A stretch of DNA of 64,000 bases from Tausonia pullulans (lineage: Eukaryota > Basidiomycota > Tremellomycetes > Cystofilobasidiales > Mrakiaceae): NCBI GenBank assembly GCA_951802195.1, contig OX637625.1:1178001-1242000 (forward strand). Direction: 5' to 3'. Below, in pieces: positions 1 to 64,000 of this stretch; the stretch's first letter is position 1, and each line of letters opens with the position of its first letter. Both the position numbers and the translations under genes were made by a program. The notes beneath the pieces were generated by a model. The model ran no database searches and was not told where the DNA came from. It saw nothing but the letters and a program-made list of their open reading frames with translations.

Positions 1-279
1 TTCTCGTCGTTAGGCTCAACTTATTCCCCTTTCCCCTCCAGAACTAAGCCCATACTGTGAACGTGACTGGATAACGCAGTCTCTAAACTGGCCATTTTGC
101 AGGCTCTGGTTCACGCCTGCGGGTTAGCAAGAGAAGCAAGAACCCTAGGTTCGTAACCGTCCTCTCGCTTGGACCGTCGCGCCCAGCGCCGAGCGAGGCT
201 AAGCTGTAGGCCCATTGAGACTCTCTCATATCCATCCGCCCACCCACATCCACATTCGCACGATCTAGTACAAGCAGCC

Positions 280-3200
280 ATGGCGCTGCCATCTTCGTTT
301 ACCAGTGGTTGGTATGAGGTGTGCTCCTATCGACGCGAGAAGGGGCTGACCAGATCGCCATGGCGTGTTGTTGATCTCGCGCCTTAGGCATCTCGCTCGG
401 GCGACACAACAGCACCCTCGCCTTCTCCACATCCTCCTCCCCCATCCGACCCTCGCCCATCCAAGCTTATCGGCCCTCCTCCTCCTTCTCGGGATCGTCC
501 ATCGGAGGCGGCCGAGGCGGCGATCAGCTCCGTGACGCCTCGGGCAAGCTTCTTGCAGCGGACGACACTCTGTTCCAGGCCAACACGCTCGTAAGGCCCT
601 CTCTCTCCTTCAGTTCATTCGATTTTCGTGAGATCTTGCTAGACTCAGCTCGCGGCCACGCCAGGTATTCGAGTGGCGCGTCACAGGCGTCAAGGCACTT
701 GAAGCGGAGATCGCCGCCGCCCCTAGCGAGGATCCTTCGGAGAACGAGCTTCTCCGGCCTGGGCCAGTCATTGGGCAAGGCCAGTACAAGATTGACTGTC
801 GTAAGTGCTCTGAAGGTATTGTGAGGAATGGGGAAGAGGGAACAAAGCGGCGGATCATTCTAGCTGTTGAGCGAGGGGGTTTGGGTGCTCACTAAATGAA
901 ACGCCTCCCTCTCGACAATCAGAGGTCGAGACTCCGGCCGACCGACAGACTCAGTCAGGCACGCCGACAATGCTTTCTCCCGAAGAGCATAAATCTCAGG
1001 CCACCGACGAGTCTAATGAGCTCTGGCTCTATGTTGCCTCTCTCGAGGTCGAAGTAGCCGCGGTGAGTAAAGAGCAATTCGAAACTGGTCACCCTCTCTG
1101 TCGCTGAAGGTTGGCGTTCTGCAGCGTATCATGGTTGGAATCAAGGCGTGAGCTTTTCGGCCTGGTGTGTCTCCTGCTTCGAGGCATAGGCTCACCCTTT
1201 CAAGATCTAGATACGATGATAACATCGGTTCAAAGCACGCCCCCTCCGAGTGGCTTTTTCAGGAGGTTTGTTCTAATTCAGCGCAGTAGCAGTTTCAACC
1301 AGTCTTACAACCGACTGGCCTGCTGTGTCGGTTAATAGTGGGAAGATTGCTTTGGCTTCTCGCGCGATGCCGAATTTTGGAGTCAGTCATCCTTTCTCTC
1401 CACCGGCTTACAACCGTTTCGCGGAAACTAACGTCAACCATATGCCTTGTTACCTCTCAGGATGCCAGCTCCCTCCGATCTCTAACCTCCTCAAAGATCC
1501 CTCGGTCGAGGCTAAGGACACATTTGTCCTCGTCATCCAGGTACAGACCCCCTCCTCGCCTCGAACAGCCCCCATCGAGATCAGGGACTGCCATTACGTC
1601 CCTCGAGCTTTGCTCACGGCGCTTGAGAGCTCGCTCGATAACGCCACGACTGGAGATGTCATGGTGAGACGCCAAATAGTAATATGTGCCATGCGCTGCG
1701 TTCAATTAACGATGTCCCACCGCCCAGCTTATTACGCGCGAACGCCAGAAGGAGAACCCGCCTGCCAGCCCAATCCAGCACGCCTCAAGGAGGAGCACTG
1801 GCTCAACTTCTGCGACCTCCTCAGCCCCTTCGTTCTCGACAACGAGCGGAGATGTCCGTACGAGGAAGCGCGTAATCTGGGCGCACAAGGATGTGTTGAT
1901 GGCTCGAAGTGACTACGTGCGTCTGCTCTCCCCGGCTTCGCTGCTTTTGATCAACGCTGTATCTCTGAACCATATCTGCTGGCGATGATGGCAGTTCGAC
2001 ACCATGCTTAGCAGCGGCTTCTCCGAGAGCGTGAGCAACAAGCACGTCCACACAATCAACCTCGAAGACATGGACTTTGGGTGTGTGCGATCCGTCAACT
2101 CGACCCATGCCGAATGACTCATTTTCTACCGCGTTCTCCCATCAGAACGGTCTACTGGTTGATCAAATACATCTACACTAATTCTCTCGAGTTCGAGTAT
2201 GTCGCTTTTTGTGTCTAATATCCGCGCTTCTTCGATGGACCTGCTGACAGCAGGCCCGCCTGCATCGACAGCACGACGGATGACATCCGCCTCGCCCACC
2301 GCCTCGGTGAGCTCTTTCCAACGGGATGACTCTCGAGGACCCTTGATCGCTGATGGTTCACTTCAGCCAACATCAAGCCCACGCCCTTCCTTGCCGGTCC
2401 TTGGGAGTGGGAATGGCAGTCGGGCGCTTTCCGATCCCCCGGCACCTCGCTCGCTGAAAGCCTCGAGGGAGACCTCGATTCTCGCACCATCGCTTCCGTG
2501 AGTTCCGCTAGCAGCGCGATTCTAGGTCAGCCATGCCAGCGCCCCTCAGCAGCGGGAGGACGGCCGACCGGGGGCGAGGGCGGTATAAGTTCGGCTGGCA
2601 ACTTTTCTCAGCAACGGTCCATGGCGGTCCCGCGCTCGCCGTCCACGTCTGCCAGCCTTCATCCATCGCTTCCATACAGTCATCGATCGCGTAGAGGAGA
2701 CCTCACAGGCTCGCCGTGCAAACCATCCAGCATCCCAGTCCCTTCGTCCGCTGCCCGTAACAGGGGTGGCGGCATCCCGGCAACATCACGCTCTCCGACG
2801 AGCCACATCCCGCTTCCATCCCTCTCACCACAGCATCAGCAGCAGTCTTCGCGGGTCTCTCTTCAGACCCTGGCGACCACCACCTCCACCACCGGCACCT
2901 CTACGTCAGCTAGCTCTCCGCCAGACCCGCACGCCCACCCTACGACACCCCCTCCGCCAGCAAGCGCGCTTTCTGTCTTCCACCTGGCGTCGAGGTACCA
3001 GATCCGGGCGCTCGAAGAGCTAGCAATGGAGCACATCATGAGCTCGCTGGAGCCTAAGAAGGCGATGCGGTGAGTCAACGAAGGTTGATGAGAGTGGGCT
3101 GCGCGTGATCCGATGGGGACTAAATCATTCGGTCATGCAGCATGCTGCTTGCATGCTCCTTCTATGAGGAGCTGCACGACCTGGTTCAGAACTTTGTTGT

Positions 3201-3426
3201 CGACAACTGGGTTGAGATTAGTCAGCTCAATGAGTTTGAGGTGAGCGCTGTCTCCCTTTGTTCAATTTGGTGGCCGCCCTAACACGCGCCACCCAATCTT
3301 CGACGAAAGGTTGTCAACAACGAGGTTTCGGCCGGTCTTTGGGGCGAGAGCGGTGGGAGGGTGCTCACGAGCCTGTTCCGTCGGCTACACTCTCCTTCGG
3401 GTTTGAAGTTCCGCTCGCAGGGATGA
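280..3426 (+). CDS. BTB/POZ-domain protein, many introns
   Basis: Multi-exon gene (about twelve short introns), probably a BTB/POZ adaptor of the kind that links targets to cullin-3 ubiquitin ligases; the cullin link is family knowledge, not visible here. The N-terminal exons read as a MATH-like region: VFEWRVTGVKALEAE from 664, then ELWLYVASLEVEVAA near 1020. The BTB core follows: VIWAHKDVLMARSDY ending at 1915, then FDTMLSSGFSES from about 1991 and TVYWLIKYIYTNSLEF near 2150. A Ser/Pro-rich insert of some 200 residues splits the BTB fold before LASRYQIRALEELAMEHI (about 2985-3030), and the end reads LHDLVQNFVVDNWVEIS, then VLTSLFRRLHSPSG before TGA at 3424-3426. The start at 280 is tentative: it needs a 28-nt first exon and a GTTGGT donor. 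Exon edges are hand-read; the BTB call is firmer than the start. Confidence 0.75.
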
Positions 3427-3676
3427 TGAGGGCAAGAGGGTGTGTTGGTTCGAATTTTCATTCTGTACTTTTCTGGACTTTCCGTCTTATACTTCAACAT
3501 TATCTGGACTCTTAACGACTCATGATGACGATGATTGTTGACCTTCGTCGTGTTTCGCCGCGCTGATGTGAGGACGAGACGACGGGCGACTAACCTGGAA
3601 AGTACCAGAGACCAGGGCGACACCGCGGGCGACGCGTTCGGTGACTCCCAACCACAAGCTGCTCCACCCTCTCGAC

Positions 3677-5648
3677 ATGGCCAACAACGACGCCGCCATC
3701 CTCGCCGAGATCGCCAAGCTTGACAGTGTGTCCTTCACTCCCCCTTTCACCACATGACTTCTCCATCCGCTGACCTCCCACTCGCAGAGGCCCTCAACCG
3801 CGCTCGCCAGCCCGCTCCAAAGCCTACACCAGCGGCTCAGCCGACCCGTTCCACGCCATCAACACACGCTTACAAGACTCACCCTTATCAATCACCCCCT
3901 CCTTTTACTCAGCATGGCTCGCGGAACAAGAAACTCGTCCTCTCCGTTGGGCCGTCAGGCGCGTCTTCGTTGTCTGCTACCGCCTCGGGAAGCAGGCCGT
4001 CGACGTCTGCCGTCTCGTCCTCATCCAACCAGACATGGGTTAAGCGTTCGAGCGGCAATTTGAGTCTGATGAACGCGGCGACATATGACAAGACGTGAGT
4101 GTTGCGTCTTCTCCCTCCTCCTTGCGCGTCGAGACGGACAGGTGACGCTGACATACAAACTGGCCCACCAGCGAGAAGGCTCGTTTGGCTCGTCCTCCTC
4201 ATCCATCCGCCTCAAACTTGGTAGCAGCCGCCCCTAGGTCAAGGCAGGTCGTCATTGACGGTGTGACGTTCGAATTTGACGCCTCGGGCACCAAGCTGAA
4301 TAAGATTGAGGGTGCGTGTTGGCTCTATTTCGTCTCTCACCGCCGGCCTACGCGCTCCCTGGCTCATCTTATCTGTCATTCCTCCCCCACCACCTCTCCA
4401 GGCCAATCGGACTCTCCCAACCCCCTTCGACGGACCTTCTTCGCTGGCCAAGATTATCGCCGGACCAAATCAGGCAACCTGATTCAGGCGGCCGTCGTTC
4501 GTCGTCGACGCTCTTCTGGTACCTCGTTCGGGGCCGGCGCCAAGCTCACGCCCGAGGAGCTCGTTCGTAAGAAAGACCGTCTCGGCAACATGACGCTTGT
4601 ACTCAACACTATGCAGCAGGCCCGGTCAGTCCCCCATTTCCGCTTTATCTCTCATCGACGCATTGAGGGCGACCTCTTCCTTCCTGACTACGACAATGCG
4701 TCTGATCAACCCCTACATAGCAACGACCAGCGGCCCAAGACGGAGAAGGAGCTCAAGGCTGCTGCGAAGCGCGAGAAGAAGGCCAAGACGCTTTGCCTAT
4801 TCTACACCCGGACCGGTTCGTGCCACTCTCGGCCGCTCTCTCAAGCCTCTGACGTCGTTATACCCTCCTTCCCCTTCTCCATGTCGACAGGTCGGTGCAA
4901 CAACGCCCTTTCGTGTCCTTACCTCCATGACGCGACCAAGCTCTCCATCTGCCGCCCTTACCTCCGCTCCGCCTGTCCCAACACTCGCACGTCCTGCCCA
5001 CTCTCGCACGACCCCTCGCCGCACAACGCTCCTGCGTGTGTTCACTTCCAGTCGTCGGGTCGCTGCAGGGCGGGCGACAGCTGTCCTTACACCCACGTAC
5101 GGGTCTCACCGGACGCACCGGTCTGCGGCGATTTCGTCAAGTATGGCTGGTGTGAGCGCGGGGCCGAGTGCCCTGAGCGGCATGTGTGGGAGTGTAAAGA
5201 GTGGAGCGAGAAGGGGACGTGTCGCCGGGGCGGGAAGTGTGGGCTTAAGCATGTTCTCAGGGCCGAGGCGGGGCGACTGGCGGCGGCGATCGAGCAGCAG
5301 ACTGAGGGAGAGGAGGAGGATGAGGAAGGCAGGGACGCCTCCCGGGCACGCGACGCGGATGATGACGAGGAGGAAGTCGCTCGCTCGCTTGGCGGTGGCA
5401 CGGCCAGGCCGGTGACGAAGCCGAGGATGTCTAGCGGCATCCAGAGCCTCGTTCAGCAGGACGACTTCATTGAGTTTGGCGCATTTGGCGGCACGAGCGA
5501 TGAAGAGGAGGATGACGAAGACGATGATGACGACTCGAGCGTCGACAGTGAGGAGGAGAGGATTGTCGACGATTCCCGTGCTACCGAGGCGATGGCAGTC
5601 GACGAGGACGATATGCCTTCGCGGCGAGGCGAACTCTCCGATGACTGA
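3677..5648 (+). CDS. CCCH zinc-finger protein, ZC3H3/Red5-like
   Basis: Spliced gene of about five or six introns starting at MANNDAAILAEIAKLD (3677), just ahead of an intron at 3722. The N-terminal half is Ser/Pro/Thr-rich and disordered. The C-terminal half (about 4790-5260) carries five CCCH fingers in a row, visible as CLFYTRTGRCNNALSCPYLH, CRPYLRSACPNTRTSCPLSH, CVHFQSSGRCRAGDSCPYTH, CGDFVKYGWCERGAECPERH and CKEWSEKGTCRRGGKCGLKH. Five tandem fingers of this spacing are the signature of animal ZC3H3 and fission-yeast Red5, which work in nuclear polyadenylation, export and exosome-linked RNA decay; that role is inferred from the family. The tail is strongly acidic (Glu/Asp runs 5310-5640) and ends at TGA 5646-5648. 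The first finger is split by an intron between CLFYTRT and GRCNN. Function confidence is moderate, domain call high. Confidence 0.85.
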
Positions 5649-6329
5649 CCAGCACAATCAACCCACACTTGTTCGATTCGGTTCCTGCCTCGCTTTCCTC
5701 TTGCACGTTCTGTTTCGCCATGAATAATTATGTAGTTGATGAGATGCCCATCGCCACGTGCAACGTGCGCCTGCTAGGGATCTGGCCGCCGGCGGCCGAT
5801 TGCGGAGTCCGCGCAGGGAATCGAGGAAGCAAATGAATAAAAAATCGAGCGATGGTTTGGCCAAGCTTATGCACTCGATCAAAAGGTCGCGCAGCCCTGG
5901 ACGCGGGCTTACGCATTCGAGACATCCAGGCCCTCGAGCACCAATTATTTTTGTTGCTTGGACCTCCACCATGCATTTTGGGATTTTGTGTCCCAGTAAG
6001 TGGCTCAGTGTTTTTTAATTAAGTCACGGACCAAGCGTAGACGACAGCATCACCCAACGGGAGACAGCGAGGGGGAGAAGGGAGCAGAGAAGAAAAAACC
6101 GAAGTAACACGCCGAACGTCTGGACGACGGACCACCATCACTCTCATCATCTCCTTCACCACCACCACCACCATCACCTCCAGGGCCAGTGTGTTGACCT
6201 TCCCTCCATCTTGTTCATAGGTCAATGCGAGGGCACGAATGCTGGATGCGAGGACACGATTGATAACTGCCGTCAGTTGGAGATGATGGCGCGCTTTCTC
6301 CAACTCCTCCTGGTCTTATGATCACCATC
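5649..6329. other. Intergenic, no supported gene
   Basis: About 680 bp between the CCCH gene and a tRNA-Glu. It contains purine-rich stretches and a CACCACCACCACCA run near 6160-6180. One antisense open frame (6019-6303) is low-complexity Val/Met/Arg and shows no splice or domain support. The bases just before 6330 are the upstream region of the tRNA gene. Confidence 0.6.
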
Positions 6330-6400
6330 TCCTTTGTTGTCTAACGGCTATGATATGACGCTCTCACCGTCAAGGCCCGGGTTCGACTCCCGGCAAGGGA
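6330..6400 (+). tRNA. tRNA-Glu (CTC)
   Basis: A 71-nt cloverleaf. Acceptor TCCTTTG pairs with CAAGGGA; anticodon stem TGACG/CGTCA encloses loop CTCTCAC, anticodon CTC; the T-arm is CCGGG-TTCGACT-CCCGG. A T4 run follows within 10 nt (6407-6410) as a Pol III terminator. The same gene sequence recurs at 36433 with different flanks. Confidence 0.95.
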
Positions 6401-6852
6401 ATATCACTTTTGCTTTGCACATCCTTGAGATGTTCCGACGTCTGCGGGAGGGGAACCCTCTGTTGTGCGGGGAAGGAGACGGTCGCGGACACGAGCAACA
6501 CAACACACAAAGCTTCCCTGTCTTGACCGCCGCGCGTCGTCCTTGCACTTTGTGTTCCTGTGGTGGTCCCATCGGCGTCTCCTGCAGAGGCCTGTTCCGT
6601 CCCGGCGTCTCTAGAAAGAGCCAGGCAGGAGTCACGGACCGAGGGGGGTCGTCCCTGGACCATGCATCCGCTCTCATCTCAGTACCAGCTGGAGGACTGG
6701 GATGCTGCTGAGCCAGGCTGAGGACGATGCTTTCTTGTGGTTAAGGTATGAGTCGAAAGCAGAAAACGGCATGACCCTGTGAGAGCCCGCGAGAGGGGGG
6801 ACGGGGAGAGATGGAGGACGGGGGGGAGGGTGAATGTTGTTGTTGAAGAAGG
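6401..6852. other. Gap between tRNA-Glu and LINE remnant
   Basis: About 450 bp with no supported gene. Its right half is purine-rich (GAGAGGGGGG-like runs at 6790-6830) and leads into the T-run that marks the 3' end of the LINE-derived element L1. Confidence 0.6.
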
Positions 6853-8276
6853 AGTTTTTTCTGTGTTGAGTCATAAGTCATACGTAGAGGAGGAGGTACC
6901 CCTATGAGAGATAGAGAGTCGTAGCTAGATAGAGGGAGAGCGAGAATGAAAGAAGAGGTGGAAGGAAAGCAAAGACGGGTATGGATATAGGCCCATTAGA
7001 AAAGGTGATATGTCCATGGGAAAGAGCGTTGAGTGGAGATGGAAAAATGTAGAAGGCGAGAGTGGGCGGGGTAAGGGATGTCTAAAAGTACACATCAAGG
7101 TGATCAGCCATATCAAGAAACTCCTCCTCTATTTCGTCGTCATCGTCGGAGTTCTCCAGCAGGCCTTCCTGCAAAAGCTTGTTTGGGGTATTGTAGCACG
7201 CGTGGATCCGAGGTTTCACGCCTCTCACGTTCAGCGGCAGGGACTGTAGTTGGGTTAGGATGTCTTGGGCATTTCCTTGAGGGTCGATCTGGAGGAGCAT
7301 TCTGCCATTTCGATTTTTGAAAGGACGGATCAGGCTGGACAGCTGTTCGTTGCACTCGGAGATTGCGTTGGAGATCTCGATGGGAGTGGTATCTCGAGGG
7401 ACGAAAATGGCGAGACGGTTCACGCGGTCGAAACCCAAGGCTGAGAAGATCGAGGTAATATCCTGCGGAGGTTGTTGAGCGGCTCCGAAGGCGAATGCAA
7501 GCCGGGGCTGGATGTCAGACGAGTCACGTTGCCTCGCAGCTGAAGTTGTAGGATGAGCCTGTTTGGCGGCATTCGCTTGTGAGCTGCCAACGGCGTTCGG
7601 CTGGGGGTTTGCGGCGGAGGTCGCCGGCGCGGGCGACGCGGCGCTGGGGACGAAGGGAGGTTGTTGATAGAGTGTCTCGCCTGTGGAACGAGGCGGTGTG
7701 AGATGCGCCCCTTCAGACGTGAGGGATGGAGCGGCATTGAGGTCGCTAATGGCTGAGCTCGACAGAGTGACACGGCCAGTCGAGGGGGTTGCAGGGGTAC
7801 GGCGGAGAGGGGAGGGAGAAGAGAGGGGGGCCGTGGGGCTGATGTGGTTGTGGGGCGTGGTAGGGTCGGGGGTAGGAGTAGTAGGGTGGGTGTTATCGGT
7901 AGCTTCGGTAGGCTCGGGGGCCTCGGAAGCCTCGGTAGCCTCGGTGGCTCCTGTAGGCTTGATAGGGTTGCTGGGATGGGTAGGGGTGCCAGGGTCACTA
8001 GGACTGGTCGGACGAGAAGGAGAGCCGAGGGTGGGTTTGTTGACGGGCGTGTTGGGACGTTCGTCGATGCGAGAGGGCGTGTTGGTCGCCGTGTCTTGGA
8101 CGGCGATGGCCGCCTCGTCCGATCCGCTCTTTTGCTGTGCTGGAGAGGGAGGGTCTAGGGGATCCTCGGGAGCCCTGAGAGCTCCATGGGGTCGCTTGAG
8201 GGCTGAGTCACTAGGCATATGGTAGGGTGATCTGGGTTGCCTGGTGGTGGTTGTGGTGGTTGTGGTGGGTTGTGGT
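6853..8276 (-). mobile_element. LINE relative L1, internally deleted, ORF1 only
   Basis: Reads right to left. The 3' end matches the LINE tail of copies A-D (AAGTCATACGTAGAGG, then CCCTATGAGAGATA and GGCCCATTAGAAAAGG in + view, 6870-7000), but the sequence is more diverged. The 5' end carries CCACAACCACCACCAGG at about 8262-8276. The second half of ORF1 and all of ORF2 are missing: the open frame passes from the ORF1 core straight into 3'-end sequence near 7110. Its 5' end lies about 66-80 bp from the 5' end of tRNA-Leu at 8343, head-to-head. The long open frame despite divergence suggests a non-autonomous, ORF1-only lineage rather than plain decay. Confidence 0.8.
7082..8218 (-). CDS. LINE ORF1-type protein, truncated form
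   Basis: Open frame of about 378 residues from the conserved internal start MPSDS (8218), the same start used by ORF1 of copies A-C; the frame is also open upstream to 8329, but that part is unlike the other copies. It is Pro/Ser/Thr-rich, then enters the conserved ORF1 core: FVPRDTTPIEISNAISECNE, LIRPFKNRNGRMLLQID, ILTQLQSLPLNVRGVKPRIH. The two CCHC knuckles found in the full-length copies are absent, because the frame ends in former 3'-end sequence (DMADHLDVYF). It could be expressed as a nucleic-acid-binding protein lacking knuckles, or be a passive relic; the uninterrupted frame mildly favours the former. Confidence 0.6.
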   Translation of the reverse strand: MPSDSALKRPHGALRAPEDPLDPPSPAQQKSGSDEAAIAVQDTATNTPSRIDERPNTPVNKPTLGSPSRPTSPSDPGTPTHPSNPIKPTGATEATEASEAPEPTEATDNTHPTTPTPDPTTPHNHISPTAPLSSPSPLRRTPATPSTGRVTLSSSAISDLNAAPSLTSEGAHLTPPRSTGETLYQQPPFVPSAASPAPATSAANPQPNAVGSSQANAAKQAHPTTSAARQRDSSDIQPRLAFAFGAAQQPPQDITSIFSALGFDRVNRLAIFVPRDTTPIEISNAISECNEQLSSLIRPFKNRNGRMLLQIDPQGNAQDILTQLQSLPLNVRGVKPRIHACYNTPNKLLQEGLLENSDDDDEIEEEFLDMADHLDVYF

Positions 8277-8342
8277 GCGGGGGAGGAGGAGGAAGACCGA
8301 ACGAGCTGCTGGCGGGCTCGCCCTGCCATCCATACAGCACAC

Positions 8343-8435
8343 GGTCGGATGGCCGAGCGGTCTAAGGCGCTAGCTTAAGGTTCTCATATGAACTCGCTAG
8401 TCTTCACGGGCATGGGTTCGAATCCCATTCCGATC
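8343..8435 (+). tRNA. tRNA-Leu (AAG) with intron
   Basis: Type II tRNA. Acceptor GGTCGGA pairs with TCCGATC. The anticodon stem CTAGC/GCTAG is split by an intron of about 14 nt (TTCTCATATGAACT) one base after anticodon AAG. The T-arm is ATGGG-TTCGAAT-CCCAT and the variable arm is long. TTTTGC follows at about 8442 as terminator. LINE relative L1 lies immediately upstream, head-to-head. Confidence 0.9.
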
Positions 8436-8725
8436 ATGTCTCTTTTGCTCCGTCCTGCGGTTCTCCCGGCGTGGCCAGCGTCAGCTGGAGGACCGCTCGA
8501 TGGCGTCGGGGTGACCGCTCAATGGCGTCGGGGTGTCAGATAACGCAGGACGAACGCAGGAAGGGTCCGTCCAGTCCACCACGGCTGAAGGGGCTGCGAG
8601 AGCCGATGCTAGAGCTTTTGTTTTGTTTTCAAAAACAGGAGAGCGACAGCATCGTCAGGTTTGGGGTGGCCTGGGCGACGAGCGTCCATGGAACGAGGGA
8701 TGCTTCGGCTGCTTCGTCTGAGCGT

Positions 8726-8828
8726 GCCCTGCTAGCTCAATCGGTAGAGCGTCAGACTCTTACAGCAGGTGTTCAACAGTCGCTTCGCAGGTGATCTGAA
8801 GGTTGGGGGTTCGACCCCCCCGTGGGGC
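8726..8828 (+). tRNA. tRNA-Lys (CTT) with intron
   Basis: Acceptor GCCCTGC pairs (with wobble) with GTGGGGC. Anticodon stem TCAGA/TCTGA, loop CTCTTA plus A, anticodon CTT, interrupted after position 37 by an intron of roughly 31 nt. The T-arm holds GGTTCGACC followed by a C-run. The sequence CCTTTTGC follows at about 8838-8845 as terminator. Confidence 0.9.
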
Positions 8829-8851
8829 TAATGTTTCCTTTTGCCGGGATC

Positions 8852-8923
8852 CTCGATGCTGTGAGGGATCTCGATGCTGTGAGGGATCTCGATGCTGTGA
8901 GGGATCTCGATGCTGTGAGGGAC
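8852..8923 (+). repeat. 18-bp tandem repeat, four copies
   Basis: Four nearly perfect head-to-tail copies of CTCGATGCTGTGAGGGAT directly downstream of the tRNA-Lys terminator; a fifth, decayed unit follows (CTCGTGGCTGGTCGGGAC). The unit length is a multiple of three, so it reads DAVRDL in one frame, but there is no convincing gene around it. Confidence 0.85.
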
Positions 8924-9097
8924 CTCGTGGCTGGTCGGGACATGCAGTGTGATCTGCAGGCTGTCTGGATGGCTCTGGATGGCTCCGGTCCGGGCAGGCG
9001 CTCGGTCGCTAGGGGAGGCGTGGATGAACGGCGGGGCGGAGAAGGGTTGTGCCGGTCTGGGTGCGCGTACGAGCCAGACTGTCACTAAAAGCACTCG

Positions 9098-9166
9098 TCG
9101 GGATCGTATAATGGTTAGTACAAGGTGTTAACACCGCCTAGACCCGGGTTCAATTCCCGGTCCTGA
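9098..9166 (+). tRNA. tRNA-Val (AAC)
   Basis: Acceptor TCGGGAT pairs with GTCCTGA (one G-T). Anticodon stem AGGTG/CGCCT, loop TTAACAC, anticodon AAC. The T-arm is CCGGG-TTCAATT-CCCGG. A T7 run at 9171-9177 is an unusually strong Pol III terminator and opens the simple repeat that follows. Confidence 0.9.
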
Positions 9167-9170
9167 TATG

Positions 9171-9282
9171 TTTTTTTGGTGTGTGTTTGGTGTGTGTTTG
9201 GTGTGTTTTTGGTGTGTTTTTGGTGTGTTTTTGGTGTGTTTTTGGTGTGTTTTTGGTGTGTGTTTGGTGTGTTTCCGGTGTG
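9171..9282 (+). repeat. TTTTTGGTGTG-type microsatellite
   Basis: About ten imperfect copies of a 10-11-bp T/G unit (TTTTTGGTGTG or TGTTTGGTGTG), starting in the terminator T-run of tRNA-Val. Expansion may have begun from that run. Confidence 0.9.
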
Positions 9283-9774
9283 ACCTTAGACTTCAAGCCT
9301 GAAGTCCGCCTCACCTTTTGCTGGACGTGGGCAGATGTGATCGTTCGTGTCCGTCATCGGCGCGCCCTCGTCCCGCCCGCTTCTCTGCACCTCATCAAGA
9401 ATGTGTCCGTCTGACCGTGGCCCAGCACCCACGTTCCCTGCGCAGGAAGCAGTCTGCTTGACCCGGGACCCGCACGGGTGCCCGCAGACCGAAGCGAGGA
9501 TCCAGTCTACTGCGAGCTGGCTAGTCCCAAGCTGGTCGATCCACTGCAAGCTGGTCGATCGATCAGCCGACACGAGCTCTGCTCGAAGTCCCGTCGGCAC
9601 CCCAAGCATGGGTCAGTCGCGCCCTGCTTCCCGGCCGACTGCACGCCCGCTGCTGGCCGGGCCAAGCTCGCACTGTCCGTGGAGATGAGGCGTTGCAGGC
9701 CTGCCAAGGGCAGAGCAGAAGGCAGCGGGGCAAAAGAAGGATCGCGTTCCTCAACGAGGAGGTGACACTGTCTT
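9283..9774. other. Spacer between tRNA genes
   Basis: About 490 bp with no supported gene. Short direct repeats of AGCTGGTCGATC occur near 9530-9560. CAAAAGAAGG at 9730-9739 is, on the minus strand, the TTTTGC terminator candidate of the tRNA-Ala that follows. Confidence 0.5.
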
Positions 9775-9846
9775 GGAGACTATAAGAGTTGAACTCATGA
9801 CCTTACACATGCTAAGCGTACGCTCTACCAACTGAGCTAAATCCCC
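9775..9846 (-). tRNA. tRNA-Ala (AGC)
   Basis: Read on the minus strand: acceptor GGGGATT with AGTCTCC, anticodon stem TACGC/GTGTA, loop TTAGCAT, anticodon AGC, T-loop TTCAACT. The gene sequence is identical to the one at 26425, and the two share the first nine upstream bases (AAGTGGTTT in + view) before their flanks diverge. LINE copy A starts about 68 bp from its 5' end, pointing away. Confidence 0.93.
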
Positions 9847-9978
9847 AAGTGGTTTTTATGTGCAGTCTGCGCCGTGGGAGGAGGTCGTTCATCGTCCGTC
9901 AGGGGCGCGCCGTTGCAACCACCATCCCAACCAACAAAAAAAAAACCACCACCAGGTCAACCCAGGTCACCCTACCTT

Positions 9979-11874
9979 ATGCCTAGTGAATCAACCCCCA
10001 AGCGACTCCAAGAAGCCCTCAAGGCTCCCAAGGATCCCCCGGACCCTCCCTCCTCAGCAAAGAGAAAGAGCGGATCCGATGAAACCCCGAGCGTCCAAGA
10101 CGCGACCAATACGCCCTCTCGCGTCGACGAACGTCCCCAAACGCCCGTCAACAAACCCACCCTCAGCCCACCTGCCCATCCGACCAGTCCTAGGAGCCCT
10201 AGCACTCCTACCAATCCTACCGACCCCAGCACTCCTACCAATCCTACCAACCGCACCAACCCTGCCAACCCCCTCATCCATATCAGCCCCACGGCCCTCC
10301 TCTATTCTCCCTCCCCCCTCCGCAGAACCCCTGCAACCCCCTCAATTCGCCGTATCACGCGGTCGAGTTCAGCCATCAGCGACCTCAATGCCGCTCTATC
10401 CCCCACGTCCGAAGTGACGCGTCTCACTCCGTCTCGCTCTACAGGCGAGACTCTCTCTCAACAACCTCTCTTCGTCCCCGGCGCCGCGTCGCCCGCGCCG
10501 GCGACCTCCGCCGGCACTCGCACTCGCGCTGCCGCAAAATCCCAGCCGAAAGCCACCGGCCGCTCATATGCAAACGCCGCCAAACAGGCTCATCCTACAA
10601 ACTCAGCTGCGAGGCAACGTGACTCGTCTGGCACCCAGCCCGGGTTCACCTTCGCCTTCGGAACCGATCAACAACCTCCGCAGGACAATACCCCAATCGC
10701 CCCAGCCTTGACTATCAATCGCGGGAGCTGTCTAGCCATCTCTGTCCCTCGCGATACCACTCCTTTCGAGATCTCTCTCGCAATCTCCAAGTGTGACGAA
10801 CGGCTGTCTTTCCTGATCCGTCCTTTCAAGGACCCTAAAGACAGAATGCTCCTCCAAGTCAGACCAGAAGAAGATGCTCAGGACATCCTGACCAAACTAC
10901 AGTCCCTCCCGCTGAACGTGAGGGGGGTGAAACCTCAGATCCACGCGTGCTACAATTCCCAAAACAAGCTCCTGCAGGAAGGTCTGCTGGAGAACTTCGA
11001 AGATAACAAGGGAGTAGAGGAGGAGTTCCGCAAACAGGTAGAAGCCTCCGGAGACAGAGTCATCCTCTTCCAGCGTCAATTCGACCCCCGCTTACCCGGC
11101 GTCCCAACTGGCCGGGCTAGAGTCCTACTCGACCTCTCTGGCTCCAAGATGATGCCGAGGGCAAATGCCTTCACTCAGCAGTTCCCCGGCTGGGTCAACT
11201 GCGATGTCTTGTTCAAACCCGTCCAGACTAGCTCTGCGACAAACTCTTCATCACGTCCAGCCCCGACGCACTGCTACTACTGCCACTCTTTTGAGCACGC
11301 TCGTGTCAAGTGTCCCACCGCTCCAGAGTGTGGCGGATGCGGATCACGCGCTCACCCATCGGCCCGATGCCCAGGTCGTCCAAAGGCAAATCTTCCAGCG
11401 AGTGCACGAGCACCAACCGAAGGACCCCCCCAACGACCTGTCGAACCGGGACCAGACCTGGATGGTTTCCAGCTTGTACAAAAATCCAAGAGGAGGTCAC
11501 TGAACAGGCCGACTGAAGCCATGACGGAGGTGACCACACCCCCTGCCCACGCCAGCCCCTCCCACTCCCACTCAGAGCAAGCACCGCGCAATGCGGGCTC
11601 GCAACCCATTCGCACGCTGAGCGCCCTAGAGGAGGACAACGAGGGGGGTCTGGAGAGGACAGAAGACGGGATGCAGATCGAAGACGAGCATCCACCCCCC
11701 ACTCCACCTCCCCTGTCACCATCGTCCCCCCCACCCCCATCCCCATCCCCGCCATCTTCGCTCCCCCTGAACCCACCCTCCACTCCTTCTCTCATCTCCT
11801 CCACGCCATCCTCCCAGGCATCCATCGAGCGCACCCTCGTGACCTTGGCTGAAGCCGAGGACATGGAAGAATAA
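9979..11874 (+). CDS. LINE A ORF1, gag-like zinc-knuckle protein
   Basis: 631 residues from the conserved start MPSESTPKR. In-frame sequence upstream to 9874 is open but is not shared between copies, so this start is preferred. A long Pro/Ser/Thr-rich N-terminal part is followed by a conserved core (LAISVPRDTTPFEISLAIS, ILTKLQSLPLNVRGVKPQIH) and two CCHC knuckles near residues 432-465: CYYCHSFEHARVKC and CGGCGSRAHPSARC. The C-terminal 150 residues are Pro-rich. It should coat element RNA. The stop overlaps the ORF2 start as TAATG. It is identical to B over the C-terminal quarter but differs clearly from B and C in the core. Confidence 0.9.
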   Translation: MPSESTPKRLQEALKAPKDPPDPPSSAKRKSGSDETPSVQDATNTPSRVDERPQTPVNKPTLSPPAHPTSPRSPSTPTNPTDPSTPTNPTNRTNPANPLIHISPTALLYSPSPLRRTPATPSIRRITRSSSAISDLNAALSPTSEVTRLTPSRSTGETLSQQPLFVPGAASPAPATSAGTRTRAAAKSQPKATGRSYANAAKQAHPTNSAARQRDSSGTQPGFTFAFGTDQQPPQDNTPIAPALTINRGSCLAISVPRDTTPFEISLAISKCDERLSFLIRPFKDPKDRMLLQVRPEEDAQDILTKLQSLPLNVRGVKPQIHACYNSQNKLLQEGLLENFEDNKGVEEEFRKQVEASGDRVILFQRQFDPRLPGVPTGRARVLLDLSGSKMMPRANAFTQQFPGWVNCDVLFKPVQTSSATNSSSRPAPTHCYYCHSFEHARVKCPTAPECGGCGSRAHPSARCPGRPKANLPASARAPTEGPPQRPVEPGPDLDGFQLVQKSKRRSLNRPTEAMTEVTTPPAHASPSHSHSEQAPRNAGSQPIRTLSALEEDNEGGLERTEDGMQIEDEHPPPTPPPLSPSSPPPPSPSPPSSLPLNPPSTPSLISSTPSSQASIERTLVTLAEAEDMEE

Positions 11875-14800
11875 TGGTGTACAATGATGTACAGATCGTC
11901 GCGGCGAACATCCAGAGGGTGTTCACGCGAGATCGCGCCCGCAGTCTCCTCCTCTCTCTATATTCACGATCCAAGGCTGACATATACCTTCTCTCAGAAA
12001 TAGCATGCACAACACCAGGTCAGGTGGCGACCTGGACAGCTGAGTGTGAAGATATGGGCTTCGGCTCGATCTTTACGGTCGGATGCCAGACTGCCATCCT
12101 CTGGCGGCAGGCCTCTCGATTCCTTCCTCCTGATACCCCTCCAACTAGGATCAGATCCATCTCCCGCTCCTCCCCCATCTTACAAACCAACCTGACGGAT
12201 GCTGTCTTCACCATAGCCGGCGAAGCCGTCAGGGTGGCCGCAGTCTATGTCCCCTGCCGAGACAGCCAAACGAACGGCCGCTCGACAAAGGAGTTCCTCT
12301 CTACTCTATCTCGCAAGATACCTGCCCACTCTGACATTCCTCTCCTCCTGGGAGGGGACTGGAACTGTGTGGAGGACAGCTACCTCGACGGGATGAGCCA
12401 ATTTACCCAGAACGCGGGAAAGGAGGAAATGTGCCGGCTGGCCCGGGACTATGCCCTCTCCGACCCATACCGATCCCTATACCCGCTCCAGCGCGAATAC
12501 ACTAACTATACTGGCATCACGCGAGCAGATCGCCGCATCGATCGCTTCTACCTGTCCCCTCTACTCGCTAGCCGAGCCGTGCGACAGCGCTTCCTGCCAC
12601 GCCCGACCGGCCATCTCTACTCTAGCCACAAGCCGATCGCACTCAGCCTCACCTTCCCCGGTGCAATAGAGCACGGTCCCGGATCGTACAAGATCGGAAC
12701 ACACCTTCTGAAGATTACCGGTTTTGTTGAGTACTTCCTCTACCACGTTCCCAAGTGGTACCAAGATGCGCTCACCGAGATCAGGGACCCCTTCGAGGCC
12801 TGGGACGAGACCAAGCTTCAGATAGCGGATCACGCGTCAGACATCTCAAGACACCTCGCCCGAATGAGCAGAGTGTCAGGCGGGGATCCACACAGGTCGA
12901 TCCTCCATGGCCACGCTCTTCGAGCCCACCTCGAACCAGCCAACACAAGCGAGTATGCCGTCAAGCAGCGACTCAAGATCGTCCGCCAGGCCGACACTAT
13001 CGCAGCCCTGCGGCCACTCAACAACCCAGCGGCCGCAGCCATCGCAAACAACGAGAACATTCTAGCTACAGCACACGCCTTCTACACAACTCTCTACGAG
13101 ACCAAGCCGACGCCAGCTGCCGAGCACGCCAACGTCCTCCGATATGTCACCAACACACTCGACAACTCCCAGAGTCGGACCCTCGAGAAACCCTTCGAAC
13201 TGGACGAGCTCAGGCGGGCCACGTTCAGATCGAACCGTAACAAGACACCAGGAAGCGACGGGATCCCCGTCGAGTTCTACCAGGCCACATGGGCTGCCGT
13301 CGGCCCGATCCTCCTCAGCCTACTGAACCTCGTCCCGGAGACAGGCCTCCGATCCGCCTCACAGCGCGAGGCCCATATCCATCTGATCTTCAAGAAGAAG
13401 GGAGATCGCGACCAGATTGCCAACTATCGCCCGATCTCGCTCATCAACGTTGACGCTCGCATCTTCTCCCTTGCCATCAACAGCCGCCTGCTCACCGTCG
13501 TGGACACCCTCATCGACGGGGACCAGACAGGCTTCCTCCCTGGCCGCGACTCGGGTCGCAACATCTCCTCTCTCCAGCTCGCCATAGACGACGAAGACCT
13601 CTTGCCTGGCGTCCTCGCCCAGGTCGACTTCGAGAAGGCATACGACAGAGTGTCGCACGACTTTGTTGGCCCCTGCCTCAGCCACATGGGGTTCGGTCCG
13701 CGCACCGCCGCGTGGATCACCTCAACGATGACCTCCCAGACAGCTCGCCTCATGATCAACGGATGGATGGGCCAAGCCATCGACATCCGGTCTGGTGTCC
13801 GCCAGGGCGATCCCGCGGCACCGACGATCTTCGCCCTCCTCCTGGAGCCGCTGGCATGCATGCTCCGCCATCGCCTCCCACCAGCCAATCCGTCCCCTCT
13901 ACATGAGCGGAAGGTCCTTCTCTTTGCAGACGATCTAATTATCCGGTGTCGGACCTGGTCGGAGGTCGATGAGGCGACGGTCTGCCTCCGAGAGTACGAG
14001 AAAGCCGCAGCAAGCAAGCTGAACTACCAGAAATCACTCCTCTATCCGCTAGGGTCATGCCGGACGGATGCGCCTACGAGGTACCACGAATGGCGCGTCC
14101 AAACGCTGTCATTCGACTTCCTCGGCGTTCCATGCGGTCGCACGGTCGACGGTCCTGCTCACTGGCGAGAGATCATCGGCAAGCTGAAGGCTCGTCTTGC
14201 TCGCATCCCGCTGCACGATCTCCCTCTCCTTGCGCGATGCAACGTCATCAACCAGTACATCTACTCGAAGATCATCTAACTGGACCGCTTCCTGCCGTGC
14301 CCAGACGATATCCTGGAAGACCTCGAGGCAACGGCCTACAAGTCCCTCTACCGATCGAAACACCACGACGTCAGCAGGGAGCATCTGGAAACCCCTCGAG
14401 ACCTCGGCGGCTTTGGCTTCACGCCACTCCGATTCCGGCTCATCAAGGCGCGCGCCCAGTGGGCTGGCGATGTGCTCTTCCAACCGGAGCTTCCCGCATC
14501 GATCCGTATTCGCAAGCGGATCATCCATACCATGAGCCTCGACCCAGGGGCTTATAGAATGATGAATCGCACCATCTTCAGGGATGGAGAGTTCATCAGA
14601 GGACCTCGGCCCGCCAATTTCAGCTGGTTAGGCGTATTCCTTTCCCCAGTGGAAGGTCAATGGTTCTTCCCAGCCGTCTGGTGGAATGCCATCACAAAGC
14701 TCCAAGGAGCTCTCCCTGCGCGATGCCAGGCTTACCTCCGGGCATGGTTCGAAGAAATCAGCTTTGACATGAGCTACTGGAATCAAGACCGCTGGAGGAA

Positions 14801-15548
14801 CGCTGTCCACTGGATGTCTACGTTCGGTACAGATAGCCAGTTACGGCTGGGTCTCCACCCTAGCCACACAAACCTTGGCCGGCTGAACGTTCCTCGTGAG
14901 CCCCACGGCGCACACAGTCGTACTCTAGCCAACCGCGGCCTCATCATCCCAAAGGGGTGGCAAGACCACTTTCCGGCGCTTACCAAGATCGATTGGAAGC
15001 GGCAGTGGTGCTTGCTTAAGGCCGTGTCCCGAGCGTCGCCCGAGGACGTCGACTTGGCCCACCGATTCTCGCTGTACAGTCTCCACCCAGGGAAGCATAC
15101 TGCTGCGCCATTCCTCGCCGACGGCACCGCTACACCGCACAACAGGTCCAAGCGATGTGCGCTGTGCCTGACGGCCCCCGTCGAGTCCTTCTTCCACCTT
15201 TTCGACGAGCCGTGTCCCGTCGTTCGCGCTATCTGGTCGGCTGCGGCAGCGCATGCCTCTCCTTCACTCCCCTCCCATCCTCCCTCCCTCCAGACGCTTG
15301 TCTGCCCGACACCGTCGCCGCCGAGGGGGGTCTTCCTCTTCCACTGCATCTTTGTTGCCCGGACATGGCGATCCGTCCGGAGGCGGAGGTACAGCAAGAT
15401 CGCAGCCCTCGATCCTGTCACGGACGAGGAGATCCGCAAGATCGCGTCTATGATCCGGCAGACACACTGGCAGTCGAGTACGAGGTGGATAGCTCGCAGG
15501 GACCAGATGGATGGAACTGCGGTCGGCGCCGACATCGATCCTGGGTGA
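11874..15548 (+). pseudogene. LINE A ORF2 (endonuclease-RT), one nonsense codon
   Basis: A frame of 1224 codons, interrupted once by TAA at 14277-14279 (codon 802); the frame continues unchanged to 15548. An APE-type endonuclease occupies the first 260 residues (IVAANIQR, LLLGGDWNCVEDSY, RIDRFYLSP, SSHKPIALSL). The reverse transcriptase spans about 450-720: KTPGSDGIPVEFY, ANYRPISLINVDA, AQVDFEKAYDR, GVRQGDPAAP, and the catalytic FADD at codons 682-685. After the stop come a conserved region and a Cys-His cluster, RCALCLTAPVESFFHLFDEP, then a final Cys. The APE plus RT plus C-terminal Cys-His layout fits L1/Tad-like LINEs. Copy B has the same stop; copy C has TAC (Tyr) there. Confidence 0.9.
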
Positions 15549-15801
15549 CAAGCAGGTCTGGGGTGGGGAAGTATGGCTGGTGTTACATCGCCAATGCTTG
15601 GTGTATCTGGTCATCTTGATATCTTACCTTTTCTAATGGGCATATGTCCATAACCATCTTTTGCTTTCCTTCCACCCCTACTTTCATTTTCGCTCTCTCT
15701 CTATCTAGCTAAGAATCACCATCTCTCATAGGGTTACCTCGTTCTCTACGTATAACTCATGACTTAAATACAACAAAAAAATGTTTCGTCGCGTCGCCGA
15801 C

Positions 15802-15877
15802 TCGTTATCGCTCATAGGGTCATCTCGCCCTCTTCGAATAACTCATCACTTAATACAAATTAAATACAATAAAAAGC
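15802..15877 (+). mobile_element. Old LINE or V-type tail beyond copy A
   Basis: A diverged copy of the family's last 75 bp: GCTCATAGGGTCATCTCG, TAACTCATCACTTAATAC and AAATACAATAAAA match the 3' end of copy A. The preceding CGACTCGTTATC is closer to the V1/V2 tail than to the LINE tail. It lies just outside copy A in the same orientation, as expected for an earlier insertion pushed outward. Confidence 0.75.
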
Positions 15878-16350
15878 CTGTCGTTGCCCCCGGTCGCTCC
15901 GCCAGGCGCGCGCCCACAAGGCCAAGGCTTGCGGAAAGACGGAGGCCCCGACGCAACAGCAGCCGCTTATGCTGGGGGCATCTCGCGCGCCCACGGGTGG
16001 CAATCCTCCCTCTCCGTTTCCTTCGCCACGGCCCGGCCTACCGATCGCCCACGGACAAGTTCCCCCGGCAAGGTCTTCCTCCGTTCGGTGGGTGAATGGG
16101 TGGGCACTGACCAGACGCGGACGGCTTCCGTCGGGCTTGGCTCGGAGGCGTCCGCCCCGTGCTCGCTTAGTCCTCCGCCCCTGTCAAGCCTGTCGAGCCT
16201 GTCCAGCGGCGCCCGCTTGGCCATCTCGCTGGAACCGGACACCCAACCGCGACCACCCCTCGCCCAAGCCGCCTTTCGTCCACTCCACACACTCTTCCCT
16301 CCCCTCCCCTCCTCTCCTATCCGCTGCAATCTCGACGGTCGCTCATTCTC
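15878..16350. other. Upstream region of the DUF4246 gene
   Basis: About 470 bp of GC-rich sequence, pyrimidine-rich near 16290-16340, directly before the chosen start. A frame open from 15884 joins the coding exon, so a longer N-terminus cannot be excluded, but it has no recognisable content. Confidence 0.45.
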
Positions 16351-19264
16351 CATGTCTCCCCCGAGCTCCGCAATGGACGCATGGTGCGATGCGATCCGGC
16401 TCAAACCGTCGTGGCCGTCAAAGGTCCTCGACGAGGAGCGCAACCTGTGCGACAAGTGGATCCAGGAAGCCAACCTGGAGGGACTGATGGAGAGCGAGGA
16501 GATAGCCCGAGCGATCGGGTGCGTCGTCCCGTGGTGGTGTGTCGGGCATGGCCATGAATGGCTGACCCAAGGGTCTCCATCGCGCAACGGCCAACAACAG
16601 GGAGCTCAAGGCCGAAGCGAGGCGGATCCTTGCCTTCGAGAGCATTTCCCACATCTACAGCTCGGAAGACCAGGCCAAGGCTCCTCGGTCTGTCTCCAAC
16701 GGACCCGTCGACGCCGATCTCGCCAAGATGCTAGAAGACGTGCGCGCTCGACTAAAAGACGTCCACCGCTTCATCGCCTCGCCCGAGCTCGGAGACCAGT
16801 GCGGTGTCCGGACGGCGGATGGGATCATCCCAGAGTCTCTGCATAGTCTGGTGGGCTCCCTCTCTAATGACTCTCCATGATAAACAAGCCTGGTCGGCGG
16901 GTGAGCTAACACCTCTGCTTCCAAGCTCGAGTCCGAGCTCGACGCTCTCGCATCCTCCGCTCCGGCTCCAGACTTTCACCCCGGCTCAGACGGCAAGGTG
17001 CTTGACATCATCCACCCGTCCCTCTGTGAGCTGTCGTCCCATCGAAATCGAGAGCGAGCACCGAGCACGCACCCAACGCCAGCGAGCACCCATCAGATCT
17101 CGCCTACTGACTCCTCGATGTCAACTCAGACCCCTATGTCCATGGCTCGACTCGAGTTGTCTCTGGAGACGAGCCCGAGGGACCTTTTCGCTCCAAGACC
17201 GAGCTCGCCATCGAGCACCCCTACGGCGACAACCCAGACCCGATCGAGCACGAGAGGTGGGTCTGAGTCGCGTTTTTCTGGACCTCTTCGAGGCTAGCAT
17301 TGACCGTGTCTCCCATCACGCCTGCGGCCCCAGTCTGTTCTCGTGGCTCCCGTCTGTATTCCGTGTCGGCTCAGACGGAACGGCGCGCTGCAACGGGTAC
17401 ATCAACAACGCAGGCCTCAGGTCCCAACGTCCTCGGCTCTACGCCGCCATCGAGAACACCTTTGCGCTCACCGTCCCCCTCATTGAGGAGGCGCTGAACG
17501 AGCCTTTCAAGCTCATTGACACGCCGAGTTACCAGCGCTGGCAGGCACGGAAGGCGTGGAGGCAGGAGGAAGAGGGAAAAGAGGGCTCTGACGGGTTCAC
17601 TCCGGCGGCCTGGCTCGATATGGCGTCCAAAGTCCAGGCGAGGGCTTTTGAGCGCAGGGTGTCAGACGTCCAGCCAGAGTTTGGCGATCTTCGGGAGCCT
17701 ACAAAGCTGGGAGGCACGGATGTCAAAGTCATCGTCAAGGCGAGAAGGAACTGGGGACGTCGCGTGTTGGGCGTTGGCTGGTGCTGACTTCTTGTTCCTC
17801 CAGGCGGCCGAATATCGTCTCAAACCCGGGCAGAGGTATGAGGGCTCGTGGCACATCGAGGGAGCGGTAAGCTGTCCTGCCCGCTCTGATGATGGCTCGG
17901 TGGACAGTTCCAGGAAATGCTGACGCACAAGCTTCGCTGGTCTGGCTTGCTCTCAGCCTCATGAGATGATCGCCGCGTCGGTCATCTACTATTACTCGAC
18001 GAGCCCCAAGATGTCGGACCGAGGCCTCTCCCTTCGCAGGGTCCGTCTGGATGTGGACAAGCCCAACGAGGAGGAAGAGCATGCCTCGGTGAGTCGAGCC
18101 GAGGAAACGAGCGCCGTCTTCCTCCTCTCTTTCTGAACGCCTCCCGGATATCGGCGAACGCAGGAGGACTACTCCATGTGGGTGTTTCTTTCATCGTCGA
18201 CCGACTCACGTTTCTCACTGGCATACAACCTACTTGCCTCTTGGGCCTTGCAGCCCCTATGTCGACGAGGAGGGCGAGTACCTCGATGAGGCTTCGGAGG
18301 ACTTCGGGGTCCCCGATATGTGCGTTCTCTTCTCCCGACATCTCCTCCTCCCCCCTCCCTCTCCCTCCCCCTTCATACGCTGCGCTGAGTAGGTCTGCTA
18401 ATCCCAGGGACATCCCTTCCGACTGGGGCTCGGACTTTGACGTCTACGAATTCAATGCCTCCGTCCGAGTCGGGCAACTCGAGACCACGGGTGGTGAGGC
18501 TGAGAGCAAGACCGGTCGGGTGGTCGTCTTCCCTAATTACATCCAGGCATGCCTCTCTTCTTCTCGCACTCTCGCTCGATTCCCGCTCATCAGCTCTCAA
18601 CTCTCACAGCACCGCGTATCTGGCCTGGAGAACCCGCTTCTCACCGAGGACGGTCTGCCCGAGAACGCCGCCGTCGCCGCCACTCGCAAGATCGTCAGTG
18701 TCCTGGTCGGGGTATCACCCTCTGCAGAGGCAGGCTAACGCTCCTGCCTCAGCTCTGCTTCTTCGTGATTCGCGAGAACCGCGACAAGGAGGATCCTCTT
18801 CGCATCACTCTCCCGGGCATCCAGTGCGATCTCGCTTCCCCCCTCTTCATTTGTTCGCCTACAGAGCGCTCATCGTTGCATTGCATGTCCTTCGTCCAGG
18901 TCCACCTTCTCCTTTCTTTCGCCGGTCATCACCACCCTCCAAGTCCCCCCTCAGCAGCAAGAACTCCGCTTCCCGGCTCTTCACTTCTGGCTCGCCCGGG
19001 TCTGTAAGACGTTCACGGGTCGTGACCTTCCGGCGGAGCTTTCGCACCTTATCTTTGCCATGGGTGGTCAGGGCTTCTCGCGGGAGGAGGCGGAAAGGTT
19101 GAGGCGAGAGCTCATGGTCGACCGAGGCCAGCTCGTCAAGAGCGGCGATGAGGTCTGGGAGTCCTCGTTTGGGTGCGTGCAGGCTCGAGTTTGCATGCTG
19201 GCGCTGAGGGATGTGTAGTGGCATGCTGACGGGATCGCTCGCTCGCAGGCTTTGTGAGCACTGA
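16351..19264 (+). CDS. DUF4246-family protein, likely 2OG-Fe(II) oxygenase fold
   Basis: Spliced gene with about ten to twelve introns, the only host gene inside the tRNA/LINE block. Recognisable family blocks, in order: LEDVRARLKDVHRFIASPEL, HPSLYPLV-like VLDIIHPSL, DPYVHGSTRVVSGDEPEG, CNGYINNAGLRSQRPRLY, LKPGQRYEGSWHIEGA, EMIAASVIYYYSTS, GRVVVFPNYIQ joined to HRVSGLENP, then VPPQQQELRF. The last splice gives the FGLCEH end with TGA at 19262-19264. The pattern WHxEG, then about a hundred residues later GRxxxFPNxxQHR, looks like the metal and 2-oxoglutarate sites of Fe(II) oxygenases (His and Glu, then His, with Arg following); this is inference. The family is widespread in fungi and uncharacterised. 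The start at MSPPSSAMDAW is tentative; an ATG at 16372 is an alternative. Confidence 0.8.
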
Positions 19265-19971
19265 AGACACTCCTCGGGTCAAGCAATAGATGTTCCGGGC
19301 AATAGATTTTCCAAGAAATAGATGTTCCGACACTAGCAGGCAGTGGCATCCACCTGTGTTCTTTCCCCCCGCCTCCCTTCCCATGCGACCAGATGTTACC
19401 ATTTGGCTTGCGTGAGCCTTTGAGCCGGTGAGGTGGGCGATCTCCTGCTCTCTTCGATTCAAGCGCGGTGTTTGCCGTCGAGGTGTCTGATTCGATCAGC
19501 CAAGTATCAGCATCGAGACGACGCAACGTTCGTGGCTCATTGACTTCCCTTAAGAGGGGAGAGTCGGGTCGGGTTGGGCCGGGCTCGTCTTGGCTTGTTT
19601 CTCGTCCATATCTTTCTCGCTGAGAAGCTCCGAATCAAAGGGTGAAGGGGACAGCGAGAGGATTGATAGAGAATAAGTAAGCCGCCGCGACATGGAGCTT
19701 GCTCGCGGCAGACATGGTGAAGGCGGGAGAGGGTGAGAAGGGGGAGAGGGCAGAAGGATAGTGGGCGAGGTGGTGGGCAAGGAGCGAATAGAGGATGGAT
19801 GTGTAGAATGGATGGATATGAGGAGACGGACAGACAGCATCGGCGTGTATTACTGTGTACGCCACTGCATTGCATGACCTCGCCCAGCGTTGGAGGTGGC
19901 AAAAAGGAATGAACAACTTGCAGACAAGTCGTTCAATGGCTTCGGTGTCACATCTTGGGATGAAGACCTGA
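19265..19971. other. Intergenic, no supported gene
   Basis: About 700 bp. Downstream side of the DUF4246 gene and of the minus-strand tRNA-Met. A GGGTCGGGTTGGGCCGGG stretch lies near 19563-19580. GGCAAAAAGG at 19899-19908 gives TTTTTGCC on the minus strand, a candidate terminator about 65 nt beyond the tRNA. Confidence 0.5.
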
Positions 19972-20056
19972 TGCCTCGACCCAGATTCGAACTGGGGTCG
20001 CAAGATCGCATAGGTCATATGAGACTTGAGTCATAACCAACTAAACTATCGAGGCA
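19972..20056 (-). tRNA. tRNA-Met (CAT), elongator type, with intron
   Basis: Minus strand: acceptor TGCCTCG/CGAGGCA is perfect, D-arm AGTT/GACT, anticodon stem CAAGT pairing with TCTTG (one T-T mismatch), loop CTCATA plus A, anticodon CAT, an intron of about 11 nt after position 37, T-arm CCCAG-TTCGAAT-CTGGG. A T1-A72 first pair with an intron is compatible with elongator rather than initiator Met. A truncated LINE begins about 68 bp upstream, pointing away. Confidence 0.88.
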
Positions 20057-20124
20057 TGCCGTCGTCCAACAGGCAGACAGACACCAACAGGCGACCTCCA
20101 GGCGACCTCCATCCGCCTGTCGCC

Positions 20125-20297
20125 CATCTTAATATCTTACCTTTTCTAATGGGCCTATGTCCATAACCCATCTTTTGTTTTCCTTCCATCCCTACTTTCA
20201 TTTTCGCTTTCCTTCTATCTAGCTACGAATCATCATCTCTCATAGGGTTACCTCGTTCTCTACGTATAACTCATGACTTAAATACAAAAAAAAAATC
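20125..20297 (+). mobile_element. LINE 3' fragment, 5'-truncated, next to tRNA-Met
   Basis: The last 170 bp of the LINE (CATCTTAATATCTTACC, TAATGGGCCTATGTCC, CTCATAGGGTTACC, ACTTAAATACAAAAAA), very close to the 3' UTR of copies A-C. It is severely 5'-truncated, as is usual for LINE insertions. Its truncated end faces the 5' end of tRNA-Met at about 68 bp, the same geometry as the other copies. Confidence 0.9.
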
Positions 20298-20542
20298 GCC
20301 CAACCCATCCCAGCCTCTCCTTCTCGCCACACGTTTGTATTTCGCGCTTGTTTTCGTCCCGTCCAAGGGACAGTCCCCTGACAGTACACTTCGTCTCCGA
20401 GTAAACATCGCGTGTTGTCTCCGACTCGAGACCTCTTACCGTCTCCGACCCGAGATCGCTTGTTGTCTCTGACTCTCCGATACCTCGGACGAGGGCGCTG
20501 ACGGCGAGAGAGAGGCATCCGCCGGCTGCTCGCGCGGCGCAC
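20298..20542. repeat. Spacer with a 24-bp degenerate tandem repeat
   Basis: Unique spacer between two convergent LINE 3' ends. At about 20394-20489 it holds three to four degenerate 24-bp units, each starting TCTCCGA or TCTCTGA (TCTCCGAGTAAACATCGCG..., TCTCCGACTCGAGACCTC..., TCTCCGACCCGAGATCGC...). No coding potential is visible. Confidence 0.7.
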
Positions 20543-20770
20543 CTTTTTCTTTGTATTTAAGTCATGAGTTATACGTAGAGAACGAGGTAACCCTATGAGA
20601 GATATCGAGTAGTAGCCAGATAGAGGGAGAGCGAAAGTAAATAACAGGTAGAAGGAAAGCAAAAGATGGTTATGGACATATGCCCATTAAAGAGGTAAGA
20701 TGTTAAGATGACCAGCTACATCAAGCAGTGGCTATGGACCAGCCATACTTCCCCACCCCAGACCTGCTTG

Positions 20771-23700
20771 TCACCCAGGATCGATGTCGGCGCCGACCGC
20801 AGTTCCATCCATCTGGTCCCTGCGAGCTATCCACCTCGTACTCGACTGCCAGTGTGTCTGCCGGATCATAGACGCGATCTTGCGGATCTCCTCGTCCGTG
20901 ACAGGATCGAGGGCTGCGATCTTGCTGTACCTCCGCCTCCGGACGGATCGCCATGTCCGGGCAACAAAGATGCAGTGGAAGAGGAAGACCCCCCTCGGCG
21001 GCGACGGTGTCGGGCAGACAAGCGTCTGGAGGGAGGGAGGATGGGAGGGGAGTGAAGGAGAGGCATGCGCTGCCGCAGCCGACCAGATAGCGCGAACGAC
21101 GGGACACGGCTCGTCGAAAAGGTGGAAGAAGGACTCGACGGGGGCCGTCAGGCACAGCGCACATCGCTTGGACCTGTTGTGCGGTGTAGCGGTGCCGTCG
21201 GCGAGGAATGGCGCAGCAGTATGCTTCCCTGGGTGGAGACTGTACAGCGAGAATCGGTGGGCCAAGTCGACGTCCTCGGGCGACGCTCGGGACACGGCCT
21301 TGAGCAAGCACCACTGACGCTTCCAATCGATCTTGGTAAGCGCCGGAAAGTGGTCTTGCCACCCCTTTGGGATGATGAGGCCGCGGTTGGCTAGAGTACG
21401 ACTGTGTGCGCCGTGGGGCTCACGAGGAACGTTCAGCCGGCCAAGGTTTGTGTGGCTAGGGTGGAGACCCAGCCGTAACTGGCTATCTGTACCGAACGTA
21501 GACATCCAGTGGACAGCGTTCCTCCAGCGGTCTTGATTCCAGTAGCTCATGTCAAAGCTGATTTCTTCGAACCATGCCCGGAGGTAAGCCTGGCATCGCG
21601 CAGGGAGAGCTCCTTGGAGCTTTGTGATGGCATTCCACCAGACGGCTGGGAAGAACCATTGACCTTCCACTGGGGAAAGGAATACGCCTAACCAGCTGAA
21701 ATTGGCGGGCCGAGGTCCTCTGATGAACTCTCCATCCCTGAAGATGGTGCGATTCATCATTCTATAAGCCCCTGGGTCGAGGCTCATGGTATGGATGATC
21801 CGCTTGCGAATACGGATCGATGCGGGAAGCTCCGGTTGGAAGAGCACATCGCCAGCCCACTGGGCGCGCGCCTTGATGAGCCGGAATCGGAGTGGCGTGA
21901 AGCCAAAGCCGCCGAGGTCTCGAGGGGTTTCCAGATGCTCCCTGCTGACGTCGTGGTGTTTCGATCGGTAGAGGGACTTGTAGGCCGTTGCCTCGAGGTC
22001 TTCCAGGATATCGTCTGGGCACGGCAGGAAGCGGTCCAGTTAGATGATCTTCGAGTAGATGTACTGGTTGATGACGTTGCATCGCGCAAGGAGAGGGAGA
22101 TCGTGCAGCGGGATGCGAGCAAGACGAGCCTTCAGCTTGCCGATGATCTCTCGCCAGTGAGCAGGACCGTCGACCGTGCGACCGCATGGAACGCCGAGGA
22201 AGTCGAATGACAGCGTTTGGACGCGCCATTCGTGGTACCTCGTAGGCGCATCCGTCCGGCATGACCCTAGCGGATAGAGGAGTGATTTCTGGTAGTTCAG
22301 CTTGCTTGCTGCGGCTTTCTCGTACTCTCGGAGGCAGACCGTCGCCTCATCGACCTCCGACCAGGTCCGACACCGGATACTTAGATCGTCTGCAAAGAGA
22401 AGGACCTTCCGCTCGTGTAGAGGGGGCGGATTGGCTGGTGGGAGGCGATGGCGGAGCATACATGCCAGCGGCTCCAGAAGGAGGGCGAAGATCGTCGGTG
22501 CCGCGGGATCGCCCTGTCGGACACCAGACCGGATGTCGATGGCTTGGCCCATCCATCCGTTGATCATGAGCCGAGCAGTCTGAGAGGTCATCGTTGAGGT
22601 GATCCACGCAGCGGCGCGCGGACCGAACCCCATGTGGCTGAGGCAGGGGCCAACAAAGTCGTGCGACACTCTGTCGTATGCCTTCTCGAAGTCGACTTGG
22701 GCGAGGACGCCAGGCAAGAGGTCTTCGTCGTCTATGGCGAGCTGAAGAGAGGAGATGTTGCGACCCGAGTCGCGGCCAGGGAGGAAGCCTGTCTGGTCCC
22801 CGTCGACGAGGGTGTCGACGACGGTGAGCAGGCGGCTGTTGATGGCAAGGGAGAAGATGCGAGCGTCAACGTTGATGAGCGAGATCGGACGGTAGTTGGC
22901 AATCTGGTCGCGATCTCCCTTCTTCTTGAAGATCAGATGGATATGGGCCTCGCGCTGTGAGGCGGATCGGAGGCCTGTCTCCGGGACGAGGTTCAGCAGA
23001 CTGAGGAGGATCGGGCCGACGGCAGCCCAAGTGGCCTGGTAGAATTCGACGGGGATCCCGTCGCTTCCTGGTGTCTTGTTACGGTTCGATCGGAACGTGG
23101 CCCGCCTGAGCTCGTCCAGTTCGAAGGGTTTCTCGAGGGTCCGACTCTGGGAGTTGTCGAGTGTGTTGGTGACATATCGGAGGACGTTGGCGTGCTCGGC
23201 AGCTGGCGTCGGCTTGGTCTCGTAGAGAGTTGTGTAGAAGGCGTGTGCTGTAGCTAGAATGTTCTCGTTGTTTGCGATGGCTGCGGCCGCTGGGTTGTTG
23301 AGTGGCCGCAGGGCTGCGATAGTGTCGGCCTGGCGGACGATCTTGAGTCGCTGCTTGACGGCATACTCGCTTGTGTTGGCTGGTTCGAGGTGGGCTCGAA
23401 GAGCGTGGCCATGGAGGATCGACCTGTGTGGATCCCCGCCTGACACTCTGCTCATTCGGGCGAGGTGTCTTGAGATGTCTGACGCGTGATCCGCTATCTG
23501 AAGCTTGGTCTCGTCCCAGGCCTCGAAGGGGTCCCTGATCTCGGTGAGCGCATCTTGGTACCACTTGGGAACGTGGTAGAGGAAGTACTCAACAAAACCG
23601 GTAATCTTCAGAAGGTGTGTTCCGATCTTGTACGATCCGGGACCGTGCTCTATTGCACCGGGGAAGGTGAGGCTGAGTGCGATCGGCTTGTGGTTAGAGT

Positions 23701-24445
23701 AGAGATGGCCGGTCGGGCGTGGCAGGAAGCGCTGTCGCACGGCTCGGCTAGCGAGTAGAGGGGACAGGTAGAAGCGATCGATGCGGCGATCTGCTCGCGT
23801 GATGCCATTATAGTTAGTGTACTCGCGCTGGAGCGGGTATAAGGATCGGTATGGGTCGGAGAGGGCAAAGTCCCGGACCAGCCGGCACATTTCCTCCTTC
23901 CCCACGTTCTGGGTAAATGGGCTCATCCCGTCGAGGTAGCTGTCCTCCACACAGTTCCAATCCCCGCCCAGGAGGAGAGGAATGTCAGAGTGGGCAGGTA
24001 TCTTGCGAGATAGAGTAGAGAGGAACTCCTTTGTCGAACGGCCGTTCGATTGGCTGTCTCGGCAGGGGACGTAGACTGCAGCCACCCTGACGGCTTCACC
24101 GGCGATGACGAACACGGCATCCGTCAGGTTGGTTCGTAAGATGGGAGAGGAGCGGGAGATGGATCTGATCCTAGTCGGAGGGGTATTGGGAGGGAGGAAT
24201 CGAGAGGCCTGCCGCCAGAGGATGGCAGTCTGGCAGCCGACCGTAAAGATCGAGCCGAAGCCTATATCTTCACACTCAGTTGTCCAGGTCGCTACCTGAT
24301 CTGGTGTTGTGCATGCTACTTCAGAGAGAAGGTATATGTCAGCCTTGGATCGTGAATAGAGGGAGAGGAGGAGACTGCGGGCGCGATCTCGCGTGAACAC
24401 CCTCTGGATGTTCGCCGCGACGATCTGGACATCGTTGTACACCAT
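20771..24445 (-). pseudogene. LINE B ORF2 (endonuclease-RT), one nonsense codon
   Basis: 1224 codons with one internal TAA at codon 802 (22040-22042), exactly where copy A has it. The same domains are present: APE endonuclease, RT with FADD (reading FADDLSIR where A and C have FADDLIIR), C-terminal Cys-His cluster. The N-terminal part differs from A and C (SEVACTTPDQVATWTTECED versus SEIACTTPGQVATWTAECED), while the last third is almost identical to A. The start ATG overlaps the ORF1 stop. Confidence 0.9.
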
Positions 24446-26319
24446 TATTCTTCCATGTCCTCGGCTTCAGCCAAGGTCACGAGGGTGCGCTCGATGGATG
24501 CCTGGGAGGACGGCGTGGAGGGGATGAGAGAAGGAGTGGAGGGTGGGTTCAGGGGGAGCGAAGATGGCGGGGATGGGGATGGGGGTGGGGGGGACGATGG
24601 TGACAGGGGAGGTGGAGTGGGGGGTGGATGCTCGTCTTCGATCTGCATCCCGTCTTCTGTCCTCTCCAGACCCCCCTCGTTGTCCTCCTCTAGGGCGCTC
24701 AGCGTGCGAATGGGTTGCGAGCCCGCATTGCGCGGTGCTTGCTCTGAGTGGGAGTGGGAGGGGCTGGCGTGGGCAGGGGGTGTGGTCACCTCCGTCATGG
24801 CTTCAGTCGGCCTGTTCAGTGACCTCCTCTTGGATTTTTGTACAAGCTGGAAACCATCCAGGTCTGGTCCCGGTTCGACAGGTCGTTGGGGGGGTCCTTC
24901 GGTTGGTGCTCGTGCACTCGCTGGAAGATTTGCCTTTGGACGACCTGGGCATCGGGCCGATGGGTGAGCGTGCGATCCGCATCCGCCACACTCTGGAGCG
25001 GTAGGACACTTGGCACGAGCGTGCTCAAATGAGTGGCAGTAATAGCAGTATGAGGAGGCTGGTCGAGCTGGAGAGTTCGTCCCAGTGCCAGGTTGGACAG
25101 GTTTGAAGATGACATGTTGGTTGACCCAGCCGGGTAGCTGTTGAGGGAATGCATTCGCCCTTGGCATCGTCTTGGAGCCAGAAAGGTCGAGCAGGACTCT
25201 AACCCGGCCAGTTGGGACGCCGGGTAGGCGGGCGTAATACTGACGCTGGAATATGATGACTCTGTCTCCAGAAGCTTCTACTTGTTTGCGAAAAGCTTCC
25301 TCCACTCCGTCTTCGTCTTCGAAGTTCACCAGCAGACCTTCTTGCAGGAGCTTGTTTTGGGAATTGTAGCACGCGTGGATCTGGGGTTTGACGCCTCTCA
25401 CATTCAGCGGGAGGGCCTGTAGTTGAGTCAAGATGTCTTGAGCATTTCCTCGGGAGTTGACTATAAGGAGCATTCTGTCTTTTGGGTCCTTGACAGGACG
25501 GATCATGAAAGACAGTCGTTCGTCGCACTTTGAGATTGCGAGAGAGATCTCGAAAGGAGTGGTATCTCGAGGGACTGAGATGGCTAGACAGTTCCCGCGG
25601 TCGGTAGCCAAGGCTGGGGCGATTGGGGTATTATCCTGCGGGGGTTGTTGATCGGTTCCGAAGACGAAGGTGAACCCGGGCTGGGTGCTAGACGAGTCAC
25701 GTTGCCTCGCAGCTGAGTTTGTAGAATGAGCCTGTTTTGCGGCGTGCGCATATGAGCGGCCGATGGCGTTCGGCTGGGATTTCGCGGCGGCGCGATTGCG
25801 AGTGCGAGTGTCGGCGGGGTTCGCCGGCACGGGCGACGCGGCGCCGGGGACGAAGAGAGGTTGTTGAGAGAGAGTCTCGCCTGTGGAGCGAGACGGTGTG
25901 GGATGCGTCACTTCGGACGTTGAGGATAGAGCGGCATTGAGGTCGCTGATGGCTGAGCTCGACCGCGTAATACGGCGAGTTGAGGGGGTTGCAGGGGTTC
26001 TGCGGAGGGGGGAGGGAGAAGAGAGGAGGGCCGTGGGGCTGATATGGATGTGGGGCGTGGTAGGGTTGGTAGGGTTGGTAGGGTTGGTAGGAGTGCTAGG
26101 GGTGCTAGGACTGGTCGGATGGGTAGGTGGGCTGAGGGTGGGTTTGTTGGCGAGCGTTTGGGGACGTTCGTCGACGCGAGAGGGCGTATTGGTCGCGTCC
26201 TGGACGCTGGGGGTTTCATCGGATCCGCTCTTTCTCTTTGCTGGAGAGGGAGGGTCTGGGGGATCCTTGGGAGCCTTGAGGGCTTCTTGGAGTCGCTTGG
26301 GGGTTGATTCACTAGGCAT
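24445..26319 (-). CDS. LINE B ORF1, gag-like zinc-knuckle protein
   Basis: 624 residues from MPSESTPKR, open throughout. Pro/Ser/Thr-rich N-terminus, conserved core (LAISVPRDTTPFEISLAIS, IVNSRGNAQDILTQLQALPL), two CCHC knuckles (CYYCHSFEHARAKC and CGGCGSHAHPSARC), Pro-rich tail. The core and knuckle region match copy C nearly residue for residue; the tail after NLPASARAPTEGPP matches copy A instead. The stop overlaps the ORF2 start (TAATG). Confidence 0.9.
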   Translation of the reverse strand: MPSESTPKRLQEALKAPKDPPDPPSPAKRKSGSDETPSVQDATNTPSRVDERPQTLANKPTLSPPTHPTSPSTPSTPTNPTNPTNPTTPHIHISPTALLSSPSPLRRTPATPSTRRITRSSSAISDLNAALSSTSEVTHPTPSRSTGETLSQQPLFVPGAASPVPANPADTRTRNRAAAKSQPNAIGRSYAHAAKQAHSTNSAARQRDSSSTQPGFTFVFGTDQQPPQDNTPIAPALATDRGNCLAISVPRDTTPFEISLAISKCDERLSFMIRPVKDPKDRMLLIVNSRGNAQDILTQLQALPLNVRGVKPQIHACYNSQNKLLQEGLLVNFEDEDGVEEAFRKQVEASGDRVIIFQRQYYARLPGVPTGRVRVLLDLSGSKTMPRANAFPQQLPGWVNQHVIFKPVQPGTGTNSPARPASSYCYYCHSFEHARAKCPTAPECGGCGSHAHPSARCPGRPKANLPASARAPTEGPPQRPVEPGPDLDGFQLVQKSKRRSLNRPTEAMTEVTTPPAHASPSHSHSEQAPRNAGSQPIRTLSALEEDNEGGLERTEDGMQIEDEHPPPTPPPLSPSSPPPPSPSPPSSLPLNPPSTPSLIPSTPSSQASIERTLVTLAEAEDMEE

Positions 26320-26357
26320 AAGGTAGGGTGACCTGGATTGACCTGGTGGTGGTGTAA

Positions 26358-26367
26358 AACAGGGCGT
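26358..26367 (+). promoter_or_regulatory. Decamer AACAGGGCGT upstream of tRNA-Ala
   Basis: The decamer lies at -67 relative to tRNA-Ala (26425). The identical decamer lies at -66 of the tRNA-Glu at 36433. LINE copy B begins four bases beyond it. It could be an upstream tRNA element, part of the LINE insertion target, or chance. Confidence 0.35.
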
Positions 26368-26424
26368 TGAAGAAAAATCAGTCAATATCCAATGGGAGGG
26401 CCTGCTCCATCAAGCAAACCACTT

Positions 26425-26496
26425 GGGGATTTAGCTCAGTTGGTAGAGCGTACGCTTAGCATGTGTAAGGTCATGAGTTCAACTCTTATAGTCTCC
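26425..26496 (+). tRNA. tRNA-Ala (AGC), second copy
   Basis: Same 72-nt sequence as the tRNA-Ala at 9775-9846 (anticodon AGC in loop TTAGCAT, acceptor GGGGATT/AGTCTCC). There is no T-run directly after it; TTTTGC appears about 35 nt downstream (near 26532). LINE copy B lies upstream head-to-head. Confidence 0.93.
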
Positions 26497-26884
26497 AAGA
26501 AAATCTCTCCTCTTCGCTGAGGAGCCATTACTTTTGCCCATGTCGGCGGGGCTCGAGCGAGAGCGCGCTCACCTTTTCGCTCCTTCAATCTCTCCTCTGG
26601 GACAGGACACGCATTCCCTGCCATCTCTCTGGGCTCCATCCCTCGGACGAGGGTCTATCCCCAATTGACCGCAGATCAGAAGATCCAGAGCCGCAGAAGG
26701 GAAGGCGCCGCTCGTCAAACGCCGTCACAACTCGTCGCCCGGTCGTCGTGGTGATAATAACGTCGATCCCCACGACGCCGTTTCCCCCGCCGCACGCCTA
26801 CCATCACTACCTCTGCACCTTCACTGCCACCGACACCCTCTTACTACCACCGGCTTTCCTTGATGAGGCAAAAAGGAACTGTCT
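26497..26884. other. Spacer between two tRNA-Ala genes
   Basis: About 390 bp, convergent side of the two tRNA-Ala genes. No supported gene; the left end carries the presumed terminator TTTTGC. Confidence 0.5.
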
Positions 26885-26956
26885 GGAGGCTATAAGAGTT
26901 GAACTCATGACCTTTCACATGCGAAGCGAACGCTCTACCAACTGAGCTAAACCCCC
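26885..26956 (-). tRNA. tRNA-Ala (CGC)
   Basis: Minus strand: acceptor GGGGGTT/AGCCTCC, anticodon stem TTCGC/GTGAA, loop TTCGCAT, anticodon CGC. The rest of the body is very close to tRNA-Ala (AGC), including the unusual T-arm AGAGTTCAACTCT-like core. No LINE is inserted upstream. Confidence 0.93.
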
Positions 26957-27174
26957 AGGTCACTTGGATATCCCAGCCGTGCACGCGCTCGACATCAGCC
27001 CACTCTCTCATCCTCGCCCGGTCTTTGCACGCGCGCCTCGCCACGCCACGCCACGCGCTCACGGCCCCACAGTGCTTATCGGGGTGTGCGGACGGGGCGG
27101 GAAGACAGACCGTCGGGCACGGAGTGCAAACAAGGTTCTGACTGTGTAGTTGACAACAACTGCACAAGCAGCTT

Positions 27175-27247
27175 GATCGATTAGCTCAGTTGGTTAGAGC
27201 GTGGTGCTAATAACGCCAAGGTCGCGGGTTCGACCCCCTCATTGATC
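27175..27247 (+). tRNA. tRNA-Ile (AAT)
   Basis: Acceptor GATCGAT pairs with ATTGATC; anticodon stem TGGTG/CGCCA, loop CTAATAA, anticodon AAT; T-arm with GGGTTCGACCCCC. A T5 run lies at 27252-27256 (TTCTTTTTGG). It is divergent from tRNA-Ala (CGC) across 218 bp and has no LINE upstream. Confidence 0.93.
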
Positions 27248-27380
27248 ATGTTCTTTTTGGCCTCCCTCGGTCCCCATGCTTCGTGCCCTCGAGAGCAGTG
27301 CGAGTCTGACGGTGGGGCGGTGAGCGATGGAGCGGTGGAGTGGTGGAGTGGTGGCGGATGCCTCAGAGAATTCCGCGCGC

Positions 27381-27464
27381 CACCGCTTAGCTCATCTGGA
27401 AGAGCGTGAGACTGTAACGACTGAAACCGCGCTCTCAAGGCACGCGATTCGATCCCACGAGGTG
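27381..27464 (+). tRNA. tRNA-Tyr (GTA)-like, degenerate, with intron
   Basis: Body TAGCTCATCTGGAAGAGC, anticodon stem TGAGA/TCTCA around CTGTAA with anticodon GTA and an intron of about 15 nt, as expected for tRNA-Tyr. However, the acceptor CACCGCT/CGAGGTG has two mispairs and the T-arm (ACGCG-ATTCGAT-CCCAC) pairs badly. It is either a decayed tRNA gene or a strongly diverged one. Confidence 0.55.
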
Positions 27465-27702
27465 AGGGGTTCTGGAATCTCCTTTTGCTGGCTGCATGGA
27501 GGGAAAGGCCGTAGGAAGCGGTGGTGGACCAAGCCTTGGGGGCGGGTGGAGATGGGCTGGGCTGTTGTCACGCATGCACCTTGCTGGTCCCACGATTGCC
27601 TTTTCCACACCTGCGTAACACGCACGCAGTCCTAAGCTGTAGACTGCCAACCTGCAGGGACGTCTGTGGATCCAGTATCCGGATGGCGGCTGAAGACGAC
27701 AA

Positions 27703-28838
27703 TTTTTTTTTTGTATTTAAGTCATGAGTTATACGTGGAGAACGAGGTAACCCTATGAGAGATATCGAGTTGTAGCTAGATAGAGGGAGAGCGGACATGA
27801 CCGAGCGCGAGAACGTCGGGCGAGGCGCCGTGGGAAGAGGGTTGGCCGAACCACTGGGGATGATTGGCCGGACGGCGTGATGGGCGCCGTGAGAGGGGGG
27901 TTGGTCGAACCACCGGGATGGTGGTTGGCCGGAAGAGGGTTGGTCGAACCACTGGGGATGGTTGGCCGGACGGCGTGATGGGCGCCGTGAGAGGGGGGTT
28001 GGTCGAACCACCGGGATGGTGGTTGGCCGGAAGGGGGTTGGTCGAACCACTGGGGATGGTTGGCCGGACGGCGTGATGGGCGCCGTGAGAGGGGGGTTGG
28101 TCGAACCACCGGGATGGTGGTTGGCCGGAAGGGGGTTGGTCGAACCACTGGGGATGGTTGGCCGGACGGCGTGATGGGCGCCGTGAGAGGGGGGGGGGGT
28201 TGGTCGAACCACCGGGGATGGTGGTTGGCCGGAAGGGGGTTGGTCGAACCACTGGGGATGGTTGGCCGGACGGCGTGATGGGCGCCGTGAGAGGGGGGTT
28301 GGTCGAACCACCGGGATGGTGGTTGGCCGGAAGGGGGTTGGTCGAACCACTGGGGATGGTTGGCCGGACGGCGTGATGGGCGCCGTGAGAGGGGGGTTGG
28401 TCGAACCACCGGGATGGTGGTTGGCCGGAAGAGGGTTGGTCGAACCACTGGGGATGGTTGGCCGGACGGCGTGATGGGCGCCGTGAGAGGGGGGGGGGGT
28501 TGGTCGAACCACCGGGGATGGTGGTTGGCCGGAAGGGGGTTGGTCGAACCACTGGGGATGGTTGGCCGGACGGCGTGATGGGCGCCGTGAGAGGGGGGTT
28601 GGTCGAACCACCGGGATGGTGGTTGGCCGGAAGGGGGTTGGTCGAACCACTGGGGATGGTTGGCCGGACGGCGTGATGGGCGCCGTGAGAGGGGGGTTGG
28701 TCGAACCACCGGGATGGTGGTTGGCCGGAAGGGGGTTGGTCGAACCACTGGGGATGGTTGGCCGGACGGCGTGATGGGCGCCGTGAGAGGGGGGGGGGGG
28801 TTGGTCGAACCACCGGGGATGGTGGTTTGACAAGAGGG
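27703..28838 (-). mobile_element. V1: VNTR element with borrowed LINE 3' tail
   Basis: On the minus strand it begins near 28838, runs through about ten units of a 98/104-bp tandem repeat, a 40-bp joining segment, then about 85 bp matching the LINE 3' end (GTTACCTCGTTCTCC, ACTCATGACTTAAATAC) and an A10 tail (T-run 27703-27712). It contains no LINE ORF1 or ORF2 sequence. V2 at 34695-35219 has the same order and the same junction between tail and repeat, so this is an element rather than a one-off. Open frames exist in all three minus frames because the repeat lacks stops; they are not taken as genes. Confidence 0.8.
27839..28829 (-). repeat. 98-bp minisatellite array, about ten units
   Basis: Units start every 98 bp (27864, 27962, 28060, 28158, 28262, 28360, 28458, 28562), with two 104-bp variants made by longer G-runs. 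Each unit has the hairpins ACGGCG-TGATGGG-CGCCGT and AACCACC-GGGAT-GGTGGTT, and two minus-strand copies of GGTTCGACC. Confidence 0.95.
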
Positions 28839-29070
28839 TTTTTTTTGTATTTAAGTCATGAGTTATACGTAGAGAACGAGGTAACCCTATGAGAGATGAT
28901 GATTCGTAGCTAGATAGAAGGAAAGCGAAAATGAAAGTAGGGATGGAAGGAAAACAAAAGATGGGTCATGGACATAGGCCCATTAGAAAAGGTAAGATAT
29001 TAAGATGACCAGATACACCAAGCATTGGCTATGTACCACCAGCCATACTTCCCCATCCCTGACCTGCTTT

Positions 29071-32000
29071 TCACCCAGGATCGATGGCGGCACCGACAGC
29101 AGTACCAGCCATCTGGCCACTGCCAGCAGTCCACCTCGTACTCGCCTGCCAGTGTGTCTGCCGGATCGTAGACGCGATCTTGCGGATCTCCTCGTCCGTG
29201 ACAGGGTCGAGGGCTGCGATCTTGCTGTACCTCCGCCTTCGGACGAATCGCCATGTCCGGGCAACAAAGATGCAGTGGTAGAGGAAGGCCGCCCTCGGCG
29301 GCGACGGCGTTGGGCAGACGAGCGTCTGGAGGGACGGAGGATGGGAGGGGAGTGAAGGAGAGGCACGCGCTGCCGCAGCCGACCAGATAGCGCGCACGAC
29401 GGGACACGGCTCGTCGAAGAGGTGGAAGAAGGACTCGACGGGGGCCGTCAGGCACAGTGCACATCGCTTGGACCTGTTGTGCGGCGTAGCGGTTCCGTCG
29501 GCGAGGAATGCCGCAGCAGTATGCTTTCCTGGGTGGAGACTGTACAGCGAGAAGCGGTGGGCCAAGTCGACGTCTTCGGGCGACGCTCGGGACACTGCCT
29601 TGAGCAAGCACCACTGACGCTTCCAATCGATCTTGGTAAGCGCCGGAAAGTGGTCTTGCCACCCCTTTGGGATGATGAGGTCGCGGTTGGCTAGAGTACG
29701 ACTGTGTGCGCCGTGGGGCTCACGAGGAACGTTCAGCCGGCCCAGGTTTGTTTGGATAGGGTGGAGAGCTATCCGCAACTGGCTATCTGTACCGAACGTA
29801 GACATCCAGTGGACAGCGTTCCTCCAGCGGTCTTGATTCCAGTAACTCATGTCAAAGCTGATTTCTTCGAACCATGCCCGGAGGTAAGCCTGCCATCGTG
29901 CAGGGAGAGCTCCTTGGAGCTTTGTGATGGCATTCCACCAGACGGCTGGGAAGAACCATTGACCTTCCACTGGGGAAAGGAATACGCCTAGCCAGCTGAA
30001 ATTGGCGGGCCGAGGTCCTCTGATGAACTCTCCATCCCTGAAGATGGTGCGAGTCAGCATTCTATAAGCCCCTGGGTCGAGGCTCATGGTATGGATGATC
30101 CGCTTGCGAATACGGATCGATGCGGGAAGCTCCGGTCTGAAGAGCACATCGCCAGCCCACTGGGCGCGCGCTTTGATGAGCCGGAATCGGAGTGGCGTGA
30201 AGCCGAAGCCACCGAGGTCTCGAGGGGTTTCCAGACGCTCCCTGCTGACGTCGTGGTGTTTCGATCGGTAGAGGGACTTGTAGGCCGTTGCCTCGAGATC
30301 TTCCAGGATATCGTCTGGGCACGGCAGGAAGCGGTCCAGGTAGATGATCTTCGAGTAGATGTACTGGTTGATGATGTTGCATCGCGCAAGGAGTGGGAGG
30401 TCGTGCAGCGGGATGCGCGCGAGTCGAGCCTTCAGTTTGCCGATGACATCTCGCCAGCAAGCAGGCACGTTGACCGTGCGACCACATGGAACGCCGAGGA
30501 AGTCGAATGACAGCGTTTGGACGCGCCAATCGTGGTACATCGTTGGTGCATCCGGCCGGCATGACCCTAGAGGATAAAGGAGTGATTTCTGGTAGTTCAG
30601 CTTGCTTGCTGCGGCTTTCTCGTACTCTCGGAGGCAGACCGTCGCCTCATCGACCTCCGACCAGGTCCGACACCGGATAATTAGATCGTCTGCAAAGAGA
30701 AGGACCTTCCGCTCGTGTAGAGGGGGCGGATTGGCTGGTGGGAGGCGATGGCGGAGCATACATGCCAGCGGCTCCAGAAGGAGGGCGAAGATCGTCGGTG
30801 CCGCGGGATCGCCCTGTCGGACACCAGACCGGATGTCGATGGCTTGGCCCATCCATCCGTTGATCATGAGCCGAGCAGTCTGAGAGGTCATCGTTGAGGT
30901 GATCCACGCAGCGGCGCGCGGACCGAACCCCATGTGGCTGAGGCAGGGGCCAACAAAGTCGTGCGACACTCTGTCGTATGCCTTCTCGAAGTCGACTTGG
31001 GCGAGGACGCCAGGCAAGAGGTCTTCGTCGTCTATGGCGAGCTGGAGAGAGGAGATGTTGCGACCCGAGTCGCGGCCAGGGAGGAAGCCTGTCTGGTCCC
31101 CGTCGATGAGGGTGTCCACGACGGTGAGCAGGCGGCTGTTGATGGCAAGGGAGAAGATGCGAGCGTCAACGTTGATGAGCGAGATCGGGCGATAGTTGGC
31201 AATCTGGTCGCGATCTCCCTTCTTCTTGAAGATCAGATGGATATGGGCCTCGCGCTGTGAGGCGGATCGGAGGCCTGTCTCCGGGACGAGGTTCAGTAGG
31301 CTGAGGAGGATCGGGCCGACGGCAGCCCATGTGGCCTGGTAGAACTCGACGGGGATCCCGTCGCTTCCTGGTGTCTTGTTACGGTTCGATCTGAACGTGG
31401 CCCGCCTGAGCTCGTCCAGTTCGAAGGGTTTCTCGAGGGTCCGACTCTGGGAGTTGTCGAGTGTGTTGGTGACATATCGGAGGACGTTGGCGTGCTCGGC
31501 AGCTGGCGTCGGCTTGGTCTCGTAGAGAGTTGTGTAGAAGGCGTGTGCTGTAGCTAGAATGTTCTCGTTGTTTGCGATGGCTGCGGCCGCTGGGTTGTTG
31601 AGTGGCCGCAGGGCTGCGATAGTGTCGGCCTGGCGGACGATCTTGAGTCGCTGCTTGACGGCATACTCGCTTGTGTTGGCTGGTTCGAGGTGGGCTCGAA
31701 GAGCGTGGCCATGGAGGATCGACCTGTGTGGATCCCCGCCTGACACTCTGCTCATTCGGGCGAGGTGTCTTGAGATGTCAGACGCGTGATCCGCTATCTG
31801 AAGCTTGGTCTCGTCCCAGGCCTCGAAGGGGTCCCTGATCTCGGTGAGCGCATCTTGGTACCACTTGGGAACGTGGTAGAGGAAGTACTCAACAAAACCG
31901 GTAATCTTCAGAAGGTGTGTTCCGATCTTGTACGATCCGGGACCGTGCTCTATTGCACCGGGGAAGGTGAGGCTGAGTGCGATCGGCTTGTGGCTAGAGT

Positions 32001-32745
32001 AGAGATGGCCGGTCGGGCGTGGCAGGAAGCGCTGTCGCACGGCTCGGCTAGCGAGTAGAGGGGACAGGTAGAAGCGATCGATGCGGCGATCTGCTCGCGT
32101 GATGCCAGTATAGTTAGTGTATTCGCGCTGGAGCGGGTATAGGGATCGGTATGGGTCGGAGAGGGCATAGTCCCGGGCCAGCCGGCACATTTCCTCCTTT
32201 CCCGCGTTCTGGGTAAATTGGCTCATCCCGTCGAGGTAGCTGTCCTCCACACAGTTCCAGTCCCCTCCCAGGAGGAGAGGAATGTCAGAGTGGGCAGGTA
32301 TCTTGCGAGATAGAGTAGAGAGGAACTCCTTTGTCGAGCGGCCGTTCGTTTGGCTGTCTCGGCAGGGGACATAGACTGCGGCCACCCTGACGGCTTCGCC
32401 GGCTATGGTGAAGACAGCATCCGTCAGGTTGGTTTGTAAGATGGGGGAGGAGCGGGAGATGGATCTGATCCTAGTTGGAGGGGTATCAGGAGGAAGGAAT
32501 CGAGAGGCCTGCCGCCAGAGGATGGCAGTCTGGCATCCGACCGTAAAGATCGAGCCGAAGCCCATATCTTCACACTCAGCTGTCCAGGTCGCCACCTGAC
32601 CTGGTGTTGTGCATGCTATTTCTGAGAGAAGGTATATGTCAGCCTTGGATCGTGAATATAGAGAGAGGAGGAGACTGCGGGCGCGATCTCGCGTGAACAC
32701 CCTCTGGATGTTCGCCGCGACGATCTGTACATCATTGTACACCAT
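29071..32745 (-). CDS. LINE C ORF2: APE endonuclease, reverse transcriptase
   Basis: 1224 residues, uninterrupted. Makes the nick and the cDNA in target-primed reverse transcription. APE endonuclease about 1-260 (ANIQR, GGDWNCVEDS, ADRRIDRFYLSP, SSHKPIALSL). RT about 450-720 with DGIPVEFY, YRPISLINVD, VDFEKAYDR, GVRQGDPAAP and FADDLIIR (catalytic Asp pair at 684-685). Position 802 is Tyr (SKIIYLDRFLPCPDD), where A and B have a stop. C-terminal Cys-His cluster RCALCLTAPVESFFHLFDEP followed by Cys. Translation probably depends on re-initiation at the TAATG overlap with ORF1. The clade is probably L1/Tad-like; a tree would decide. Confidence 0.93.
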   Translation of the reverse strand: MVYNDVQIVAANIQRVFTRDRARSLLLSLYSRSKADIYLLSEIACTTPGQVATWTAECEDMGFGSIFTVGCQTAILWRQASRFLPPDTPPTRIRSISRSSPILQTNLTDAVFTIAGEAVRVAAVYVPCRDSQTNGRSTKEFLSTLSRKIPAHSDIPLLLGGDWNCVEDSYLDGMSQFTQNAGKEEMCRLARDYALSDPYRSLYPLQREYTNYTGITRADRRIDRFYLSPLLASRAVRQRFLPRPTGHLYSSHKPIALSLTFPGAIEHGPGSYKIGTHLLKITGFVEYFLYHVPKWYQDALTEIRDPFEAWDETKLQIADHASDISRHLARMSRVSGGDPHRSILHGHALRAHLEPANTSEYAVKQRLKIVRQADTIAALRPLNNPAAAAIANNENILATAHAFYTTLYETKPTPAAEHANVLRYVTNTLDNSQSRTLEKPFELDELRRATFRSNRNKTPGSDGIPVEFYQATWAAVGPILLSLLNLVPETGLRSASQREAHIHLIFKKKGDRDQIANYRPISLINVDARIFSLAINSRLLTVVDTLIDGDQTGFLPGRDSGRNISSLQLAIDDEDLLPGVLAQVDFEKAYDRVSHDFVGPCLSHMGFGPRAAAWITSTMTSQTARLMINGWMGQAIDIRSGVRQGDPAAPTIFALLLEPLACMLRHRLPPANPPPLHERKVLLFADDLIIRCRTWSEVDEATVCLREYEKAAASKLNYQKSLLYPLGSCRPDAPTMYHDWRVQTLSFDFLGVPCGRTVNVPACWRDVIGKLKARLARIPLHDLPLLARCNIINQYIYSKIIYLDRFLPCPDDILEDLEATAYKSLYRSKHHDVSRERLETPRDLGGFGFTPLRFRLIKARAQWAGDVLFRPELPASIRIRKRIIHTMSLDPGAYRMLTRTIFRDGEFIRGPRPANFSWLGVFLSPVEGQWFFPAVWWNAITKLQGALPARWQAYLRAWFEEISFDMSYWNQDRWRNAVHWMSTFGTDSQLRIALHPIQTNLGRLNVPREPHGAHSRTLANRDLIIPKGWQDHFPALTKIDWKRQWCLLKAVSRASPEDVDLAHRFSLYSLHPGKHTAAAFLADGTATPHNRSKRCALCLTAPVESFFHLFDEPCPVVRAIWSAAAARASPSLPSHPPSLQTLVCPTPSPPRAAFLYHCIFVARTWRFVRRRRYSKIAALDPVTDEEIRKIASTIRQTHWQASTRWTAGSGQMAGTAVGAAIDPG

Positions 32746-34655
32746 TATTCTTCCATGTCCTCGGCTTCAGCCAAGGTCACGAGGGTGCGCTCGATGGATG
32801 CCTGGGAGGATGGCGTGGAGGAGATGAGAGAAGGAGTGGAGGGTGGGTTCAGGGGGATTGAAGATGGGGGGGATGGGGATAGGGGAAGGGGAGACGATGG
32901 TGACAGGGGAGGTGGTGTGGGAGGAGGATTCTCGTCTTCGACCTGCATCCCGTCTTCTGTCCTCTCCAGACCCCCCTCGTTGTCTTCCTCTAGGGCGCTC
33001 AGCGTGCGAATGGGTTGCGAGCCCGCATTGCGCGGTGCTTGCTCTGAGTGGGAGTGGGAGGAGTCGGCGTAGGCAGGAGGTGTCACCACCTCCGTCGTGG
33101 CTTCCGTCGGCCTGTTCAGTGACCTCCTTTTGGATTTTTGTACGAGCTGGTATCCATCCAGGTCTGTTCCCGGTTCGACAGGTCTCTGGGGGGGTCCTTC
33201 GGTTGGTGCTCGCGCATTCGCTGGAAGGTTTGCCTTCGGACGACCTGGGCATCGGGCCGATGGGTGAGCGTGCGATCCGCATCCGCCACACTCTGGAGCG
33301 GTAGGACACTTGGCACGAGCGTGCTCAAATGAGTGGCAGTAATAGCAGTATGACGAGGCTGGTCGAGCTGGAGAGTTCGTCCCAGTGCCAGGTTGGACAG
33401 GTTTGAAGATGACATGTTGGTTGACCCAGCCGGGTAGCTGTTGAGGGAATGCATTCGCCCTTGGCATCGTCTTGGAGCCAGAAAGGTCGAGCAGGACTCT
33501 AACCCGGCCAGTTGGGACGCCGGGTAGGCGGGCGTAATACTGACGCTGGAATATGATGACTCTGTCTCCAGAAGCTTCTACTTGTTTGCGAAAAGCTTCC
33601 TCCACTCCGTCTTCGTCTTCGAAGTTCACCAGCAGACCTTCTTGCAGGAGCTTGTTTTGGGAATTGTAGCACGCGTGGATCTGGGGTTTGACGCCTCTCA
33701 CATTCAGCGGGAGGGCCTGTAGTTGAGTCAAGATGTCTTGAGCATTTCCTCGGGAGTTGACTATAAGGAGCATTCTGTCTTTTGGGTCCTTGACAGGACG
33801 GATCATGAAAGACAGTCGTTCGTCGCACTTTGAGATTGCGAGAGAGATCTCGAAAGGAGTGGTATCTCGAGGGACTGAGATGGCTAGACAGTTCCCGCGG
33901 TCGGTAGCCAAGGCTGGGGCGATTGGGGTATTGTCCTGCGGAGGTTGTTGAGCGGTTCCGAAGACGAAAGGGAACTGGGGCTGGGTGCCAGACGAGTCAC
34001 GTTGTCTCGCAGCTGAGGTTGTAGGATGAGCCTGTTTGGCGGCGTTCGCATATGAGCGGCCGATGGCGTTCGGCTGGGATTTCGCGGCGGCGCGAGTGCG
34101 AGTGCGAGTGCCGGCGGAGTTCGCCGGCACGGGCGACGCGGTGCCGGGGACGAAGAGAGGTTGTTGAGGGAGAGTCTCGCCTGTAGAGCGAGACGGAGTG
34201 AGACGCGTCACTTCGGACGTGGAGGATAGAGCGGCATTGAGGTCGCTGATGGCTGAGCTCGACCGCGTGATACGGCGAGCTGGGGGAGTTGCAGGAGTTC
34301 TGCGGAGGGGGGAGGGAGAAGAGAGGAGGGCCGTGGGGCTGATATGGATATGGGGCGTGGTGGGGTTGGTAGGGTTGGTACGATTGGTACGATTGGTAGG
34401 AGTGCTGGGGTCGGTAGGATTGGTAGGAGTGCTAGGGCTGCTAGGACTGGTCGGATGGGCAGGTGGGCTGAGAGTGGGTTTGCTGACGGGCGTTTGAGGA
34501 CGTTCGTCGACGCGAGAGGGCGTATTGGTCGCGTCTTGGACGCTGGGGGTTTCATCGGATCCACTCTTTCTGTTTGCTGGAGAGGGAGGGTCTGGGGGAT
34601 CCTTGGGAGCCTTGAGGGCTTCTTGGAGTCGCTTGGGGGTTGATTCACTAGGCAT
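32745..34655 (-). CDS. LINE C ORF1, gag-like zinc-knuckle protein
   Basis: 636 residues from MPSESTPKR, open throughout. Domain order as in A and B: Pro/Ser/Thr-rich region, conserved core (DRGNCLAISVPRDTTPFEIS, MLLIVNSRGNAQDILTQ), two CCHC knuckles (CYYCHSFEHARAKC, CGGCGSHAHPSARC), Pro-rich tail ending AEAEDMEE. The frame stays open upstream through the leader, the A-tail of V2 and part of its repeat to 35045, which would give a 766-residue fusion; the conserved ATG at 34655 is preferred because all copies share it. The C-terminal tail is distinct from the tail shared by A and B. Confidence 0.9.
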   Translation of the reverse strand: MPSESTPKRLQEALKAPKDPPDPPSPANRKSGSDETPSVQDATNTPSRVDERPQTPVSKPTLSPPAHPTSPSSPSTPTNPTDPSTPTNRTNRTNPTNPTTPHIHISPTALLSSPSPLRRTPATPPARRITRSSSAISDLNAALSSTSEVTRLTPSRSTGETLPQQPLFVPGTASPVPANSAGTRTRTRAAAKSQPNAIGRSYANAAKQAHPTTSAARQRDSSGTQPQFPFVFGTAQQPPQDNTPIAPALATDRGNCLAISVPRDTTPFEISLAISKCDERLSFMIRPVKDPKDRMLLIVNSRGNAQDILTQLQALPLNVRGVKPQIHACYNSQNKLLQEGLLVNFEDEDGVEEAFRKQVEASGDRVIIFQRQYYARLPGVPTGRVRVLLDLSGSKTMPRANAFPQQLPGWVNQHVIFKPVQPGTGTNSPARPASSYCYYCHSFEHARAKCPTAPECGGCGSHAHPSARCPGRPKANLPANARAPTEGPPQRPVEPGTDLDGYQLVQKSKRRSLNRPTEATTEVVTPPAYADSSHSHSEQAPRNAGSQPIRTLSALEEDNEGGLERTEDGMQVEDENPPPTPPPLSPSSPLPLSPSPPSSIPLNPPSTPSLISSTPSSQASIERTLVTLAEAEDMEE

Positions 34656-34694
34656 AAGGTAGGGTGACCTGGATTGACCTGGTGGTGGTTGTGG

Positions 34695-35219
34695 TTTTTT
34701 TGTATTTAAGTCATGAGTTATACGTGGAGAACGAGGTAACCCTATGAGAGATAGCGAGTTGTAGCTAGATAGAGGGAGAGCGGACATGACCGAGCGCGAG
34801 AACGTCGGGCGAGGCGCCGTGGGAAGAGGGTTGGCCGAACCACTGGGGATGATTGGCCGGACGGCGTGATGGGCGCCGTGAGAGGGGGGTTGGTCGAACC
34901 ACCGGGATGGTGGTTGGCCGGAAGAGGGTTGGTCGAACCACTGGGGATGGTTGGCCGGACGGCGTGATGGGCGCCGTGAGAGGGGGGGGGGGTTGGTCGA
35001 ACCACCGGGGATGGTGGTTGGCCGGAAGGGGGTTGGTCGAACCACTGGGGATGGTTGGCCGGACGGCGTGATGGGCGCCGTGAGAGGGGGGTTGGTCGAA
35101 CCACCGGGATGGTGGTTGGCCGGAAGGGGGTTGGTCGAACCACTGGGGATGGTTGGCCGGACGGCGTGATGGGCGCCGTGAGAGGGGGGTTGGTCGAACC
35201 ACCGGGATGGTGGTTGTGG
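34695..35219 (-). mobile_element. V2: second VNTR element with LINE tail
   Basis: Same build as V1: A-tail (T-run 34695-34701), about 85 bp of LINE 3' end, the same joining segment, then about four repeat units (34829-35219; unit starts 34853, 34951, 35055, so 98 and 104 bp). Its 5' end reads CCACAACCACCATCCC, whose first 12 bases equal the LINE leader of copy C. It is inserted between LINE D and LINE C, all in one orientation. Confidence 0.8.
34829..35219 (-). repeat. 98-bp minisatellite array in V2, about four units
   Basis: Same unit as in V1, with the same two hairpins and paired GGTTCGACC motifs per unit, and one 104-bp variant caused by a longer G-run. Confidence 0.93.
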
Positions 35220-36352
35220 TTTTTTTTGTATTTAAGTCATGAGTTATACGTAGAGAACGAGGTAACCCTATGAGAGATGGTGATTCGTAGCTAGATAGAG
35301 TGAGAGCGAAAATGAAAGTAGGGGTGGAAGGAAAATCAAAGATGGGTCATGGACATAGGCCCATTAGAAAAAGGTAAGATATCAAAATGTCCGGCCAATT
35401 CAAGCGGTGGCTATGGTCTATAGTCTAGCCATACTTCTCCACCCCTGACCTGCTGTTCACCCAGGATCGATGGCGGCACCGAGGGCAGTACCAGCCATCT
35501 GGCCACTGCCAGCCATCCACCTCGTACTCGACTGCCAGTGTGTCTGCCGGATCGTAGACGCGATCTTGCGGATCTCCTCGTCCGTGACAGGGTCGAGGGC
35601 TGCGATCTTGCTGTACCTCCGCCTTCGGACGAATCGCCATGTCCGGGCAACAAAGATGCAGTGGAAGAGAAAGACCGCCCTCGGCGGCGACGGTGTCGGG
35701 CAGACGAGCGTCTGGAGGGAGGGAGGATGGGAGGGGAGCGAAGGCGAGGCACGTGCAGCAGCCGCCGACCAGATAGCGCCCACGACGGGGCACGGCTCGT
35801 CGAAGAGGTGGAAGAAGGACTCCACGGGGGCCGTCAGGCACAGCGCACATCGCTTGGACCTGTTGTGCGGCGTAGCGGTTCCGTCGGCGAGGAATGGCGC
35901 AGCAGTATGCTTTCCTGGGTGGAGACTGTACAGCGAGAAGCGGTGGGCCAAGTCGACGTCTTCGGGCGACGCTCGGGACACGGCCTTGAGCAAGCACCAC
36001 TGCCGCTTCCAATCGATCTTGGTAAGCGCCGGAAAGTGGTCCTGCCAGCCCTTTGGGATGATGAGGTCGCGGTTGGCTAGAGTACGACTGTGTGCGCCGT
36101 GGGGTTCACGAGGGGCGTTCAGCCGGCCGAGGTTTGTGTGAATAGGGAGGAAACCCAGCCGCAACTGGCTATCTGTACCGAACGTAGACATCCAGTGGAC
36201 AGCGTTCCTCCAGCGGTCTTGATTCCAATAGCTCATGTCAAAGCTGATTTCTTCGAACCATGCCCGGAGGTAAGCCTGCCATCGTGCAGGGAGAGCTCTT
36301 CGGAGCCTTGGGATGGCATTCCACCAGACGGCTGGGAAGAACCATTGACCTT
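35220..36352 (-). mobile_element. LINE copy D, 5'-truncated
   Basis: The last 1.13 kb of the LINE with A-tail (T-run 35220-35227). Similarity to copies B and C stops abruptly at GGTCAATGGTTCTTCCC (minus view), at about 36352, inside ORF2. The truncated end is 80 bp from the 5' end of tRNA-Glu at 36433. It is the element nearest the tRNA and by position the latest of the stack. Confidence 0.92.
35457..36352 (-). pseudogene. LINE D ORF2 fragment, C-terminal 300 codons
   Basis: Open to the normal ORF2 stop (AAIDPG end at 35457). It holds the region after the RT, including RCALCLTAPVESFFHLFDEP plus Cys, but no endonuclease or RT catalytic motifs. A few codons of flanking DNA (MCLPQ) precede the LINE part. 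A dead fragment. Confidence 0.9.
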
Positions 36353-36366
36353 GTGGGAGGCACATG

Positions 36367-36376
36367 AACAGGGCGT
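36367..36376 (+). promoter_or_regulatory. Decamer AACAGGGCGT upstream of tRNA-Glu
   Basis: Identical to the decamer at 26358-26367, at -66 here versus -67 there. It lies 14 bases from the boundary of LINE D. Confidence 0.35.
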
Positions 36377-36432
36377 AAAGGCTGATGGGCGGGTGGATAT
36401 TGGTAGCAACACAAGGCTCCTTCTGAGCTTTG

Positions 36433-36503
36433 TCCTTTGTTGTCTAACGGCTATGATATGACGCTCTCACCGTCAAGGCCCGGGTTCGACTCCCGGCAAG
36501 GGA
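36433..36503 (+). tRNA. tRNA-Glu (CTC), second copy
   Basis: Same 71-nt sequence as 6330-6400, anticodon CTC. T4 terminator in ATATCCTTTTCC just downstream. Four LINE-family elements (D, V2, C, V1) are stacked upstream of it. Confidence 0.95.
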
Positions 36504-37146
36504 ATATCCTTTTCCACCCTCGCGGTATGCGGGAAAGAACTTTTGGAGCAGAAGATGTCGTTGTTGGCTGCGCGCACATCACGGCTTTCGGCGGTGCTTG
36601 TTATTGCCCATCAAAGGTCGACGCCGAGCTTTACGTCGATTCGCGAAGCTCGTCGTCCTTCAGCTCGGGCTAGGCTCGGAGCTTGCGGCACGCTTGTCTT
36701 CGTTCGAGCTCCCGCCATCTCGACACTGGACCTTCATGCGGCCCGCAGTCATCAGATTTGAATATCCGAGTACGTCCTATTCTGAGACTTCGGCCTTTGA
36801 GAGAGTTGCTTGCTGTTCTCGATCGTAGTGGTAAAGTCGAGAAAGGTTCTTTGCATTTTAGATGAGAACAAACATCGGGAAGATTACTGACGAGAAACAA
36901 AGCAGAGGAGGTAAAGGGGAAACAGAGTCAAAGAAAATTAAGCAAAAACGCAGCGAGAGGGAGAGATTTGCAAGCAGAATGAGACAGCAAGAGTCGGTAC
37001 GAGATGCGAGGAACGAGGAAACAGCGAGATGCAAGGAGACAGCTTAGAGCGAATAACCAGAGAAGGAGCAAGAGCGGAAAGATAAACCCGGAATGATAGA
37101 AGGCAGAAAGGGAGAGAGAGAAATGGGTCTCTAGGCGACTATACGT
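36504..37146. other. Intergenic, no supported gene
   Basis: About 640 bp from tRNA-Glu to the 3' end of the next gene. Purine-rich between 36890 and 37130. Short open frames lack splice or domain support. Confidence 0.55.
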
Positions 37147-38590
37147 CTAGAACACACCTAGACCATAGGAGGCAACCTCGATGCCGGCGGCGTGCTTGCT
37201 AGCGACAGGTACAATGTCAACGTCCGCGGCGAGCTCGTGTGAGATGATCGAAACGGGGAAGTCGCAGAAAGAGTTATCGAAGATAAGCTCCTCCTCATCA
37301 TCGGATGTCGACGATGATAACGTCGACCAGCACGACTCGGTGGGCGAGAGGGGAGGAAGGTCGAATGCGGCGACGGCGGTCGTCTCGTCCTCCTCGTTGG
37401 CGATCTCGGCCTCCTCGGCAGTCCAAGAAGTGGCGAGCGGCGAAGGGCCGGCAACCCTCTTAGACCGAGCGACCTTGCGAGAAACGCACTCCACTGAGTT
37501 CTCCCACTGGTTGCGACGCTCCTCGCGCTCGGCGCGGCGTGACAGTTTCTCGAGCCGGACGACGCGCTGCTGGTGCTGAGCGAGATGACCGAGGTGAGCG
37601 GCGTACGTCGAGCGGAGAGAGACCGGGAGCCGCGAGGCCGGGGGATGAGTCGGCGTGTAGGGCGAGGGCGACTCGTCCGAGGAAGTCGAGGCACTCGAGG
37701 CGAGGAGACCGGAGATGGAGAGGAGGACTCGGAGCTCTGCGGTGGTCTTGCGGACGGCCTTCTGGGCAGCCGTAAGGGCGGACTGGGCCGTGAAGAGAAG
37801 GTAGGTCGGAGGGAGGCTGAGGTCAAGATGTCGAGATTAACGAGAGGAACACCAATCGAACAACAGAGTTAGGAGTGAGAAGGACAAACAGCTCTTTGAG
37901 CGCAGTGAGGACCCAGCGACGGTAACAGTTGACAAGTGCCGATCGAGCCATCCTGCGGTGCTGGCGAGCGGTGGGTGCGATCTCGCAGGGGCGGAGGACG
38001 GCTGGGACCGTTGGGAGGACAGCTGGGGCGGAGATAGAACGGCGCATGGTGGGGGTAACGACCATACTCGAATCCTTGCCCATGAGTGGGGCGAGCAGAC
38101 TCATAAACATGCTCTCCTTGACGCTAGAGAAAGCAGAGCTGGCCGAGCGGGAGATGGGAGCGGTCTTGGTGACGATCGGCGAAACGGCGATGGCGCGCTG
38201 TTCCTGGAGGAGACGACCGGATTCAAGGACATGGTCCCTGACCTGGTCGCAAGCCAGTCCAGCCTCTTTCTCGCGGAGGGGGATGACGACACCCGATCCG
38301 TCAGAGAGGAGGACCTGGATCTCGCCTTCACGAGGGAGGAAAGTGACCTCCTTCACGATGGTCGTGAGCCACAAGGACGACTCGCCCGAGAGGAGCGTCT
38401 GGCAGGGGAGCGACGCCGCTGCGCATAGTCGGGCATGCTGGGAGAGTGCCGGCGGGGCGGGGAGCTGGTGAGGGGCGTAGGGGTCCGAGAGGCCGTCGGC
38501 GGTGGAGGAGGTCGGCTCAGGGAGAGTGAAGAGGATGGTCGGGGGAGAGGGCGCCGAGGCGGTCGGGTTCGGGATGAGGCGAAGCAGCAT
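37147..38590 (-). CDS. Unrecognised fungal protein, two exons
   Basis: I do not recognise this protein. Exon 1 starts MLLRLIPNPTASA (38590; an in-frame ATG at 38623 is possible) and reads to SVVRL near 37850; an intron of about 80 nt probably ends before SALTAAQKAVRKTTAEL, and the second exon runs to VASYGLGVF and a stop at 37147-37149. The first half has no motif beyond a folded-looking stretch (SSLWLTTIVKEVTFLPREGE, VLLSDGSGVVIPL). A helical, possibly coiled segment follows (RSALVNCYRRWVLTALKELF, LEKLSRRAEREERRNQWE), then a Ser/Glu-rich tail. No signal peptide or membrane span is evident. Upstream, 38660-39010 is an extreme purine tract, pyrimidine-rich on the coding strand, perhaps the 5' UTR or promoter. 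Confidence 0.6.
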
Positions 38591-38623
38591 GACTGGCGGC
38601 GGAAGTGAGGTTATTGGAAGCAA

Positions 38624-39735
38624 AGGGGCGGAACAAGGAGATGGGCAGAGAGCGAAGCGAATAGGTTGATGATGGAGCGAGAGAGCGAGGAGGGTTCTGG
38701 AAGAGGCGAAGGGTTTTCTGACTTGAGAAGGGCGAGACGAGGGATGGCTGAGATATGCGGTCGTTACTCACGGGGGAGAGCGAAGAGGGAGGGTGGCAAG
38801 CAAGGGAGAGAGTTGGCGAGCAAGAGACGAAGCAAAGCAGAAGACGGGGACCGGACTGCTGCAGGGAAACGAAGCAGAAGAAGCCAGGATGTTGGTTAAG
38901 AGAAGAAGAGGCAGAGCAGAAGAAGCAGAGAGGAAGAGGAAGAGAGGGAAAAGGGAGAAGAGGAAGAGGGAGAGACAAGCGGGGAGGAGAACATCCGAGA
39001 CAAGAAAGGGAGGGACTGGGCCCCTCCCTCACCACGGCCTTCCCGCGGTGAGACAGACAGACGGGCCGGCCGCGTTCTCCCCTCTCATCACAAAGTCAGG
39101 AATGCACTCATAGCCAAGAGAGAAAGACTCGCAGAGAAGATAGAATGCGGCATGAACTTGCATCGTAACGTCCTGCAGTCGCTCGCTTCGCTGCACAATG
39201 CGCCGCGCCGATCATCTCTTCTTCATCCTCTACGGGGCATGCGGGGCTGAACGATTGAACAATATCATCGGTGCCTTCGATGACTGCCGCATGTCTGAAT
39301 CATTGTCATTGGTCCGTCCTTTCGGCATCTTTCTCCTCCTTTTCTCCTTCATCATCCACACATCCAGCTGCACAAAGCCCAGCCCTGAACAACTGGATAA
39401 TGAATGAGTCTGTGTTCAAAATCGAAAATCGTCCTCCATCGCTGAACCGCTTTGTTTGTCCGCTTGCTTCCCTCTGGGGGAGGACTGTGAGCCGAGATGG
39501 ACGGCGCGCCGGAGAAACCCTTGCGCGCGCGACTCGGAAAACCACAATCCTGCCTGCAAATCCCCTCTCCAACTTGTGTCTCTTGCCTTTGGGCAGAAAC
39601 TATCAAAAGCAAAGTAATTACCCAGTCAGGGCGCAAGCACCCGCACACAGCTGGACGACCAGCTGCGGTCGTCCCTCCTAGTACCTTGGACCTCCTTCCA
39701 GCAGCTTCCCTGCCTCGCTTCCCACCTCTCGTCTT
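38624..39735. other. Intergenic with long purine tract
   Basis: About 1.1 kb. 38660-39010 is almost all purine on the + strand (GAAGAGGAAGAGGGAG-like), i.e. polypyrimidine upstream of the minus-strand gene. The remainder, 39010-39735, shows no supported gene. Confidence 0.55.
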
Positions 39736-42191
39736 TTATTCGGATCCGAGTCCCCCCGTTACATCCGCCTCAGTATCATGAACCGAAGCCGCGGGCGTTG
39801 AAGCCTTGACGGGAGTTCCCGCAGTCGTATCGGGGAGATGCAGCTCCTCGATGGGCAGAAGCGTGAGGAAGATGCACACAGCTCCGACCTACGAGAGGTC
39901 TTCCGTCAGCAGCGACTTGCGAAAAGGGTAGAGAGACGTTGAAGACAAGGAGGCGTCGAGGGAGATGAACTCACGACCTGGCAAGCGAAGACAACCTTGA
40001 GGGAGAGAGCCCACGCCGTCTGAGCCTCGAATTTGACGTCCTCCGGGAGAGTATGAATGTAGCTTGTCGATGCGAGGATTCGGCGGATGGTCTCTTCGGC
40101 ACCCGGGCCGATAATACGGGCGCGGAGGTTGGCCGCGAGGACATGCTGAGAGAGAGCAGATGTGAGAGAAACACCGAGAACTTGGCCCGTCGTGCGGAAG
40201 AGATAGGAGACTGAGGTGGACAGCAATTGAGTTACATTGAGGAAGGAGACTGCAGGAGAACACGACGGTCGCACCTCCGGTCGCGACAGCGATTTCATCT
40301 CTCTCCACGGAGGCGATGAGCGCCAGAAGCGTTGTCGTAAGCGTGATGGCCATTCCGAGTCCCGAGGGCACCATCGAGACGTAAAGGAGCCATTCCGGAG
40401 TGTCAAAATCCCTGTGACGAAGCATCAGAAGTGAGACTGGGTTTGAAAGCAAGAGCACGACCCACCAGTTGAAAAGGAGGACGGTGGCGCCGACAGTCCC
40501 AGCACCGCCGATGAGCTGGAGGTACCAGTAGCGGCCGGTCCGACGCATCCACCAGCCCGCGAAAAGGGAGCCAGTGGCGATGGAAATCGAGTTGGGGATA
40601 AGATGGGCGCTGTATCCGGCGGTTGGCGGTCAGCAAGAGCGTTGCGCGGAGCACAACAGATGTCACTAGAACCACGGACCCAGCGTTTCCGGCTGGGGGA
40701 GATCAGAATATAAATGTCAGGCCGTGAGACAGTTCACTAGAGACAGGGACAGACAGACCAGAAGTGAGCCTGACGGCCGTAAAGTACAGCGGTACGTTGT
40801 CTGCGGGGGAATCGGGTTGGTCGTCAATGAAAGTTATTATACTCATGAATCAAAAGGAAGGACTTACAGAGGATGGAGAAGGAGACGACGGCAAGAAGGA
40901 AGTTGTTCTGATAGCACAGGAGAGATGAGTCAGCTTGATTGACCAAAGAGACAGAACGAGAAGAGACAGACGCACGATCGCGACAAAGAGGGGCGTCCGC
41001 CGTTTGAGCATCGAGAACGGAAGTACAGGCTCGACGGCCCTGAGCTCGACAAAGACGAAGAGCGCGGTAAAGACGGCGCTGAGGATGGAAGCCAGTGTCA
41101 GCGCTGCGTGTAAGTCCGCAGGGGAGGATACAGTCGCGCACCTGATGACCAGGAGACCCCAAACCTTGAAATCAGCCCACGTAGCTCCCTCCGTTTGGAA
41201 GGAAAACCCAAGAAGCAATCCTCCAACGGCAACGACAAGGGTGAAGCTTCCAAGGGCGTCGATCCTAGCCCACTTCTTCCCGCTTGCAGCCCGCATAGCT
41301 TCGATGACGTTGGGCGGCTCCCGGATCTTGAGCCAGAGGATGAACAGCGCAGCGATGACGAGCGGAGCTTGGAGGAGGAACGCAGCTCGCCAACCGAGTG
41401 TGTCGGCAATCCAGCCTCCCAGGGGTCCGCCGACACCCGCGCCTGAGGGAAGAGGACCAGAAAGAAGAACGGTAGCATCAGCTCGTCTGCGTCGACGTTG
41501 AACGATCAACCAGATCCGAACCCAGTCCAAATAGAAGGTTGGTGAGCCCCTGGTAGAGACCGCGTTCTTTGAGAGATACTAGGTCCGAGACGATTACTGA
41601 GTTGACCACTGCCAAGCCACCTCCGCCCATTCCGGCGAGGGCACGAGCGGCAATGAGCTGCGTCCTAAAGGAGACAAAGGACTTGTATGTCAGAATGAAC
41701 GTTGATTCATAGAGTGACTCGAGAGTCAACTCACATGTTCGTACATAGCCCGCAAAGACACGTCCCAAATCCGAAAAGACCAGCCGCCGTGAGGGCCGCT
41801 CCCCGCCTCCCAATGATACCACAGAGCCGACCGTAACATGGAGTAAAGCAGCAGACTGAAAGGAGGTAGGACGCTCCGATCCAGCCACTCGAGTTCATGG
41901 AGTCGAAGGAGGAGCCTGATAGAAAGATAAGGGAGCCTTCAGTGACTTCGTGCTACATGACGTTAGACGACCGTACTGACCGATGGAGCTGGTCAGCGTA
42001 GCCACGATCGTGCTATCGAGAGACGCTGTGAAGGAAAGTATCCAGAGGCCAGCAAGCAGCCAGCGAAAGTCCCAATCACTCATCCCGAGTCGCTCTTGAT
42101 GAACGACGGCCGTCGGCGATTCAGCACGCCATGTCGCGTCGGGCTGAGGCGGCACATCGGCGAGGAGCGGAGTGCGTTCAAAGGCGGTCAT
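39736..42191 (-). CDS. MFS transporter, Fnx1/VBA-like (DHA2 type)
   Basis: Spliced membrane protein with many introns. The start MTAFERTPLLADVPP (42191) gives a cytosolic N-terminus with an acidic-dileucine-like ERTPLL typical of vacuolar sorting. First span WLLAGLWILSFTASLDSTIV contains the DHA2 LDxTIV signature. Then IAARALAGMGGGGLAVVNSV, SDLVSLKERGLYQGLTNLLF, and the antiporter motif C stretch GAGVGGPLGGWIADTLGWRA followed by AFLLQAPLVIAALFILWLKI. These blocks resemble the fission-yeast Fnx1 and budding-yeast Vba vacuolar basic amino-acid transporters, so vacuolar amino-acid uptake is the likely role; drug export is the alternative. The C-terminus reads VGAVCIFLTLLPIEELHLPD and ends at 39736-39738. 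Exon boundaries are approximate. Confidence 0.82.
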
Positions 42192-42463
42192 CTGTTCCTC
42201 TAGATACGGTGCTGTCCAATATAGGATAGCGTAGGGCAGATGAGCTAAGAGAGACGTCGACAACGGGGATAGTGGTTACAAGATAGGGTGTGCTCCCCCG
42301 CCCTTTTTCGTTCCCTCCCCTCGGCCGAGCCAACTTGACTCGGACTTGACCGACAATGAGCGGCGGTCTCTTGCCCGCGGGGCTATCTTCTCAACGACGT
42401 TGCGATCGCCGAACATCGGATAAAGAAAGAGAAAGAGGTACAGACAGAGCAAGCACGCAAGAT

Positions 42464-44170
42464 TCATCCCTCAAAGCCCCGACCGCCATGCATCCGCTTC
42501 CCGCTCTTGACCCTCGCCATGACGTCCGCCTTGGGATTCAGATACAGCGGCAGGATCTCCTCTACCGGCGTCAAAACCTCGTCCTTCGTCTTGGGCTTGG
42601 GCGGTGGGGCCGATGAGGGCGCTTCGGGTGGGGGGAACGCAGCGAGGAGCTGAGCGAAGGAAGCGTGCGTCTCAGGATCTGGGTTGGGGTCGACAATGTT
42701 GTCCTTCTTCAGCTGGGCAATCTGTTGAACGGGCGGTCAGCGAGGACGTCTGCAAGTGACCGCAGGAGATCATCGACGTGCCTGAGAGCGTGTGACGGTG
42801 AAGATGTTCTCCGGGAGCTTCTCTAGAAAGAAGCCCTGGATCATGCCCACGAAGAAGGGCATGCTCAGGATGGGTCGCGATTTCTCGGAGTACCTGAGCG
42901 TAAGCTCCATGAGCTCCCTGTATGTATAGACTGGATGGACGGCATCAGAATGACAACTGGAAACATTGAACTGTTCAGCACCACTCACCCTTCGGTCCGC
43001 CAGCCTCAATAATTTTTCCAGCCGCCATCTTCTCGACCTCAAGGTCTCCTCGCGAGAGGATCTCAACAGCGCGGGCGATGTCTCCAGCGTAGACCTTGGC
43101 CGAGAGATATGTGAGTGGCGGTCTCAAACAACGAGGAAGTAACTCACCGGCTGGAACTTGGACTTTCCGCCGCCGAAGACGGGAAGGAAGGGAAGGTAGG
43201 CAGCGAGCTTGGAGAACCTCTGGGGAAAAGACGTGAACAAACGTCATTGAGCCAGTCGCCGCGTATCATGATCAACAGGAACACACCGTAAAAAAGCCAT
43301 CGCCGGGCCCAAACACCAAACTGGGACCTGAAATTGGCATCGCGAATCAACTGCAAAGCTTAATTCGCATGTCGATGATTAGGACGCACGAATAATGGTG
43401 GCATCCGGCGACTGAGCGTGGACCGCCCACTCCCCCTTGCCCTTTGTCCGCCAGCTGCAAAAGCATTGTCAGAGAAGGTGGCTGGCTCATGACAGGACTC
43501 GGAGAGTCGGGCGCACTAATCGATATGCGAAGTACCGTCGGCGCCAATGGCGCTGATGTGCACGAGCTTCGCCCCAGCTTTCCGGGAGGCGCGCGCGAGC
43601 TGGAGTCCATCAAGATCAGCTACTGTAGGTTGGAAACATGTTCTGGTCAACTTGGGGACGTACGTTCTCCGCTCCGATCCACTGCACGGCCTCGAACTTT
43701 TCCGGGCTGCCGTGCATGATCCTGATTCGGGCGCGAGGGCGAGCCAGTCAGTCTTGCGCCGTTAGCCCAATAGCCCGACGGCAAGGGCAGCTCACCCAAC
43801 AAGATTCACCACTGTCGAGGCGCCCTGGACGACCTCTGCGAGACTTCGCTCGTCTCCGGAAATATCCACGCCGGCTTTGGGCTCGAGGATCTGGGCTCCC
43901 AGGTGCTTGAGCTTGGAGTGGACAGCGGCCGGGTTTCGGGACGCGAGGAGCACTGTATTGGAGGAGGAAGAGGCGACCAGTGTCTTGGCAATGTAGGAGG
44001 CTCTAGGAACACGAGCGAGATTAGAAAGGAACGCGTCAGACGAATGCGCCAGGTGAGGGAAGAACGAAGGGGCAAGGAGGGCCCGCATACAGGAAGCCGG
44101 CGCCGACGATGACGGTCTTATTCTTAGGAGAGGCGCCCGGGCGTGCTGAGAAGGGAGAACTTGAGGACAT
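42464..44170 (-). CDS. Mitochondrial atypical SDR, Coq11/NDUFA9-like
   Basis: Spliced gene. Start MSSSSPFSARPGASPKNKTV (44170), then VIVGAGFL joined across an intron to ASYIAKTLVASSSSNTVLLA, a Rossmann beta-alpha-beta with a GxGF glycine motif. Further: GDERSLAEVVQGASTVVNLV, KLVHISAIGAD, then PDATIIRASLIFGPGDGFF, VYAGDIARAVEILSRGD, PFFVGMIQGFFLEKLPENIF, TVTRSQIAQLKKDNIVD. This block order is that of the NDUFA9 family of extended SDRs that lost catalysis; the single-domain layout and the LEKLP/LKKDNIV end resemble the yeast Coq11 branch (ubiquinone synthesis) more than the complex I subunit. Localisation is inferred from family. It is divergent from the next gene across about 250 bp, a probable shared promoter. 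Confidence 0.75.
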
Positions 44171-44418
44171 GATGATGGTTTGGAAACAGGCCGATCGATG
44201 GCGGATGAGCTCCCATTTTGCTCACCCTTGCTCGGTCGACCCCGGACGTCGCCGATGAGGCCGCTGACCTTCCTCATCCCCCGGCGTCTCACTTACCGAG
44301 GGCCCATTTACCGAGGGCCCGTCTCTCATCTCTCTCTTTCCGACGCCCATCTTCTCCCTTCTCGCCTCTCACTCAGGCTACTCCCTCCCACCTCAGAAAT
44401 CCATCCTTACCAGCACTC

Positions 44419-46249
44419 ATGAGCAACTCTATCCCGAACCTCACGTCTTCGTCCCTCTTCTCCGTCTCCAACAAGATTGTCCTTGTCAGTTCTCCTTGGC
44501 CTTGTTACACCGAGCTCCAAGAGTCCAGGACTGAAAAGTGCCTTCCCCAGGTCACGGGAGGCTCCTCTGGCCTTGGCCTCGCGATGGCCACCAGTTTTGT
44601 CGAGAATGGCGCAAAGGGTCAGTTGGCCCTTTGACCCGAAGCCGGACAGCATCAGCAGTGACAGCACTGGAGCGGATCTTGGACCCCCGGGCTGGTTGCC
44701 TTTCGCTGCTATTTGTGTACTTTTCAGACTGACAACCCCACATGGGCTCAGTCTACATCGCGGCCCGCAAGAAAGCTGCCCTCGACTCTGTCGCCCAGCA
44801 GCTCAATGCCCTCCGGCCAGGCTCGTGCGTTGCCATCGTTTCCGACCTAAAGGACAAGGCAGGATGCGATGCACTTGCCAAGGAGATCTCTAGTAAGGAA
44901 TCAAAACTTGACGTGTGAGTTCCATGAAATGAGCAATGCATGAGGATACTCTGCGCTGATGCTTCAATATCTCCCACTCGGCGTTGTGACAAGTCTCGTC
45001 AACAACTCGGGAATGGCCTGGTGAGTCGCTCAACTTGCTGTCCGTGCCTTTTCATTGCTAACTCACTGTGATTCCGCTCCCGGCAGGGGCGGCCCGCTCG
45101 TGGACGTCAGTTCGTCGTGTGCATGATTCAAGGTCCTCAAGGAGCTGAACCGACCCTTTCACGTCCCAGTTCCCGGAGAAAGACGGCTGGGACCGTGTCA
45201 TGGGCACCAATGTCAAGAGGTAGGATACAGATAGAAGTTTCAATCCTTACTGCTGATCGCCTACTGAGAAATGTATCCCGCAGCATCTTCTACGTTACCA
45301 CTGCGCTCCTCCCTCTTCTCACCAAAGACGCCGACGCCATCAGTGAGCCCTTTCAATCCTACGATGTCACCTCTTGGGACTGAGAAATTGATCCTCTCTC
45401 AGATCCTGCGAGCGTCATCAACATTTCCTCGATCTTCGGTATCCTCACAGACGTCAGTGCGCAGCGAACTCGCCTCCTTGATGCCTAGCTACTGACCTGT
45501 TCCCCTGAACCTCGGATAGGCCGACGCGGGAGGCATGGGGAAGAAGGACTTTGGCTCCTACTCCTGTAAGCGACTAGATATGGCAAGGCCTCCTTTTCGG
45601 TGACGAATGTCCCTTAAAATTCCTCCCTATAGATGCGGCATCGAAGGCGGCTGCGAACCACATCTCTCGGGTTCTTGCGGCTTCGCTCGCCGGCCGACAT
45701 GTCAATGTCAACGCGTATGTGGGCTACTATGATTTTTCCCTCGTCGCCTACCAGCAAGCTGACTTGATTGCCTTGTCCACGTGTCTCCCAGCATCGCTCC
45801 CGGAAGTGCGTCATGTTCCCGTCGTCAACTCTCTACCCAGCTAGTCACTGACGACGAAGACCACTTTGTTCCATATAGTCTTCCCAACCAACATGACTCG
45901 CCACTCCATATCGAAGAAGGCGGGTGAGCCCGGAAGCCCTGTCGACGTCCAGCCGACCGGCCGACTTGGCACCCCTGAAGGTCCGCTGTGTCTTTCCTTG
46001 ACACGCTCGCCATGCCTCACTCTGTCTGACGCCTGGGGTCTCCCATGTAGACATCGCTGGAACGGCCGTGTTCCTGGCTTCTCGGGCTGCCTCGGTTCGT
46101 CGTCTTCGAGTCTGGATGGCCTCTTCTGTTTGTCATTGGCTTATGATCTTACGGGTGGGTTTTCAAAGCACATCACCGGACAAATCATCGCCCTCGACGG
46201 CGGGTATCTCCTCGGCGTCGCAGGCAAGGAGACTAAGTCCAAGCTCTGA
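44419..46249 (+). CDS. Short-chain dehydrogenase/reductase (classical SDR)
   Basis: Spliced into eight or nine exons. Start MSNSIPNLTSSSLFSVSNKI (44419). All classical SDR marks are visible: cofactor motif TGGSSGLG (about 44556), NNSG (45001) in place of NNAG, catalytic Ser in INISSIFGIL (about 45420), and YAASKAAANHISRVLAASLA with Tyr and Lys of YxxxK (about 45633), then NVNAIAPGIFPTNMTR. The C-terminus GQIIALDGGYLLGVAGKETK is the usual beta-strand G end. Length about 290 residues, normal for the family. A Rossmann fold using NAD(P)H; the substrate cannot be read from sequence, and the subfamily is shared by sugar, sorbose and 3-oxoacyl reductases. Cytosolic by default, no signal peptide. 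Confidence 0.85.
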
Positions 46250-46950
46250 AACATCTTATTCAACTTGGGACTATACACATTGTATTCAAAGACTCCGGCG
46301 GAATGTGGTGACGAACGAACGTCGGACGACGTCTTCAGATGAAAGTCACGACAGAGTGGAGGATAACCGCCAGGTGAAGCTAGAAATGCACAGGACACGG
46401 TGAGAAGGGCCCCTCAGGTGCACTTCGATCATCGAAGGTGGTAGACGATCTGAGGGCTGGCCAATTGGAAGTGTCATCAGAGGTTCAAGTCCTTGCACGC
46501 AACAGCAACGAGCGGCGCCAGACACTACAGGATTGACCGTGTCTGTGCGTGAGCCGCTAAAGAGAGAAACAGAGGCGAGGTATATAGGAGGGCACGAAGC
46601 GAATGGTCAATTGAGAGCCTAATGGAGGAAGGTGAAATGGCCAGAGAATCAATAAGGGACTGGGACGGCGACCGATCAGATCGAACGTGGAAACGTTGCA
46701 CCGTCGCAGCATGGATGGAGGACTCACCCATCGTGTAAAGAGGAGGACAAAATTGTAGCGAGAGGAGGAGCTAGCGCGACTCATAAGCGCGTGCCAGAGT
46801 TTCGACATCCTACTCCAGCTAACATATGTACTGGCCCCCCTCGATGAAGTCAGCGAGGAGATCCCAGAACGGCCGCTCCGTGTCGTTTCGAGGATCCTTA
46901 TATCTCTGGTCGTCAGACAGAGATTTTATTATAATTATAGCTAATAGCCT
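46250..46950. other. Intergenic, only doubtful exons
   Basis: About 700 bp. A minus-strand frame starting MSKLWHALMSRASSSSRYNF (46808) runs into a GTGAGT donor, but no convincing next exon follows. A tRNA-like stretch near 46420-46500 fails on pairing. AT-rich bases lie at 46925-46950. Confidence 0.4.
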
Positions 46951-47323
46951 CTATCTCAAGGTGGATAATGAGCTGCATGTGTTTTGGGCGCCAGAGTCGA
47001 GATGGTCCTCAATCCAGGCGTGGTCGAAGGAGACGTGCTCGGCCGCGGATGGAGCGAAAGCGACCTCCTGGATCCAATCACAATGCCAATTTTCCTCGAT
47101 CTGTTGGAACAGGAGGCCTCCAGAGCGGTTTGGAAGTGTTGTCCAGTTGTTCGGTGCACGATGGAGTTAAACCAAAGAAGAGGAGAGCGAGCTCGCGGAA
47201 CGCGTGCGGAATGAGGAGGAGACTCGACATGCCGGAGAACGGTCTGGAGGATGATGTGTCACCATCGAAGGCAATAATGAGCTTGTGGTGATGGGGGTCA
47301 ATGGGCATTTGGGCGCGAGGCAT
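46951..47323 (-). CDS. Possible small hypothetical protein, two exons
   Basis: Weakly supported. Exon 1 MPRAQMPIDPHHHKLIIAFD (47323, or 47308) to RELALLFFG; a candidate 55-nt intron (GTTTAACT to GGAG) would join it to LLFQQIEENWHCDWIQEVAF and AEHVSFDHAWIEDHLDSGAQ, ending at TAG 46951-46953. The second exon has a gene-like composition, but the donor is poor and I recognise no family. It could instead be an exon of a longer gene. Confidence 0.3.
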
Positions 47324-47468
47324 GATGGAGGTTGGGAGAGAGAATGGCCGTAGGGACGACACGTTGGTCCGGGCGCTCAAAGACGCGTCCACTCCTCGAC
47401 GCGCCTCCCTCCACTCTCCCACCAACGCCGATCACACCGAATCAGCAGTCATTCCGTCCCTCCGTCTC

Positions 47469-49593
47469 ATGAACACGGCGCACATTACGTCCTCCCGATC
47501 ATCCGATGCTGCCGGTCTTTCTGTGTCCTCGTCCAGAGGACGTCTTGCATCCGGCCTGCGACTGCTTTGGCGTGGAGCGTTTGAGTTTGAGGACGGTGCG
47601 GTGCTCGATGGTGAGTCCCGGAGGCCCTTCATTACTCAAAGAGAGATGAAAGCTTGAATGGTCGTGACTTGTCGCTTCTGCGAGGCTGGTAGGGCAGAGA
47701 TCCCGCGAAAGGACACATCAGGCTGACGAAAGTCCGAACGCGTCCAGGCATCGCCTTCATATCGCACCTCTCATTTCCAGCTCCAGTCTCGTCCTCCAAG
47801 CACCTGTATGGATATCCTTTCCCGAGAACTGGACCCGTCGCCTCGACCTCGGCGTTCTCCCGGTCCGAGAACGCGTTTGCCCCTTCGCCCTTGACGACTG
47901 CTTCGGTCGCGCCCATGAGCCCGTCCACGAAGCCTCTAGCAGCATCAACTGTGACGACGGCGGCAGTCAATAATCCGGCACTCGATTCCAAGCTCAAGCC
48001 TAAACGAGCTGTGCTGTATTCTTCCAGGCCCGAGACGGGGTCATCATCGAGATCTCCAACCTGTGAGCTGCCTTCTCGCGACCACTGAGGAAAACCGCCA
48101 CCCTTCTCTTCTCCCCCTGACGCGGCTCCTCCTTGATAGCATCTCCTGGCTTCGCCGAGACGTCACCATCCTTGTTCACACTCTCGCCCTCCATCGACGT
48201 CGAAATCTCTCTCGCACTCGAGTCCCTCAAGGGGAGACCGAGTATCAGCTTTCGCAAGACGGTCCGGATTGGTGGCGATGCTGAGTCTTGGGACTCGCCA
48301 GAAGGGACCATCGAGGGCGAGGGAGGAGTGCGTCTGTGAGTGCTCGTCCTCTGTCATCTCGCGTAGCTTGTCTATTTGGCCTATGACACATCTTCTGGTC
48401 AGGTATACCGATCCCAAGTGCCCGCTCGTCCTTAATTTTATTCGGCGCCAGCTCTTATCAAAAGAGCCCATCGTCGATGCCCACGGACGGACCACTGTCG
48501 GCCTGCTCGTCAGTCTCGGAGACGAGAGCGTTGGTAAGTTTAGCTCATCCTTCACGACCGTCATGCCAGTCTGATCATCGTTGCCCCACCACAGACTCGT
48601 CCAGCTTCATCATATACGGTCGTGCACCGTCATCTTTACAGTCTTCGCCCTCTTTAACGTCATCGCCCCTCTTCTCCACCCTCCCACAACTACTCACTCT
48701 CCACGTCGCCCGCTGGAACTCTACCCCACCAGCCCCGACACCACCACCACCTCGTCCAGACGATCCGGCCCCACGAAGGCCTCCGCCAGTCTCGCTCGCC
48801 ATGGGCCTCTCCCTCAAAGGTCGCCCGTCAACGAGCCGTTCTGGTGGGATCCCCATCCTCTCCGGATCGTTGTTGCCCTCTTCCTTGGCGCCTTCGAGCA
48901 AGCGGAGCCTCGCTCCGACAACGACCTCCGAAAATGCCTCTGGCAGCGTCACGAAGAAGCCCAAGCTTGCGCCAGTTGCCAGCTTTGGCGGAAAGCCTTC
49001 TTCTGTTTTCTCCAGAAGCAAGGCGCTCAGTCCAGCCGGAGAGGAAGAAGAAGAAGAGACACAGACAGAGGAAGAAGTCTCTGGCAGTGGCGACGTCGAC
49101 ATGGAGAGCAAGAACATGGGGTCAATGCCGCTGGTCGATATGCCGGATAGAGCGCGTCCGCCGATGATGGAGGCCAAGCCGGCTCGGCCTGGAATTTTAG
49201 CTAGCGAAGCTGTACTAGCGACCGGGAGCGCGCACAAGAAGATGGGTTCGCAGGAAGCGGACAACAAGGCGGTTGGTCCTTTCCTCCCCGTTCCCCGAGC
49301 ACTCACTGAATAGAAATTCAGATCATCAAGCAGGTAGCCATGTCGTGCCTAACTGAAAAAGGTCTCCCAAAGGATGACCCTCAGTTCAAAGAAGTCTGGA
49401 ATTGGGTCGTGCGTGGCACCGCCTTTGCCTTCGTGAGTCGGAGTCGCTTACATCTGAGATGCATTGCTGGACTGACCATCCACGACAGCGCGAGATCATT
49501 GCCCTCAAGCCGCTACCGGTGTTCCAGCTCAGTCAGATCGTCTTTTCTCACATTGACTTGTACCTTCCATCCTCGGCGGTGGCGGCGGCTTAG
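47469..49593 (+). CDS. Probable Sld7-like replication protein
   Basis: Spliced gene, about six introns, start MNTAHITSSRSSDAAGLSVS (47469; the frame is open to an earlier ATG at 47301). The order is a folded N-terminal region (LRLLWRGAFEFEDGAVLD, then SSSKHLYGYPFPRTG), a middle with LYTDPKCPLVLNFIRRQL and VGLLVSLGDESV, a long disordered Ser/Pro segment with TKKPKLAPVAS as a possible nuclear signal and an acidic EEEEEETQTEEE run, and a compact C-terminal helical domain: IIKQVAMSCLTEKGLPKDDP, FKEVWNWVVRGTAFAFREII, LSQIVFSHIDLYLP. The last block resembles the C-terminal helical domain of Sld7, the Sld3 partner that helps fire replication origins. The match is by pattern only, so the function is a proposal. 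Confidence 0.5.
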
Positions 49594-49860
49594 TGCGCGC
49601 GCGTACCAGCATCTATGCGGAAAATGCCAATGACAGGAAAGAGGGCAGAGAACTGGAGGACGACTTAAACGATACTCATGGTCTAACGAGAGAGACTCCC
49701 TTCTTGCTGTGGAAGCATGATCCCATTCGCTTGACGACGGTGTCACTGCTAGCCCAAGGCTTGAGACGCGAGCCAGATGAAGGCGAGGGGCGAGCGAGAG
49801 GTCGGACTCTGACATCCACCGCGCCTCGTTCCATCTCGCTCTCCTCATCCGGCTCTCACG

Positions 49861-51014
49861 ATGGTCAGCCCTCCCTCCTCCCGAGAGCTCTCACGGTTCT
49901 CATCATCTGCTTTGCTTCCCCTTCTAGGCCAACCTTTCGCTCTATTCCGCCACGTGCCTCATTGTCCTCGACGCGGAGGGTCAGCGCGTCGTCGCCAAGT
50001 ACTGGAACCCGCCCCACCAGCCGTCGTTCATTGGCGGTGGCTCGGCGACGCCTAGCACGCTCGCGGGAAACCCCTACGCAACGTTGAAGGAGCAGCGGGC
50101 GTTTGAAAAGAGCGTCGCGGAGAAAACAAGGAAGGGTCTTGGTGCGTGTCTTGTCTCCCTTAGATCTCGCTCTCGGTCGGAGGAGGTGGCCTGGTTGGCC
50201 AGTCGCCTTTCAACGTGTGCTCGCGTCGTTGTATGCTTGCCACAGTCTCACAAAGCCTCTGGCCCGATCTGGTGCGAGACGCGTCCTTGACAAAGTTGGG
50301 CTTGAGCTATCGCTCTCGCGCTCCGACCTTCTGTGCCAGCCAGCCAACTCGCCGATACGCGTCTGTCTCTCCCGCCCGGCCGGCTGTATTGACACTGTGT
50401 CTGTCTCTCCCAGCCGACATCCTCCTCATCCCTCCTACCTCGATCTGCCTCACGAAGACCTCGACGGACCTTACCTTCCACCTGGTTGGACCGACGACGG
50501 AGAACGAGCTCATGCTGCACGCCGCGCTTTCGGCATTCCACGACGCCGTCGGCCTCCTCCTCAAGGGCAACGTCGAGAAGCGCTCGGTACTTGAGAACCT
50601 TGATCTCGTCATGCTTGCTCTCGACGAGACCATCGACGACGGGTGAGTGCGATATCCTCCTCCGGTCTCGGCGGGCGCGCATTCTGCTTTGCGCCGAGAG
50701 AGCCATTGAAGCCGCAGCGACGTGGCTCGTCGAGATCCTTCCAGGCCTGGTGTCTGACGAAGATCTGTGCTCTCATCAGAATCATCCTGGAGACGGACGC
50801 TGTCGCGATCGCGTCGCGAGTGTCTCGGCCAAAGGCGGACACGGCTGGCGAGATCGTCATCAACGAGCAGACCATCTTGTCGGCATGTGAGTCGCTCGCG
50901 CGTACCCTCGTTGGTCTCGGTGTATTTCCCGGTTCCGGACTGACCAGTCATCCATCTGCGACTCTAGACTCAACTCTCAAGGAGCGGCTGGGAAAGCAGA
51001 TCGCACAGTTCTGA
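49861..51014 (+). CDS. RET3: Coatomer subunit zeta
   Basis: Zeta-COP, a small subunit of the COPI coat that carries cargo from Golgi to ER. The first exon is just the start codon ATG (49861-49863), followed at once by an intron; exon 2 gives ANLSLYSATCLIVLDAEGQR and VVAKYWNPPHQPSFIGGG, the longin-like fold start. Then FEKSVAEKTRKG, and after an intron ADILLIPPTSICLTKTSTDL, TFHLVGPTTENELMLHAALS, VGLLLKGNVEKRSVLENLDL, VMLALDETIDDG, and last ETDAVAIASRVS and STLKERLGKQIAQF with TGA at 51012-51014. Length about 200 residues, normal for the family. Five or so introns. Confidence 0.92.
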
Positions 51015-51616
51015 GCGTGCGCTCGTTGCTTCCTGCGGAAGCGATGCGCTCAGGGGCAGCATGGGAGGGTTCTTTCGTTGATTCAGAGTATATCGATACC
51101 CGTCGATTCATCGATTCGGGAGTTTGTACAAGCCTGGGCAGGAGAGAGAGGAGATAGAGCTACACCAGCGCAATGCTCCCGACAGTCCGGCCATTTCACC
51201 TCCCTTTACGCAGACGGGGATCACCGGACTCAATTGAACAACGAATCGCTGAGCCTGAGTAACGCCAGAATTCAACATAGGCGATGCATGAATGGGCATC
51301 CAACGTGGCGAGGTCGGTGCTCGTCGACGGAAAGGCAGAGGGCCCCGCTCGGAGCTGAAGACGCGACGAGACAAGACATCGCTGTCCGTCCTCTCAACCG
51401 TCATACTACCCCTTGCCCGGGCGAGCCTCCCGCTCCGCTTCATACATATCCAGACTTGCTGTAGCCACGACCTCTCGTGAGTAGACACATCTGCACCCTC
51501 GAGACCACTGTCGCCTAGCGGGCAGGAGTCCCCGCCCGTCTTCAGTCGAGCAGACAGTCACTCAACCTGCGTCCCTCGCACTCGCTTCCATTAGAAAGCT
51601 CGCCGAACGGCTCCCC
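51015..51616. other. Intergenic, promoter side of the next gene
   Basis: About 600 bp between RET3 and the next start. Frames here lack splice or domain support; CT-rich stretches lie before 51617. Confidence 0.5.
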
Positions 51617-54600
51617 ATGTTCCGCGGTGGTGCCTCCGGGGCTCGAGGTGGCGGCGGTCAGGGCTCCAAGAGACCCAGAGGTGCCTCTGGACGAGGTGCC
51701 CGAGGAGGAGGAGGAAAAGCAGGCGGTCGAGGCGGCCTGTCACGACCCTCGACGACGGGCCCTCGGACGGAGGATGCTCAGCCGAACCTCGAGGGCTCCT
51801 CGCAACGGCGACTCGCGGGCCCACCTGTCGTTGGTTTGGCTCCTGACGCCTCTCAAGGGCGGTCTTCAGGCGGCCTCGGACGAGGAGGAGGAGCAAGTGC
51901 AGGGGGAGGACAAGGGGGAGGCAGCGGCAAGGCTGGCCAAGGAGGAAGCGGCTCGCCGAGCGGAAGATGGAGAGCCGCCGGTTACCAGAAGTGGTCGGCG
52001 GCCAACCTTCCCCAGAAGCCGCTGAATAACCCTCAGCCTCCTCCCCTCGGCAATATCACTCGCACAGGAGACGGCGTAGCGGCGGCAGCCGCCGTCACGG
52101 CTGCTTACGCGGGCGCGCGACGCTTCCAGGCCGAACGCGTCAGCGCCGCTACCGCCGGTCCGTCTGCCTCGTTCTCGTCCTCCTCGTCCTCGGCCCAGCA
52201 GCGCCTGCCTCAGGTCGAGGAGGGAGGCCATGAACAGTCTTCACGCCCTCCGGTCTTCAAGAAGCCTCGCACAGGACGATTCTCCAAGTCGGGTCGGCAC
52301 GCGCGGGAGTCGGACCCGAGCTCCTCCAAGGCTGCGCCTGTCTCCAGTACCTCGCTATCCTCAACGAGCAACGTCGACCATCTTCTTCTTCCTTCCGCAT
52401 CTCATCAGCCCTCTTCGCCACCAACTCTGCCTCTTCATACGCATTCCGTCTCGCAATCTCCAGCATCCTCCACCTCGTCCCTTCCATCCGACCCACCAGC
52501 ATCTCCTCGCATCAGCCCTCAGCTCGGTCCAACTCACCAGCAATCCCTGTTTGAGCGGGCCACCTCTAAGAATCCGGCTTCTGGTCCCTTACCTTCTCCC
52601 ACTCCTCCTCCTCCTCCATTGCCCCCCTCTTCTGCTGCTCCGGTCTTGGCTGAGTCGTTGCCGGTACTTCCACCCGTTTCGCCTCCCCGCTCCGCTGCCC
52701 ATGCCAAAATCCCAAAAAGCAGGAAGCACAACACTCAGGAGTCTGGACGTTCCTCATCTCAGTCCCGCGTGAGTCGTTTGCTTATATGCGCGTTTCGCCT
52801 GATATGGAGTCGTTGATCGGTTGTCTTCTAATCTTCAGCAGCCATCGACGCCCCAGCCGCAATTTTTCGTCAAGCCCGAACCTCTCTCTCCTCCTCACGA
52901 CCTTCTCTCTTATCCTATCGCATCGACCTCAACCTCCACTGCCATGATTGTCGATATGCCCGACATCAAGCCGGTCATTCCTCGCTCGCCCTCGCCTCCT
53001 CCTCCAGCAGCATCGGCGCATCCCACCTCCGGCACTCTCCGCTTCCAGAACCACGAAATTCCTCCCACCGCACGCCCCGATAACCGCGACAAAGTCGGCC
53101 GCACTCTCGCCCGCAAGGAGTTCGTCAAGGTCCAGACGCGCGCTCTCGAGAACCATTGCCGTCGGGTCGCGCGCGAGCTCTGGCGCGATGATGGGCTCGT
53201 GCTTGACTGGGTCCTCGACTACGAGAAGGGCACCTTTAGCGCCGTCTGGCCGAGAGAGGGCATGTCGATGGACCGCAAGACGCTGTTCGCAACCGAGCTA
53301 AGGGACCGGCTGAGGAGCGTCGGTTGGAGCGTCTCGAAGACGAGGTTCTTCCGCGACAAGGATCGGATCGAGCGGGGCGTTGAGGTACATTGGGAGGCTC
53401 CGAAACGGCCGAGATACCAGCGAGATGGGAGCGATGACGGAGAACACGTGAGTTATCTTCCTTTCGCCACTTTTCGTCGACATTATCCATCGTCTGACCT
53501 CACAACTGCAGGTCATCACCTCTGCCGATGTGCTCTTCGACGTGGTCACCGCCGAATTCTCGTCCAAGAGCCCTCGCCGCCGGACCCACTCGCCGGGCCC
53601 TTCCTACCCATCGACCAGCGAGCTGTCTCGCAACCTGACGAGCTCCCCAATTTCCTCTCGCTACGGCTCGGAGGTCGCCCAAGGCAAGCTCCGGGACACC
53701 GGGGCTCACCCGCTTGGCGGTCGACCCAAGTCACCGATTCGCTTCAAGCCCAAGCCTCGGGCTCGCGATGGAGTGGCGCCCGGGACGTCTGCTTTACACG
53801 CCCCGGAACTGCCCGCTGCTCCCGCACCATTACCCCCGGGTTCGCAAATTCCCCACTCCGGCCCTGCATTAGGAAATCACCCTACTTCGTCCCCCCGAGC
53901 CTTTGCTTTCAGTCCTCCTGGAAACCCTTCTCAGCTACAGCCGGCATCCCCACCGTCTCGACATCCGTCGCTTCCTCGTCCAGTAGCACTCCAGGAGCCT
54001 TCTACATCATCTCATTCTCGGTCTTTCGACCCATCCTCCGTCGGGGGTTCAACGCTTCCTCAAGAGCATATGCCGCAGCAGCAGCAGCGAGCCCCGACCC
54101 TATCTTCGCCTCCCCCGCCGACCGAGTCCTCTGCGTCTCCGGCGCTGACCGACGCCGCAACGCTCGAGGCTGAGTTCCTCGCGGCGACTCGACGCGTCGA
54201 GGAGGCCGCGCTCCGCGTAGATGAGCTCCGGAAGAAGCGGCTCATCACGCCGGGTTACTCCGCGACGAAGGATGATGCCCCGGCGGTGGCGGCGGCGGCG
54301 GCGGCGTCAGAGTTGTCGATGGTGCCTCTGCACGAAGTCATCGTCACGCTGCTACCGCACAATGTTCGCGAGCTGGAACTGAGGCGGTTCGTCGCTGCGC
54401 TTGGAGTGCCTGTGTAAGCTGCTCCTTCCATATCTCTCCTGCCCTTCCAATGCGAGACGCTGACGCTTCATACTTCCCATGCAATCCCTAGCGCCGACGT
54501 TCGCGTGCTCCCAACGCATGCCGTCGTCTCCCTCACAACCGCCAAGGACGCCGAGCTCGTCGTCCGCCTTCTCGACGGGGAGGATTTTCGTCCGGACGAA

Positions 54601-54855
54601 CCCATCAACGTCATGCATCTCCGGTCGCGGCCCCAGCCTCTTTCCCCCTCCACCGCCGCCGGTCCTATACCGGGGCTTCCGTCCGCGAGCGAGCGAGCGA
54701 GGAGGCTGTCGTCATCAGAGTCTCCCTCCTCAGGTTTCGGTGCTAAAGGCGTGCGCTCGCTCATGGAGAATGAGCAGACGAGGGTCGGGAAGCGGGGAAT
54801 TGACGATGTGGACGGCTCGGCGGCCAAGCTGGGCGAGTTGGCGAAGAGGCGTTAA
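51617..54855 (+). CDS. Large disordered RG-rich protein with RRM-like end
   Basis: About 1000 residues, three or four introns (for example 52770 to about 52838, 53449-53511, 54415-54490). The N-terminus is an RGG-type tract (MFRGGASGARGGGGQGSKRP) followed by long Ser/Pro/Gln-rich disorder. A compact middle domain occurs at 53095-53410: LARKEFVKVQTRALENHCRR, VARELWRDDGLVLDWVLDYE, DRKTLFATELRDRLRSVGWS. The C-terminal part has a coiled segment (LEAEFLAATRRVEEAALRVD) and a small alpha/beta domain, MVPLHEVIVTLLPHNVRELE, ADVRVLPTHAVVSLTTAKDA, ELVVRLLDGEDF, with the strand-helix order of an RRM but without clear RNP1/RNP2. An RNA- or chromatin-associated role is a guess. I do not recognise a family. 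Confidence 0.7.
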
Positions 54856-55053
54856 GCGTGAAGGGGATGAGCGTCGCTTACTAGCTTAGGAGACCGGAGA
54901 AATGAAACTACATGGAAGTATGCATAATTTTCAATCTTTTAAGGTCTTAAATAGATGGCCATGAGTTGGTAATGAGCACCGAGAGACAAGAGGCAAGAAC
55001 TACACTGTGGAGGGAGCATGCAATCTAGATACGAGAAGACGCAGAGAGGGGAT

Positions 55054-56779
55054 CTAAAGATCAGAGTCCGGCAATGAATGAGGAAGAGGAACGGCATTCG
55101 GAGCAGATGGGGATCGAGGGGACGTCACTCGTCGAAGAAGCGCATGAGGAGGGGAGGAGAGTCTTCTGAGAAGATCTCCTCCTGACTCGGCTGTTGCCTC
55201 GGCCTCGGATTCCCAGGGAGTGGCCTCCTCCAGCTCGCATGGCGTCGCCTCGTCCATCTCTCCCTTCTCCGACGCCTGTCGAAAGACTCCCGCGATGGCC
55301 CCGACGTCGTGACCCTTGCCCTCAAGGGAGAGGGTCGCCTCGTCTCCCGCAGACGGGAAGGAGGTGGTTTCGCCGTCCGCAGCAGTAGCAGGTGTGTCTC
55401 CCGGCCCGCCTGGCATGGAAGCCTTCCGTGCTCTCCGGCGCTTAGCGCGCGGGTTAAGGATGGCGGCGAGGGCGAGGATGATGGCGTCGAGGACGAGGAT
55501 GCCGAGGTAGTTGACCTACGTGGGAGGACAAATGCCGTCAGCAATCGACGTGGCAAGATGAGCAAGTGTAAGTTGTCTCGACGCACTGCTGCGAGGGCGT
55601 CAAACTTCTCTTTGAAGATGAGAGATAGCGTGCAGAAGAGAGCGCCGCTGCAGTCCAGGGACATGCTGCAGGGAGCGTCCGTCAGTCGGGGTTTGAAAGC
55701 TGGGGCTAAACAGGCTTACAAGACGAGAGAGAGCCCAATGACTTCACGGAACTTAAAGATCTCATCTGTAGATAAAAGTTGTGTGAGCGAGAAGCTGAAC
55801 ACGACTCCAAGGAGACAGGACGAACAGTACTGCGGCTGAAAGCGAGAAGGCGGATCAGTCAGAATTGGGGAACCTTACTTCTTCGGCTCTCGGGACACAC
55901 AAGTAGTCCTCCCATGAGCATGGCAGCCGAGATGATGCCCCAGGCTAGAACAATGTGGTCCTGGTTGTCCCCAGCAGCCTGTAACGGGACTGCAGTCAGA
56001 CATGTCCTTTCCAAAGGACACGACGAGAGCCCAACCACTCACCCTGGTTCCAAACACGAGAGCAGCTTCCAGACCGGCGAATAGTGTGAAGTAGACAGTG
56101 AGGATGGCTAGGGCCTTCGGCTTTGAGAAACGCGGGCCGTTGTAGTAGAGGCACTTCATTGTCGACAAAGAAGAGTCGTCAGCTTGACCCAACCATTTAA
56201 GATCTCGGTGGTGTTCTCACCTGCATCCAGCAGACGCCTGAGAGGAAGCCAAAAAGCTGAGGCTGGACGATGATTGGAATCTGAAGAGCAGGACGGACGG
56301 CGCGTCCGGAGTCAGCCGGAGGGAGATGTCGTCTTCGTCTGCCGGGAAAAGATCAACGGAACAAGCCAGTCTAACGTTGATATTTTGTACGATGCAGTAA
56401 GCTCCGAGGAAAACCGAACAGGATGACCAGATGAACCTGAAAATAATATAACGCCAGAACGTCAGCAGCAGATGTATAAAGCCATGACGTCGCACGTCCG
56501 ACCAGACCAGGCGCCGCAGACAAGTCGAGCGCGAGGTGGAAGGAAGAGGCAACGCACATAAGCCAGGGAGATAGGCCAACGGTGTCCTTGCGCCGGTAGT
56601 TGACGACGATCTGGGGCACGATCTGGACACACCAGAGGATCGTGCCCTTCAAAGAGTGGTAGGTTGGGAGACGAAGGAAAGGGGACGTCAGGACAAGAGC
56701 TCGCTCGTCAGGGCAAATGACAAATGCCAAGACTGACTATCGTGCCAAATACATTCTCGGCGACGTGGTTGACGGGCAT
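55054..56779 (-). CDS. PQ-loop membrane protein (cystinosin/Ypq type)
   Basis: Spliced gene, six or more introns. Start MPVNHVAENVFGTI (56779), then after an intron GTILWCVQIVPQIVVNYRRK and DTVGLSPWL: a textbook PQ-loop (hydrophobic helix, PQ, Lys/Arg-rich loop, GLSP). Spans follow: FIWSSCSVFLGAYCIVQNI, QPQLFGFLSGVCWMQ, KALAILTVYFTLFAGLEAAL, HIVLAWGIISAAMLMGG, and a second region EIFKFREVIGLSLVFLSMDC and SGALFCTLSLIFKEKFDALA with NYLGILVLDAIILALAAIL. About seven spans fit the MtN3/PQ-loop fold of vacuolar or lysosomal amino-acid exporters; the substrate is unknown. A long cytosolic tail rich in Glu/Ser/Pro runs to the stop at 55054. Confidence 0.8.
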
Positions 56780-57365
56780 ACTCGCAGGTCGATAACCTGA
56801 GAAGTGCTGCGAGAAGAAGAGGACGAAGGGAGGATGGTGGTTTGGCGTATCCAGGAGTTCGAGCACAAGAATAGGCGTGTCATTTGCCGGCTCGCGCTTC
56901 CGAGACGACCGCCTAAAGATTACGGCAGACTTACTTGCCCTGCTCTTTCCGATAAGGATGGACGCCTGAATGCGGTATTGAGACCTCAGAGCAGCGGGAG
57001 GATGGCTGATCGAAACCCGGAAATCTGCCGCAGTGGCGCTACGCTCGCGAGAACAGGCCAGTAACATCATACGCGTACATACACTTCATGCCCTTCCTTG
57101 TAAAAATATATCATAGGTGTCCTCTGGTGATCAGCTTCCGAAGTGAGCTTAACCCTTGAAATTTCGGAATAGCCATCCTCGTCGTCCTGACGATGTCAGC
57201 CTCGGGGACATCCGACAGCGCACGAGGAATCGCCGAGAGGTCATCCCGTCAAGGAGAAGACAGCAGCCGGCCTCCCACTCTTCACTCTCATCGTTCACCT
57301 CGCCACAATCGAAACCCCAGTGCACCCACACCATACCCCTTTTCAACTGCCCCTTTACCTTTAAC
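56780..57365. other. Divergent intergenic region
   Basis: About 590 bp between the starts of the PQ-loop gene (minus) and the small Cys-rich gene (plus), so it should hold both promoters. No supported gene. Confidence 0.55.
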
Positions 57366-57796
57366 ATGTGCATGAAGACCGTTTGCCCCAGCTGCAGCCT
57401 CGCCACTTGGCGCGGGTGTGGTATGTCTCTCCCTCTCTTCCTCTCTCTCTTCTGTCTCTGTCTCTCCTCTCCCGACTTGGAGACGACAGTTCTACAACCT
57501 CTTCATCGATAGCTCCCACTGACCTTTCTAAATCGACCTCTCGCCACAGGCAAGCATATCGACGCTGCCCTCGCTGGTATCCCCGAGGAGGAGCGCTGCA
57601 CCGGCTGGAAGGACGGCGTCTGCCAAGGTACGAGTCGCCGGTTCTCTCCAAATACGTTGACCTCCTATGTCTTAGCCCTCTGTGGCGTCCGTATCTGACT
57701 CCGTTGCTCGGTTCCATTCCGAATATCGTTGGTGGCCTCGCAGGCAAACGCACCGAGAGCGCTCCCAAGAGGGTGGACGTCTCGATCGAGCAGTGA
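57366..57796 (+). CDS. Small conserved Cys-rich fungal protein
   Basis: Three exons, about 60 residues: MCMKTVCPSCSLATWRGCG, GKHIDAALAGIPEEERCTGW and KDGVCQ joined to GKRTESAPKRVDVSIEQ, stop 57794-57796. The pattern CxxC, TWxGCGxH, then VPEEERC is a widespread fungal mini-protein family with a presumed single metal site (CPSC with the later Cys/His). No biochemical role is known to me. Introns have standard GTATGT and GTACGA donors with CAG acceptors, which supports the model despite its small size. Confidence 0.78.
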
Positions 57797-58140
57797 TCTT
57801 GCATGCATGAACGAAACGACGGTCGATTTTTCCTGTGGGTTGACGATGACGGGGGTTATACCTTGTATGTGGAATAAGGCCATGTAGCCATAGGTGTTGT
57901 CGATTGATGGAGAGCTGGCATAAGTGCGCGTTTATGCTGGCCCAATCCGGAAGTTTGACAGGTTGACGTCGCGTTCACCCTGTGTCCCCTGCCTGTCTAA
58001 CCATGATTGCGCTGGTGGCAAGTAGATAGAGTCTCTCGCAGAAGGATACATGCAAAAAAAGGCAGTCATGGCCATCTAAATAGCTCCCATCCCGCCCTCC
58101 CTCTCTCTCCCTCGCTACATCCCTCTCGAACCAAGCCAAT
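57797..58140. other. 3' flanks of two convergent genes
   Basis: About 340 bp between convergent 3' ends. No supported feature. Confidence 0.5.
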
Positions 58141-61312
<3,172 letters not shown>

Positions 61313-61608
61313 TGCTGGGCTGGGGAGCGGAGTGAGGCGGCGAAGGGGGAAGGGTGGGGAAGGGTGGGCGGATGGTCGTCGAGGAGTCGGCGACGAGGTT
61401 TCTCTCTGACCTCCTCGCTCCCTCTGTCTGCGTACGGACCTCGCCCTCGATGGCTGGACTCAAGGTGGCAAGCCAGTCACTACAGATGGGAAAGAGCTCG
61501 AAGAGAAAGACAAGGGGTGAGAGGGCAACTATTTTATTCTCCCATCTAATAAACTAAGCATCCCCCGAGTCACAAGGTCCTCTAGTAGTTTCCCCCTCCG
61601 CTCTGTCT

Positions 61609-63422
61609 CTAGCAGACAGCGAGCACGAGCTCGTAGATCGAAAACGTCGCAACATTGACCGGGATCGCCCTCAGTAGCGTTGGACTCAGTCCACGGTAGA
61701 AGCATCTCCAACCTTCGCGCTCGAGCGAGTGGTTGATGGTCGAGAGCGTCGACCGGTATGGGTTCGGCGGGGGTGCTTTGGGGAGGGCCCATTGCGCTTC
61801 GAGCGTGTAGGGTGCCCAGGTTGTCGATTGAATGCGGGTCTTGACAACGTCGAAGGGGAAGGTCGTCTGTGGTGGGTGGCAGAAGGGGGTATGAGCGAGG
61901 TCTCGCTAATGGCAGGCATCGGCGGACTTACGAGCCACGAGACCTGAACGATGAGAGGACATATCAGTGTCAGTACTAACTTTCCCATGAACAGCGAAAA
62001 AGGTTTCAACGCACTACACCAGCAGCCGCTCCAGCGACTGCAACCGCCCACCACCCATCGGACGGGTCTGCGCTCGGTGAGTCTGGGTTCATCGGGTCGT
62101 TGCGTCTTGCCGGGGCAAGAGTCCTCAATAGGAGCTCATACCTGAAAGCGCGCGTGAATCAGCTTCCCCATGGAGACCAGAGTGGCGATGTACTGCATTG
62201 ACTCACGTCAAGAAGTACGGCCCGTATCCGAGATCCCGAAGCAGACACGACGTGTACCCACGATAGATCCCTCGAGGCCCTTCTGTCCGGTAGATACTCC
62301 GAGCAAGCTCGAGTGTCCCTGGGGCGCGGTCGATGTGGCTCTGCTGGCGGACTTTGAGAAGTTCCGTGGGTGTGTCGATGATTCTGTTGCTCGTGCGCGC
62401 CAAAGAGAAGAAAAAGGACGACGTCAGGCTCAGCTTCTCACCGAGAAACAGAGGAGAAGACATAAAAAAGGGGCACGCACGACCCAACGACACCCGAAGC
62501 GCAGCCTGCGAGGAAGACAAGCGAGAGCTTTGGCTCATGGCCTTCGGGTGTTTCGGCCAGTGGGGAAAGGTAGTCCAGCGACTTTTTAAATGCCGAGAAG
62601 ACGAGGCCATTGACAATGCCGATCCCTGCCAGAGGGGAAACAATGCCTTTGTAGAGGCCTGCGAGCTGTTCAAAGAAAAAGAGACGGTCAGTAGCGTGTA
62701 GGACAAGGACGCGTCGAGGTCGAGCTGCTGTAGCATCACTGACCCGCTCCTCCTTCATGATAGTGCCTGCGTGCGCGTCGTTCAGGTCCAGTCAGGGAGG
62801 GTTGGCAACTTCAGACGTCAGTTCATACGCTCCGACTCACGGAAAGTCGCAAAAGTGGACGAAGAAGAGTAGTGCCCGGCGAGCTCGGGCTGTTGGAAAC
62901 GCGTCTTGACTGAAGATAAAGAGGATTGGAGATAGCATGACGCGGTCTTGGATGATAAGTTCGTCGTCCTCGCGTGTCGCCGCCCTTTCAAGGATTTTAT
63001 GCTACTGACCAGTGTCAAACGGGTGGCCTGGTCGGTATGAGGAGAGTGCAAGATCAGGCTTCTGACCGTCGTCCGGCAGGAAAGAGGCAACGTACCGACA
63101 AGGACTCCGGCCATGCCTGTGTCGTCGATCCGTTCACGTCTCATATCAGTATGTCAGCCTGGTCAATGTCCAGGAGAGACTCCTCCCTCTCACCAGAGAC
63201 AACCCCAGCCGCAAAATCCAGCCCAGGTCTCGGCGGAGCTGTATATCATGATCATCCTCCTTGTCAGCGGGCTGTCAGGACACGTCACGTCTGGAGTCTG
63301 AACGCACGCTTGACGACCTCTGACGGCGTGCCAAAAGGGTGATGTTCATGAAGGATCACGGGCTTGTGCTCGGCATGGTGAACGGAGTGCGGATGTCCTC
63401 GATGGACGGGGTCGGGGACCAT
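61609..63422 (-). CDS. Mitochondrial carrier (SLC25 family)
   Basis: Spliced, about seven introns. Start MVPDPVHRGHPHSVHHAEHK (63422; the frame is open to 63533). Three carrier repeats are visible: DFAAGVVSGMAGVLVGHPFD followed by TVKTRFQ (repeat 1); LAGCASGVVGS then IDTPTELLKVRQQ (repeat 2), with YRTEGPRGIYRGYTSCLLRD; and TTFPFDVVKTRIQSTT with LEREGWRCFYRGLSPTLLRA (repeat 3), ending AIPVNVATFSIYELVLAVC at 61609-61611. The signature P-x-[DE]-x-x-[KR] occurs in all three. It sits in the inner membrane and exchanges small metabolites. A second-repeat PTELLK recalls amino-acid and carnitine/ornithine carriers, but the substrate is not assigned. A His-rich N-terminal extension of about 38 residues is unusual. 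Confidence 0.85.
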
Positions 63423-63757
63423 CGACGGTGCGTTTGGATGAAGAAAGTGGAGGTTGGGCGAGCAGAAGGGTTCGGCGAGAAGCGCCGGTTGGTTTCCTCG
63501 AGACACGAGCTTATGACGCGCCTCCATCGTCAAGCAAGGAGATCTCTTACTGCGGAAAGTTCTATAACGATTCCTTCAACAAGCATAGAGGGAGCTGGGT
63601 TTCTCAATGATGGAGAGCGAGCATTTAGGGCGAGGGGCGAAGAGAGCGAGCTAGATACACAGAGACCGACGGCTTCTTCGGTTGGCATAAACGTTTGGGT
63701 AGAGAGGAGAGGGTGCAAACAAAGGAGAGAAAACAAGAGAAGGGGAAGACTGATATA
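63423..63757. other. Intergenic, no supported gene
   Basis: About 335 bp between the carrier start and the stop of the next minus-strand gene. No supported feature. Confidence 0.5.
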
Positions 63758-64000
63758 TCAACCAGAGTAGCCCCGACCGCGACCGCTACAACAAAGATTC
63801 GCAAGGAAAGCGAGAGCGGGGGCGTCGTCAGCGCGCCAACTCTGCAAACTCTTGGTTTCTTCCCCAAGAACATCAAAATGAGAGACTCACCGGTAGCCCC
63901 GACCCCGAGGCTGTTGGAAACCATAGCCTCCCCGTTGTCCCCGACCCCGTCCACGGCCGCGACCCCGCGCATTGTAGCCGGGAATGTTGGTGCGTTTCGG
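63758..64000 (-). CDS. RGG-rich protein, 3' end only (runs off the window)
   Basis: Last two exons of a minus-strand gene. The upstream exon reads PKRTNIPGYNARGRGRGRG and RGQRGGYGFQQPRGRGY, a GTGAGT intron of about 110 nt follows, and the last exon gives RGRGRGYSG with TGA at 63758-63760. An Arg-Gly-rich C-terminus is typical of RNA-binding proteins and of arginine methylation targets. The body of the gene lies beyond 64000, so the family cannot be named. Confidence 0.65.

Follow-up and report, generated by a model that had tools for sequence, protein, structure and literature searches.

tRNA genes and facing elements in the 64-kb window

We analysed a 64-kb stretch of Tausonia pullulans DNA, hereafter the window. 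With introns allowed, ARAGORN called 10 tRNA genes in it, five of which bear an element; the other five (Glu6330, Lys8726, Val9097, Ala26957 and Ile27174) bear none. The original observation that a LINE lying nearest to a tRNA gene is head to head with it was borne out in all five window cases, with gaps of 65, 68, 68, 68 and 80 bp. The features are as follows (window positions, strand, description, basis).

8343..8436, +, tRNA-Leu, target (ARAGORN)
6855..8277, −, LEU1, a shortened LINE relative, 65 bp upstream of tRNA-Leu 8343 (BLAST, distance, sequence)
9773..9847, −, tRNA-Ala, target (ARAGORN)
9916..9945, +, short SAT 5' fragment and A-run that separate tRNA-Ala 9847 (68 bp off) from the LINE (sequence by eye, distance)
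9944..15779, +, full-length LINE copy (BLAST, sequence, frames)
15782..15870, +, 3'-end remnant of an older copy, immediately behind the full-length LINE (sequence by eye)
19970..20056, −, tRNA-Met with an 11-nt intron, target (ARAGORN, sequence)
20125..20293, +, 5'-truncated copy keeping only ~170 bp of the LINE 3' end, 68 bp upstream of tRNA-Met 20056 (BLAST, distance, target-site duplication)
26424..26498, +, tRNA-Ala, target (ARAGORN)
20544..26355, −, full-length LINE with interrupted ORF2 frame, 68 bp upstream of tRNA-Ala 26424 (BLAST, distance, sequence)
36433..36504, +, tRNA-Glu, target (ARAGORN)
35217..36352, −, 5'-truncated LINE, 80 bp upstream of tRNA-Glu 36433, first in a four-element head-to-tail array (BLAST, distance, search for target-site duplications)
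34695..35216, −, SAT, second in the array (BLAST)
28839..34694, −, full-length LINE with both frames open, third in the array (frames, Pfam, sequence)
27704..28838, −, second SAT element, fourth in the array (BLAST)

LEU1 consists of the LINE 5' end and ORF1 region fused to the LINE 3' end. At tRNA-Ala 9847, the 68 bp count to the SAT fragment and A-run, and the LINE proper begins 96 bp off; its ORF1 ATG lies near 9979, the ORF1 stop and ORF2 ATG overlap as TAATG (11872-11876), and the ORF2 frame stops early, at 14279. The ARAGORN anticodon call for tRNA-Met 20056 shifts with the settings, and its sequence is that of the tRNA-Met of L024; the truncated copy facing it is flanked by the target-site duplication (TSD) TCGCCCA, at 20120-20126 and 20296-20302. 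In the tRNA-Glu 36433 array, the LINE with open frames has its ORF1 ATG near 34655 and an ORF2 of 1224 aa (29071-32745). SAT is a non-autonomous element of ~98-bp tandem repeats with the LINE 3' tail at its end.

ORF1 carries two CCHC knuckles, and ORF2 an endonuclease and a reverse transcriptase. The latter is of L1 type (Pfam RVT_1, E 6e-26), and ORF2 matched human L1 ORF2p at E 1e-44 versus 4e-16 for the best R2-type protein. The ORF2 N-terminus shows a weak match to APE-type endonucleases (Exo_endo_phos, E 0.0046, below the Pfam cut-off; L1 endonuclease, E 0.002), and at residue 1095 there is a zinc-finger-like CX2CX9HX5C motif, a pattern match only, with no Pfam zinc-finger match. Pfam returned no RNase H match in the LINE. 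Judged by these sequence features, the element is an APE-type, L1/Tx1-like LINE. Among the best 8000 candidates scored in each protein search, ORF1 had one close relative, JGI protein P0135 (77% identity over 83%), and ORF2 had 14 matches, all at 31% identity or less, the sole named one (27%) being annotated 'Transposon TX1'. The fungal assignment of the host follows from mitochondrial COX1: among the 120 of 8000 matches listed, those with names come from basidiomycetes, at 66-68% identity.

Genome-wide distance, side and orientation

A pattern search of the 23.9-Mb genome found 48 LINE 5' ends, each of which was traced. All lie at a tRNA gene or in a tRNA-headed array: 29 directly face a tRNA gene, 19 belong to head-to-tail arrays led by an element that does, and none lies elsewhere. 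Chance placement would put ~0.09 of the 48 at tRNA genes, under an assumed rather than counted total of 1000 such genes, and was rejected.

Side and orientation were scored at 97 distinct tRNA genes from the window and from fetched stretches mostly picked on the 5' side of copies. The nearest copy lies less than 200 bp upstream and head to head at 82 of them; the remaining 15 have no copy within 200 bp upstream, no upstream copy is tail to head, and no copy occurs within 200 bp downstream of the 87 tRNA genes scored on that side. In an RF00005 list (63 of 897 candidates scored), 36 of 62 nuclear tRNA genes have an element within ~200 bp upstream.

Distances at 79 tRNA-proximal heads, spanning 17 amino-acid families, have a median of 79 bp, an interquartile range of 68-87, a 5-95% span of 58-97 and a full range of 37-119. 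The interval of 65-80 bp noted originally is therefore too narrow genome-wide. The count leaves out seven loci that were repeats or outliers (L019, L025, L026, L028, L074, L094 and L095), L177 and L178 (identical first 60 bp of flank), and tRNA genes without an element or with the nearest one at least 200 bp off; this search covered the head-to-head strand only, orientation being taken from separate searches. When intron-bearing ARAGORN calls were rechecked against the Rfam tRNA model, those at L051, L059 and L171, the tRNA-Ser of L071 beside the LINE and both tRNA-Ala of L101 went unmatched at E ≤ 1; L059, L071 and L171 are members of the 48. L051 and L059 have the same 5' ends as the tRNA-Pro at L041 and L065, and L071 has that of the tRNA-Ser of L052.

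Chains were also sampled by their 3' ends, covering C1 to part of C5; of the 53 obtained, 46 finish at an ARAGORN tRNA, 37-119 bp off, and seven are exceptions. L022 and L223 have no recognisable tRNA at the chain end; L094 and L095, which stem from duplication of a single locus, sit 260-261 bp from tRNA-Asp; L016 lies upstream of a permuted tRNA-Gln; and L111 and L112, another duplicated pair, are found upstream of a permuted tRNA-Thr-like gene. Rfam yielded no credible family for L022, L123 and part of L223. In one further ORF2-listed copy (C8:993306), an LTR-like element interrupts the sequence, and the trace stopped short of the head. Collectively, these data support genome-wide targeting of tRNA 5' flanks in a single orientation and at a ruler distance.

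Many copies are 5'-truncated, and the poly(A) tail, 5' truncation and TSD that mark target-primed retrotransposition were all found. TSDs of at least 6 bp surround 21 of 49 copies, versus 1.0% of shuffled pairs, and were not found at the other 28 heads; matching tolerated up to three tail A's and three element bases, a tolerance that skews the base preceding the nick, and the same rule was applied to the shuffled control. In several arrays (e.g., L041, L042, L105), the TSD of the first element falls between it and the older one. Arrays grow as new copies enter between the tRNA gene and the old ones.

Anchor of the distance and candidate tethers

We regressed the distance on tRNA gene length and obtained a slope of −0.031 ± 0.068 (n=77), two heads with ARAGORN 'Stop' and 'SeC' calls having been dropped, both of which match the Rfam tRNA model. 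The standard deviation is 14 bp when measured to the tRNA 5' end versus 27 bp to the 3' end (n=77). Since the distance is independent of gene length, this test points to the start-site side as the anchor rather than to the B box; a B-box anchor is ruled out by a slope near 0 rather than −1. Distances nonetheless vary by tens of bp, which makes for a loose ruler. No clear AT-rich or TATA peak was seen upstream of the targeted tRNA genes. Upstream of 13 element-free tRNA genes, the sequence appeared somewhat less AT-rich.

Very probably, the LINE inserts at this ruler distance upstream of tRNA genes by target-primed reverse transcription, with the Pol III initiation complex as its putative tether. 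A Pol III factor in that role, as originally proposed, is a fair model. The ribonucleoprotein would be held by the complex most likely through TFIIIB, and the endonuclease would nick just beyond the upstream edge of TFIIIB, on the strand that primes cDNA away from the tRNA gene. Because the tRNA gene and ~70 bp of flank would survive each insertion, the site would stay usable, and later copies would enter between the tRNA gene and the older copy, shifting the latter outward into head-to-tail arrays. SAT, with its satellite body and LINE 3' tail, shares the address, presumably via the LINE's enzyme.

A tether formed by TFIIIC, Pol III itself or open chromatin upstream of tRNA genes, instead of TFIIIB, strikes us as rather unlikely. 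The other Pol III genes found, few in number (two near-identical U6 genes, one divergent 5S match and one RNase P RNA), have no LINE copy within ~1.5 kb. TFIIIB alone would predict some copies there, so that their absence counts against it, and the element-free U6 and RNase P RNA genes would fit a need for TFIIIC; in many fungi, these two depend less on internal promoters. However, the independence of gene length excludes a rigid B-box anchor, still allowing the A-box arm of TFIIIC, and open chromatin alone would not fix the orientation.

It is improbable that the counts merely reflect inflation by segmental duplication and array recombination. Several loci are indeed copies of each other (L094/L095, L111/L112, and the flanks of tRNA-Leu in L176-L178 and at window 8343), and the array at C2:364-401 kb is highly regular. 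However, the 79 heads are distinct in the first 60 bp of flank, even if one or more pairs of nearly identical flanks (L176 and the window tRNA-Leu) still passed, and TSDs differ among heads; allowing for such duplicates would lower the count, but they cannot create the geometry.

Broad insertion followed by selection sparing only copies beside tRNA genes is highly unlikely. Compact genomes are generally known to purge other insertions, and tRNA targeting has been argued to have evolved for this reason (PMC5006619, in the part available). Selection would nevertheless hardly impose a single side and orientation (82 upstream and head to head, none tail to head, and no downstream copy at 87 tRNA genes), a middle half of 68-87 bp or the placing of fresh copies within older ones at an unchanged distance, and five copies identical over 527 bp point to recent insertion, with little time for purging. 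Just as hard to credit is recognition of a DNA sequence in tRNA 5' flanks by the endonuclease, of the kind generally known from some LINEs: a sequence-specific target was rejected for want of a strong motif at 17 junctions (maximum 0.67 bit per position; 19 of the 21 heads with a TSD of at least 6 bp, L024 and L081 left out, minus two skipped), the flanks vary among loci, and some insertions sit in LINE sequence at that distance (L052; L106 and L108 by eye).

Comparison with known tRNA-associated retroelements

The available part of PMC5911963 describes TRE5-A of Dictyostelium as an L1-group non-LTR element with ORF1 and an APE-RT ORF2, inserted upstream of tRNA genes in opposite transcriptional orientation. 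The fungal LINE resembles TRE5 in being L1-type, with two ORFs, tRNA-upstream and opposite in orientation, but differs in distance (~40-54 bp for TRE5 in that text versus 58-97 bp, 5-95%), in how ORF2 follows ORF1 (a −1 frameshift in TRE5-A versus the TAATG overlap), and in its head-to-tail arrays, satellite-bodied partner and fungal host. Same side and orientation at another distance make it seem convergent with TRE5, whose solution seems to have arisen again. According to the accounts at hand, Polysphondylium NLTR-B (39-64 bp) and D. purpureum NLTR-A (2-6 bp) are unrelated to the TREs and share the tRNA-upstream habit, but carry RNase H.

As far as the available descriptions go, Ty1, Ty3 and Tj1 of yeasts and Tyl of Yarrowia are also fungal retroelements upstream of tRNA genes, but integrase-based LTR elements; Ty3 works at the start site via TFIIIB. 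Zorro of Candida we take to be an L1-type fungal LINE. Zorro3 uses poly(A) sites, according to the accessible text of PMC7175516. Ylli of Yarrowia is likewise an L1-type fungal LINE, for which the accessible part of PMC5014426 reports no target-site duplication and mentions no tRNA preference. The Tx group, to which the TX1-annotated ORF2 match may relate our element, is described as target-specific in the portion available of PMC3747384, which does not mention a tRNA 5'-flank target. No fungal precedent for a tRNA-targeting LINE was found in the literature searched.

We tentatively suggest, as a possibility, that this fungal LINE independently evolved strict tRNA-gene targeting by reading the Pol III initiation complex and not the tRNA. 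Its insertions would then show where Pol III starts, also at circularly permuted tRNA genes whose A and B boxes are inverted (L016/L202, L111). The site would renew itself, letting the LINE and its satellite-bodied partner assemble ordered arrays in which the youngest copy lies beside the tRNA gene. Because the site survives each insertion, such arrays would preserve, for individual tRNA genes, the order in which copies arrived, and tRNA genes with introns offer a natural way to test which Pol III factor the LINE reads. The element adds an apparent fungal LINE to a habit described, in the sources available, for non-LTR elements of social amoebae. It bears on safe-site integration in compact genomes, as a fungal case for how a LINE finds a safe site.

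Elements and tRNA genes of the window

Self-comparison of the window resolved three full-length and two 5'-truncated copies of the LINE, an L1/Tx1-like family, along with a shortened relative and two copies of SAT, its short partner. ARAGORN recognized nine tRNA genes by default and ten when introns were allowed.

Elements in the window (window positions)
6855-8277, shortened LINE relative
9944-15779, full-length LINE copy
20125-20293, 5'-truncated LINE copy
20544-26355, full-length LINE copy
27704-28838, SAT element
28839-34694, full-length LINE copy
34695-35216, SAT element
35217-36352, 5'-truncated LINE copy

Element starts relative to window tRNA genes
tRNA-Leu, 65 bp, head to head
tRNA-Ala 9847, 68 bp, head to head
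tRNA-Met, 68 bp, head to head
tRNA-Ala 26424, 68 bp, head to head
tRNA-Glu 36433, 80 bp, head to head

The five LINE-tRNA pairs for which a fixed 5'-end distance of 65-80 bp had originally been described were all recovered in that geometry; the remaining five tRNA genes carry no element.

LINE ORF1 contains two CX2CX4HX4C motifs, and its stop overlaps the ORF2 start in TAATG. ORF2 specifies a reverse transcriptase and an APE endonuclease, the latter matched weakly, and ORF2 has human L1 ORF2p as its top match among solved structures. Among the window's three full-length copies, one has both frames open. The non-autonomous SAT joins a body of a ~98-bp satellite repeat, variable in copy number, to a LINE-derived tail. 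A 527-bp LINE probe is identical at five places among the best 40 of 92 candidates scored in the genome, which evidences that the family was active in the recent past. Separately, the JGI protein P0135 shares 77% identity with ORF1 across 83% of its length, and a close relative of the LINE is therefore present elsewhere.

Association of LINE copies with tRNA genes across the genome

The survey covered 23.86 Mb in 21 contigs (C1, C2 and so on). For COX1, carried on an 18.8-kb contig and translated with TGA as Trp, the matches with species names among the 120 listed are basidiomycete sequences at 66-68% identity; those lacking a name go up to 72%. The LINE 5' end yielded 48 matches at up to 3 mismatches, all listed, and its reversed control none. 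Tracing of every match through short fetched stretches, the loci of the 3'-end sample described below and the window revealed 29 that directly face a tRNA and 19 inside head-to-tail arrays whose first element does so. Hence, the predicted association extends to 48 of 48 5' ends, behind which lie ~42 different tRNA genes, against a chance expectation of ~0.09 of 48 at 37-120 bp head to head if 1000 tRNA genes are assumed. By eye, a short fragment of another copy intervenes in four of the 29 direct cases (window 9944, C11:470129, C1:508455 and C10:250043). The middle of some arrays on C3, C7, C11 and C5:1288-1294 kb was deduced from successive end positions; the tRNA at C9:547966 was taken from the listing of the 63 best-scoring tRNAs, and that at C11:1107211 is a Lys-like 5' part, cut by the stretch end and matched at 24.7 bits. 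On C2 (364002-401100; L031-L038, L122), LINE and SAT units follow one another head to tail over ~37 kb at a regular period of about 6.1-6.3 kb, with tRNA-Ile at the head of the array.

The LINE 3' end matched 397 places at up to 2 mismatches (reversed control, 0). The first 100, exact matches from C1 to part of C5, were grouped by us into 53 chains, whether or not the copies were full length. Forty-six terminate head to head at an ARAGORN tRNA, 37-119 bp off, and the other seven are as follows.

Remaining chains
C1:751389, upstream of a permuted tRNA-Gln
C4:630665 and C4:640189, one duplicated locus, upstream of a permuted tRNA-Thr-like gene
C2:1543383 and C2:1559067, one duplicated locus, tRNA-Asp 260-261 bp away
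C1:1969402 and C4:114679, no recognizable tRNA

At C1:1969402 (L022, about 1726-1830), a TATATA-like sequence lies ~25-40 bp off the 5' end of a solitary SAT copy, with a T-rich stretch farther out; the copy may adjoin an unrecognized Pol III gene, and a search of L022 against Rfam retrieved no family. The copy at C8:993306, listed through ORF2, is split by an LTR-like element, copia-like by eye (L080, L053; C8:990816-993400).

Viewed from the tRNA side, the best-scoring 63 of 897 candidates comprise one mitochondrial gene and 62 others, 36 of which bear an element within ~200 bp upstream; for three of the 36 (L092 tRNA-Ala, L184 and L188) the match is short or weak. An element accompanies all ten tRNAs with a score of 69.8 bits, including three that read as tRNA-Trp. 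The 26 element-free genes, among which are near-identical flank families on C6, collapse to ~12 independent loci. Two element-free families with near-identical flanks are dispersed over C6 (L138-L145 and L187; L152, L153, L155, L156, L162 and L163).

Distance, orientation and insertion

For 79 heads (tRNA-proximal element ends) with differing flanks, searched on the head-to-head strand alone, the median distance was 79 bp (mean 77, SD 14, IQR 68-87, 5-95% 58-97, range 37-119). A search of both strands out to 1000 bp upstream always met a head-to-head element first. Across fetched stretches and window, 82 of 97 distinct tRNAs were preceded within 200 bp by a nearest copy in head-to-head orientation, none by one tail to head, and 15 by no copy; none lay within 200 bp downstream (0/87). 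Most stretches were fetched on the copies' 5' side, besides 30 symmetric around 3' ends. In these 30, all 14 tRNA rows were opposite in orientation and 12 fell on the copy's 5' side, the other two being one tRNA that itself heads the next copy.

The length of the tRNA gene (72-165 bp, n=77) has no bearing on the distance (slope -0.031, SE 0.068), whose SD is 14 bp to the tRNA 5' end versus 27 bp to the 3' end. A rigid B-box anchor, predicting a slope of -1, was discarded. Target-site duplications (TSDs) of at least 6 bp flank 21 of 49 heads versus 1.0% of shuffled pairs (median 7 bp, 17 examined); their absence from the other 28 could be explained by later insertions or decay. No strong insertion motif emerged from 17 junctions, every position holding at most 0.67 bit. 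In several arrays (L041, L042, L105) the first element's TSD separates it from the older one, indicating that the more recent insertion took the tRNA-facing side. By eye, some copies (L106, L108, L052) lie just within the sequence of an older LINE, still at the usual distance, which points to insertion set by a ruler rather than by sequence.

We infer that TFIIIB would be this ruler. No copy was present at RNase P RNA, at a single divergent 5S match or at either of two near-identical U6 genes, which, for these few genes, would fit TFIIIC also being needed. That 5S rRNA match (L079, C5:1466238; 50.5 bits) is the sole one scored in the assembly, and true 5S genes may be missing, withheld or filtered out.

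The LINE resembles TRE5 in its mode of operation; TRE5 is described as inserting in the orientation opposite to tRNA genes, 40-54 bp upstream of them, its ORF1 contacting TFIIIB (PMC5911963). However, it differs in distance and in lacking the TRE5 frameshift, and was therefore not classed as TRE5. In social amoebae, tRNA targeting is reported to have arisen independently at least six times, LTR elements counted (PMC5006619). We found no report of a fungal LINE targeting tRNA genes in the open-licence literature, a scope in which a subscription paper could be missed.

Permuted tRNA genes

All 21 genome-wide matches to the tRNA-Gln 5' half contain CTG, and each locus reads with the 3' half upstream of the 5' half, broken at 37/38, as circularly permuted tRNA-Gln(CUG) genes (L202, C1:751726-751819; L203-L207; L208-L222). 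A linker of a few to ~50 bases separates the halves, and a T-run follows shortly past the 5' half. Once the halves were reordered, ARAGORN called tRNA-Gln(CTG) in four examples (three distinct sequences) and tRNA-Thr(CGT) in one further gene. The permuted tRNA-Thr(CGU)-like gene of L111 (C4:629480-630740, about 490-650; L112 is its mirror copy), called tRNA-Thr by ARAGORN once reordered, has an extra A-box-like sequence in an upstream hairpin, and a SAT element begins ~65 bp past that hairpin. The ARAGORN tRNAs of the fetched stretches, which are not a whole-genome census, include no ordinary nuclear tRNA-Gln. Permuted tRNA genes were catalogued from algae and archaea in a 2014 review (PMC3978253), and literature titles and abstracts returned no fungal precedent. 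The permuted tRNA-Gln genes are a side finding of weight.
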